38,478 nucleotides of DNA. Origin: Afipia sp. GTDB taxonomy: Bacteria; Pseudomonadota; Alphaproteobacteria; Rhizobiales; Xanthobacteraceae. A program made the position numbers and the translations under genes. Under the pieces are notes generated by a model. It had not been told where the DNA came from. It saw only the letters and a list, made by a program, of their open reading frames with translations, and searched no databases. The DNA is taken from positions 1 through 38,478 of the forward strand of contig JAFVHU010000059.1 in the NCBI GenBank assembly GCA_017474385.1, given 5' to 3'. Positions 1 through 38,478 of this stretch are shown here, piece by piece (within the stretch, counting starts at the first letter, position 1; each line of letters begins with the position of its first letter).

Positions 1-686
1 GCGATCAGCCACGGTTTCAGCGTCTCGCGATAGACCCAGTGATAGGCGGTCAGCGCCGAGACCGACCGCAGGATCGAGGTCCACTGATAATAATCGAGCG
101 GGCCGCCGACATGTTCTTCCTCGGGCAGCAGCACATGATACTTCACGTCGAGGATGCGCGCAGTGTTGTCGGCGCGTTCCAGATGCAGGCCGAGCCGCGA
201 GAACCAGTAGGCGTCGTTGCGCAGCATGGTCCGGTAAGCGGAGCCGTCGAAGCGCAGCGATGTCTCCTGCACAAAGCGGAGAAACTTGGTCAGTTCCTCG
301 CGTGTCTTCGCGCCCTTGGGCCAGCACGCATGCAGTTCGATCCATGCGCTGTTGATGGTGTCCCACATCTCGCTGGTCAGCGCGGTGCGCACCGAGCGTG
401 AATTCAGCCGCGCGTTCTCGATGCAGTTGCGGATCGAGGACGGATTGTCGGGCGAGAACGACAGGAAGTCGACAACGGTGCGCTCGTTGGCCTCGTCGTG
501 AAACTTGTAAAAGATGTCATCGATACCTGCCGTGAGCAGGGCGGATTCCCATTCGTTGCTCTTGCCGACATAGGCGTCGGGCAGCGCGGTGGCGCGCAGC
601 GTCGCCTCGATGGTGCGCGCGAGGTATTCCGCCCGTTCGACGTAGCGGGCGAGCCAGTAGAGACTTTCTGCGGTGCGCGACAGCAT
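1..686 (-). CDS. Alpha-E domain protein (DUF403 family), partial
   Basis: The minus-strand reading from the ATG at 686 is open to the window edge and starts MLSRTAESLYWLARYVERAE, the typical beginning of the helical alpha-E family. The C-terminus lies outside the window. It begins three bases after the stop of the ATP-grasp gene and on the same strand, so the two almost certainly form one operon. This pair is a known conserved neighbourhood, often with a transglutaminase-like protein further on, and has been suggested to act in peptide ligation or modification; the actual substrate is unknown. The family call is confident, the function is not. Confidence 0.88.
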   Translation of the reverse strand, partial: MLSRTAESLYWLARYVERAEYLARTIEATLRATALPDAYVGKSNEWESALLTAGIDDIFYKFHDEANERTVVDFLSFSPDNPSSIRNCIENARLNSRSVRTALTSEMWDTINSAWIELHACWPKGAKTREELTKFLRFVQETSLRFDGSAYRTMLRNDAYWFSRLGLHLERADNTARILDVKYHVLLPEEEHVGGPLDYYQWTSILRSVSALTAYHWVYRETLKPWLI

Positions 687-689
687 GCG

Positions 690-2105
690 TTACTCGAGTA
701 TCCAGGTGTCTTTGGTGCCGCCGCCCTGGCTGGAATTGACCACGAGCGAACCTTCCTTCAGCGCCACGCGCGTTAACCCGCCGGGCACAACGGTGACATG
801 ATCCTTGCCGGTCAGCACGAACGGCCGCAGGTCGACATGCCGGGGGGCGAGACCGGACTCGGTGCAGGTCGGACAGGTGGAGAGCGCCAGTGTCGGCTGG
901 GCGATGAAGCCTTCCGGCTCCTTCTTGAGTTTGGCACGGAAGGACTCGATGGCGTCCTTGGTGGCGGCGGGGCCGATCAGCATGCCGTAACCGCCCGAAC
1001 CGTGGACTTCCTTGACGACCAGATCCTTCAGGTTGTCGAGCACGTATTTCAGATCATTCGGCTCGCGGCACCGGTAGGTCGGGACATTCTTCAGGATCGG
1101 TTCTTCGCCGAGATAGAATTTCACGATGTCCGGCATGTAGCTGTAGACCGCCTTGTCGTCGGCGATGCCGGTGCCCACGGCATTGGCCAGCGTGACGTTG
1201 CCGGCGATGTAAGCCGACATCAGGCCGGGAACGCCGAGAACGGAGTCGGGGCGGAAGGTGAGGGGATCGAGAAAATCGTCGTCGACGCGGCGATAGATCA
1301 CGTCGACCCGTTTCAATCCCTCGGTCGTGCGCATGAACACCTCGTCGTTCTTGACGATGAGGTCGCGGCCCTCGACCAGTTCGACGCCGAGCTTGTCCGC
1401 CAGAAACGAATGCTCGTAATAGGCCGAGTTATAGATGCCCGGTGTCAGGAGTGCGACGGTGGGTTCGGCTTTCGAGGTGTGAGGCGCCACGGAGCGCAGC
1501 GCGGCCAGCAATTCGTCGGGATAATTCTCCACCGGCGCCACACGATGCCGCGCGAACAGGTCCGGAAACAGCCGCATCATGATTTCGCGGTTTTCCAGCA
1601 TGTAGGACACGCCGGACGGCGTCCGCGCGTTGTCTTCCAAAACGTAGAAATTCTCGGCGTCGACGCGGACGATGTCGATGCCGGCGATGTGGACGTAGAC
1701 GTCGTGCGGGACGTCCTGGCCGTTCATTTCCGGCCGGAATACCGGGTTCTGAAAGATCAGGTCGTCGGGGATGATCCTGGCGCGGAGAATGTCGCGGTTG
1801 TGATAGATGTCGCCTAGGAACATGTTGAGCGCTTTGACGCGCTGCTTCAGCCCCTTTTCCATCGTCGTCCATTCCTTGCCGGACAGGATCCGGGGAATGA
1901 CGTCGAAGGGAATCAGCCGCTCGGTGGATTCCGCCTCGCCGTAGACGGCGAAGGTGATGCCGATCCGGCGGAATAAGAGTTCGGCTTCCTGGCGCCGGTA
2001 TTCCAACGCGTCCGCAGGAGTCTCTTTCAGCCAGAGGCTGAGTTCGTGGTAGGCGGAGCGAAGAGCGCCACCGGCCCCATTCATTTCATCGAAGGCAACT
2101 GCCAT
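690..2105 (-). CDS. Circularly permuted ATP-grasp protein (DUF404/DUF407 type)
   Basis: A 471-aa protein. It contains the family blocks RLIPFDVIPRIL near residue 64, FYVLEDNARTPSGVSYMLEN near 150, and VVKEVHGSGGYGMLIGP near 340, which carry the ATP-binding lysine and glycine loop. The C-terminal block ends with VVNSSQGGGTKDTWILE. ATP-grasp enzymes join a carboxylate to an amine with ATP through an acyl phosphate; the permuted branch has no settled substrate. It is first in an operon with the alpha-E gene, separated by three bases. The ATG at 2105 gives the usual family length; a second in-frame Met lies seven codons in. It is divergent from the cinA-like gene across a 248-bp gap that must hold both promoters. 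Confidence 0.9.
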   Translation of the reverse strand: MAVAFDEMNGAGGALRSAYHELSLWLKETPADALEYRRQEAELLFRRIGITFAVYGEAESTERLIPFDVIPRILSGKEWTTMEKGLKQRVKALNMFLGDIYHNRDILRARIIPDDLIFQNPVFRPEMNGQDVPHDVYVHIAGIDIVRVDAENFYVLEDNARTPSGVSYMLENREIMMRLFPDLFARHRVAPVENYPDELLAALRSVAPHTSKAEPTVALLTPGIYNSAYYEHSFLADKLGVELVEGRDLIVKNDEVFMRTTEGLKRVDVIYRRVDDDFLDPLTFRPDSVLGVPGLMSAYIAGNVTLANAVGTGIADDKAVYSYMPDIVKFYLGEEPILKNVPTYRCREPNDLKYVLDNLKDLVVKEVHGSGGYGMLIGPAATKDAIESFRAKLKKEPEGFIAQPTLALSTCPTCTESGLAPRHVDLRPFVLTGKDHVTVVPGGLTRVALKEGSLVVNSSQGGGTKDTWILE

Positions 2106-2353
2106 AAACCGGAACGCTTCCTTCAGGGACGGACAACGATCCGCCGCTCAAACTGATGGTAGCAAGGCTTGGGCCAGCGCGATATGCATTGCCTGAGGGC
2201 AATTGGCGGTATCTTGCGCCGCCGTGCCTGAAAAACGGGCGGGCGGCTGCTCAGGGATGCGGCAAAAGCTCGTGACTTCAATGCGTTGCCTGCGCCAAGG
2301 AACATGGCGTAGCAGTGGTGACCTGGGATGTCCGGGGCAGGAGGAGAGTTAAG

Positions 2354-3091
2354 ATGACTGAGATCGTCACCGCCGGCATTCTCGTGATCGGCGATGAAAT
2401 CCTGTCGGGGCGCACCAAGGACAAGAACATCGGCTTCATCGCCGAGTACCTGACCAACATCGGCATCGACCTGAGGGAAGTGCGGGTGGTCGCCGACGAG
2501 GAGGACGCGATCATCTACGCGCTCGACTCGCTGCGCCAGCGTTACACCTATGTCTTCACCACCGGCGGGATCGGCCCGACCCACGACGACATCACCGCCG
2601 ATAGCGTGGCCAAGGCGTTCGGGGTCAAGATCGACCATCACCCCGAGGTTGTCGCACGCTTCGAGGAGCGCTTCGGCGCGGACCTGAACGAGGCGCGGTT
2701 GCGGATGGCGCGCATTCCCGACGGCGCGGAACTGATTTCGAGCGCGACCATCCTCGCGCCCGGGTTCAAAATCGGAAATGTCATTGTAATGGCCGGTGTG
2801 CCGTCGATCATGCAGGCGATGATGGATATCGTCTCGCCCAAGCTGAAGTCCGGCGTGCGAATGCTGTCAGACTCGGTGCGCGCCAACGCGCGCGAAGGTG
2901 ACATCGGAACGCCGCTGCGCGCCATTCAGGAGGCTCATCCCGATACCAGCATCGGCAGCTATCCGTTCCTCGACGAGAACGGCAAGCCGAACACCAATGT
3001 CGTGGTGCGTTCGCGCGACGAGGCCAAGCTGCGCGCCGCGATGGCCGAGGTCGAGGCCATGCTGGCCAACCTCAAGGTCGCCAAAATATGA
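2354..3091 (+). CDS. Competence/damage-inducible CinA-type molybdopterin-binding protein
   Basis: A 245-aa protein with a single MoCF-biosynthesis (MoeA/MogA-like) fold. It starts MTEIVTAGILVIGDEILSGR and contains the hallmark TTGGIGPTHDDIT near residue 68. It lacks the C-terminal amidohydrolase domain of full CinA, so it is the short, stand-alone form common in alphaproteobacteria. The ATG at 2354 is preferred because GGAGAG lies about 7 bases upstream; an open frame continues upstream to 2315 without support. The stop overlaps the next gene's start by four bases (ATGA), so translation is probably coupled to the thioesterase. Confidence 0.88.
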   Translation: MTEIVTAGILVIGDEILSGRTKDKNIGFIAEYLTNIGIDLREVRVVADEEDAIIYALDSLRQRYTYVFTTGGIGPTHDDITADSVAKAFGVKIDHHPEVVARFEERFGADLNEARLRMARIPDGAELISSATILAPGFKIGNVIVMAGVPSIMQAMMDIVSPKLKSGVRMLSDSVRANAREGDIGTPLRAIQEAHPDTSIGSYPFLDENGKPNTNVVVRSRDEAKLRAAMAEVEAMLANLKVAKI

Positions 3092-3507
3092 GCGAGCGAT
3101 TTTTCGAGGCCATCGCCGCGGGCAAGCTTCCGCCGCCGGAATGCGCCAAGACGCTGGGCCTGGAAATCATCGCTTACGATCTCGATGCACATACCGTCGA
3201 GCTTGGGTTCGACGGCAAGCCGGAGTTCGCAAATCCGATCGGCATCGTGCAGGGCGGCTTTTTGTCCGCGATGCTGGACGATTGCATGGGTCTTGCGTCC
3301 GCAACGATGATGAACGTCGGAGAGTTTGCGCCGACGCTCGCCCTCAATGTCCAGTTTCACCGTCCGGCCAAGATCGGCAAGCTCAAGGGCTTTGGGCGCG
3401 TGACGATGCGCGGCAAGGAAATCTTCCATCTTGCCGGCGAACTGTTTCAGGATGACAAGCTGGTTGCGACCGCCACTGCGACGTCGCTCTTTCGCAAAAT
3501 CGCGTAA
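3088..3507 (+). CDS. PaaI-family hotdog thioesterase
   Basis: A 139-aa protein of normal length for a single hotdog domain. The segment ANPIGIVQGGFLSAMLDDCM near residues 49-68 contains the conserved glycine turn and the aspartate used by PaaI-like acyl-CoA thioesterases. The C-terminal strand ends in TATATSLFRKI. These enzymes hydrolyse acyl-CoA or aryl-CoA thioesters in the cytoplasm; the substrate cannot be read from the sequence. It overlaps the cinA-like gene by four bases and lies 16 bases before gpt, so the three genes probably form one transcript. Confidence 0.88.
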   Translation: MSERFFEAIAAGKLPPPECAKTLGLEIIAYDLDAHTVELGFDGKPEFANPIGIVQGGFLSAMLDDCMGLASATMMNVGEFAPTLALNVQFHRPAKIGKLKGFGRVTMRGKEIFHLAGELFQDDKLVATATATSLFRKIA

Positions 3508-3523
3508 CGCATGAGCAGCACCG

Positions 3524-4030
3524 ATGAATGACGAGAACGCGCGCAAACCGTTTCCGGTGTCGTGGGACCAGTTTCACCGCGACGCGCGGGCGCTGGCGTG
3601 GCGGCTGAGCGGGGCGGGGCCGTTTGAAGCCCTGATCGCCGTGACGCGTGGCGGGCTTGTGCCTGCGGCGGTCGTCGCCCGCGAACTCGGCATCCGGGTC
3701 ATCGATACGCTGTGCGTGTCGAGCTACAGCCATACCTCGCAGGTTGGCGAGCCGACCGTGCTGAAAGACATCTCCGACGCGGTGGCGCGGCTCGGCGGCG
3801 GCACCGGCAAGGGACTGCTGGTGGTCGAGGATCTGGTCGACACCGGCAAGACCGCGCGGATCGTGCGCGATCTGGTGCCGCAGGCGCACCTCGCGGCGGT
3901 TTACGCCAAGCCGATGGGCAAGCCGCTGGTCGACACCTTCATCACGGAAGTGTCGCAGGACACCTGGATCTTCTTTCCGTGGGACACGGGGCTCTCATTT
4001 CAGCCGCCGATCCGGGACGGCGCGGCGTAG
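3524..4030 (+). CDS. gpt: Xanthine phosphoribosyltransferase
   Basis: A 168-aa cytoplasmic purine salvage enzyme that would convert xanthine or guanine and PRPP to the nucleotide. The PRPP-binding loop is visible as [13 protein letters not shown] near residues 100-112. The early [13 protein letters not shown] and the C-terminal [15 protein letters not shown] are typical of the Gpt branch, in which the tryptophan region contacts the base. Length matches the family. Start [20 protein letters not shown] is as in relatives. It follows the thioesterase by 16 bases on the same strand and is followed by a palindromic intergenic repeat. Confidence 0.9.
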
Positions 4031-4037
4031 TGTTCGT

Positions 4038-4191
4038 CACCTCTCCCCGTGTACGGGGAGAGGTCGGCAAGCGAAGCGAGCCGGGTGAGGGGCGAGCATG
4101 GGCGATGAAGTTTGCCCCTCACCCCAACCCTCTCCCCAGCGAAAGGGCGTTTACGCCCGTCTTCGACGGGCTATGCGGGGAGAGGGAGAAG
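4038..4191 (+). repeat. Intergenic palindromic repeat, CTCTCCCC family, copy 1
   Basis: A roughly 150-bp imperfect palindrome. It opens with CACCTCTCCCCGTGTACGGG and closes with the complementary GGGGAGAGGGAG. The centre has GGGTGAGGGGCGAG facing TTGCCCCTCACCCC, and an extra internal hairpin lies around 4145-4158 (GGGCG facing CGCCC). A second, shorter member of the family lies at 5016-5122. Such units are common between genes in this bacterial group and can fold in RNA at the 3' ends of transcripts. Confidence 0.75.
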
Positions 4192-4300
4192 AGGCAGTAG
4201 GCGCGATGTAGTGCGCCGCAGCAGCCGAACGTTGTGGAATGCCGTCAGCCGACCTCGTATCGTGCAGTCATGGATGATCTGGATGTGAAGGATCGGGACC

Positions 4301-5002
4301 ATGACCGAGAGCATGATCGGAAACAAGCAGGCGTTCGACTCCGCCGATATCACCGCGCTGTCACATCTGTATCGCGGCGAACTTTACCGCAGCACGGTCT
4401 GGCGCACCCGGCTCGATGCCACGACCAACTGGGCGGTCCTGACGACCGGCATCGCGCTGTCGCTGACGTTCAGCAGCGAGCACGCGTCGCCTCTGCCGCT
4501 CGTGCTGGTGGGACTTCTGGTCGCCACGTTCCTGTTCATCGAAGCGCGGCGTTATCGCTTCTTCGATTTCTGGCGCATGCGGGCGCACGTGCTTGAAGTC
4601 CAGTTCTTCGGGCCCATTCTGAGGGGCGAGGGCGTTCAGACCGCGAATGGCTGGAATGAGATTCTCTATCAGGATTACAAGGCGCCCAACCTTCACATCA
4701 GCTATCTCGAAGCGATCGGCCGGAGGCTTCGCAACAACTACTGCTGGATTTTCTCGATCCAGGTCACGGCGTATCTCGGAAAGCTTCTGATTCACCCGGA
4801 GCCCGTCGCCTCGCTGCACGAACTGTTTGCGCGGGCAACCATCGGGCCGATTCCCGGCCAGCTTGTCCTGCTCGCCGGACTGATCTTCCACGCAACATGG
4901 ATCACCATCGCGCTGGTGACATATCGCAGCCGAAGGGGCGCGGGCCGCTCGCGGCCGCCCAGCCCGCCAAGAGACCAACTGCTGGATCTGGCGCGGGGAT
5001 AG
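4301..5002 (+). CDS. DUF2270 membrane protein
   Basis: A 233-aa protein with the block HLYRGELYRSTVWRTRLDAT near residues 23-42, then a pair of hydrophobic segments (about 46-81), a soluble middle with LEVQFFGPILRGEG, and a final hydrophobic stretch near 185-208 followed by an Arg-rich tail. This layout is that of the DUF2270 inner-membrane family, whose role is unknown. It is flanked on both sides by copies of the same palindromic repeat and is convergent with the methionine synthase-like gene, so it is probably transcribed alone. The Arg/Pro-rich C-terminal tail is probably cytoplasmic. Confidence 0.85.
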   Translation: MTESMIGNKQAFDSADITALSHLYRGELYRSTVWRTRLDATTNWAVLTTGIALSLTFSSEHASPLPLVLVGLLVATFLFIEARRYRFFDFWRMRAHVLEVQFFGPILRGEGVQTANGWNEILYQDYKAPNLHISYLEAIGRRLRNNYCWIFSIQVTAYLGKLLIHPEPVASLHELFARATIGPIPGQLVLLAGLIFHATWITIALVTYRSRRGAGRSRPPSPPRDQLLDLARG

Positions 5003-5015
5003 ATACCGCTTTCCT

Positions 5016-5122
5016 TACCTCGGAGAGAGGTCGGATCGTGAAACGATCCGGGTGAGGGGCGAGGGCAACGAACGAAGATTGCCCCTCACCCCGACCCTCT
5101 CCCCGCAAGCGGGGCGAGGGAG
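5016..5122 (-). repeat. Intergenic palindromic repeat, CTCTCCCC family, copy 2
   Basis: A shorter relative of the repeat at 4038-4191. GAGAGAGGTCGGATCGTGAA leads in and CCGACCCTCTCCCCGCAAGC closes it, with the same GGGTGAGGGGCGAG centre facing GCCCCTCACCCC. It lies between the convergent DUF2270 and MetE-like genes, so it may terminate both transcripts. Confidence 0.7.
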
Positions 5123-5127
5123 AAGAG

Positions 5128-6150
5128 TCATCCCAACCGCTCTCTTGCCAGTTTAGCGCCGGCGCCGAGCGCGCGCAGCTTGGCTTCCGCGATGTCGCGG
5201 CGCATCGGCGCCATGCCGCAGTTCGTGGTCGCGACGATGTTTTCCTTCGGCACGAACTTCATCACGGCTTCGATGGTCTTCACCACGTCATCCGGCGTCT
5301 CGACCGTGTCGCTGGCGACGTCGATCACGCCGGCCTGCACGACCTTGTTGTGCAGCAGGCTGAGGAGATCCAGCGGGACATGCGAGTTGCGGCACTCGAT
5401 GGCGACCTGCTGAATCGGGCTCTTGTCGATGGCCGGGAAAATCTGCTCGTACTGCCGCCACTCGGCCCCGAGCGATTCCTTCCAGTCGGTGTTGGCCTTG
5501 ATGCCGTAGCCGTAACAGATGTGAACCGCGGTCTTGCAGGTGAGGCCTGCGGCTGCGCGGGTCAGCGCCTCGATGCCCCAGTCGTTCACTTCATCCATGA
5601 AGACGTTGAAGGCGGGCTCGTCGAACTGGATCATGTCGACGCCGTCGGCCTGTAGCGCCTTGGCTTCGGCGTTCAGCAGTTCGGCGAAGGCGAATGCCAT
5701 CTTGACGCGGTCGCCGTAGTAACTGTCCGAGAGCGTATCGATGATGGTCATCGGGCCGGGCAGGGTGAATTTCAGCTTGCGCGTGGTATGGGCCCGCGCG
5801 GCCTGCGCCTCGTCGGCGTGGACGCGGCTTTTCAGTTTCAGCGGCGCGACCACCTGCGGCACCATCGCCTTGTAGCGGTCCTTGCGGATGCCCATTTCGA
5901 CCTTGTGGGCGAAATCGATGCCGTCGACGCGCTCGAGAAAGCCGTGGACGAAATGCTGCCGCGCCTGTTCGCCCTCAGTGACGATATCGATGCCGGCATC
6001 TTCCTGGATTTTCACCCAGAGCAGCGTGGCGTCGCGCTTGGCGCTGGCGAGTTCCGCGCCCTTGAGTTTCCACGGCGCCCACAGCGTATTGGGCTCAGCC
6101 AGCCAGTCGGGCTTCGGCAGCGAACCTGCGATGGTCGTTTGAAACAGCAT
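5128..6150 (-). CDS. Short cobalamin-independent-type methionine synthase (core MetE-like)
   Basis: A 340-aa protein matching only the C-terminal catalytic barrel of MetE. It begins LFQTTIAGSLPKPDWLAEPN and carries the zinc and homocysteine site elements HICYGYG near 210-216, QFDEPAF near 174 and ATTNCGMAP near 302-310. Full MetE is about 760 aa and has an N-terminal domain that binds the polyglutamylated folate. Core forms lacking it have been reported to take the methyl group from a corrinoid or another donor rather than folate. The reaction product should be methionine; the donor here is inferred. I see no DUF1852 (MesX) partner beside it. It stands alone between repeats. Confidence 0.85.
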   Translation of the reverse strand: MLFQTTIAGSLPKPDWLAEPNTLWAPWKLKGAELASAKRDATLLWVKIQEDAGIDIVTEGEQARQHFVHGFLERVDGIDFAHKVEMGIRKDRYKAMVPQVVAPLKLKSRVHADEAQAARAHTTRKLKFTLPGPMTIIDTLSDSYYGDRVKMAFAFAELLNAEAKALQADGVDMIQFDEPAFNVFMDEVNDWGIEALTRAAAGLTCKTAVHICYGYGIKANTDWKESLGAEWRQYEQIFPAIDKSPIQQVAIECRNSHVPLDLLSLLHNKVVQAGVIDVASDTVETPDDVVKTIEAVMKFVPKENIVATTNCGMAPMRRDIAEAKLRALGAGAKLARERLG

Positions 6151-6267
6151 GGGGCGCTTCCGTTGTTATTGTTTGCTTGCGCCTATCTGCCATGTCCGGG
6201 CCAAGGCACACAAGTCTGGCATACAAGCTGTTCGCGGTTGCGGGATGGAATGTGATCGGGGCAGCCG

Positions 6268-6343
6268 CTAGTGTCCTGAATCCGAAGTTCGCCTCGTTTT
6301 GCGGCACTTTTCGTAGCGAACTTCGGATTCTAAAGGACACTAG
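6268..6343. repeat. Palindromic element with CTAGTGTCC ends
   Basis: An inverted repeat. The left arm CTAGTGTCCTGAATCCGAAG continues into TTCGC and faces GCGAACTTCGGATTC plus AAAGGACACTAG on the right, with a 3-bp insertion in the right arm. The loop is about 20 bases. It lies in the divergent gap between the MetE-like gene and the GST gene. It does not encode anything. Confidence 0.75.
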
Positions 6344-6354
6344 CAAATATGATT

Positions 6355-6431
6355 CTAGTGTGGCTTTGGTTCGCAAGTCCGCAAATGGACGTGCCGAGAA
6401 GATGTTGCGGACTTGCGAACCGCCACACTAG
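6355..6431. repeat. Palindromic element with CTAGTGTGG ends
   Basis: A second palindrome 11 bases after the first, with similar ends but a different stem. CTAGTGTGGCTTTGGTTCGC plus AAGTCCGC on the left faces GCGGACTTGCGAACC plus GCCACACTAG on the right. The shared CTAGTGTSS terminus suggests two members of one palindromic repeat class placed in tandem. It ends about 35 bases before the GST start codon, so its folding could influence that transcript. Confidence 0.75.
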
Positions 6432-6465
6432 GATTGCTTCACAAACCCTCATTCGCGGACATCTC

Positions 6466-7161
6466 ATGATCGACCTCTATTACGCGCCGACGCCCAACGG
6501 GTGGAAAATTTCGATCATGCTGGAGGAACTCGGGCTGCCTTACACGGTGTTTCCGGTGAACATCCGCACCGGCGACCAGTTCAAGCCGGAATTCCTCGAG
6601 ATCAGCCCGAACAACCGCATTCCCGCGATGATCGACCGCGCGCCTGCCGACGGCGGCGAGCCGATCCCGATGTTCGAGACCGGCGCGATCCTGATCTATC
6701 TCGCCGAGAAGACCGGGCGCTTCCTGCCCAAAGATGTGCGCGGGCGCTTCAAGGTCATCCAGTGGCTGATGTGGCAGATGGGCGGCCTCGGCCCGATGCT
6801 CGGCCAGCACGGCCACTTCGCGCTCTACGCGCCTGAGAAGATTCCCTACGCCATCGAGCGCTACCGCGACGAGGCGGCACGGCTTTATGCCGTGCTCGAT
6901 CGGCAGCTCGGCAAGACCGGCGCCTACGTCGCGGGCGACGAGTATTCCATTGCCGACATCGCATGCTTCCCGTGGACCATGACTCACAAGGCGCAAGGTT
7001 TCACGTTCGACGACTTTCCGAACCTCAAGCGCTGGTACGCGACTGTGCGCGCGCGGCCGGAGGTGCAGAAGGGGCTTTCCGTCGGCAAGTTCGACAAGAC
7101 GCCGTTCACCGAAGAGCAGCGCAAGAACATGTTCGGCAAGACCGCGCAGCAGGCGCAATGA
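6466..7161 (+). CDS. Glutathione S-transferase (Nu/YghU-like class)
   Basis: A 231-aa protein with an N-terminal thioredoxin fold, starting MIDLYYAPTPNGWKISIMLE. The TPNGWKI block supplies the glutathione-activating residue in the Nu and YfcG-like classes. The cis-proline region reads NNRIPAMID near 49-57, and FETGAILIYLAEKTGRF near 70-86 binds the glutathione gamma-glutamyl part. The all-alpha C-terminal domain contains the capping motif YSIADIACFPW near 163. The ATG at 6466 is chosen because upstream in-frame codons run into the palindromic repeat. Kappa-type isomerase and quinone reductase genes follow on the same strand, each separated by repeats, giving a cluster with a detoxification or aromatic-catabolism flavour. 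Confidence 0.9.
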   Translation: MIDLYYAPTPNGWKISIMLEELGLPYTVFPVNIRTGDQFKPEFLEISPNNRIPAMIDRAPADGGEPIPMFETGAILIYLAEKTGRFLPKDVRGRFKVIQWLMWQMGGLGPMLGQHGHFALYAPEKIPYAIERYRDEAARLYAVLDRQLGKTGAYVAGDEYSIADIACFPWTMTHKAQGFTFDDFPNLKRWYATVRARPEVQKGLSVGKFDKTPFTEEQRKNMFGKTAQQAQ

Positions 7162-7167
7162 AATAAT

Positions 7168-7254
7168 CGTCATTGCGAGCGAAGCGAAGCAATCCATACC
7201 GGACGTCCTCAAGGAAGAATGGATTGCTTCGTCGCTACGCTCCTCGCAATGACG
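7168..7254. repeat. CGTCATTGCGAG palindromic repeat, copy 1
   Basis: Left arm CGTCATTGCGAGCGAAGCGA plus AGCAATCCAT faces ATGGATTGCTTCGTCGC then CTCCTCGCAATGACG. This is the most abundant kind of intergenic palindrome in this window: further copies lie at 7905-7989 and 36918-36998. It starts 7 bases after the GST stop. Confidence 0.85.
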
Positions 7255-7285
7255 GCAATAGAATGCAAAACAAGGAAACGCACCC

Positions 7286-7903
7286 ATGATCGAGTTCTTC
7301 TTCGACTGCTCCAGCCCGTGGACCTATCTCGCGTTCACCAACATCCAGCCGATGGCGAAGGAGCTTGGCGCGCCGATCGCATGGAAGCCGATGCTGGTCG
7401 GCGGCATCTTCAACACCGTCAACAAGGCGATGTATGAGACGCGCGCCAATCCGGTGCCGGCGAAGCAGGTCTACACCGCCAAGGACATGGCCGACTGGGC
7501 GCGGCTCGCCGGCATCAAGATCACGATGCCGCCGACGGTGTTTCCGGTGAACGCGGTGAAATCGATGCGCGGCTGCATCTGGGTGCAGCAGCAGCATCCG
7601 GACAAGCTGGTGCCGTTCGCGACGGCGGTGTTCGAATCGTATTGGGGCGACGATCAGGATATTTCGAAGGACGAAGTGCTGACGAAAATCTGCGAACGCG
7701 TCGGCATCGATCCCGCGAAGTTCTTCGCAGGGATCGGCGAGCAGTCCGTCAAGGATCAGCTCAAGGCCAACACCGATGAGGCGATCGCGCGAGGCGCGTT
7801 CGGGTCGCCGACGATCTATCTCGACAAGACCGATATGTATTTCGGCAATGACCGCCTGCCGCTGATCCACGCCAAGCTGCTTGAGATGAAGGCGACGGCG
7901 TAA
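7286..7903 (+). CDS. 2-hydroxychromene-2-carboxylate isomerase (DsbA/kappa GST family)
   Basis: A 205-aa protein beginning MIEFFFDCSSPWTYLAFTNI. The serine of the CSSPW block occupies the glutathione-thiol position in this branch of the DsbA-like fold. The MPPTVFPVNAV block near 86-96 holds the cis-proline, and the C-terminal AIARGAFGSPTIYLD is the family signature. Characterised members isomerise 2-hydroxychromene-2-carboxylate with glutathione during naphthalene-type catabolism; many homologues have unknown substrates, and no aromatic ring-cleavage genes are visible here. The GST gene lies just upstream on the same strand. Confidence 0.88.
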   Translation: MIEFFFDCSSPWTYLAFTNIQPMAKELGAPIAWKPMLVGGIFNTVNKAMYETRANPVPAKQVYTAKDMADWARLAGIKITMPPTVFPVNAVKSMRGCIWVQQQHPDKLVPFATAVFESYWGDDQDISKDEVLTKICERVGIDPAKFFAGIGEQSVKDQLKANTDEAIARGAFGSPTIYLDKTDMYFGNDRLPLIHAKLLEMKATA

Positions 7904-7904
7904 T

Positions 7905-7989
7905 CGTCATTGCGAGGAGCGCAGCGACGAAGCAATCCATATCTTCTTTGTAGCCCAAGATGGATTGCTTCGCTTCGCTCGCAATGACG
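7905..7989. repeat. CGTCATTGCGAG palindromic repeat, copy 2
   Basis: CGTCATTGCGAGGAGCGCAG plus CGACGAAGCAATCCAT faces ATGGATTGCTTCGCTTCGC then CGCAATGACG. It begins right at the end of the isomerase gene, overlapping its stop codon region, so it is transcribed as that gene's 3' end. Confidence 0.85.
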
Positions 7990-8027
7990 GCTTTCGTCAT
8001 CGGAATTGCCAGACTTAAGGATCACTA

Positions 8028-9002
8028 ATGCCGCGCGCTGTTGTCTGCCGCGAACTCGGACCGCCTGAATCGTTGACACTGGAAGATGTTCCGCGCGCCG
8101 CGCTTGCGCCGGGGCAAGCGCGTGTCGCGATCCATGCGGCCGGATTGAATTTCCCGGATATCCTGATGGCGGCGGGGGAGTATCAGTTGAAGCCGCCGCT
8201 GCCGTTCACGCCCGGCATGGAAGCCGCCGGCGAGGTGATCGAGATAACTGGCGCGGATGGCGTCAGCGTCGGCGACAAGGTGATCGTGAAGGCGCGGTTC
8301 GGCTGCTATGCCGACGAGATCGTGGTGACGCCCGATCAGCTTGTGCCGCTGCCGACGGCCTTCGACTATGCGCAGGGCGCGGCGTTCCTCGCTGCTCACG
8401 GTACCGCGTATCATGCGCTGAAGGATCGCGCGCAGATCCAGCCGGGCGAGGTGCTCCTCGTGCACGGCGCAGGCGGCGGCGTTGGCCTGGCCGCGGTCGA
8501 ACTCGGCAAGGTATTCGGCGCGACCGTGATTGCGTGCGCCTCAAGCGAAGAAAAGCTCGCGGTCGCGCAGCAGCGCGGGGCGGATCATGGCGTGCTCTAT
8601 GGCCGCGAGCCGTTCAAGGATGCGGTGAAGCGCATCACCGAGGGACGCGGCGTCGACGTGGTGTTCGATCCGGTGGGCGGCACAATCTTCGAGGACAGTC
8701 TGCGCTGCATCGCCTGGGGCGCGCGGCTGCTGGTGATCGGCTTCACCGGCGGCGTTGGCGTGGCGAAAACCAATCTTGTGCTGATCAAGGGCGCCAGTGT
8801 GCTCGGCGTGCGTGCGGGGGAAGCGGTGCGCAAGGACCCCGCACTCGGCGTTGCGCGCCAGGATGATCTCACACGTCTCGCGAACGAGCGCCGCATCAGC
8901 CCCAACATCTCGCATCGCCTGGCGCTGGAAGATTATGCGACGGCGATGCGGTTGCTGATGGACCGCCGCGCCATCGGGCGCGTGGTGCTGACCATGCGGT
9001 AA
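8028..9002 (+). CDS. NADPH:quinone oxidoreductase, zinc-free MDR family
   Basis: A 324-aa medium-chain dehydrogenase/reductase. The N-terminal GroES-like domain starts MPRAVVCRELGPPESLTLED and contains AGLNFPDILMAAGEYQ near 37-52. The nucleotide-binding Rossmann loop reads VLLVHGAGGGVGLAAVELGK near 142-161. The absence of zinc-ligand cysteines marks the quinone reductase branch. The expected reaction is NADPH-dependent reduction of quinones or enones in the cytoplasm. It follows a palindromic repeat and has a start ATG preceded by AAGGA. The end of the gene abuts another repeat. Confidence 0.9.
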   Translation: MPRAVVCRELGPPESLTLEDVPRAALAPGQARVAIHAAGLNFPDILMAAGEYQLKPPLPFTPGMEAAGEVIEITGADGVSVGDKVIVKARFGCYADEIVVTPDQLVPLPTAFDYAQGAAFLAAHGTAYHALKDRAQIQPGEVLLVHGAGGGVGLAAVELGKVFGATVIACASSEEKLAVAQQRGADHGVLYGREPFKDAVKRITEGRGVDVVFDPVGGTIFEDSLRCIAWGARLLVIGFTGGVGVAKTNLVLIKGASVLGVRAGEAVRKDPALGVARQDDLTRLANERRISPNISHRLALEDYATAMRLLMDRRAIGRVVLTMR

Positions 9003-9008
9003 CTCTTA

Positions 9009-9155
9009 TCCCTCCCCCTTGTGGGGAGGGTGGCTGGCCCAAATCTTTTTATTTGGGCCAGTCGGGTGGGGGTGAAACTCACGCGGCTTTCTCGAAAATA
9101 CCCCCACCCCGGCCGCCGCTTCGCTCGGCCGACCCTCCCCGCAAGGGGGAGGGAT
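9009..9155. repeat. Large palindromic repeat with CCCTCCCC ends
   Basis: TCCCTCCCCCTTGTGGGGAG opens and CCTCCCCGCAAGGGGGAGGG closes. GGCCCAAATCTTTTTATTTG forms an inner hairpin with GGCC, and GGTGGGGGTG faces TACCCCCACCCC. It lies between the convergent quinone reductase and enoyl-CoA hydratase genes and is well placed to end both transcripts. Confidence 0.75.
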
Positions 9156-9175
9156 GACGCGGTCAGCGTTGCCTT

Positions 9176-10072
9176 TTACTTGTATTCCCGCTCGGTCCAC
9201 CACGGGAAATACGACGGCATGTCCTTCGACACCGTCTGCGCGAACTTCGCGGGCCGCTTTTCGAGGAACGACATCACGCCTTCGCGCACGTCGGCAGACT
9301 GGCCGCGCGAATAGATGCCGCGGCTGTCGACCTTGTGCGCTTCCATCGGATCGTCCGCACCCAGCATGCGCCACATCTGCTGGCGGATCAGCGCGATCGA
9401 CACCGGCGCGGCGTTCTCCACGATCTCGCGCGCGATGGCGCGGGCGGTGGTGATCAGTTCGTCGGCGGGCACCACCTTGCTGACGAGGCGTCCGGCGAGG
9501 GCTTCCTGTGCCGGGAACACGCGGCCTGAATAACACCATTCCAGCGCCTGCGAGATGCCGACGATGCGCGGCAGGAACCAACTCGATGCGGCTTCCGGCA
9601 CGATGCCGCGCCGCGCGAACACGAATCCGAACCGCGCATCGACCGAGGCGATCCGGATGTCCATCGGAAGCTGCATGGTGACACCGATGCCGACCGCCGC
9701 GCCGTTGATCGCACCGATCACAGGCTTCAGCGATTTGAAGATGCGCAGCGTCACGCGGCCGCCGCCGTCGCGCACCGCATCGTCGCTCCACTCGACTTCG
9801 CCGTTCGCGCGCAATGGTGCGGTCTTGCGATCGGACCGTGCCGCCCGGTCGAATGTCGCGCCGCCCTCGGAGAGATCCGCGCCTGCGCAGAACGCGCGTC
9901 CCGCGCCGGTCACGATGATGGCGCGGACATTGTCGTCGGCATCGGCGGCGTCGAATGCGGCGATCAGTTCGTCCATCATGACATGGGTGAACGCATTCAT
10001 CTTGTCGGGACGGTTGAGCGTGATGGTCAGGATGTTGTCCTGAACCTCGTATTTGATCTGCTGATAAGCCAT
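9176..10072 (-). CDS. Enoyl-CoA hydratase/isomerase family protein
   Basis: A 298-aa crotonase-fold protein. The acyl-CoA oxyanion-hole segment ITGAGRAFCAGADLSEGG lies near 50-66, and KPVIGAINGAAVGIGVTMQLPMD near 114-136 is the second oxyanion block. ARRGIVPEAASSWFLPRIVG near 153-172 supplies the catalytic glutamate position. A roughly 35-residue insert with DRAARSDRKTAPLRANGEVE sits between the two blocks and is a little longer than in the smallest family members. The likely role is hydration or isomerisation of an enoyl-CoA in fatty or aromatic acid breakdown. It is divergent from the cyclic-nucleotide-binding gene at 10235. Confidence 0.9.
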   Translation of the reverse strand: MAYQQIKYEVQDNILTITLNRPDKMNAFTHVMMDELIAAFDAADADDNVRAIIVTGAGRAFCAGADLSEGGATFDRAARSDRKTAPLRANGEVEWSDDAVRDGGGRVTLRIFKSLKPVIGAINGAAVGIGVTMQLPMDIRIASVDARFGFVFARRGIVPEAASSWFLPRIVGISQALEWCYSGRVFPAQEALAGRLVSKVVPADELITTARAIAREIVENAAPVSIALIRQQMWRMLGADDPMEAHKVDSRGIYSRGQSADVREGVMSFLEKRPAKFAQTVSKDMPSYFPWWTEREYK

Positions 10073-10234
10073 CGCGCTTTCTCTCCCGCTGGTTTCTTTT
10101 TGTTAATGCCGTTTGAAACCTCATCCTAGCGCGCCTGCCCGAGTGCTGGCAATTTACGCAGACGGGACGCCACTATGCGATGGACGTTTTAAACGGGCGG
10201 GCCTAGCCTGAACCCGATCGGAATGGAGACCGGA

Positions 10235-10732
10235 ATGCGCGCGGTTCTTGAACATTGCGTCGGAGGGCAGGAAACGTCGCTTCCCGCCGATGCGCTGCTG
10301 ATCCGGGAAGGAGAGACCACCGGGCGGCTTTATGTTCTGCTGAGTGGCCGGCTTGATGTTCTGAAGGGCGAAACGGTCGTCGCCACGGTGACGCAGCCCG
10401 GCGCCATTCTCGGTGAAATGTCGGTGCTGCTCGGCCAGCCGCACACCGCGACGGTGCGCGCCACGGTGGCTTCCACGGTTTATCAGTTCGATGACGCCGC
10501 GGCGTTTCTGCGCGCACAACCTGCGGTCGCGCTTCTCGTCGCGCAGCTTCTCGCGCACCGGCTCAATGCGGCGACGACGTATCTCGCCGACATCAAGCGC
10601 CAGTATGCCGATCACGGCAATCATCTGGCGATGGTCGGCGATGTGCTCGAAAGCCTCGTCAACCTGTCTCCGGGCGCGGCGTCGCCGGGATCGGACCGCC
10701 AGCCTGAGCCGCTGCCTGACTCTCGGCTATAA
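10235..10732 (+). CDS. Cyclic nucleotide-binding domain protein without HTH
   Basis: A 165-aa protein with a Crp-type beta-roll. IREGETTGRLYVLLSGRLDV near residues 23-42 and PGAILGEMSVLLGQPHTATV near 56-75 are the two core blocks; the second is the phosphate-binding cassette region. There is no helix-turn-helix after it, only a long helix and a disordered Ser/Pro tail, so it may be a sensor module and not a DNA-binding regulator. The second ATG at 10235 is preferred over 10223 because GGAGACCGGA precedes it. The last 74 bases overlap the convergent phosphoesterase gene. Confidence 0.82.
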   Translation: MRAVLEHCVGGQETSLPADALLIREGETTGRLYVLLSGRLDVLKGETVVATVTQPGAILGEMSVLLGQPHTATVRATVASTVYQFDDAAAFLRAQPAVALLVAQLLAHRLNAATTYLADIKRQYADHGNHLAMVGDVLESLVNLSPGAASPGSDRQPEPLPDSRL

Positions 10733-11498
10733 GCCACTCCGGAAATGTCTCGATCTTCTCTGCTGGCCGCCGCAGCGGCTTGCCGAGATCGATTGACTGT
10801 TCGCCTGCCGCCGAAAACCAGTAGGCCCTGTCGCTCTCCAGATCGAGCACGATGTGTGCGGGCGTCGGCCCGAACTGCTGCCCCATATTGAAGACCCATG
10901 TGCCGCCGATCCGGTCGAACCATGAGCCGTCCTTGACGAACGGTGACTGGTGGACATGGCCGGACAGAACAATGTCGGGCTTGTAGCTCTCGATCCACTG
11001 CACAAGCTCGGCGTCGCCGAAGGTGCGCGCGCCGCCCCAACTGGTCGGCGAGTTCGCGGCGGGCGCGTGATGAATCCAGATCCAGCGGCCGCGATGCGCG
11101 GCAGCGGCGTCCTCAAGCTGCACGCCGATCTGTTCCCTGACGCGCGGGCCATCCCACCACGGGCAGATCGTGAAGAAGGTATCGCCGATGGTCAGGCTCT
11201 CGCCGTCATGGGCAATGCCGAGGTTGCCGAGGTCGCCGATCCAGCGCGAGACTCGCTCGCCGGCCTCGTCGCGTTCGTCGAGATCGTGGTTGCCCGAACA
11301 CAGAATCACGCGCGTCTTGCCTGCGAGCCGTTCGAGATATTTCCGCACCACCACGATCTGGGCGCGGAAATCAACGACCGATGCGATGTCGAGCGCGTCA
11401 CCTGCAATGATCACCACGTCGAACCGCGATGCGATGTTGAGCACCCAGTCGAACTGCGGCAGGGCGTAATGCAGGTCGGCGACCACGAGGCAGCGCAT
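10659..11498 (-). CDS. Calcineurin-like metallophosphoesterase
   Basis: A 279-aa protein with the full set of dinuclear metal motifs in order: DLH at residues 8-10, GDALD near 33, GNHDLDE near 70, WIHHAPA near 140 and SGHVHQSPF near 180. Members hydrolyse phosphomonoesters or diesters; the specific substrate cannot be told. The 3' end overlaps the convergent cyclic-nucleotide-binding gene by 74 bases, which leaves no room for a separate terminator. The C-terminal extension rich in Ala and Pro is typical of relatives in this bacterial group. Confidence 0.88.
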   Translation of the reverse strand: MRCLVVADLHYALPQFDWVLNIASRFDVVIIAGDALDIASVVDFRAQIVVVRKYLERLAGKTRVILCSGNHDLDERDEAGERVSRWIGDLGNLGIAHDGESLTIGDTFFTICPWWDGPRVREQIGVQLEDAAAAHRGRWIWIHHAPAANSPTSWGGARTFGDAELVQWIESYKPDIVLSGHVHQSPFVKDGSWFDRIGGTWVFNMGQQFGPTPAHIVLDLESDRAYWFSAAGEQSIDLGKPLRRPAEKIETFPEWLIAESQAAAQAGGPIPATPRPETG

Positions 11499-11834
11499 GA
11501 CGAATCACACCCTTGATCCCAGTTCGCGACAGGCTCTTGGGGCGCTGTTCGCTACGATCCGTCCGGCCAGCATTTGTACCGTCAAACGTGAGCCGTGCAA
11601 ATCGGGGGAGCGGAGTTCAGCCGGGCTTTTCGCCGCACGGCGTGCGATTTAGGCCTGCTATGCCTACGTTTTTTGCATTCGTGCACGCCGCGACAGGATT
11701 ACGGCGAGCGCTCAGAGTGCGCGATGGCCGATTCCGGGATGCCTGGATTTCAGCGATATTGTCCCCGGTGCGCGCGTTTTACGTCACAAACCGGGCTTTC
11801 AGCCGCACCCCGCGCGATGTTACAACCCGCGCGC
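11499..11834. other. Gene-free stretch upstream of the split tRNA-Leu
   Basis: No convincing gene. Two related blocks of about 30 bases are present: GCCGGGCTTTTCGCCGCAC near 11619 and ACCGGGCTTTCAGCCGCAC near 11789, each followed by a GCGCGATTTA or GCGCGATGTTA-like tail. The second lies about 45 bases before the tRNA start, so this gap should contain the tRNA promoter. I could not point to a clear -35/-10 pair. Confidence 0.5.
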
Positions 11835-11873
11835 GCGGACGTGGCGGAATTGGTAGACGCAAGGGACTTAAAA
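11835..11873 (+). pseudogene. Host tRNA-Leu(UAA), 5' half cut off by the element
   Basis: The 39 bases hold the acceptor 5' strand GCGGACG, the D arm with GGTAGACGC, the anticodon 5' strand AGGGA and the loop CTTAAAA. The tRNA then stops abruptly: the next bases are AT-rich element DNA. The missing half, with the complementary anticodon strand TCCCT, variable arm, T arm and acceptor strand CGTCCGC plus ACCA, is at 34702-34758. Joined at the shared nine bases, they form a complete tRNA with seven acceptor and five anticodon pairs. The left piece should still be transcribed, but it cannot make a tRNA. Confidence 0.9.
11865..11873 (+). other. attL core (9 bp)
   Basis: GACTTAAAA, identical to 34702-34710. 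It covers one base of the anticodon stem, the UAA anticodon and most of the anticodon loop of tRNA-Leu. Crossover must lie within it. The nine bases are a maximum; the true overlap used by the integrase may be 7 or 8. Confidence 0.85.
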
Positions 11874-11963
11874 GCATATAAACATAAAAATTTACAATCA
11901 AAATTTACAAATAATATCAATATTATAAATCAGAAATTGACTTTCAAATCAGGCCGAAATATC

Positions 11964-12066
11964 CTTACACATACGTTACACAAAATGCACCTTTTTTCGG
12001 GTGTGCGCGACAGGAAGTCTGATCCGCTTCAACTCGTGCGAACTGTGTAAGGAAATGTGTAAGAGG
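11964..12066. promoter_or_regulatory. Left-end TTACACA/TGTGTAA repeats, likely integrase arm sites or int operator
   Basis: CTTACACATAC at 11964-11974 is repeated exactly at the right end (34635-34645). TTACAC recurs at about 11976. On the opposite strand, GTGTAAG occurs at 12045-12051 and 12057-12063, exactly 12 bases apart and immediately before the integrase start. Repeats at both element ends, with some in front of int, are the expected pattern for arm-type integrase binding sites that also control int expression. This is inferred from placement only. Confidence 0.5.
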
Positions 12067-12071
12067 CACAC

Positions 12072-13262
12072 ATGGCACATCACGAATTGATGGGAGGAAA
12101 ACTCCATCTCTACAAACGCGAAAACAGCCGTCATTGGCAGTGCTCGACCTATCTCGCGGGCCGTAACCGGCGCGTGACCACGAAAGAAGAAAGCCTCGAA
12201 CATGCGAAGGACTTCGCCGAGGATTGGTATCTAGAGCTAAAGGGCAAGCACCGAGCCGGTGAAGTCATGGGCGGCAAGAGCTTCAAGAAAGCCGCCGACC
12301 AATTCCGCCGCGAATACGAAATCATCACCGAAGGTCAGCGCAACCCTCAGTATGTCGAAGGGCACATGCGACGGCTCGACATTCACCTTCTTCCCTTCTT
12401 CGGCAAGAAGACCCTCTTGGAAATTACCCCCGGCCTCTTGCAGGAATACCGTATCCATCGGCGGGAGGAGACGGTAGCTGCGCGTGGCAAACCGCCCGCG
12501 CGCAACACAATGCACCAAGAGATCGTGACCTTACGTCAGGTATTGAAAACAGCCGCACGCCACGGCTGGATTCAGTACATTCCAGACCTTTCAGAGCCAT
12601 ACAAAACGAACGGAAAAATCTCTCATCGTGCGTGGTTCTCACCCGAAGAATACAAGAAGCTCTACACGGCCACACGGTTGCGGGCACAGAAGCCAAAACG
12701 CAAACGCTACGCGTGGCAAAGTGAACAGCTTCACGACTACGTCCTGTTCATGGTGAACACCGGCTTGCGTCCCGATGAAGTCGCACGACTGGAATATCGG
12801 GACGTGACTATCGTCGATGACGAGCCCACGAATGAGACGATCCTAGAAATCGAAGTACGCGGCAAGCGCGGCGTTGGATATTGCAAGAGCACGAACGGAG
12901 CCGTGCTTCCGTTTGAGCGATTGAAGAAGCGCAACAATCCGAAGCCGACCGACCGGATTTTTCCGAAGGGTCACCGCGAGCTGTTCAACGCCATCCTTGA
13001 TGAGGAAGAGCTCAAGTTTGACCGCGAAGGTAATCGGCGCACTGCGTACAGCCTACGGCACACCTACATCTGCCTTCGCTTGATGGAAGGCGCGGACATC
13101 TACCAGATTGCCAAGAATTGCCGCACCAGCGTTGAGATGATTGAGAAATATTACGCTTCACACATCAAAACCAGCCTTGATGCGGCTGCCATCAACATTC
13201 GCAGGCCAAGGCCAAGCACGAAAACCGTCAAGAAAACACCAAGGAAGCCTGCAAAAACCTAA
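12072..13262 (+). CDS. int: Tyrosine recombinase (phage-type integrase)
   Basis: A 396-aa protein. The N-terminal part is a small basic DNA-binding region (MAHHELMGGKLHLYKRENSR) followed by a core-binding helical domain. The catalytic domain has the first arginine in NTGLRPDEVARLEYRDV near 229-245, the LRHTY box near 328-332 and the nucleophile tyrosine in EKYYASHIK near 357-365. All expected catalytic elements are visible. AAGAGG lies before the ATG. It would catalyse insertion at the tRNA-Leu(UAA) anticodon loop and, with an excisionase not seen here, excision. It lies about 200 bases downstream of the broken tRNA half and in the same direction, so the host tRNA promoter may read into it. 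The intron-bearing tRNA follows 65 bases after its stop. Confidence 0.93.
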   Translation: MAHHELMGGKLHLYKRENSRHWQCSTYLAGRNRRVTTKEESLEHAKDFAEDWYLELKGKHRAGEVMGGKSFKKAADQFRREYEIITEGQRNPQYVEGHMRRLDIHLLPFFGKKTLLEITPGLLQEYRIHRREETVAARGKPPARNTMHQEIVTLRQVLKTAARHGWIQYIPDLSEPYKTNGKISHRAWFSPEEYKKLYTATRLRAQKPKRKRYAWQSEQLHDYVLFMVNTGLRPDEVARLEYRDVTIVDDEPTNETILEIEVRGKRGVGYCKSTNGAVLPFERLKKRNNPKPTDRIFPKGHRELFNAILDEEELKFDREGNRRTAYSLRHTYICLRLMEGADIYQIAKNCRTSVEMIEKYYASHIKTSLDAAAINIRRPRPSTKTVKKTPRKPAKT

Positions 13263-13327
13263 CTCCTTGCACCTGCATAAAAATTCCTTGGCTTGTCGTG
13301 CAGGCGACGCCTATAAATGTGGCGTAT

Positions 13328-13665
13328 GCGGACGTGGCGGAACTGGTAGACGCAACGGACTTGAACGGAAAAATTGAGTGCTCACGGGGAAACCCGAGAT
13401 GCAGAACTGCTCAAAATCGGGGAAACCTGTCAGATGGCAATCCCGAGCCAAGCGCGTTTGTCGAACGGCAAGCGCGAAGGTGTAGAGACTAGACGGGCAG
13501 CACCTAACGCAATCGCTTTACGGCGAACGCCACGGTGAAGGGATAGTCCAGACCACGAACTCGCCTCAGCACAAACGTGCAACGGCGAGGCGGCGAAAGC
13601 CGAAGCTGGTAAGAAAATCCGTTGGGGGTAACCCCGTGCCGGTTCGATTCCGGCCGCCCGCACCA
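13328..13665 (+). tRNA. tRNA-Leu(UAA) interrupted by a group I intron; element-borne replacement
   Basis: Exon 1 is 13328-13362 and exon 2 is 13614-13665. Spliced, they give a class II tRNA: D arm with GGTAGACGC, anticodon stem ACGGA/TCCGT with loop CTTAAAA (anticodon UAA), long variable arm GGGGTAACCCC, T arm GCCGG TTCGATT CCGGC, encoded ACCA. The acceptor stem GCGGACG/CGCCCGC has one mismatch, A5 against C68. Exon 1 is nearly the same as the host's split half, but exon 2 is clearly different. It follows the integrase on the same strand. The inferred job is to supply the leucine UUA-decoding tRNA that integration destroys. The intron lies between the first and second anticodon bases. Confidence 0.92.
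13363..13613 (+). ncRNA. Group I intron (tRNA-Leu type, IC3-like), 251 nt, no ORF
   Basis: The signs of a self-splicing ribozyme are direct. The internal guide GAGT at 13376-13379 pairs with exon ACTT to give a U.G wobble at the 5' splice site. A GAAA-capped hairpin CGGG/CCCG lies at 13385-13396. The core block CAATCCCGAGCCAAGC is at 13438-13453. AAGGTGTAGAGACTAGACGG at 13477-13496 supplies the G-binding region, with P7 formed by GACTA 13487-13491 and TAGTC 13544-13548. The intron ends in the required G at 13613. Its core resembles cyanobacterial and plastid tRNA-Leu(UAA) introns, which sit at the same anticodon position. It has no homing endonuclease gene, so it depends on its host gene for spread. 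Confidence 0.9.
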
Positions 13666-13704
13666 TATCGTCCCAAATACTCCTGCTTTCAATTGCGGTT
13701 ATCT

Positions 13705-15535
13705 ATGCACATCGCCCGCCTAAAAATTACTGGCTTTCGGGGCGTACGTTCAGCGGACATCCCCGCTCGGCCGCCATGTCGTGTTAGTCGGCCCGAATAA
13801 CAGCGGCAAGACCACCATCATCGAGACGCTGGCCTTGCTGTTCGGGCGCGACCGGTTGCTGCGCCGTCTCACCGAGCATGATTTTCATGGCAGCGCGCCA
13901 GACGAGCCCGCGCGCATTCTGTGCATCGCTATCTTGACGGGATTCACGCCCAACGACCCGCATCATCATTCGTCGTGGTTCAGTCCTGAACGGGGCGTTG
14001 AGAAATGGTTCGACCCCACCGCAAAGACTCTCCGCGCCGCGCCGGACGCGCAGCATACCGATCTGGCGGTGCAGATCGGCTTCGCCGCCCGGTTCGATCT
14101 TGACGAATTGGAAGCCGAGACGATCCGTTTTTTCGTGGACGACGAGGCTACGCTGGGCGATCCGTTCGGCGAGGATGCCCACCTTCGCACCATCCACACC
14201 AAGGTTCTCCAAGAGTTGGGATTCTTTCTGGTTCCGGCCTCGCGCACATGGGACCGCTGGATTTCTTTTTCTTCCGAGTTGTTCCGCCGCGTGGTGGCAA
14301 CGCGCGGAGACATGCCCGCACACGCTGTTCGCGCCGAGCGCGAACGCCTTTGGATGCCGCCCCAAGGTGAGCGGCTCGAAGACCAGCCGGGGCTTTCCGA
14401 GATCGTCGGCGCGGCCAATGACGAGTTGCGGGCGCTCATGGCCAGCGCCCCGAAACTCCAATTGCGCCTGACCGCGACCGACAGCGATTCCGTTCTGGAA
14501 AGCGTTGTACCGCACTTCGTGCAAGGCACGGGACCAACCCTTCCCTCGCAGCGGCAGGGCACGGGTCTTGTCTCGCTGCAAAGTCTTTTGCTGCTCATGC
14601 AGTTCGGCAAGGCCCGCGCGGAAACGGGTCAGTCTTTTGTGCTGGCCGTCGAAGAACCAGAACTACACATCCAGCCGTCCCAACAAAAGCGGCTGGTCAA
14701 CCGCCTCAATGCGCTGTGCAACCAGACCATTGTGACGACGCATTCACCTATCGTGGCCGCAATGTTTCCAGCGCCGGACACGCTTTTTATCGAAACACGC
14801 GAAGGCGTCCTGAACGCCAAGCCGTTGATGGACCCAGTGCCCGCGCAACCGACCAATCACCAGCAGCACTTGCTTTTTGCATGGCGGCAGAAGCTCGTCG
14901 CCGCGCTAATGCACGAATGCGTCCTGATCCCCGAAGGGGTTTCGGACGTGGCTTGGCTTGAGGCGCTGCAAACTGCTCTTGAGCTGCATCAAGGTTGGCA
15001 GGACGCCGGAGCGCCGCTCCTTTCCACCTTCGTAGGCGTCGTGCCGACCATTGACGCCAAGGTTGCTGATACGTTCGCGGTGGTCCGCGCCGTTCACGCG
15101 CGGCCTTGCATCCTCGTGGACGGGGACAATGACGGGCGCGCCTACTTCGATGCGGTGAAAACCATCAATCCGCCGCCGCGCTCTGTCGTGTTCTGGCCGC
15201 AAGGCTGGGCGATGGAGCATGTGGTTTCGTGGATTGTAGGCGCAGACGAAGCCGCAATGCTGGTCGCGTTAGGAACCGCGCGCGGTCAGACATTTGCCAA
15301 CGCGCAGGCACTCATCGCTTATTTGCTTGGACAGAAATCTTACGCGCCGACACATGAGAGCGCCGCCATCACGCTTATGGCCAGTGCGCCTTGCCGCACC
15401 CGAGCCGTACAGTTGCTCAATGCGATGTGCGTCGTGCTGCGCGACCCTGCGAACGCCAACACGCCGCTTTTCATACGTGTTGCGGCGGACTCGACCGCCG
15501 ATATGCATGTATTCCAGTTTGTACCGCCGCCATGA
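13705..15535 (+). pseudogene. Gabija GajA-like OLD nuclease, one +1 frameshift near the N-terminus
   Basis: The natural start is ATG 13705 (MHIARLKITGFRGVRSADIP). The run CCCC at 13761-13764 carries one base too many: removing it joins this reading to LGRHVVLVGPNNSGKTTIIE and gives about 609 aa, near the known GajA length. The ATPase part has Walker A GPNNSGKT (restored residue 29 on) and LAVEEPELHIQPSQQKRL with Walker B. The C-terminal TOPRIM domain has IPEGVSD near 408 and VDGDNDGRAYF near 470. As written, only a GTG at 13781 could start the long frame, and it would lose the first ATPase strand. The stop overlaps the helicase start by ATGA. In Gabija this protein is a DNA-nicking nuclease kept inactive by nucleotides until phage infection. 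Confidence 0.82.
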
Positions 15536-16893
15536 CATTCGATTTTTTTGAGGGCGCGGCTGGCACCGGAAAGACCCACAATCTTGTGGGTCGCGCCGGA
15601 GAGATCGTTCAGAATGGGATTTTAGGCGAAGGGCACAAGCTCTTGGCGCTTACCTTCATGAACGGTGCGCGCCGCCGTCTGGATGTACGCCTTGGCGAGA
15701 ACCCGGCGTTCCGTAGGCGCTTCGATTGCCAGACCTTCGATGTGTTCGCTAGGACTCTGGCCACGCGGCGCAGGAGCCTGATTACGCCCACGATGCAAGC
15801 ACAGGCCAACGCATTGAACGAATTTGACGGGCCGTGCGCTCTGGCGGCGGGCCTTCTGGAAAACGAAGCAGTTCGAAAATGGGTCGCCAGAAGTTTTCCG
15901 CTGATTTTGGTGGATGAAGCGCAAGACCTCGACGAATATCGACTTCGCATCCTTCAAGGCCTTTCGCTATCTTCAAGGATCGTAGCGGCAGCGGATGCCT
16001 TTCAGTGTCTTCAAAATGGGCGGGACACTGCGCCGCTGATGGGGTGGCTTGATGGGGCTGGGCAGACACATCGGCTCACGCTGGTTCGACGCACCAATCA
16101 GCGGGGTCTTATCGACGCCGCACTCGCCGTGCGCGAAGGGCGAGACATGAAGACGGTTCTCACAGCGCGGACTGCCCAGAACAGAACATCATGGAACGGC
16201 GTGGGCTTCCGGCTTCTGGATGCGCCCGCTACGCAGGCGAACACGGGACTTCTCGCTTGGGCAATTGCGAACGATATCTCGCAACGCCAAGGCCCTGTCG
16301 TCATTCTCACGCCCGATGCAGGCAATGCAATTATCCGGGCCGCGCTTAACACATTGCAGACGCGACAGTGGTCCCGGAACAACGGCGCGACCTTCGGGCC
16401 TTATCCGCATACTTGGGACCGTCACGACAATGAAGAAGCCAATGCCTTGCTGGCCGAAATCGCCTTGCCAGAGAATGCTTCATACGCCGACTTCTGTACG
16501 CTTCTGACGCCGCTGGCCGGACAAGCACCTATCGCGCAAGCACTCAGCCGAATGGACCGTTTGCGCCGCACACAGGGGCAAGCGGGATTTACTGCCGCGC
16601 AGGTGACGGAGTTTGTGCGGGAGTCCGTTCGCAACCGTGCGCGTCTGGGCCTCAGGCAGCAGCGCGGCCATCTTGCGATGACAATCCAGCGCGCCAAGAA
16701 TCGCGAATTTCCAAACGTCATTGTGCTTTGGCCACATACAGCGACGGGTAGCCCGGAGCATTTGCGCAGGTTGCTTTATAACGGCATCACCCGCGCGCAG
16801 AACCATTGCTCTGTCATTGTGCTGGGTCAGAATAGGCTAAGCGCGCCGCCTTTTGCGCCCGTTGCCGTCGCACAAGGAAGGCCTGCCGAGTAG
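15532..16893 (+). CDS. Gabija GajB-like UvrD/Rep-type helicase
   Basis: A 453-aa protein beginning MTFDFFEGAAGTGKTHNLVG, with Walker A GAAGTGKT at residues 8-15. Motif II is LILVDEAQDLDEYRL near 124-138 and motif VI is LYNGITRAQNHCSVIVLG near 414-431. It is shorter than full UvrD (about 720 aa), as expected for GajB (about 490 aa). The frame is open further upstream, but ATG 15532 overlaps the GajA stop by four bases and places Walker A where relatives have it. In Gabija the helicase-like protein forms a complex with GajA and is required for anti-phage action. It is intact, unlike its partner. Confidence 0.83.
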   Translation: MTFDFFEGAAGTGKTHNLVGRAGEIVQNGILGEGHKLLALTFMNGARRRLDVRLGENPAFRRRFDCQTFDVFARTLATRRRSLITPTMQAQANALNEFDGPCALAAGLLENEAVRKWVARSFPLILVDEAQDLDEYRLRILQGLSLSSRIVAAADAFQCLQNGRDTAPLMGWLDGAGQTHRLTLVRRTNQRGLIDAALAVREGRDMKTVLTARTAQNRTSWNGVGFRLLDAPATQANTGLLAWAIANDISQRQGPVVILTPDAGNAIIRAALNTLQTRQWSRNNGATFGPYPHTWDRHDNEEANALLAEIALPENASYADFCTLLTPLAGQAPIAQALSRMDRLRRTQGQAGFTAAQVTEFVRESVRNRARLGLRQQRGHLAMTIQRAKNREFPNVIVLWPHTATGSPEHLRRLLYNGITRAQNHCSVIVLGQNRLSAPPFAPVAVAQGRPAE

Positions 16894-16954
16894 GATGGGA
16901 ACTGTCCAGCCGTATTGTGGAAGCGGCTGGATAAGCACCGCTCCGTGAAGAGAA

Positions 16955-17140
16955 TTACGGCTGGCACGTCATCGTTGGGCGCCACAAAATGCGGCGAATA
17001 TTTTGAAGGTTGGTGAGCGCGATTTGGCGTTCACGTGTGCCTTCTCGAAGTTCGGGAAGGAGGGTTGCGATGGTGCGAAGCAAGCCTAACAGTTCGATCC
17101 GTGTAAGGCGCTTCAGTTCGTATGATGTCAGCAGTTGCAT
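16955..17140 (-). CDS. Small conserved protein of unknown function
   Basis: A 61-aa protein, MQLLTSYELKRLTRIELLGL and onwards, ending ALTNLQNIRRILWRPTMTCQP. The ATG at 17140 is preceded on the minus strand by AAGGAGAA, a strong ribosome binding site, which supports it as real despite its size. I recognise the pattern from short hypothetical genes next to antirestriction and plasmid-maintenance genes in rhizobial mobile DNA, but no function is known. It is predicted all-helical and basic. It is convergent with the helicase and divergent from ardC. Confidence 0.65.
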   Translation of the reverse strand: MQLLTSYELKRLTRIELLGLLRTIATLLPELREGTRERQIALTNLQNIRRILWRPTMTCQP

Positions 17141-17821
17141 TGTCTTCTCCTTCGTTGTTGACCGCGCACATCGCGGCCTTCTGGAGAGGCCGTTGCGCTG
17201 AAGGAGGCGGCTGCATCGCGTGCGACCGGAACGAGAGAGAAGGAGTGCTGCGCAGAAGCACTTGCAGCCATGAGCCGATAGAAGGTGCTCTTTGGCCGAA
17301 AGAAGGACAGTGGTGGGTTAAGGTAACGCTGGAGAGAAATGTGCTGACGGTATACGGGGCGCGTCCCTACGGAACGGGCTGTCGCACGCCGAGCCCGTTT
17401 GAGATCCCGCCAATGCGGGATGCACGGTCTCTGCCCTTCGGGCTTCCATCCCATCGCGCAAGTTGATCGGCACCCCTCGCCGGGGGCAGTCGGTCCAGCG
17501 TCCCGCCGAGGGCGGCGGCGCTATGCTGACGCTCCTGCGGCTGCCCTTTTAACCGGTCACCGGGGCTAGCGAATGGTCGTCGCTTCGCTATCGCCCATAC
17601 GCCGATCTTCGTTTCAGTTTTAGCGGGGCCTGCGGCCCCAAGGCCGTCAAGGCCAAGCCCCGCAGTCGGAGCGGAAACGTCGGCCCGTGTTGTCGCCCTC
17701 TTTGCATTCGTTCTCCGGCCCGCGCCACGCCAACGCTTCCGGCCTGTGACAGCCAACCCCCGCTCATTGCCGCGTGGCTAGTCGGGTTCATTGCGAACCC
17801 AATAGCCAAGTGGAGAAGAAA
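17141..17821. promoter_or_regulatory. Leader region of ardC with hairpin at 17776-17807
   Basis: About 680 bases without a convincing gene; the open frames here look like GC-rich shadows. At the end lies a two-part hairpin: GGCTA 17776-17780 pairs with TAGCC 17803-17807, and inside it GGGTTC 17784-17789 pairs with GAACCC 17795-17800. The ribosome binding site GGAG follows within five bases, so the fold could mask or expose ardC translation. The divergent promoters for ardC and the 61-aa gene should be in this stretch. Confidence 0.5.
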
Positions 17822-18719
17822 ATGAAGTCGGTAGTGAAGGCAGATGTCTATGAACGCATTACCAATCAGATTGTTGCGGAGTTGGAGAAAGGCGTTAGGC
17901 CTTGGCTCAAACCGTGGAACGTGCAGCACTCAGCGGGGCGCATCACGCGGCCCCTGCGCGGAAACGGGATTCCATATCGCGGCATCAATATCGTGATGCT
18001 GTGGTCGGAGGCGCTGGAGAAGGGTTACGCCGCGCCAATCTGGATGACCTTCAAGCAAGCGATTGAATTGAAAGCGTGTGTCCGCAAGGGTGAGAAGGGT
18101 AGCCTTGTCGTTTATGCCGACAAAATCACCCGCACCGAAATTGACGCCGTCACGGGGCGAGGAAAACGAATGCGCTATACCGCTCATCAAGGGCTATACG
18201 GTTTTCAATGTGGAGCAGATTGACGGATTGCCCGAACAATTTTACGGCAAGCCCGAGCCGCGCGTCGAACGGGCGGACTCATTCTTTGCCGCAACGGGCG
18301 CTGCTATTCGGCACGGCGGCAACATGGCCTTTTATGCCGCTGGCAGCGACCATGTGCAGATGCCGCCTTTCGAGACATTCCGCGATGCCGAAAGCTATTA
18401 CGCAACCCTCGCCCATGAAATGACGCACTGGACGAAACACACATCGTGCCTCAATCGCGATTTTGGCCGTAAGCGATTTGGCGATGAAGGGTACGCGATG
18501 GAAAAACTTGTCGCCGAACTCGGCTCAGCGTTTCTGTCCGCTGACCTCGATCTCACGCCGGAGTCTCGCGCCGACCATGCGCCTTACGTTGCGTCATGGT
18601 TGAATGTATTGAAGAACGACAAGCGTGCCATCTTCACCGCAGCATCCCACGCGCAGCGTGCGGTTGTTTTTCTGCATGGCTTCCAAAACGCCGGGTCTGT
18701 TCGGGCGGACGCGGCGTAA
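17822..18719 (+). pseudogene. ArdC-like antirestriction/zincin protein, one +1 frameshift
   Basis: The first frame begins MKSVVKADVYERITNQIVAE after a GGAGAAG site and gives the N-terminal ssDNA-binding domain of the ArdC (DUF1738) family. At GGGG 18154-18157 one extra G shifts the frame. Removing it restores DAVTGEENECAIPLIKGYTV and continues through YYATLAHEMTHWTKH, whose HEMTH motif (near restored residue 198) is the metallopeptidase zinc site, to a stop at 18717-18719. Full length would be about 298 aa. ArdC proteins protect incoming conjugative DNA from restriction. As written, the product would end after the N-terminal domain at about 18223. Sequencing error is possible. Confidence 0.85.
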
Positions 18720-19093
18720 ACCAGTAAACGAGTGCTGGACAGGTTTTCGCGCGGGGGTGCGAGGATCGCCCCCATTCGCACCAGAGTCATCTTCTAGCAT
18801 TCGTCGGCGCTGACAACGCGAATGTCGGCGTGGATGCTTTCGCCGCCACTGTCCTTTCCAAAAAATAAATCCCGCTACAAAAGGCGACCTCTCATATTGC
18901 CCTGTTCTGCCGAGCCGCGCGGGGCTGTCAAAGCCGCTCGCTTCCTTCGCTTTGCTCCGTGCAGCTCCGCGCCCTTTCAGGGGAGCCGCCCAAAAAGGCG
19001 GCTCGCTTTTGACAGTCCCGCTTATTCGCCTCGGCCTTTGAACGGGCATCGAGGTCGCCATAAGGGCGGACTCAAAACCGAAAGGACAAAACC
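18720..19093. other. Gene-free stretch with nested inverted repeats
   Basis: I see no gene. Around 18917-19021, GCGGGGCTGTCAAAGCCGC faces GCTTTTGACAGTCCCGC across about 70 bases. A short strong hairpin GAGCCGCC-AAAAA-GGCGGCTC lies near 18979-19001 within it. The promoter of the following three-gene run should be in the last 70 bases. Confidence 0.5.
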
Positions 19094-19306
19094 ATGACGA
19101 CCGAAATCAAAAAGACTCGCCCGACGCACCGCGTCTATGCAGTCAGCAAAAAGCAACGTGACGACAAAGGCCAGTGGCGCGAGATTGGAGCTCTGTGGCC
19201 GCACAAAGACGGCAAAGGCTTCAACCTGAAGCTCGACCTCATCCCGCTGGGTGACACGGAACTCGCCATCCGCACTATCGACAGCGCTGAAGGCGGTGCA
19301 GCATGA
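19094..19306 (+). CDS. Small hypothetical protein, first of a three-gene run
   Basis: A 70-aa protein beginning MTTEIKKTRPTHRVYAVSKK. The segment WREIGALWPHKDGKGFNLKL followed by DLIPLGDTELAIR looks like a compact beta-rich fold of the DUF736-like kind often found near conjugation and antirestriction genes; that link is tentative. AAAGGA precedes the start. Its stop overlaps the next start by four bases (ATGA), so the two are probably translationally coupled. Confidence 0.7.
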   Translation: MTTEIKKTRPTHRVYAVSKKQRDDKGQWREIGALWPHKDGKGFNLKLDLIPLGDTELAIRTIDSAEGGAA

Positions 19307-19557
19307 GCAAGATCAGCAAATCTTCTGAGCAGGCAGTCGCGCAAGCGCCTGCCAAGGCTCCCATCACAGCGTGCCGAAAGTGCGGTTCCAAACGATTCAG
19401 CGTCATCGAAACCTACGCCTACAACGCGGAGCTTTCCGAAGACAATCCGTCAATGCTTGATTGCTTCAAGCCAGATGGCGGCATCGACATCATCGAGTGC
19501 GAAGGCTGCGGCGAGCAATACACCTGCGACGACTTCGCCGACATCAATTTTCACTAA
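19303..19557 (+). CDS. Small zinc-ribbon-like protein
   Basis: An 84-aa protein. After a low-complexity N-terminal linker of about 22 residues come TACRKCGSKRFSV and, 35 residues later, ECEGCGEQYTC, so two CxxC pairs could bind one zinc. The linker between them is acidic. I do not recognise a specific family. It overlaps the preceding gene by ATGA and is followed 11 bases later by another cysteine-containing small protein. Confidence 0.7.
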   Translation: MSKISKSSEQAVAQAPAKAPITACRKCGSKRFSVIETYAYNAELSEDNPSMLDCFKPDGGIDIIECEGCGEQYTCDDFADINFH

Positions 19558-19568
19558 TAGAAGAAAAT

Positions 19569-19865
19569 ATGAGTGATACAGTTTCATGCTCCATCTGCGA
19601 AGAAGACACCTTCATCGGGCGCTTTCGTCCGATCATCAATAACATCAACCCGAACGCTTCATTCGATTTCGGCTGTGGCGATTGCATTTGGACCCTCATC
19701 GACGAGGACGGCGTGCTCCTTGCCGGTAGCGGCCTGCGCTTCGTCAATCGGCTCGGCTACTTCATCAGTCGCATGCCGGTCGAGGGTGGCGAAATGCTAA
19801 GTTTCTGCCTTGATACAGGTGCCCAAGAGGAGCCGGATGAGGGGATAACAACGCCCCCGAAGTGA
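19569..19865 (+). CDS. Small cysteine-containing hypothetical protein, third of the run
   Basis: A 98-aa protein starting MSDTVSCSICEEDTFIGRFR, with later GCGDCIW giving a second CxxC pair, so it may also bind zinc. Start ATG 19569 is chosen because AGAAGA lies just upstream and the open frame further upstream overlaps the previous gene in a different phase. The C-terminal tail is acidic and Pro-rich. A rho-independent terminator follows 45 bases after the stop, closing this small operon. Confidence 0.65.
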   Translation: MSDTVSCSICEEDTFIGRFRPIINNINPNASFDFGCGDCIWTLIDEDGVLLAGSGLRFVNRLGYFISRMPVEGGEMLSFCLDTGAQEEPDEGITTPPK

Positions 19866-19910
19866 GGGCAAGCCGGCCTGCCTGTATCCGTTGGCAGAAG
19901 GTTTTTTCTT

Positions 19911-19933
19911 GGCCCGTTAGGGCCTCTTTTTTT
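19911..19933 (+). terminator. Rho-independent terminator after the three-gene run
   Basis: Stem GGCCC 19911-19915 and GGGCC 19920-19924 with loop GTTA, followed by TCTTTTTTT. The hairpin and U-tract are both clear. It separates the small-protein operon from the transfer region. Confidence 0.75.
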
Positions 19934-20344
19934 GGATGCCTTTTCGTCGTCCGCGCCGAAGGCGCGGCCGATTTTTGGGCCATGCCCAACGCGGCGGTCA
20001 GGGGTGGCCCGCCGCCGAAAAGGCATCCTCCCGGCACGGCTTGAAGCGTGCCTTGGCTTTGAATATCGACCAGCGCCGCTGAGCGTCGCTGGGGGGCCAG
20101 ATGGGTGTCACCTGCCGTGCGGTTCCGTGAAGGTAAGGGCGCGCGGGTTTGCTTGATCGCCGGGAGACTGGAGCCACCCTTTAGACCACCCGCGCGGGTT
20201 GCCCGCCCGATCCGGTAAAGCGCCTGACGGTGGACGGGTCGGAGATGAAGGTGATCTGCGAGAGTGCTTGGTTAAGCCGGAGTCGATTTCGAGCGGTGGT
20301 ATTGGGGTGCGTTTGTTAATTCGTAAATGAGAAAGTAAGAATAG
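19934..20344. other. Gene-free stretch before oriT
   Basis: About 400 bases without a supported gene. GCGCGCGGGTTTGC near 20139 and CACCCGCGCGGGTTG near 20187 form an inverted pair around 50 bases apart. The final 70 bases before oriT turn AT-rich (GTTAATTCGTAAATGAGAAA), which is common beside a nick site where strands must open. Confidence 0.45.
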
Positions 20345-20435
20345 TTAAGATTGTGAGGGCGCACTTATGGGTTTGTTTCAAACCCGTGCAGCCAGAGCCG
20401 CCAATGGGCGGTAACGGAGCCGGAACGTAATCCGG
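20345..20435 (-). other. oriT: Origin of transfer, MOBQ (RSF1010-like) type
   Basis: Read on the minus strand, the hairpin GGGTTTG-AAA-CAAACCC (complement of 20369-20385) is followed by ATAAGTGCGCCCTCACA. The core TAAGTGCGCCCT (20356-20367) is, as I know it, the RSF1010-family nick region, which also follows directly after an inverted repeat. Two further small hairpins, CCGCC/GGCGG at 20398-20411 and CCGGA/TCCGG at 20420-20435, lie between it and the relaxase start. The location directly upstream of a MOBQ relaxase fits exactly. The nick position itself is inferred by likeness. Confidence 0.8.
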
Positions 20436-20458
20436 TGCCTCGCAGCAAGGGAGACGCC

Positions 20459-21424
20459 GTGGCGATCTTCAGTCTCAATCATAGCACGGTGGGACGGACG
20501 ACTCACGCCCCTCGCACCGCCAGCGCCAATGCCCGCTACATCACCCGTGAGGAGGCCTGCACGCAGGTGCTTGGGAGCCGGATGCCGACCGAACGGGATG
20601 AGCTGTATGCGTGGCTCGTCGGTCAGGAGGACAAGGACCGGAAAAACGCCCGCGTCATCGACAAGGTGATGGTGGCCTTACCCCGTGAATTGACCCATGC
20701 CCAGAATGCAGAATTGGTCACCGAGTTCGCGGAAGGCCTGACCAAGGGGCGGGCTTCGTGGGTGGCAGGCATCCATGACGGGATCGGGGATGCCGACAAT
20801 CCTCATGCCCATATCATCCTTCGGGACCGCGATTTTGAGACCGGCAAACGGGTCATGGAATTGTCCGAAAAGGGCAGCACCGAACGCATCCGCATCGCGT
20901 GGGAAGAGCGGGTCAATACCGCCCTTGTACGGGCCGGGTTTGAGGTCCGGGTGGACCGCCGCACGCTGGAAGCGCAAGGGCTCAAACGGGAGGCCGAAAT
21001 CCACGTCGGACAGGCTGCCCGTCAGCTCACCGAACGCGGCGAACGGCCCGACAGCACCCCGCGTGAAGTGGGGCGGATTGTCGATGGCGGGCTGAAGCCG
21101 ATTGTCATCGACTATCCCTCCATCGATGGCGGCAAAACCCGCCATGAAGCGAATGACGAAATCAAGGAACGCAATCGGTATCGCGCACTCGGGAGCGAAC
21201 AACCTGAACTGGATTGGACCGACCGCGCCGGATTGGTCGCGCAGGAACGCGCGGCGAATGAGTGGGTAAGAAAAGCGCAGGAGCAACAAGCCAGCACGTC
21301 AATGCGTGACCGTCAGATTGGCGGTGCGCCGAACCGATGGCGGCGAGAAATGTCGGACGATGCAAGCAAGCTGCGCGCTGAAATGGACCGCGAACAGAAA
21401 AGCGGACCTGAATTGGAGCGATAA
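20459..21424 (+). CDS. MobA/MobL-type relaxase (MOBQ)
   Basis: A 321-aa protein. The GTG at 20459 is chosen because it gives the family N-terminus (AIFSLNHSTVGRTTHAP), with an AAGGGAG site just upstream; the frame is open back to 20435. Motif I tyrosine is in NARYITREEA near residue 23, and the metal-binding histidine triad region is HDGIGDADNPHAHIIL at residues 106-121. Relaxases cut one strand at oriT and carry it to the recipient. It lacks the helicase or primase domain of long MobA and TraA proteins, so it is a minimal relaxase. Its last 30 residues, with RWRREMSDDASKLRAEM, match the C-terminus of the protein at 22235-22954. Confidence 0.9.
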   Translation: MAIFSLNHSTVGRTTHAPRTASANARYITREEACTQVLGSRMPTERDELYAWLVGQEDKDRKNARVIDKVMVALPRELTHAQNAELVTEFAEGLTKGRASWVAGIHDGIGDADNPHAHIILRDRDFETGKRVMELSEKGSTERIRIAWEERVNTALVRAGFEVRVDRRTLEAQGLKREAEIHVGQAARQLTERGERPDSTPREVGRIVDGGLKPIVIDYPSIDGGKTRHEANDEIKERNRYRALGSEQPELDWTDRAGLVAQERAANEWVRKAQEQQASTSMRDRQIGGAPNRWRREMSDDASKLRAEMDREQKSGPELER

Positions 21425-21552
21425 GCGGGCACCGTCAGCGGCCCGCACGGCCGCCCGCATCGGATGGGGCCAAGTCCCGCCGGTTTTCAACCTACGGAGC
21501 AGAACGCTCCGCAATCATCACCCTTTTCGCTGCCAAGTTCGCGGCCATCGAC

Positions 21553-21795
21553 ATGCTTCCGGGGCATCTTCAGCGAGGAATGTACGAAGCCATTAAGGCG
21601 GACGAAGCCGCTGCATTGCGAGCGTTGGAAGAGCGTGAAGCACACGCCCGTTCGGCTCACGGCGATGAGGCGAGAAAGTTAACAGCGGCCTATCGAGCCG
21701 CCGCTATTGCTCTCATCACACGCAAAACGCCGGAGCCAACACGTTCACGCAATCGCGGACGTGGCAGCACCCATACGCTCACACCAAGAAGATGA
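21553..21795 (+). CDS. Small helical hypothetical protein
   Basis: An 80-aa reading, MLPGHLQRGMYEAIKADEAA, followed by a charged helical middle (ALRALEEREAHARSAHGDEA) and a basic tail (PEPTRSRNRGRGS). The frame stays open upstream to about 21425 without a good start, so the true N-terminus may be longer or the gene may be worn. Placement between the relaxase and coiled-coil genes on the same strand suggests a transfer-region gene. I do not recognise it. Confidence 0.45.
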   Translation: MLPGHLQRGMYEAIKADEAAALRALEEREAHARSAHGDEARKLTAAYRAAAIALITRKTPEPTRSRNRGRGSTHTLTPRR

Positions 21796-21848
21796 TTCCA
21801 TCAAAAGCCGAAATATCGTAGAATGACCTCATTGCTAATGGAGGCCGT

Positions 21849-22169
21849 ATGTTCAATGACAAACGAATTGAAGCGCTCGAAGAAGAAGTAAAAGAGCAGA
21901 AGCAGGAATTGGAGCGCACGCTCAACATGTTCAGTTCTCTGCTGAAGCGATGCAACCAATTATCCGAGCAGAATGCTCAACTCAAAATGATGACTACGGA
22001 AAACCGCAAATACTGCGAGCGCCAGTTTGCGTCTGTTGATCGCGTTCTTGAGAAGCACGGCAATCGGATTTATCCGGCTTACTATGCCGTATTCCCCAAA
22101 CAGGCGGAATTCGACATGGAGCTTGGTCGCGTCTTCGATAAGCATAAAAACCTTCACCTGAAATCCTGA
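21849..22169 (+). CDS. Coiled-coil hypothetical protein
   Basis: A 106-aa protein with an evident N-terminal coiled coil (residues 4-50: RIEALEEEVKEQKQELERTL continuing to SEQNAQLKMM). The second half (ENRKYCERQFASVDRVLEKH and onward) is mixed. A good ribosome site GGAGG lies seven bases before the ATG. No family recognised; it lies within the mobilisation cluster. Confidence 0.7.
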   Translation: MFNDKRIEALEEEVKEQKQELERTLNMFSSLLKRCNQLSEQNAQLKMMTTENRKYCERQFASVDRVLEKHGNRIYPAYYAVFPKQAEFDMELGRVFDKHKNLHLKS

Positions 22170-22234
22170 TCCTCTATCCTTTGCGCTCACTCTAGGGCAT
22201 CTTCACCTCCGTGACCTTCGGACACGGTACGGTG

Positions 22235-22954
22235 ATGAGCGATCCTCGTTACGAGCCATTGGACCAGTCGCGCCAGCAGATCGCTGAAGAAGAGCGATTG
22301 CGGGAGGTTGCACTGGCGCGTGAGCAGAAGCTCGCGAAAGAGGAACGGGAAAAGGACGCCAGCGAGAGGGGCATTAATCCCTATCAGCCCCTCAATGACC
22401 ATCATGCGCGCATCGCCGCCGAAGAGCGGCAAGCCAAGGGGCCAGAGCAGGAAGATACACGGCAGACGGAAATTGATCCGGACACCAAGCGCCGCGAAGC
22501 CGAACTTGAGAAGACCCAAGAACAGGCGCGGCAGGATGTAGAACTTGAACGATTTAAGCGCTTCGAATGGCAGAAAACTGAATTCGAACGCCGCGAGCGA
22601 GAAGACCAAGCCCGCGAAGAACGCTCCAAAGAACGGTCGGCTGTCATGCAAGTGATGGACCCTCAGGAATATGCTCGTGACGAGCAACGCAAGGAAGTCG
22701 CCGCCGAGCGTGAGGCTCGCGAACAGCAGGTCAAGGAAGATTGGATCGAACGTGCAAGACAGCAGCAGGTCGATCGCGGTGAAATGTCCGACCGGGTATC
22801 GGCACGGCAGGAGCGCGAAGAGACACGCGAACGAACCGACGCGCAGCAGGAAAAGGATGCTAGCCGGTGGCAGAAAGAAATGACCGACGAAGCGCGCGCC
22901 TTACGGTCTGACATGGAGCGTAGTGAAGATCGGGATCATAACCGGGGACGATGA
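22235..22954 (+). CDS. Highly charged coiled-coil protein sharing the relaxase C-terminal motif
   Basis: A 239-aa protein, almost entirely Glu, Arg, Gln and Lys, predicted to be a long helix or coiled coil from about residue 13 to 225. Start ATG 22235 gives MSDPRYEPLDQSRQQ. Its last 30 residues align without gaps to the last 30 of the relaxase: RWxxEMxDxAxxLRxxMxR in both, 11 identities, both running to the stop. It is directly followed by, and may overlap, the coupling-protein gene. Known T4SS substrates are recruited by charged C-terminal signals, so this protein may be a co-transported partner or an accessory factor of the relaxosome. No known family recognised. Confidence 0.75.
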   Translation: MSDPRYEPLDQSRQQIAEEERLREVALAREQKLAKEEREKDASERGINPYQPLNDHHARIAAEERQAKGPEQEDTRQTEIDPDTKRREAELEKTQEQARQDVELERFKRFEWQKTEFERREREDQAREERSKERSAVMQVMDPQEYARDEQRKEVAAEREAREQQVKEDWIERARQQQVDRGEMSDRVSARQEREETRERTDAQQEKDASRWQKEMTDEARALRSDMERSEDRDHNRGR

Positions 22955-22969
22955 GCAGGGGCGGTAAGC

Positions 22970-25378
22970 TTGACGACATTTGGCAGTGCGCGCGTTGCCG
23001 CTCATCAAGAGCTGTTGCTCGCAGGATTAATCCGCCGCGACAATCTTTCGGATCACGAGACCGAAGGGTTGATGATCGGCTCCGTTTTCAATGGCCGCGA
23101 AGAGCATTTTCTTCGCTACAAAGGACAGCTTCATCAGCTCATTATTGGTGGCACGGGCGGCGGCAAATTCGTATCGGCCCTTGGCCCGCTACTTCTTGTG
23201 CCGCAATCCATCCAGAATTGTGCCCTCATCATTGACCCCAAGGGTGAAATCGCCCGCGCATTGGGGCCGACGTACCAACGCGCTTTCGATGGCACGCAGC
23301 AAGTCTTGCTGCTTGATCCGTGGGATGACACGGGCGCTGCAAAGCAGTTTGGTTCGACGCTCAATTTCTTTGACGGCTTGACCGAAGACAATCCGCGCCT
23401 TGTCGATGATGCGCGGGTTCTGGCCGATGCGATGATTGTCCCGACGGGCGGCGCAGACAGCGCCCATTGGGATACGACCGGCCGCAATTTTTTGATGGCG
23501 CTTATTCTGTTTGTTGCGCTTGACCGCGAAGAGAAGAAGACCCGTACCATCTTTCGCTTGCGTGAACTCATTACGCAGCGACAGGACAAGTGGAAAGACT
23601 TTCTCGCCTTCCTTTCCGACAGCCCGCTGGCAGACGGAACGGTGCGGCGTGGCGTGAACGGCTTGATAGGCCGCAGCGATAACGAGCGCGCAGGCATCAT
23701 CAGTACTATTGAGCGCGACACGGCATGGCTGGAAAGCCCTCAGATGCGCGACATCACGTCAAGTCGCCGTAGCCTCGATCTGCCCTCGCTCGCCGTTGGA
23801 ACGGCGCGCATTCACGTGGTGATCCCGCCTGAATACTTCATGACACAGAAATCGTGGCTCCGGCTAATCGTTGCCACGTTCTCCAATGCGTTCAAGCGCT
23901 ACCGCGTCAAGGACGGAAGCGGAGAATATCAGCGCCGCCGCCACATCATCATCGATGAGTTCACCAATCTGGGTGAGATGTCATTTGTCTATAACGACAT
24001 TACCGTGGCGCGTGGCTATGACATTCAGTATCACCTCGCGACGCAGGATTTTACCCAGCTTCGCGGGGTCTATGGTGAGAAGTGGGAAACCTTCATCAAC
24101 GCGACCTTCATCCGCGCCTTCGCGCTGAACGATAATTTCACCACCAAGTACCTCTCGGAAATGAGTGGCACCGCGACTGTGCAGAACAAATCGTTCAGCA
24201 GTAGCAACGCCAAAAGTGAGAGTAAGGCGTTCAATGAAAGCACGGCGCATAATACGGGCAGCTCATCGAACCAGCAGGGATCGTCATCCAATTCCGGTAC
24301 AACATATACGTCTGGTACGACTGACACCTTTGGTGTGACCCAGACGGAAGGCGAGACGACGGCCTATATTGGCCGCCCAGTGATGTTCGCCGATGAAATC
24401 CGCCGCCTTCGGGACAACGAGCAGATCATTTTCTTTCGCGGGCTCCCGCTTGTGTACGCGCAGCGTCGACATTTCGCGACCTATACGAAATCGCTGCCAC
24501 ACTTCAGCCTGCCCGATATTCTCGGCACCATTGGGCGCGAGCCACGCGATAACAGCGAACGCGAAACGTTTGAGTGGCAATATGAAGGAATACCGCTTGC
24601 GTTGGCTCCGCCACCGCCGCAGCCACGGGCACTTCCTCCCCCCGAGCCTGTCGTTGTACCAAAGCCGACCTATAGGATTCACCAACTCGTCTTGGCTTGC
24701 GTTGCCGTATTGCTTCTCGGTTTCTGGCTTTGGCCGTCATCGCCGCCGCCCAAAGTGGCTGAAGTGATACACCCACCCGTCGCGCCGGTTTATGTGCCGC
24801 CACCAGTGCCCGCTGGCCCGCCAAAGATACCGCGCCCTGAATTTGTCAGAGGGCCGAACCGGCTTGGGGAAGGCGAGCACATGCAGAAATATCAGCCGGA
24901 ATGGTGCGACCGCTACAAATCCTATATCCGTGCTCACATGAACTATTGCACGGATACCAAGGCAGAGCTTGAAGTGCCGCTCATGAACCATCTCATCTAT
25001 TATGCTGAGAGATACTGTGCGATCCCGGTTAATGCATTCAATGAGGATCGTACCCCGACGCTCCCACTGGTCACGAAATGGCGTTCTGAGAATGACGCGC
25101 TGATCCGAAGTCTCAATGAGCTTGGACTGAATATGATGAGTGACCGATGGATTGATAAGGACGGCAACAGGCAGTCGCTTCCAAGGAAGAAAGACTTTCC
25201 CGTAAAGCAGTATGCGGACGAGATGTTCGAGTTGATCGTGAAGATCATCGACAATCCCTATCTCAACGATTCCTTCGCGTCGCTCGCTTCCATCAGCATC
25301 CGGAATATGTATGCGAAGGGCTGCCCATTTAATTCGATCCCACCCGAGCAATACGTGCCGCCAACGGAGCGTTTTTGA
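22970..25378 (+). CDS. VirD4/TraG-type coupling protein with a mid-protein membrane segment and extra C-terminal domain
   Basis: An 802-aa reading. The ATPase domain has Walker A GGTGGGKF (60-67; Phe replaces the usual Ser, Thr or Gly), LIIDPKGEIA near 89 and Walker B HIIIDEFTNLGEM near 324-336, plus LATQDFTQLRGVYG near 350. A Ser/Thr/Asn-rich low-complexity stretch runs from about 403 to 455. Unusually, no membrane helix precedes the ATPase; one lies at about 571-589 (LVLACVAVLLLGFWLW), followed by a Pro-rich linker and a domain of about 170 residues with Cys-containing YKSYIRAHMNYC. The start is uncertain: TTG 22970 fits the frame, while ATG 22951 overlaps the previous stop (ATGA) but is in another frame. 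It would hand the relaxosome to a helper channel. Confidence 0.85.
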   Translation: MTTFGSARVAAHQELLLAGLIRRDNLSDHETEGLMIGSVFNGREEHFLRYKGQLHQLIIGGTGGGKFVSALGPLLLVPQSIQNCALIIDPKGEIARALGPTYQRAFDGTQQVLLLDPWDDTGAAKQFGSTLNFFDGLTEDNPRLVDDARVLADAMIVPTGGADSAHWDTTGRNFLMALILFVALDREEKKTRTIFRLRELITQRQDKWKDFLAFLSDSPLADGTVRRGVNGLIGRSDNERAGIISTIERDTAWLESPQMRDITSSRRSLDLPSLAVGTARIHVVIPPEYFMTQKSWLRLIVATFSNAFKRYRVKDGSGEYQRRRHIIIDEFTNLGEMSFVYNDITVARGYDIQYHLATQDFTQLRGVYGEKWETFINATFIRAFALNDNFTTKYLSEMSGTATVQNKSFSSSNAKSESKAFNESTAHNTGSSSNQQGSSSNSGTTYTSGTTDTFGVTQTEGETTAYIGRPVMFADEIRRLRDNEQIIFFRGLPLVYAQRRHFATYTKSLPHFSLPDILGTIGREPRDNSERETFEWQYEGIPLALAPPPPQPRALPPPEPVVVPKPTYRIHQLVLACVAVLLLGFWLWPSSPPPKVAEVIHPPVAPVYVPPPVPAGPPKIPRPEFVRGPNRLGEGEHMQKYQPEWCDRYKSYIRAHMNYCTDTKAELEVPLMNHLIYYAERYCAIPVNAFNEDRTPTLPLVTKWRSENDALIRSLNELGLNMMSDRWIDKDGNRQSLPRKKDFPVKQYADEMFELIVKIIDNPYLNDSFASLASISIRNMYAKGCPFNSIPPEQYVPPTERF

Positions 25379-25513
25379 ACATGGCCGCGCTATCTGTGGA
25401 GGGGCTGCGTTAGCAAACTGAATGTTGCTCTAATCGTTGAATAACCTGCACTCGCGCCAATTTAACAGCAATTTAACCAATATGCATTAATACTTGTACG
25501 CGTTGCTGAGCGG

Positions 25514-25783
25514 ATGATGCAAAAAACCGGACGAAAAAATAAGCCAACAAAAAACAGGATGCGCCGTGCTCGCAGCATTGTCGTTACGTGCATGCGATTG
25601 TCAGGCAAGAACATCAGGCCTGATTTTATCGATCTCATCGCCGAGCGTGTGCTTCGTGATATGCGACCACACTTAGCGCGCCGTCTGGCAAAATCTCTCG
25701 ATGGGCAAGCGATGAAGGCGGCGATGGAGTTGACCAGGCGCTATTTTCAAAAATATGATCGCGGGGCTACGGCGTTTTTCTGA
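25514..25783 (+). CDS. Small basic hypothetical protein
   Basis: An 89-aa protein with a very basic N-terminus (MMQKTGRKNKPTKNRMRRAR) and a helical remainder including RPDFIDLIAERVLRDMRPHL. The composition would suit nucleic acid binding, but there is no recognisable motif. It lies 135 bases after the coupling protein on the same strand, with no strong ribosome site. Confidence 0.5.
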   Translation: MMQKTGRKNKPTKNRMRRARSIVVTCMRLSGKNIRPDFIDLIAERVLRDMRPHLARRLAKSLDGQAMKAAMELTRRYFQKYDRGATAFF

Positions 25784-26003
25784 GGGCAGGACTCCCGCCC
25801 ATTCAACAAACTAATTTGTTGATGTATGAATTATTCGTTAATAATTGCGTATAATTCGTAAAATACTCTCCATAATTAACAGAATAATCACCCAACCCAA
25901 GCATGATTGAATAGCCAGTATTGTTTGGCGGGTGCTCTGCTGTGCGGAGTGTTCCGGATTATTTTGAAGTTATTTTTGATTTTGTTGTGCGGATAGATTT
26001 TTT
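25784..26003. other. AT-rich gap with small hairpin
   Basis: No gene seen. CAACAAA-CTAA-TTTGTTG forms a 7-bp hairpin near 25804-25821. The sequence after it is strongly AT-rich (TTAATAATTGCGTATAATTC), much unlike the chromosomal flanks, and probably holds a promoter for the 59-aa gene. Confidence 0.45.
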
Positions 26004-26183
26004 ATGGATGTGAACACCACGCCACCATCAGCAATGATTATTGCGTTCGTGCCGCGCCGCGAGCGTCCGCGCGTGGGCATCGCCATTCTCGGCATGTCCG
26101 ATGGTGTCGAGCCGTTAGGGCAGCTATTCCGTGCCGCCAATAGCGATCACGCTCACACGAGCGACCACGGGGGTGCACCATGA
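26004..26183 (+). CDS. 59-aa hypothetical protein, overlapping the next gene
   Basis: A short open reading MDVNTTPPSAMIIAFVPRRE, then RPRVGIAILGMSDGVEPLGQ and a His/Asp-rich end. It stops at TGA 26181-26183, which overlaps the ATG of the next gene at 26180 (ATGA). The four-base overlap and the lack of another leader make a real, translationally coupled gene plausible despite its size. No family recognised. The GC content rises sharply at this gene compared with the AT-rich DNA before it. Confidence 0.55.
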   Translation: MDVNTTPPSAMIIAFVPRRERPRVGIAILGMSDGVEPLGQLFRAANSDHAHTSDHGGAP

Positions 26184-27436
26184 CCCCGCAGACCTTGCCG
26201 CACTCCGCCCCACGTCGCCGCGCTAGCTTCGTAAGCGACGCGCCTATCGTCAGCAGCGATCACGACGGATCGTATCAACATCTGCGTGCAGAGCTTGGCG
26301 AAGAAAACACCAATCGCCTGATCACCAATATCGGCACGTTGGCCATGTCCAGTGGCATTGTGAGTTCCGGCGTTTCGCTTTCGGATGCGGTTAAACGCAT
26401 CATTGGCAGCCTCACTCCCGCAGAACGCTCGGCTATCGCCAGTGGCGGCACGCCGCCACCGCGCGTTCAGGCCTTGCTTGACGGCGAAATAAAGGCTGCG
26501 CAGCAACAAAGGCAGGCACAACTAGCGGCCACCAATACCGCCGATGGTGGATTGCAAGGAGATAAGAGCGGCTTGATACCATCAGCCTTCGCTGCGATGG
26601 ACAGGGACATGCGTGGTCGCAACACCCGCTCGACGGAATACTCCAATTTGCGAAGCGATAGCATCAGTAGCGCAAATTATGGCAGCAGTGAGTATGCGCG
26701 CACAGGGCTGAACTACGCGACGTTCTCCGATCTTCGCAAGCAGGGCTTCAACGGTCAGCAAATCATGGCTGCCGTCAACACGACGCGCGCATTGGGCATT
26801 GATACGAATAAGAATGCGGCACCGATGGCTCGCGTGCAGCGTGATATTCCGAGTGCTGTTCCTGGCTTGCAAACCACGCGGGATAACTGGAGCGCGGTCA
26901 AAAGTCTGGAAGACGAACAGAAAAAAGCGATAGAAGCAGGTAACACCGCAGCCGCAGAAGCATTGGCGCGACAGATTGCGGAAGCGCGCAAACATGCGGA
27001 AGAACACGATAAACGCGAGCGTGATCGCGTCCAGCGCGAACGACCAGATAGAGCGCACGATCATCGGCAGTTGCAGGACGAGACGAGACGGGCAGCATTG
27101 AGACAAGAGGCGTCGCTTGGGCCACAAAGTACGTCGCAGCCAAATGACTATAGTGCTGGCCTAACGCGTCAAGAAGATAGGACTATCACAAAGGTGGCGC
27201 GTGTTGCAGAGGTAGCCGCAGCTGGCGAGCCAGAAATGCAACAAATACGTTCTACGCGTGCTGCAATGTTTGGCCCAACGCCAGATGCCACGCAGCAGCC
27301 ACCGGCACCTACACCAACGCCGCCACCAGTTAAACAGGCAGAGGCTGGGCCGCCGGCACCACCGGCTGCTGCTCCCGTTAAGACTGCAGATGCAACCCCT
27401 GTGCGCCCACAAGCAAGCACGCCGCGCGTTGGATAG
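26180..27436 (+). CDS. Hypothetical protein with helical middle and proline-rich tail
   Basis: A 418-aa soluble protein without recognisable domain. Residues 1-120 are mixed, with ENTNRLITNIGTLAMSSGIV. About 165-215 contain YATFSDLRKQGFNGQQIMAA. A charged helix spans about 235-305 (EEHDKRERDRVQRERPDRAH), and the last 55 residues are rich in Pro and Ala (PPAPTPTPPPVKQAEAGPPA). There is no signal peptide or membrane segment. It appears to form an operon with the 59-aa gene. Its charged segment resembles in composition, not in motif, the coiled-coil protein at 22235. It could be a transferred or structural partner; that is a guess. Confidence 0.7.
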   Translation: MTPQTLPHSAPRRRASFVSDAPIVSSDHDGSYQHLRAELGEENTNRLITNIGTLAMSSGIVSSGVSLSDAVKRIIGSLTPAERSAIASGGTPPPRVQALLDGEIKAAQQQRQAQLAATNTADGGLQGDKSGLIPSAFAAMDRDMRGRNTRSTEYSNLRSDSISSANYGSSEYARTGLNYATFSDLRKQGFNGQQIMAAVNTTRALGIDTNKNAAPMARVQRDIPSAVPGLQTTRDNWSAVKSLEDEQKKAIEAGNTAAAEALARQIAEARKHAEEHDKRERDRVQRERPDRAHDHRQLQDETRRAALRQEASLGPQSTSQPNDYSAGLTRQEDRTITKVARVAEVAAAGEPEMQQIRSTRAAMFGPTPDATQQPPAPTPTPPPVKQAEAGPPAPPAAAPVKTADATPVRPQASTPRVG

Positions 27437-27484
27437 CCATCCACTCGCTATAATCAAGCACTAATGGAAAGATATTATTTAGCT

Positions 27485-27504
27485 AACCAGAGATTTATCT
27501 GGTT
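27485..27504. terminator. Possible bidirectional terminator hairpin
   Basis: AACCAGA 27485-27491 pairs with TCTGGTT 27498-27504, loop GATTTA. It lies between convergent genes and overlaps the last codons of the minus-strand gene. No strong T-tract on the plus side; AT-rich bases follow on the minus side. Confidence 0.4.
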
Positions 27505-27932
27505 GGTGTTGGAAGTGCACCATCACGCGGTGTTGCGTTAATCGGGGTAGGTCTAATAGCTGAAGCCGTTGCTGGTGGAACAAACGATACGGTAGGGCTC
27601 AGAGCAAATCTTAATGAAGCATCCTGAGCACGATTTACAATGGTCTGTACGGTAGACAGAACAGCGCCAACTTCAGGATGGCGAACTAACACGATTGGAT
27701 CACCTTTTACACAACCTGCATCAAGCCAATTACTAAATTTACCTAGCTCGACTTTGTCAGCTTGAGAATAGTGCTGAAAATTTGCCTGTGTGTGCTGAGT
27801 GAATGCAGCATCAATAATATTGCACTGCTTCTGCGTAAATGCCTGTGCAGCGGTTGGAAATGACGCGACGGCGGCGATGCCAGTCATGGCGAGCGCGAGT
27901 GCTTGTGCTTTTGGCGATGATAATTGAGCCAT
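27495..27932 (-). CDS. Secreted hypothetical protein
   Basis: A 145-aa protein with a plausible signal peptide: MAQLSSPKAQALALAMTGIA, then AVASFPTAAQAF with a cleavage site after AQA. The mature part contains two cysteines (KQCNIID and AGCVKGDP) that may form a disulphide. The C-terminal 40 residues are Pro/Thr/Ala-rich and probably unstructured. The function is unknown. It has lower GC than the chromosome and is convergent with the 418-aa gene. The periplasm is the likely location. Confidence 0.65.
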   Translation of the reverse strand: MAQLSSPKAQALALAMTGIAAVASFPTAAQAFTQKQCNIIDAAFTQHTQANFQHYSQADKVELGKFSNWLDAGCVKGDPIVLVRHPEVGAVLSTVQTIVNRAQDASLRFALSPTVSFVPPATASAIRPTPINATPRDGALPTPTR

Positions 27933-28371
27933 GATCTTCTCCCATTTGATGTGCGTGCAGATCCAATCAAGGTCTCACGAATACTTAGGTGTAATGGTAA
28001 GTATACTTACTAATACGTGTAACTAAAAGTATAAACTGCAACACTATTGCCCATAGTGTTTCACGACAAATTTCTTTTCTTTTCAGTAACATAACAAGTA
28101 ATTAGGCCGCAAACTAGGCTGTTTCTTGGGTGTAATCAAGCGTCAGAAGCGACGATAACTGACGTATGCAGCACGATGAGCATTGCGGTCGCAGGGATTG
28201 AATGTGCGCGGAAAACAACTGTCAGTTGGTGGACTTCCAGTTGGAAGGTTGGAGCATCCGGCCTCTATGCACCCAACGGCGGACGAAAATATCGCGACCA
28301 TGCAGAACCCCAGCGCGGGCTTGGCGCGATGACGTTGCTGAAATTCGATCAGGTTCTCTTTGCGCTGACAC
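27933..28371. promoter_or_regulatory. AT-rich gap with perfect 14-bp palindrome GTAAGTATACTTAC
   Basis: The palindrome at 27997-28010 is exact, in an AT-rich block about 65 bases upstream of the secreted-protein start, where an operator would lie. The rest of the gap (28080-28371) shows no supported gene on either strand. Confidence 0.4.
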
Positions 28372-28662
28372 TTGCTTGGACGGGGGCTCGTGTCAGTGAT
28401 CCAAGCGGACAGCAAATTCTTTGAATTCATGCAAAGCGTGTTTTCGGATCGACGATTCCGTGAGCGTGGCTTTTTTGATGCTGCGAAAGTGTTGGGTTAC
28501 TGCAAGAGTCAAGCAGTGACCCCACGCGACGATGTGGCAAACATGCTGTGGTCTGTGATGTCGTTTGAGCTGTGGCACCGCCATATCGATGCGGTCAATC
28601 TTGCGCTCGATCCACGCCAGAGTTTATCGCCAAATCCGGCAGTTCCGCGAAAGACGTTGTAG
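28372..28662 (+). pseudogene. Likely C-terminal remnant of an asparagine synthase-like gene
   Basis: The reading VFSDRRFRERGFFDAAKVLG followed, 16 residues later, by ANMLWSVMSFELWHRHID resembles the extreme C-terminus of glutamine-dependent asparagine synthases, where a helix with an LWxxLxFELWHR pattern is typical. Everything N-terminal (glutaminase and synthetase domains) is absent, so this would be a fragment. It is only 48 bases from the AEC transporter. The assignment rests on pattern memory and could be wrong; a small independent gene is the alternative. Confidence 0.42.
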
Positions 28663-28710
28663 TTTTATTGCCAATGTGTAGCGTATTAGGTTTGCACAGA
28701 TAGTAGGATC

Positions 28711-29655
28711 ATGAATGAAGTAGTTAGCATTGCGGCACCTGTATTTTTTATCATCGCACTTGGATACGCATGTGCCAAGCGGCGGGTGTTGGGTACCGAG
28801 GTGCAAAAATCATTTAGCCTGTACGTCTTTTATTTCAGTATGCCGTGCTATCTCTTTCTGAATATGGCGCGCAGTCAGAAAACAGAGATGATGCCGTTCA
28901 GCTATATTGCGGCATTCGCATTGGCGATGGTTGTGACTGCTGCTGTTGCCGGTCTTTGCATGCAGAAATTCGCGCGCCGAGACTTTGCCAGCACCGTGCT
29001 GGGTATGATGAGCGCGAGCTACACCAATTCTGTGTTCATCGGCGTCCCAATTATCGTGATGGCTTATGGAAGCATCGCGCCAGTCGTTGTCGTCACGCTA
29101 TTTCAGATCATCATCGCTACAACAGCGATACTCGCTAGCATAGAAATTGTTCGGCAGAAGCGTTGCATGTCGTGGCGGCAACTTGGTGAGATTCCAAAAG
29201 TTGTACTTCTCAACCCAATCATCGGCGGCTCGTTGCTGGGGATTGTATTTTCGATAAACGAGTGGCCAGTGCCGTTGCCGATTGAACGTATCTGCCAATT
29301 GCTCGGCAGCGCTGGTGTGCCGACCGCTCTGTTTGCTCTCGGCCTGTCATTGGGTGGTGAGCAGCTTCCTGCAACACCAAGCAGCCGCCGTTTGATCTGC
29401 GTGCTCGTCGGACTAAAGATTTTCCTTCATCCTGCATTGGCATGGCTGTTGGGCCGCTACATTTTTGATCTGGCTGGCCCTTCTTTAGGTGCGTTGACCA
29501 TCATCGCGGGGATGCCTACGGCCATGAACAATTTTACGTTTGCGCAGCGTTATGGCGTGTTTGTTCAGGAATCGGGGCGGGTGGTGTTCCTCTCCACAGT
29601 CCTTTGGCTTTTGACGCTGCCAGTGCTGCTGCTCATGTTCAAAATTGGGGCCTGA
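28711..29655 (+). CDS. AEC-family (auxin efflux carrier-like) transporter
   Basis: A 314-aa protein with about ten membrane segments. It starts MNEVVSIAAPVFFIIALGYA and has the repeat-half landmark SASYTNSVFIGVPIIVMAYG near 102-121, with the Asn and Pro kinks typical of the family; the second half contains GVPTALFALGLSLGG near 203 and AGMPTAMNNFTFAQRYG near 265. Members export organic or amino acids (for example malate or malonate carriers); the substrate is unknown here. AGGATC precedes the ATG. It is cargo inside the element, next to a probable asparagine synthase remnant. Confidence 0.88.
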   Translation: MNEVVSIAAPVFFIIALGYACAKRRVLGTEVQKSFSLYVFYFSMPCYLFLNMARSQKTEMMPFSYIAAFALAMVVTAAVAGLCMQKFARRDFASTVLGMMSASYTNSVFIGVPIIVMAYGSIAPVVVVTLFQIIIATTAILASIEIVRQKRCMSWRQLGEIPKVVLLNPIIGGSLLGIVFSINEWPVPLPIERICQLLGSAGVPTALFALGLSLGGEQLPATPSSRRLICVLVGLKIFLHPALAWLLGRYIFDLAGPSLGALTIIAGMPTAMNNFTFAQRYGVFVQESGRVVFLSTVLWLLTLPVLLLMFKIGA

Positions 29656-29772
29656 TGTAGCCACAAGTGGGTTATGTTGGTTTATAAATATTCATATTTG
29701 CTAAGAAAGACTTAGTTTTTCAGGAATATTTCAAACTAGTGTTTGGTTTGAGAATATGCAAGGATGCGTAGC

Positions 29773-30627
29773 ATGACTACGCAAAAACCTAATAAACTAA
29801 ACTGGCTGGAGCAGCACCTTCCCGAGGGGCTTGTGGTAGATTCCGCGTGGCTCACGAAGCACGGTTATTCAACGTCGCTGCGAAGCCAGTATGTGAAGTC
29901 TGGCAGACTTGAGCAGCCGACGCGTCAACTCTATTGGCGCAATCCACGCGGCCCCTTGACATGGCAGCAAGTGGTTATCTCGTTGCAGACCATCCTGAGT
30001 TGCCCGGTTGTCGTGGGAGGAAGGACGGCTCTCGAACTCCAAGGCTATGCTCACTACCTGCCGCAAAAAACCAAAAAAGAGGTGCATCTCTATGGTGGCG
30101 AGAAATTGCCTGCATGGTTGCAACGCCTTTCGCTCGGCGTGGCATTTGTCGTTCACAACGATCAACGCCTTTTTGCCAATGCGCCGATAACGCGAGCGCT
30201 TACCAGCTTGTCATGGAACGTCGAGAAAAATTCAGGACGCGACGTAAGCTCATTCAGAGGGGGGGGCATCGAGCAACCCTACGGTCAATGGGATTGGCCG
30301 CTAACGCTTGCAACGCCCGAGCGCGCCGTTCTTCAATTGCTGGATGAGCTGCCGCATCACGAGAGCTTTCATCAAGTGGATATGCTTTTTTCAGGGCTTG
30401 CGAGCCTCAGCCCGGAACGGCTAAAAAAATTGCTTCAGGATTGCCGAAGCGTGAAGGTCAAGCGCCTGTTCTTTTTCTTTGCCGAGCGTCATCAGCATGC
30501 TTGGTTCAAACGGCTTAACCGGAATCAGGTGAACTTTGGAACCGGCAAGCGCATGTTGGTCAAAGGTGGCCGACTAGACCCCGCAACGCAAATCACCGTG
30601 CCGGAGGACTTGGATGGCGTTCAGTGA
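29773..30627 (+). CDS. abiEi: AbiEi-family type IV antitoxin
   Basis: About 284 aa from ATG 29773 (MTTQKPNKLNWLEQHLPEGL), chosen because AAGGA sits eight bases upstream; ATG 29764 is possible. The N-terminal winged helix has SAWLTKHGYSTSLRSQYVKS near 23-42, and the C-terminal domain contains YGQWDWPLTLATPERAVLQL and KVKRLFFFFAERHQHAWFKR. AbiEi represses its own operon and counters the AbiEii nucleotidyltransferase toxin. The gene contains an eight-G run at 30259-30266 (Arg-Gly-Gly-Gly) which keeps frame as written. Its stop overlaps the toxin start region, but the toxin is broken, so this is an orphan antitoxin. Confidence 0.9.
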   Translation: MTTQKPNKLNWLEQHLPEGLVVDSAWLTKHGYSTSLRSQYVKSGRLEQPTRQLYWRNPRGPLTWQQVVISLQTILSCPVVVGGRTALELQGYAHYLPQKTKKEVHLYGGEKLPAWLQRLSLGVAFVVHNDQRLFANAPITRALTSLSWNVEKNSGRDVSSFRGGGIEQPYGQWDWPLTLATPERAVLQLLDELPHHESFHQVDMLFSGLASLSPERLKKLLQDCRSVKVKRLFFFFAERHQHAWFKRLNRNQVNFGTGKRMLVKGGRLDPATQITVPEDLDGVQ

Positions 30628-30973
30628 CATCTACCGCAAGTAGGTCAGCTTGCTTGTTCGCACGCTGCCGCACGTTGCAGAAGAGCCGTGCTTTGCGGGC
30701 ATGACGGATGAACCCGTATCCCTCGACGAACTTTCAGCAGCACGCGAAGCGCTTATTACAGGCATGGTCGGCAAGATGCCTGACGCGCATCGACGCTTTC
30801 TTGTTTCGTTTGAAAAGGGCCAGCCGGACTGGGAACTTCTTGGCGTCCCTACGGCGGCGGACTTACCGGCAGTGAAATGGCGTCAGCAGAATCTCGATAC
30901 GCTCAGCAAGGCTCAGCGAGCCACGCTGGTTGAAAATCTTGAGCGCGTGCTTTCTGATGTGGTGCGAGAGTAG
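30614..30973 (+). pseudogene. abiEii: AbiEii toxin gene, nonsense codon and large internal deletion
   Basis: ATG 30614 reads MAFSDIYRK and then TAG at 30641, where relatives have glutamine. The frame continues VSLLVRTLPHVAEEPCFA and then jumps straight to the C-terminal segment GMTDEPVSLDELSAAREALI through AVKWRQQNLDTLSKAQRATL to the stop at 30971-30973. The nucleotidyltransferase active-site part, which should follow CFA, is missing here. A piece of exactly that part is at 31668-31748. The remaining reading could not make a working toxin. Confidence 0.85.
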
Positions 30974-31040
30974 CCTTTGCGAGTCCGGAATTATTGGTTA
31001 GCATGGCGTGCCTGCGCGGCCTTGCCACGTAGTCGGTGTC

Positions 31041-31176
31041 GGCACATTGCAAACGGGCGTACTCATCACGACGCTCGTGCAGCGCTGGCTAGGTCATTCG
31101 TGCCTGAGCGCCGCAACAATTTATGCCGATGCAAGCGAGCCGGAGGAAGTCGCGTTTGCCAAGAAATACCGGGGGG
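31041..31176 (+). pseudogene. Tyrosine recombinase C-terminal fragment
   Basis: The reading GVLITTLVQRWLGHSCLSAA followed by TIYADASEPEEVAFAKKY has the VQRWLGH box and active-site-tyrosine TIYAD of XerC/D-like integrases. All upstream catalytic residues are absent. It ends in a run of nine G at 31171-31179. It appears to be a relic of another mobile element, perhaps left from the event that damaged the AbiEii gene. Confidence 0.75.
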
Positions 31177-31238
31177 GGGTACTGAGATACAATCAGGCCA
31201 ACGCCGCCGGCCTTCTGTGCCACTTTCCAAAGAGAGGA

Positions 31239-31529
31239 ATGATGATGAGATCAATTTTGGGATTATTTGCTGCTACGATGTTGGTTACGCTGGGACTTAA
31301 TGCAAGCCCAGCTCAATCAAGAGACGCTGGTGCGTTTCAGGTTGCCGCAGGCAGTTGTTCGGGCACCTATGCTACATGCGTGGCGCGGTGCCGCAGGGAC
31401 AATCCGCAAGATCGAGCCTGTCCCTCGGATCACTGCGCGCCCAAGCTTGCAACGTGCAAGACAAGCGGTTGCTGGCAGGAAGGGCAGCGCTACGGCGGGA
31501 AATTGACCTGCAATTTGCAGCGTGGATGA
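31239..31529 (+). CDS. Small secreted cysteine-rich protein
   Basis: A 96-aa reading starting MMMRSILGLFAATMLVTLGL with a signal peptide cleaved probably after SPAQS. Mature part contains eight cysteines (GSCSGTYATCVARCRRD, RACPSDHCAPKLATCKTSGC and TCNLQRG), suggesting disulphide bonding outside the cytoplasm. An AGAGAGG ribosome site precedes three ATG codons in a row. The frame is the same as that of the integrase fragment upstream, but it has its own start signals. Function unknown. Confidence 0.68.
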   Translation: MMMRSILGLFAATMLVTLGLNASPAQSRDAGAFQVAAGSCSGTYATCVARCRRDNPQDRACPSDHCAPKLATCKTSGCWQEGQRYGGKLTCNLQRG

Positions 31530-31667
31530 CCTTCTAGCAACTTCAAAAGTACGAAAGCGGGTTGAAGCGGATTGCAGCGAACTATCGCTGCATAGATGTG
31601 TTTGCAACCAACAAGATTTACGGCTCGTCGAATGGGAGACCTTAGTCCTGCGTCTAAACGAGGGGTT

Positions 31668-31748
31668 GTCCTCAAAGGCGGAACGGCGATCAATCTTTTT
31701 ATCCGCGATATGCCGCGCCTGTCGGTTGATATTGATCTGACCTATCTA
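31668..31748 (+). pseudogene. Displaced AbiEii active-site fragment
   Basis: The reading VLKGGTAINLFIRDMPRLSV followed by DIDLTYL contains the GG-T and DxDLTY nucleotidyltransferase elements of AbiEii. This is the segment that would directly follow CFA in the broken toxin gene at 30614-30973, about 950 bases away. Similarity to AbiEii ends at both sides. It is too short to be functional. It could be a piece moved from the upstream copy or the remnant of a second copy. Confidence 0.8.
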
Positions 31749-32026
31749 CGCGCTCGCGTTCGCTGCTTTGTTTGGCATTTGGCGAGCGTCTTGATTGAGA
31801 AATCGCGTGTCGGCCATTGGGTCGCCTTGAGCACCACATCGAAATAAAGATCGACAGCCTGCGCTGGGTCAAACAGGGTTTCGATGTCTTCCGCTGAGCA
31901 AACATCGGGGTATTTGCGCTGGAGCTTTCGGTAAATCGTCCGCTCGTATTTTGAATAGTAGTAGATGGCACATGGGTGGTCGCTTCGCTTTGTGCGGGAA
32001 AGACCAATTTGTTGCATCACGCCCAC
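31742..32026 (-). pseudogene. Fragment of a TM0106-family RecB-like nuclease
   Basis: The minus-strand reading includes AIYYYSKYERTIYRKLQRKY, then PDVCSAEDIETLFDPAQAVD and LYFDVVLKATQWPTRDFSIK. This pattern belongs to the RecB-like putative nuclease family often called TM0106. Full proteins are 400-700 aa or longer; only about 85 residues remain, with the following sequence replaced at KTLAK. It is a truncated relic. It directly abuts the displaced AbiEii fragment, so a recombination junction lies near 31745. Confidence 0.65.
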
Positions 32027-32277
32027 GCTGCAACCAGACCGGCTCCTGACGGGCGTGGCGGCTGACTTTGAGCTAAAATGCAGCTATGATTGCCACAATG
32101 GCTCAAGTCATTGAAATATAAGCAATTTGGGAAGCTTTGGTTTCCTAGTGATTCGTTATTGTCTGTGTGGTAATCTGTAGCTTCCTATTGCACGATTGAA
32201 TTCATTATAAGAAGGCATAAATGAGCAATTGGCAGGAAAAACGAGTGAATTTGAGGTTGTAGAAGTAGGAGTTGAGC
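32027..32277. other. Gap before the HipA gene
   Basis: No gene seen. AT-rich from about 32085. The HipA ribosome site TAGGAG lies at its end, and the promoter should be within the final 150 bases. Confidence 0.45.
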
Positions 32278-33444
32278 ATGGATGTGAGGGCTGCCGAGGT
32301 ACTTTTCAAGGATTCCCTTGCAGGAACTCTGGTAGAAACCGCCAGTGGCGGCACGCGCTTTACTTATGCCGTTGACTGGAAGCAGCCTATTGCCTGCTGC
32401 CTGCCCGTAGAGCGCCGCGAGCATGAATGGGCGCAGGGTCTACATCCGTTCTTTCAGCATCTTGGTCCCGAAGGATGGCTTCGCCAGCGGCAGGCGCGAG
32501 TTGCACATATCGCAGAGGAGGACGATTTCGGATTGCTGCTGCGCTACGGCGCGGACTGCATTGGCGCGGTTGGCGTGAGGAGCGCCGTACCGCTTCCCAA
32601 CATTGAACCGATTGCGGAGGCACCGGCAAATCCCGGACGTACCATCTCTGGCGTTCAACGAAAGCTGCTGGTGGTTAAGGACGGCGACACATTTCGCTCG
32701 GCTGACCCTACAGGCCTTGCCCCTTACATTGCCAAATTCAATCCCGAAGACATTCCCACGCTCGTGCGCAACGAAACGCTGAGCCTGTGCTGGATTTCCG
32801 CCGTGCTTGGTAAGAGTGAAGTGACCGCCTTCGATCTTGGGCAAGTCGCCGATGTAAATGAGCACGCGCTTATCGTCACGCGCTTTGACCGAACGGCGGA
32901 CGGCAAGAAGTTACGCCTTGAAGACTTCGCACAAATTCTCTGCAAACCGCGCGGTCAGGATTACACTGGAAAATACGGCGCTGGCCATGAAGATGTCGCC
33001 GAGGTCATCAGGGCCCATTCCTCCCGCCCTGAAATCGACTTGGACAAGTTCTTCCGCCGATTGATTGTTTTTGCGTTGGTCGGAAACTGCGATGGTCACT
33101 TGAAGAATTTCTCGCTGCTGGAGACCGCGACGGGTCTTCGCCTTGCGCCGCTATACGATGTCGTCAATACGGCTTTTTATCCCGTGTACGACCAGAACCT
33201 CGCACTGCTTATCGACGGCAAGCGCGTGCAGCTTGACGCAGTGACAAAGCCGCTGTTGGAAAAATTTGGACGCAGCATCGGCCTGCCGGAGCGGGCGGTC
33301 GAGCAGGCCTTCAAGGATTTGCAGCGCACCGCTCAACGCGCTGCATCACATTTAATTCCGCCGCGCGGGGAGCAACCAGACGGCTTTGTTCATCGGTACG
33401 CCGAGATTGTGAGTGGAGCATGTCTCCGAATTCTAGGGGAATAA
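32278..33444 (+). CDS. HipA-family serine/threonine kinase toxin
   Basis: A 388-aa protein from ATG 32278 (MDVRAAEVLFKDSLAGTLVE), chosen for its TAGGAG site. The N-subdomain (residues 1-105) includes HPFFQHLGPEGWLRQRQARV. The kinase core has SGVQRKLLV at 124-132 (ATP loop), VTRFDRTADGKKLRLEDFAQ near 199-218, the catalytic GNCDGHLKNF at 269-278 and the metal-binding LAPLYDVVNT near 288. HipA kinases phosphorylate targets such as glutamyl-tRNA synthetase to stop growth. All key motifs look intact. The HTH partner follows with 25 bases of overlap, the reverse of the usual antitoxin-first order. Confidence 0.88.
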   Translation: MDVRAAEVLFKDSLAGTLVETASGGTRFTYAVDWKQPIACCLPVERREHEWAQGLHPFFQHLGPEGWLRQRQARVAHIAEEDDFGLLLRYGADCIGAVGVRSAVPLPNIEPIAEAPANPGRTISGVQRKLLVVKDGDTFRSADPTGLAPYIAKFNPEDIPTLVRNETLSLCWISAVLGKSEVTAFDLGQVADVNEHALIVTRFDRTADGKKLRLEDFAQILCKPRGQDYTGKYGAGHEDVAEVIRAHSSRPEIDLDKFFRRLIVFALVGNCDGHLKNFSLLETATGLRLAPLYDVVNTAFYPVYDQNLALLIDGKRVQLDAVTKPLLEKFGRSIGLPERAVEQAFKDLQRTAQRAASHLIPPRGEQPDGFVHRYAEIVSGACLRILGE

Positions 33445-34442
33445 CGCCGCTCAACTGGCGCGCGCTGGTCGCGGAGGCACTTCGCCGCCGCAAAGCAGAG
33501 AAGATTACCCAGCGCCAACATGCGGCGCTAGCAAGCGTGAGTATTCCAACCATTGTCGCGTTTGACCGTGGCGAGCGCACGCTTTCGCTTGCCAAGGCTT
33601 TCGATATTTTGCGCGTCGTGGGATTGTTCGAGGAACCCACTGAAGACGGTGCGCAAGAAGTCTTCGTACAGGAGGCCTTTGCGCGCTGGGGCAAATTGAC
33701 GGCGAAGCTGCCGGAAGACTCTCCGGGCCGTTTCCCGGATGGTTGGTATCGCATTGACTACGCGCTTGAAGGCGATCTCAAAGATATTGAACTGCACAAG
33801 CTGCAAGCAATCTTGGCGCAGGCCGAGCTTCGCCTAACTGGATGGCCAACCTTCTTGGTTCCAACGCGCGCAGAACTCGCACCGCGAGAGGTTGATGGCG
33901 TATTGGAATGTTGGCTCGCACCGGGAGACAGCGGCATCGATCGTGCACTCTATGATGCTGCCCATTGTGATTTTTGGCGAGCGGCACCGACGGGCCGGAT
34001 GTTCCTTATCCGTGGCTATCAGGAAGACTCGCAGGAGACGTTTGCACCCGGAAAAATTTTCGATACCGGATTGCCCATCTGGCGTTTGGGCGAAGCGCTG
34101 TTGCACGCCGCGCACCTCGCAACGCTGCTGAAGCGTGAAGAAAGCAGCGAGATCACCGTAAAATTCCGTGTGCTATATACAGGCCTTACGGGACGTGTTC
34201 TGAAAGCATGGGCTAATCCACTTGCTGACCTTCTTATTGAAGGTGGAGCCGCGCGTAGCGACGAGGTTATGCTTGAAACCATAGTGACCGCATCCGCTAT
34301 CGAGAAAGACTTGGTAGCGGTCGTATTTCCGTTGGTTGCCTCGCTCTATGAGCGCTTTGGCGTTAGCGAGCTTTCCCTTGACCGCGTGCGGGCTGAAGCC
34401 CAGCACTTGCAGAAAAGCAGAATTCCACGTCACGATCGCTGA
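33420..34442 (+). CDS. XRE-type HTH protein with large C-terminal domain, probable HipA partner
   Basis: A 340-aa protein starting MSPNSRGITPLNWRALVAEA. The HTH (residues 22-70) reads KAEKITQRQHAALASVSIPT continuing into IVAFDRGERTLSLAKAFDIL, a clear Cro/CI-like fold. About 270 residues follow with no family I can name: WYRIDYALEGDLKDIELHKL, FWRAAPTGRMFLIRGYQEDS and KFRVLYTGLTGRVLKAWANP. Ordinary HipB antitoxins are about 90 aa and lack this part. Its start overlaps the kinase gene by 25 bases, so expression is linked. It may bind the operon DNA through the HTH and the kinase or another ligand through the rest. Confidence 0.8.
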   Translation: MSPNSRGITPLNWRALVAEALRRRKAEKITQRQHAALASVSIPTIVAFDRGERTLSLAKAFDILRVVGLFEEPTEDGAQEVFVQEAFARWGKLTAKLPEDSPGRFPDGWYRIDYALEGDLKDIELHKLQAILAQAELRLTGWPTFLVPTRAELAPREVDGVLECWLAPGDSGIDRALYDAAHCDFWRAAPTGRMFLIRGYQEDSQETFAPGKIFDTGLPIWRLGEALLHAAHLATLLKREESSEITVKFRVLYTGLTGRVLKAWANPLADLLIEGGAARSDEVMLETIVTASAIEKDLVAVVFPLVASLYERFGVSELSLDRVRAEAQHLQKSRIPRHDR

Positions 34443-34701
34443 ACCGTTTGGTAAGACGTAGTAGGTGAGACTGTGTTCGAAACAGGCACGGAGGCGGCGT
34501 TGTTTTGCTGTTTTGTAGCGCTATCTAAGCCGCATCTGATTTCTTCTGGAAAAAAGTCCTAAATATCGCTAGAAGCCCAGATGGGCGAATGGTTCGCTCA
34601 AAAGGGCAAAAAACGGGGAATTTTTACACAGTCTCTTACACATACACTTTTTGAAAACTGAATTATCAAGTTGTTTCAATAAGATATAGTATGTATGGTA
34701 A
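34443..34701. promoter_or_regulatory. Right-end region with TTACACA repeats, likely integrase arm sites
   Basis: No gene. TTACACA occurs at 34624-34630 and 34637-34643, 13 bases apart, and CTTACACATAC at 34635-34645 is an exact copy of the left-end sequence. The DNA is AT-rich up to the core at 34702. It does not contain any 5' part of a tRNA, so the right junction cannot restore the split gene. Confidence 0.5.
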
Positions 34702-34758
34702 GACTTAAAATCCCTCGATGGCAACGTCGTGCGGGTTCGATTCCCGCCGTCCGCACCA
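34702..34758 (+). pseudogene. Host tRNA-Leu(UAA), 3' half, with attR core at its start
   Basis: The first nine bases are the core GACTTAAAA (34702-34710), followed by TCCCT (anticodon 3' strand), the variable arm CGATGGCAACGTCG, the T arm GCGGG TTCGATT CCCGC and acceptor strand CGTCCGC with ACCA. It pairs fully with the half at 11835-11873. No promoter is apparent before it. A tRNA 3' half by itself would be non-functional. Confidence 0.9.
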
Positions 34759-34869
34759 ATCCTGCATTTGGGGGCGTTGTTCTTTTGTTTCGCTATTATT
34801 TCTTTTGTCGATCATTTGAGTCGCGGCTTACTAGATTGCCGCGACGTCGATTCTCCAGAGTATTCGCCC

Positions 34870-35721
34870 TTGGCCCGCAACAAGAAAAAGCTCACGTCGC
34901 CCTTAGTTCGTAAAGGTGCGATCTTTCCTTTTCAAACTTCAGCCGCGTGTTGGGTCGATCTGTTGGGTTACGGGAGCATGATCGCTGAAGCCGATTTTAA
35001 TCCGCTTCACACCAGGGCTAAGGAGGCCTTGGCTCGACTGAGACGCTTTCATGCTATCGTGGCAAAGCACAGTGGACGTTACTTTCCCACCTTTGTGATG
35101 AATGACGGAGCAGTAGCATATCGTGATCTCTCGATGCGAACGCGCTCTGTCACCCATGATTTTTTGGTCCGTTCGTGGGATCTTTTTTGCGAAATTAAAA
35201 CAGCTGAGGCCGTAGAAGGCTATCCTGGTGCACGGATGGTGTGGGCAACCGGCTTTCGCATGCGCGGAAGGCGGGCGGGCATGGATTTGCGGAACACGCA
35301 ATTCCAATCAGTAATGAGGCGTTTCCAAGAAAAGAAGATAAGCGCGAAGCAGGCGATTACCGAAGCGGCGGCGATCCGCGAATATTTCGACATCGCGCCG
35401 CAGCTTCAGGCCAATTTCGCATTTACCAAAGCCTATGTAGCGGAATCGATGGGCTCCGCTGGAGGCCTGCATGGTTCCAATTTTTTTGTAGATTTATCGA
35501 TTTTCACTGAACCGGTACCGGCTTGGATCGAACTAGGGCAGACTATTGATTGGTCACACCGGAAATTGGGATTACGAACAACATTCGCTGCCATCCAGAA
35601 CTTACCGCCACGGAGGCACGTAGAAGGTGGGCCCATCGGCATTCTGGACGGTCTTCAAATTGCACAACGGCTAGCTCAAGATCCCGATGTGCTACTAGCA
35701 CTGCGCGCCGCACCAAAATAA
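34870..35721 (+). CDS. Hypothetical protein next to the right attachment site
   Basis: About 283 aa from TTG 34870; the frame is open back into the tRNA half, but those residues are translated RNA-gene sequence and should be ignored. The block SAACWVDLLGYGSMIAEADF near 27-46 and VMNDGAVAYRDLSMR near 73-87 are reminiscent of the opening of nucleotide-cyclase-like folds, with D-x-LG and a later NDG, but I could not confirm the metal aspartates. The later half contains IREYFDIAPQLQANFAFTKA and GLHGSNFFVDLSIF. An ATG at 34978 is a fallback start that would lose the first block. Function unknown. Confidence 0.6.
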   Translation: MARNKKKLTSPLVRKGAIFPFQTSAACWVDLLGYGSMIAEADFNPLHTRAKEALARLRRFHAIVAKHSGRYFPTFVMNDGAVAYRDLSMRTRSVTHDFLVRSWDLFCEIKTAEAVEGYPGARMVWATGFRMRGRRAGMDLRNTQFQSVMRRFQEKKISAKQAITEAAAIREYFDIAPQLQANFAFTKAYVAESMGSAGGLHGSNFFVDLSIFTEPVPAWIELGQTIDWSHRKLGLRTTFAAIQNLPPRRHVEGGPIGILDGLQIAQRLAQDPDVLLALRAAPK

Positions 35722-35756
35722 CCCGACCGAAGAAGAAATGTTGTCAGGATACGAAA

Positions 35757-36158
35757 GTGTTTTTCAGAATTTCCGGGTACGCTGCGCTACTTGCTCCAAC
35801 TCTACTTGCCTCAAGTGTCTCCTTTGCTCAGGGCAATGAATCGGCATGGCCGGCTGCGCTGATCTGTCAGGCTAGCGTGCAGTCCTATTTCAATCTGCCG
35901 CAGCCGCCGCGCCAGATCGATGAAAGCTTTGGTTGGCTTATCTTTCGAAGCGCGCTGGGTGGAGTCTATGATTGCCGGGTGTGGGGCAGTACCATTTCGC
36001 TGAAATGGAAAAGCCACAACGGCACCATGAGCAATAGCAAGACGCAGGTCGATGCCAGCGGTCCTGTACTGACCGTTCGTCCCGGCGGGACGGGCGAATG
36101 GCGATTTCGCCGCATTGCTGACGGATATGGTTTGTTAAACGGGACCAAGCCTCGTTAA
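35757..36158 (+). CDS. Secreted hypothetical protein
   Basis: 133 aa from GTG 35757, which gives a signal peptide (FFRISGYAALLAPTLLASSV then SFAQG, cleavage after AQ or AQG) and has AGGAT ten bases upstream; the upstream ATG at 35550 is inside the preceding gene. The mature part has two cysteines (LICQASV and YDCRVWG) and a predicted beta-rich end with GPVLTVRPGGTGEWRFRRIA. No family recognised; a periplasmic location is likely. Confidence 0.65.
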   Translation: MFFRISGYAALLAPTLLASSVSFAQGNESAWPAALICQASVQSYFNLPQPPRQIDESFGWLIFRSALGGVYDCRVWGSTISLKWKSHNGTMSNSKTQVDASGPVLTVRPGGTGEWRFRRIADGYGLLNGTKPR

Positions 36159-36213
36159 ATACGGGCAGCGCGGGAATCGCTCTCCGCGGGTGTCGCCGAC
36201 CGAAGGACTGACA

Positions 36214-36423
36214 ATGGTGGACAAGCAAGCCCTGCGCGAAGAGACCGAGCGCCTCGTTCGCGAAGCGATGGAGCGCAAGGCCCTCACCGTCAAGCAGGGC
36301 AACACGCGCTTCGAGGCGACATGCGGGAAGTGCGGCAAGGCCAACCGCGTCCTGGCCGAGAAGGGCACCAAGCGCGCGACGTTCACCTGCAAGGAATGCG
36401 GCCACAAGCAGGAAACGCTTTGA
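36214..36423 (+). CDS. Small zinc-ribbon protein
   Basis: A 69-aa protein from ATG 36214, with GAAGGA upstream; a GTG at 36190 is less likely. An N-terminal charged helix (LREETERLVREAMERKALTV) precedes a zinc ribbon with CGKCGK near 41-46 and CKECGHK near 61-67, two CxxC pairs. Such proteins may bind nucleic acid or protein; no specific role is visible. Confidence 0.78.
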   Translation: MVDKQALREETERLVREAMERKALTVKQGNTRFEATCGKCGKANRVLAEKGTKRATFTCKECGHKQETL

Positions 36424-36478
36424 TCGCGATCGGTTCCTCCCACCACAAATTCAACACGAAGACCCGCAACACGGCCCC

Positions 36479-36907
36479 ATGAGAAAATTTACGCGGATGA
36501 CTGAGGCCATGAGCAAGGAATGGGCGCAACGGCAGCCGCGCGGCGGGCTGCGCATGGCCGTCCTTGGCGTAGTTGCAATCGGTCTCGGCGCTTGCGCGAG
36601 CCCGGGCGAGGGAGGTTTCGGGTCGAGCGTGTTTCTCGATCCGGCCAAATACGAGCTCTACAATTGCCAGCAGCTCGTCTCCACCCGCAAGGATGTCAAC
36701 AATCGCGTGCTTGAGCTGGAAGGGTTGATGGCGAAAGCCGAGACCGGGGCAGGCGGCGCGCTGGTCTCAGGCCTTGCGTATCAGACGGAATATCGCACCC
36801 AGCGCGCGCAACGCGACGATCTCGATGCGAGAATAGCGCGCAACAATTGCAGCGCCGAACTTGCGGCACCCGCGGCTCCGGCCGTGCCGCCCAAACGCAA
36901 ACGCTGA
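36479..36907 (+). CDS. Putative lipoprotein
   Basis: 142 aa. A lipobox LGAC (VLGVVAIGLGACAS) lies near residue 40, preceded by an Arg-containing stretch; the long N-region suggests the real start may be ATG 36509 (MSKEWAQRQPRGG), which has TGAGG upstream. The mature part is a helical region NCQQLVSTRKDVNNRVLELE and YRTQRAQRDDLDARIARNNC, with two cysteines that may pair, and a Pro/Lys-rich end. It would be anchored to a membrane by lipid. Related small lipoproteins of unknown function are common in this group. Confidence 0.75.
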   Translation: MRKFTRMTEAMSKEWAQRQPRGGLRMAVLGVVAIGLGACASPGEGGFGSSVFLDPAKYELYNCQQLVSTRKDVNNRVLELEGLMAKAETGAGGALVSGLAYQTEYRTQRAQRDDLDARIARNNCSAELAAPAAPAVPPKRKR

Positions 36908-36917
36908 TTTGAGTTCT

Positions 36918-36998
36918 CCGTCATTGCGAGCGGAGCGAAGCAATCCATTCCAGGATTCAAAGCTGGATTGCTTCGTCGCTACGCTCCTCGCAATGACG
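36918..36998. repeat. CGTCATTGCGAG palindromic repeat, copy 3
   Basis: CGTCATTGCGAGCGGAGCGA plus AGCAATCCATTCCAG faces TGGATTGCTTCGTCGC then CTCCTCGCAATGACG. The same family as 7168-7254 and 7905-7989. It sits between the lipoprotein and the convergent monooxygenase. Confidence 0.85.
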
Positions 36999-37018
36999 AT
37001 GAGGGATATTCCTCCCTT

Positions 37019-38212
37019 TCACGGCATGCGCCAGTCGTAGATCCAGTCCTGCTGCGACAGCAGCCGCGATCCGCCCAGCACCCTGATGACCTGATCGCGC
37101 GCGAATCCGACCGGTCCGCCGAGATGATACCTCTGCCCATTCTTGCGCGCCGTGCGCTGCACCCGCGTCACGCGCGGCCCGCGCAGGCCGGCATATTGGG
37201 CGAAAGCCGCCGTTGGATTGGTGGGTGAGCTTTCGAGGCACTTCGCGATCACCGCGGCGTCCTCGATCGCCATGCCGGCGCCTTGCGCGGCGAATGGCAG
37301 CATGGCGTGCGAGGCGTCGCCCAGCAATGCAATCGGTCCCTTGTTCCAGACGCCGCCGTCGCGCATCGCGAACAGCGCCCATTTGCGCCAGCCATCGACC
37401 GCGCCGATCATCATGCGCGCGGCGATCGGCCATCGCGGCGCTGAAAAATGATTGGCAATCTCGACCACATCGCCGGGCTCGCTCCAGCCCGGCCTGTTCC
37501 ATTTGCCCGAGATGATCGCCACCACGTTGATGCGCTTGCCGCCCGACATCGGATAGGCGACCAGATGCGCGTTCGTTCCCATCCAGAGCTGCACGCGATG
37601 CGTATTGAAGCCGCGCGGCAGTTGCGTGGCGTCCACCGTGCCGCGCCATGCAATGCTGCCGGTGAATTGCGGCTGCGCCTCGGGGAAAATCTGATGCCGC
37701 ACGCTGGACCAGACGCCGTCGGCGCCGATCAGCGCCAGCGCCTGTTCCTGTTGCCGCGCCGTAACCCGCCGCTGAACGACGGTGACGCCTTTCGGATAGA
37801 CCGCGACGTCCTCGAACTGTGCACCGAGCCGCAGATCGATATCGGGATGGCTCGTCACCCGCGCCACCAGCGCGGCCTGAAGGTCGGCGCGGCGGACGAT
37901 CCAGTACGGCGCGCCGTAGCGGTAGGTGGCAGCTTCGCCGAGCGGAATCCGGCCGATCTCCTTGCCGGTGCGGGCGGTCATGATGCTGATCGAGTCGGGC
38001 GCGATCACATGCGGCGCGAGAAGCGGCTCAAGACCGAGATCCATCAGGATACGGCTGGCATTCGGAGAGAGCTGGAGGCCCGCGCCGGCCTCCTGGAGTT
38101 TTTCCGCACGCTCGAGAACGATGACGCGGAAACCGCGCGCGGCGAGCGCCAGCGCAGCCGTCAGCCCCCCGATACCCGCACCAGCGACAACGATGGTGCG
38201 CGAATCGGCCAC
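37019..38212 (-). CDS. FAD-dependent aromatic monooxygenase (salicylate hydroxylase-like)
   Basis: A 397-aa flavoprotein. The dinucleotide-binding loop is GAGIGGLTAALALAARG near residues 11-27 with ERAEKLQEAGAGLQLSPNAS near 35-54. The later FAD motif is LLGDASHAMLPFAAQGAGMA near 294-313, including the GDA-H-MxPxxxQG pattern of the class A hydroxylase family. These enzymes use NAD(P)H and oxygen to hydroxylate an aromatic or heteroaromatic ring. Substrate cannot be read. It lies seven bases after the CHCC zinc finger on the same strand, so they may be co-transcribed. Confidence 0.9.
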   Translation of the reverse strand: MADSRTIVVAGAGIGGLTAALALAARGFRVIVLERAEKLQEAGAGLQLSPNASRILMDLGLEPLLAPHVIAPDSISIMTARTGKEIGRIPLGEAATYRYGAPYWIVRRADLQAALVARVTSHPDIDLRLGAQFEDVAVYPKGVTVVQRRVTARQQEQALALIGADGVWSSVRHQIFPEAQPQFTGSIAWRGTVDATQLPRGFNTHRVQLWMGTNAHLVAYPMSGGKRINVVAIISGKWNRPGWSEPGDVVEIANHFSAPRWPIAARMMIGAVDGWRKWALFAMRDGGVWNKGPIALLGDASHAMLPFAAQGAGMAIEDAAVIAKCLESSPTNPTAAFAQYAGLRGPRVTRVQRTARKNGQRYHLGGPVGFARDQVIRVLGGSRLLSQQDWIYDWRMP

Positions 38213-38219
38213 AGGCTTT

Positions 38220-38465
38220 TTAGGCGACCTTGTCTTTCAGCACGCATTCGGGCGGGCGTGCCTCGCCGGCCTTCAGATCGGCGGCATAGCGATACAGCGT
38301 CGAGCAGTACGGACAGATGATTTCGTTGTCGTCGCCGAGATCGAGAAACACATGCGGATGATCGAACGGGGGATTGGCACCCACGCACATGAACTCCCGA
38401 GAGCCGATTTCGATGATGGCCACGCCCGCATCGTTATGAAAGTGAGGGACGACGTGATCCGCCAT
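38220..38465 (-). CDS. CHCC-type zinc finger domain protein
   Basis: An 81-aa protein with the family pattern EFMCVGANPPFDHPHVFLDL near 24-43 and ICPYCSTLYRY near 49-59. The Cys-His-Cys-Cys set binds one zinc and is the same fold as the mitochondrial NDUFS6 subunit of complex I, so bacterial members may work with the respiratory chain. It is upstream of, and on the same strand as, the monooxygenase. The start lies 14 bases from the window end. Confidence 0.85.
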   Translation of the reverse strand: MADHVVPHFHNDAGVAIIEIGSREFMCVGANPPFDHPHVFLDLGDDNEIICPYCSTLYRYAADLKAGEARPPECVLKDKVA

Positions 38466-38478
38466 AACAGTTCTACCC

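Follow-up and report, generated by a model that had tools for sequence, protein, structure and literature searches.

The 38,478-nucleotide stretch of Afipia sp. DNA analysed here (the window) carries a 22.8-kb island lodged between the two halves of a host tRNA-Leu(UAA) gene, and the explanation that we consider best, and likely to be correct, is a mobilizable island that works by "cut and complement", breaking its target gene and bringing a whole spare. We also lean slightly toward the wider proposal that a module made up of the integrase and a whole tRNA masked by an intron has spread horizontally and enables islands to knock out a probably essential tRNA gene in hosts of many phyla, with the group I intron providing self-immunity against the island's own integrase.

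Results

The 5' half of the host gene (attL, 11835..11873, on the forward strand like all features below) ends in the 9-bp core GACTTAAAA (11865-11873), which recurs at 34702-34710, 22,837 bp away from start to start, and there opens attR (34702..34758), continuing into the 3' half of the gene. The break point is in the anticodon loop, and joining the two halves gave an 87-nt tRNA-Leu(taa). An intact tRNA-Leu(UAA) with identical letters adjoins the same left flank in the congeners G064, G069, and G074, so the fit of the halves is not a matter of chance, and the empty site in G064 has both flanks of the window (left, 91.5% over 2,637 bp; right, 81.8% over 752 bp). This bears out the sequence-only reading, which had described a host tRNA-Leu(UAA) split in the anticodon loop, with a 9-bp core shared by halves 22.8 kb apart. 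In a motif search of the metagenome-assembled genome (MAG), the only uninterrupted match to the UAA D-arm and loop was that at the attL half. An attachment site inside a tRNA gene is what a conventional tRNA-targeting island would show; neither junction is a tRNA, as had also been claimed, because ARAGORN run without its intron option finds none in the window. No attP fragment restoring the tRNA at one junction was found, and the letters past the attL core are not tRNA. TTACACA-type repeats between the core and the integrase (11964..11982), read in the sequence and similar to repeats in relatives, are possible arm-binding sites; on the right arm, the repeats TTTTTACACAG/CTTACACATACAC (34621..34647) have counterparts preceding the core in L039, L045, L048, L059, and L060.

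The integrase (12072..13262, 396 aa) is of the tyrosine type, with a weak match to Pfam Phage_int_SAM_5 (23.4 bits against a cut-off of 22.3) and relatives annotated as integrase, and it lies about 200 bp past attL, beside one end of the element as in a conventional tRNA island. Residues R233, R329, H330, and Y361, which we take to be catalytic, are near-invariant among its relatives, and this enzyme presumably acts on the core described above. A phage search returned no match and a viral-contig search one weak match only.

A complete tRNA-Leu(UAA) (13328-13665) starts 65 bp past the integrase stop, where the sequence-only reading had placed it. It consists of a 5' exon (13328..13362) ending at U34, a 251-nt group I intron (13363..13613) whose last base is G, and a 3' exon (13614..13665) with an encoded CCA, the intron being supported by Rfam RF00028, the exon boundaries, and covariation in the family. 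The RF00028 match covers 13353-13566 and, at 50 bits, only just reaches the gathering score; the model was found in four of six intron-bearing loci scanned, with L082 and L084 not over threshold. In the family alignment of the intron, 97.0% of cells were paired and 28 of 65 pairs showed compensatory changes; a covariance-model match and a conserved structure, the two marks of a group I intron, are therefore both present. The exon ends in U and the intron in G in all 47 parsed copies (both demanded by the parse), and in two CAA copies the intron sits one base earlier, between U33 and C34. We infer that the element intron is of the self-splicing type and is spliced. Its position, between U34 and A35, is the middle of the presumed integrase crossover loop.

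Downstream lies a Gabija-like pair (13781..16893), with a GajA-like (13781-15535) and a GajB-like (15391-16893) gene, recognized by PADLOC models (best E-values of 2.9e-37 and 1.2e-14) and by Pfam AAA_15 and UvrD. The island further encodes a zincin-like metallopeptidase (MPTase-PolyVal, 18078..18719), a MobA/MobL relaxase (20435..21424), a type IV coupling protein (22970..25378), a membrane transport protein (Mem_trans, 28711..29655), an AbiEi antitoxin homologue (29764..30627), and a HipA homologue (32272..33444). With both a relaxase and a coupling protein, it is predicted to be a mobilizable element.

In the source genome, an 84%-complete MAG, no second intact UAA gene was found, and the intron motif is absent genome-wide from G051, G063, G064, G069, and G074, the congeners whose tRNA next to the same flank is intact; both outcomes are those expected from the sequence-only reading. 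The element tRNA is thus probably the only UUA decoder of the source genome. The same arrangement, with both halves on one contig, occurs in the congeners G054 and G068, where the right flank also matches that of the window, and in Breoghania and Edaphobacter, where the halves are 31.6 and 33.2 kb apart, respectively. In a set of 121 host relatives, one of the 12 genomes carrying the intron motif and 78 of the 109 lacking it had an intact UAA gene (p 3e-5, the lineages not being independent), and within the genus the counts were 0/4 versus 21/25. The intact UAA gene in the genome of L072 was considered as an empty site and rejected, because agreement of its upstream sequence with attL extends no more than 22 bases from the D-arm motif.

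The survey set comprised 80 integrase relatives kept from five named phyla. Half of them (40) have a split UAA target, and 36 of these 40 loci also hold an intron-bearing tRNA-Leu, fully parsed as UAA in 31 and partly visible in five. A split CAA target was present in 25 of the 80, and in 16 of these 25 the contig also contains a CAA tRNA. In five such loci (L076, L078, L079, L087, and L096), this CAA tRNA, near the right end, came to light in longer stretches; we therefore dropped the argument that CAA-target Acidobacteria could do without a replacement since tRNA-Leu(UAA) also reads UUG. The replacement gene usually lies 28-196 bp past the integrase. All seven isolates with a UAA target have exactly one intron motif and no intact UAA gene that we could find; another intact UAA gene occurs in eight of the 40 UAA-target genomes, all eight being MAGs. 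L101 and L085 have the UAA core and no replacement in the DNA examined; the genomes of both contain an intact UAA gene. In L099 the target is CAA, yet the intron-bearing tRNA is UAA. The arrangement is that of an entire family, comprising UAA, CAA, and probably UAG variants.

The core GA[CT]T[CT]AAAATC is present in the spliced exons of 47/47 parsed intron copies, a count half-imposed by the parse, which demanded A31, and in the gene DNA of 0/47. Five further motif loci (L033, L063, L093, L099, and L249) were left unparsed, and GACTT was seen by eye in three of them. Where the replacement has no intron, the core is altered in 14 of 23 cases, compared with two of 33 host genes (p 1e-5, again with non-independent lineages; other ways of sorting gave p 7e-6 to 8e-5). 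The stem is altered as well in L048, the only locus of the set where a UAA replacement has no intron; this locus showed no terminal overlap, so circularity is not supported. The core is kept in nine of the 23 intronless replacements, so masking is not universal. Together, these comparisons suggest that the intron probably masks the replacement from the island's own integrase.

Discussion

In our proposal, recombination by the integrase takes place in the anticodon loop of the host tRNA-Leu(UAA) gene, which is thereby split. The island having no matching 3' fragment, the whole tRNA-Leu(UAA) beside the integrase would take over UUA decoding. With an intron between U34 and A35, at the centre of the loop where crossover presumably occurs, the DNA of the replacement would offer no integration site, while the spliced RNA would be a normal tRNA. 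The same module could establish itself in hosts of several phyla, since the match to the host need extend no further than a short, nearly universal core, and the host could not lose the replacement while the island stays in place. Host tRNA-Leu(UAA) is probably essential.

Group I introns are known from tRNA-Leu genes of cyanobacteria, where those of tRNA-Leu(UAA) sit at the same place, and Vepritskiy and co-workers reportedly described one in 2002 in tRNA-Leu of a gammaproteobacterium. The element intron resembles these bacterial introns in lying in the anticodon loop of tRNA-Leu(UAA) and in its RF00028 match; unlike them, it is found on integrative islands, beside an integrase targeting the same loop. 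It is therefore possible, although we think it the less probable account, that the replacement goes back to a tRNA-Leu lineage already bearing the intron, which would then be a passenger placed in the att core by coincidence, cut-and-complement still being real. Intron-bearing tRNA-Leu genes without this integrase nearby (L235, L237, L238, L239, L244, and L245), some of which adjoin ordinary genes, fit this account, as do the nine intronless replacements that live unmasked; the excess of altered cores in intronless replacements over host genes, on the other hand, argues against it, as does the altered stem of L048.

The sequence-only reading had proposed a tRNA-based addiction. Its premises, broken junctions and a probable sole UUA decoder, stand, but the island is not a classical addiction module, because precise excision rebuilds the host tRNA, the joined halves being identical to the gene of the congeners, and orderly loss should therefore be harmless; death would be expected only when the island is lost imprecisely, as the sequence-only reading had itself said, or when the element tRNA is deleted. 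That the arrangement was selected because hosts losing the island die thus seems unlikely to us, even though in most carriers no UAA gene other than the intron-bearing tRNA was found, and such tRNAs persist without the integrase in G109, G126, G138, G163, and G166, where no intact UAA gene was found and where they may be domesticated remnants. We regard as very improbable that the tRNA is cargo for translating island genes, as in many phages, with an incidental link to the target: TTG, CTT, and CTA are used more in the island than in nine flanking ORFs, but TTA use is nearly equal (2.1 versus 1.7 per thousand), the anticodon tracks the target (UAA or CAA) throughout the family, and the replacement usually stays close to the integrase. 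The window being one contig of an incomplete MAG, a chimeric assembly could in principle have produced the split or intron-bearing tRNA; the recurrence of the arrangement in Breoghania, Edaphobacter, and two congeners makes the chance of this negligible.

Cut-and-complement, our preferred reading, departs from known strategies. Islander-type tRNA islands have a tyrosine-type integrase at one end, a tRNA target, and an anticodon-loop site, as here, but their attP holds a tDNA fragment, so integration restores the gene (PMC4383910), whereas the present island leaves both junctions broken and brings an entire tRNA. The idea of Randau and Soll, as reported in PMC4390854, is that disruption shields tRNA genes from mobile elements; the interruption would hide an integration site in both cases, but there archaeal host genes are protected, whereas here the beneficiary would be the replacement tRNA of the element itself. 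Plasmid-borne integrase relatives (CP041206, NZ_AP018829, NZ_AP029026, and NZ_CP017076; 48-62% identity over at least 95% of the length) differ in what precedes the integrase, which in three of the four is just the 3' part of a tRNA other than tRNA-Leu (Lys- or Met-like, by eye); according to ARAGORN, none of the four has a complete tRNA nearby. These related integrases appear to keep the ordinary fragment-restoring strategy. Tycheposons, too, are tRNA-associated integrative elements with tyrosine recombinases. A search of open-licence papers, some available in part, returned no published description of the present arrangement.

As a rule, islands residing in tRNA genes bring the missing piece and the gene stays whole; this family breaks the gene and brings a spare. 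Searches by "tRNA plus tRNA fragment" would overlook such islands, and a tRNA finder without the intron option reports zero UAA tRNA in the window. If true, our proposal would give a bacterial group I intron a useful role, with masking as a testable reason for keeping such an intron in a tRNA gene. It would also add a second solution, besides fragment restoration, for life in tRNA genes, and the arrangement offers a reason why one integrase type uses the same site in unrelated phyla.

Splitting of the host tRNA-Leu(UAA) gene and its replacement

The sequence-only reading held that the host tRNA-Leu(UAA) gene is split in the window and that a whole UAA tRNA lies just past the integrase, and both parts were borne out. 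The 5' half (attL) ends at 11873 and the 3' half (attR) starts at 34702 with the same 9-bp core; once joined, the two are recognized as a tRNA by ARAGORN. On the window itself, ARAGORN returned no tRNA without its intron option and one with it. The latter is a complete tRNA-Leu(UAA) that lies 65 bp downstream of the integrase and contains a 251-nt intron. This tRNA is identical to the host tRNA at 75 of 87 positions; therefore, the replacement was not recently copied from the host gene. The empty-site comparison agreed with this arrangement: in congeners G064, G069, and G074 the left flank of the window adjoins an intact tRNA-Leu(UAA) of identical letters, and in G064 the right flank is also present beyond the intact gene. 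In G051 and G063, the identical tRNA is close to the left flank but in the opposite orientation. Related islands occupy the same gene in G068 and G054, with halves ~36 kb and ~39.5 kb apart and right flanks matching that of the window at 78% and 76%, respectively. About 1 kb to the right of attR (34759-35742) has no match in G064, though DNA further right matches, and the right-flank matches of G068 and G054 likewise begin only at about the end of this stretch, which may be an additional small insertion. The island encodes a Gabija-like pair, a zincin peptidase, a relaxase, a coupling protein, a transporter, and AbiEi and HipA homologues and is, by predicted gene content, a mobilizable, defence-type element; TTA codons occur in 8 of 12 island ORFs versus 2 of the 9 flanking ORFs counted.

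The window is one entire contig (38,478 bp) of a metagenome-assembled genome (MAG; 84% complete, 162 contigs), in which the other tRNA-Leu genes detected have CAA, CAG, GAG, and UAG anticodons and the dead attL is the sole uninterrupted UAA D-arm and loop found by pattern search. The host probably belongs to the Nitrobacter family, since G121, a genome classed in the family of the host, shares both the contig number and the coordinates of its intron motif with G026 (Nitrobacter vulgaris). The proposal that the replacement is the only UUA decoder fits all seven UAA-target isolates (L041, L082, L084, L098, L104, L110, and L111), where no intact UAA gene was found: each has exactly one intron motif, and uninterrupted UAA D-arm matches are confined to attL, joined in two of the isolates by an attR half for which ARAGORN gives no tRNA call. 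It did not hold throughout: in 8 of 40 UAA-target genomes, all MAGs, an intact UAA tRNA lies on another contig (L033, L050, L053, L072, L101, L105, L106, and L108), the one accompanying L106 being an AT-rich, plastid-like gene. In the set of 121 host relatives, 1 of 12 genomes with an intron motif has an intact UAA gene versus 78 of 109 without the motif; the exception (G151) has a CAA-type intron tRNA (L237). Within the genus, the counts are 0 of 4 versus 21 of 25. In all of these comparisons, failure to find a UAA gene falls short of proof, because pattern searches would overlook unusual tRNAs.

Diversity of targets across the integrase family

A contig scan found 255 integrase relatives, of which the best 80 were kept; these 80 come from Pseudomonadota, Acidobacteriota, Planctomycetota, Verrucomicrobiota, and Binatota. 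All were sorted by eye and pattern into 40 loci with a UAA attL half, 25 with a CAA half, 10 with a core but no clear half, 3 that, as in conventional islands, retain a whole non-Leu tRNA ahead of the integrase (Met in L049, Arg in L075, and Phe in L097), and 2 unsortable (L056, and L090, whose contig begins at the integrase with an intron tRNA present). A fully parsed intron-bearing UAA tRNA occurs in 31 of the 40 UAA-target loci (in L111, 4.8 kb from the integrase on the opposite strand) and a partial one in five more, with the intron motif visible in L033 and L063, only the 5' exon before the contig end in L036 and L091, and masked bases at the expected anticodon position in L093. The sequence stops too early to judge in L086 and L108, and no replacement was found in the locus sequence examined for L101 and L110, the genome of the latter having one intron motif on a different contig.

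For CAA targets, an intronless CAA tRNA lies directly past the integrase in 10 of 25 and an intron-bearing one in L067; the CAA tRNA is further along the same contig in five (L076, L078, L079, L087, and L096) and on another contig only in three (L070, L077, and L081), whereas L099 has a UAA intron tRNA past the integrase and its CAA tRNA on another contig. In L100, an intact CAA tRNA with unchanged core lies ~26 kb from attL on the same contig (G192:C148), and this gene may have been restored from the 5' side at the right end. No CAA tRNA was found in the sequence examined for L065, L068, L069, and L083. Among loci without a clear half, L034, L047, and L048 combine a UAA core with a UAA tRNA, and L039, L045, L059, and L060 a CAA core with a CAA tRNA. 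In L034, the dead 5' tRNA half, ~130 bp upstream of the integrase, shows visible decay, which would be expected of a half that has escaped selection. Because repeats resembling the right arm of the window precede the core in L039, L045, L048, L059, and L060, these loci have the appearance of attP junctions in tandem or circular copies. L054 and L094, from a Planctomycete and a Verrucomicrobia relative, have a tRNA-Leu(UAG) past the integrase; their core is inverted and, by eye, would fit the UAG loop, and the target halves were not found. L085 begins within the half, with no replacement seen. On a quick integrase tree with many weak branches and L099 scored as UAA, the replacement changed anticodon class at least 14 times and intron state 9 times.

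The intron and possible masking of the core

The intron lies at U34|A35 in all 45 parsed UAA copies (202-271 nt), and in tRNA-Leu(CAA) of L067 and L237 a group I intron lies one base earlier, at U33|C34, which again leaves U as the last base of the 5' exon, the kind of exon end for which the parse searched. Aligned, the 45 introns give 97.0% paired cells and compensatory changes in 28 of 65 pairs, with the structure itself taken from that alignment, and invariant columns fit, on our own reading, a U.G pair at the 5' splice site (P1). The Rfam threshold was reached in the window and in four of six other intron loci tried (L041, L067, L104, and L111) but not in L082 and L084. Bacterial group I introns are reviewed in PMC3984707.

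The anticodon loop is one of three crossover sub-sites according to the Islander paper (PMC4383910). The idea of Randau and Soll that an interruption shields a tRNA gene against mobile elements is reported in PMC4390854. The 11-base core GA[C/T]T[C/T]AAAATC is present in the spliced exons of 47/47 parsed copies and in the gene DNA of 0/47, the exon count being influenced by the A31 that the parse required. The core is altered in 14 of 23 intronless replacements versus 2 of 33 host genes (p 1e-5; other sortings, 7e-6 to 8e-5), or 9 of 14 versus 2 of 21 with duplicates collapsed (p 0.002), across non-independent lineages; nine unmasked intronless replacements count against a strict masking rule.

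Intron-bearing tRNA-Leu genes also occur without this integrase family nearby (L235, L237, L238, L239, L244, and L245), some adjoining ordinary genes, and are possibly domesticated replacements. The G068 genome has four intron motifs in total, and another such locus there (L249, G068:C5) lies between genes resembling those of the Shedu and ApeA defence systems.

Possible origin and spread of the strategy

A limited search of the open-licence literature returned no description of a split tRNA with a whole replacement; the restoring-fragment rule is stated in the Islander paper (PMC4383910), and haloarchaeal islands of the usual kind are described in PMC3119063. Three of four plasmid relatives (48-62% identity) have no more than the 3' portion of a different tRNA. 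L109, L110, and L111 retain a short tRNA-like 3' remnant past the core, and the L111 junction scores 41.7 bits against the Rfam tRNA model, with no tRNA call by ARAGORN and an acceptor stem unpaired by eye. These remnants fit descent of the whole-tRNA islands from a conventional, fragment-restoring form.

In congener G065 (G065:C1, 555,5xx to 590,183; L242, L250, and L281), the same host gene is split with halves 34.6 kb apart; an intron-bearing UAA tRNA adjoins attL, whereas the integrase, at the right end of this unrelated island next to attR, is of another type (PF00589 plus an Arm-DNA-bind_3 domain). The strategy of splitting a tRNA and carrying its replacement is not bound to one integrase. 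For conventional relatives, the 5' half of the host would have to suit the carried 3' part, whereas for whole-tRNA carriers a match to the core alone would suffice.
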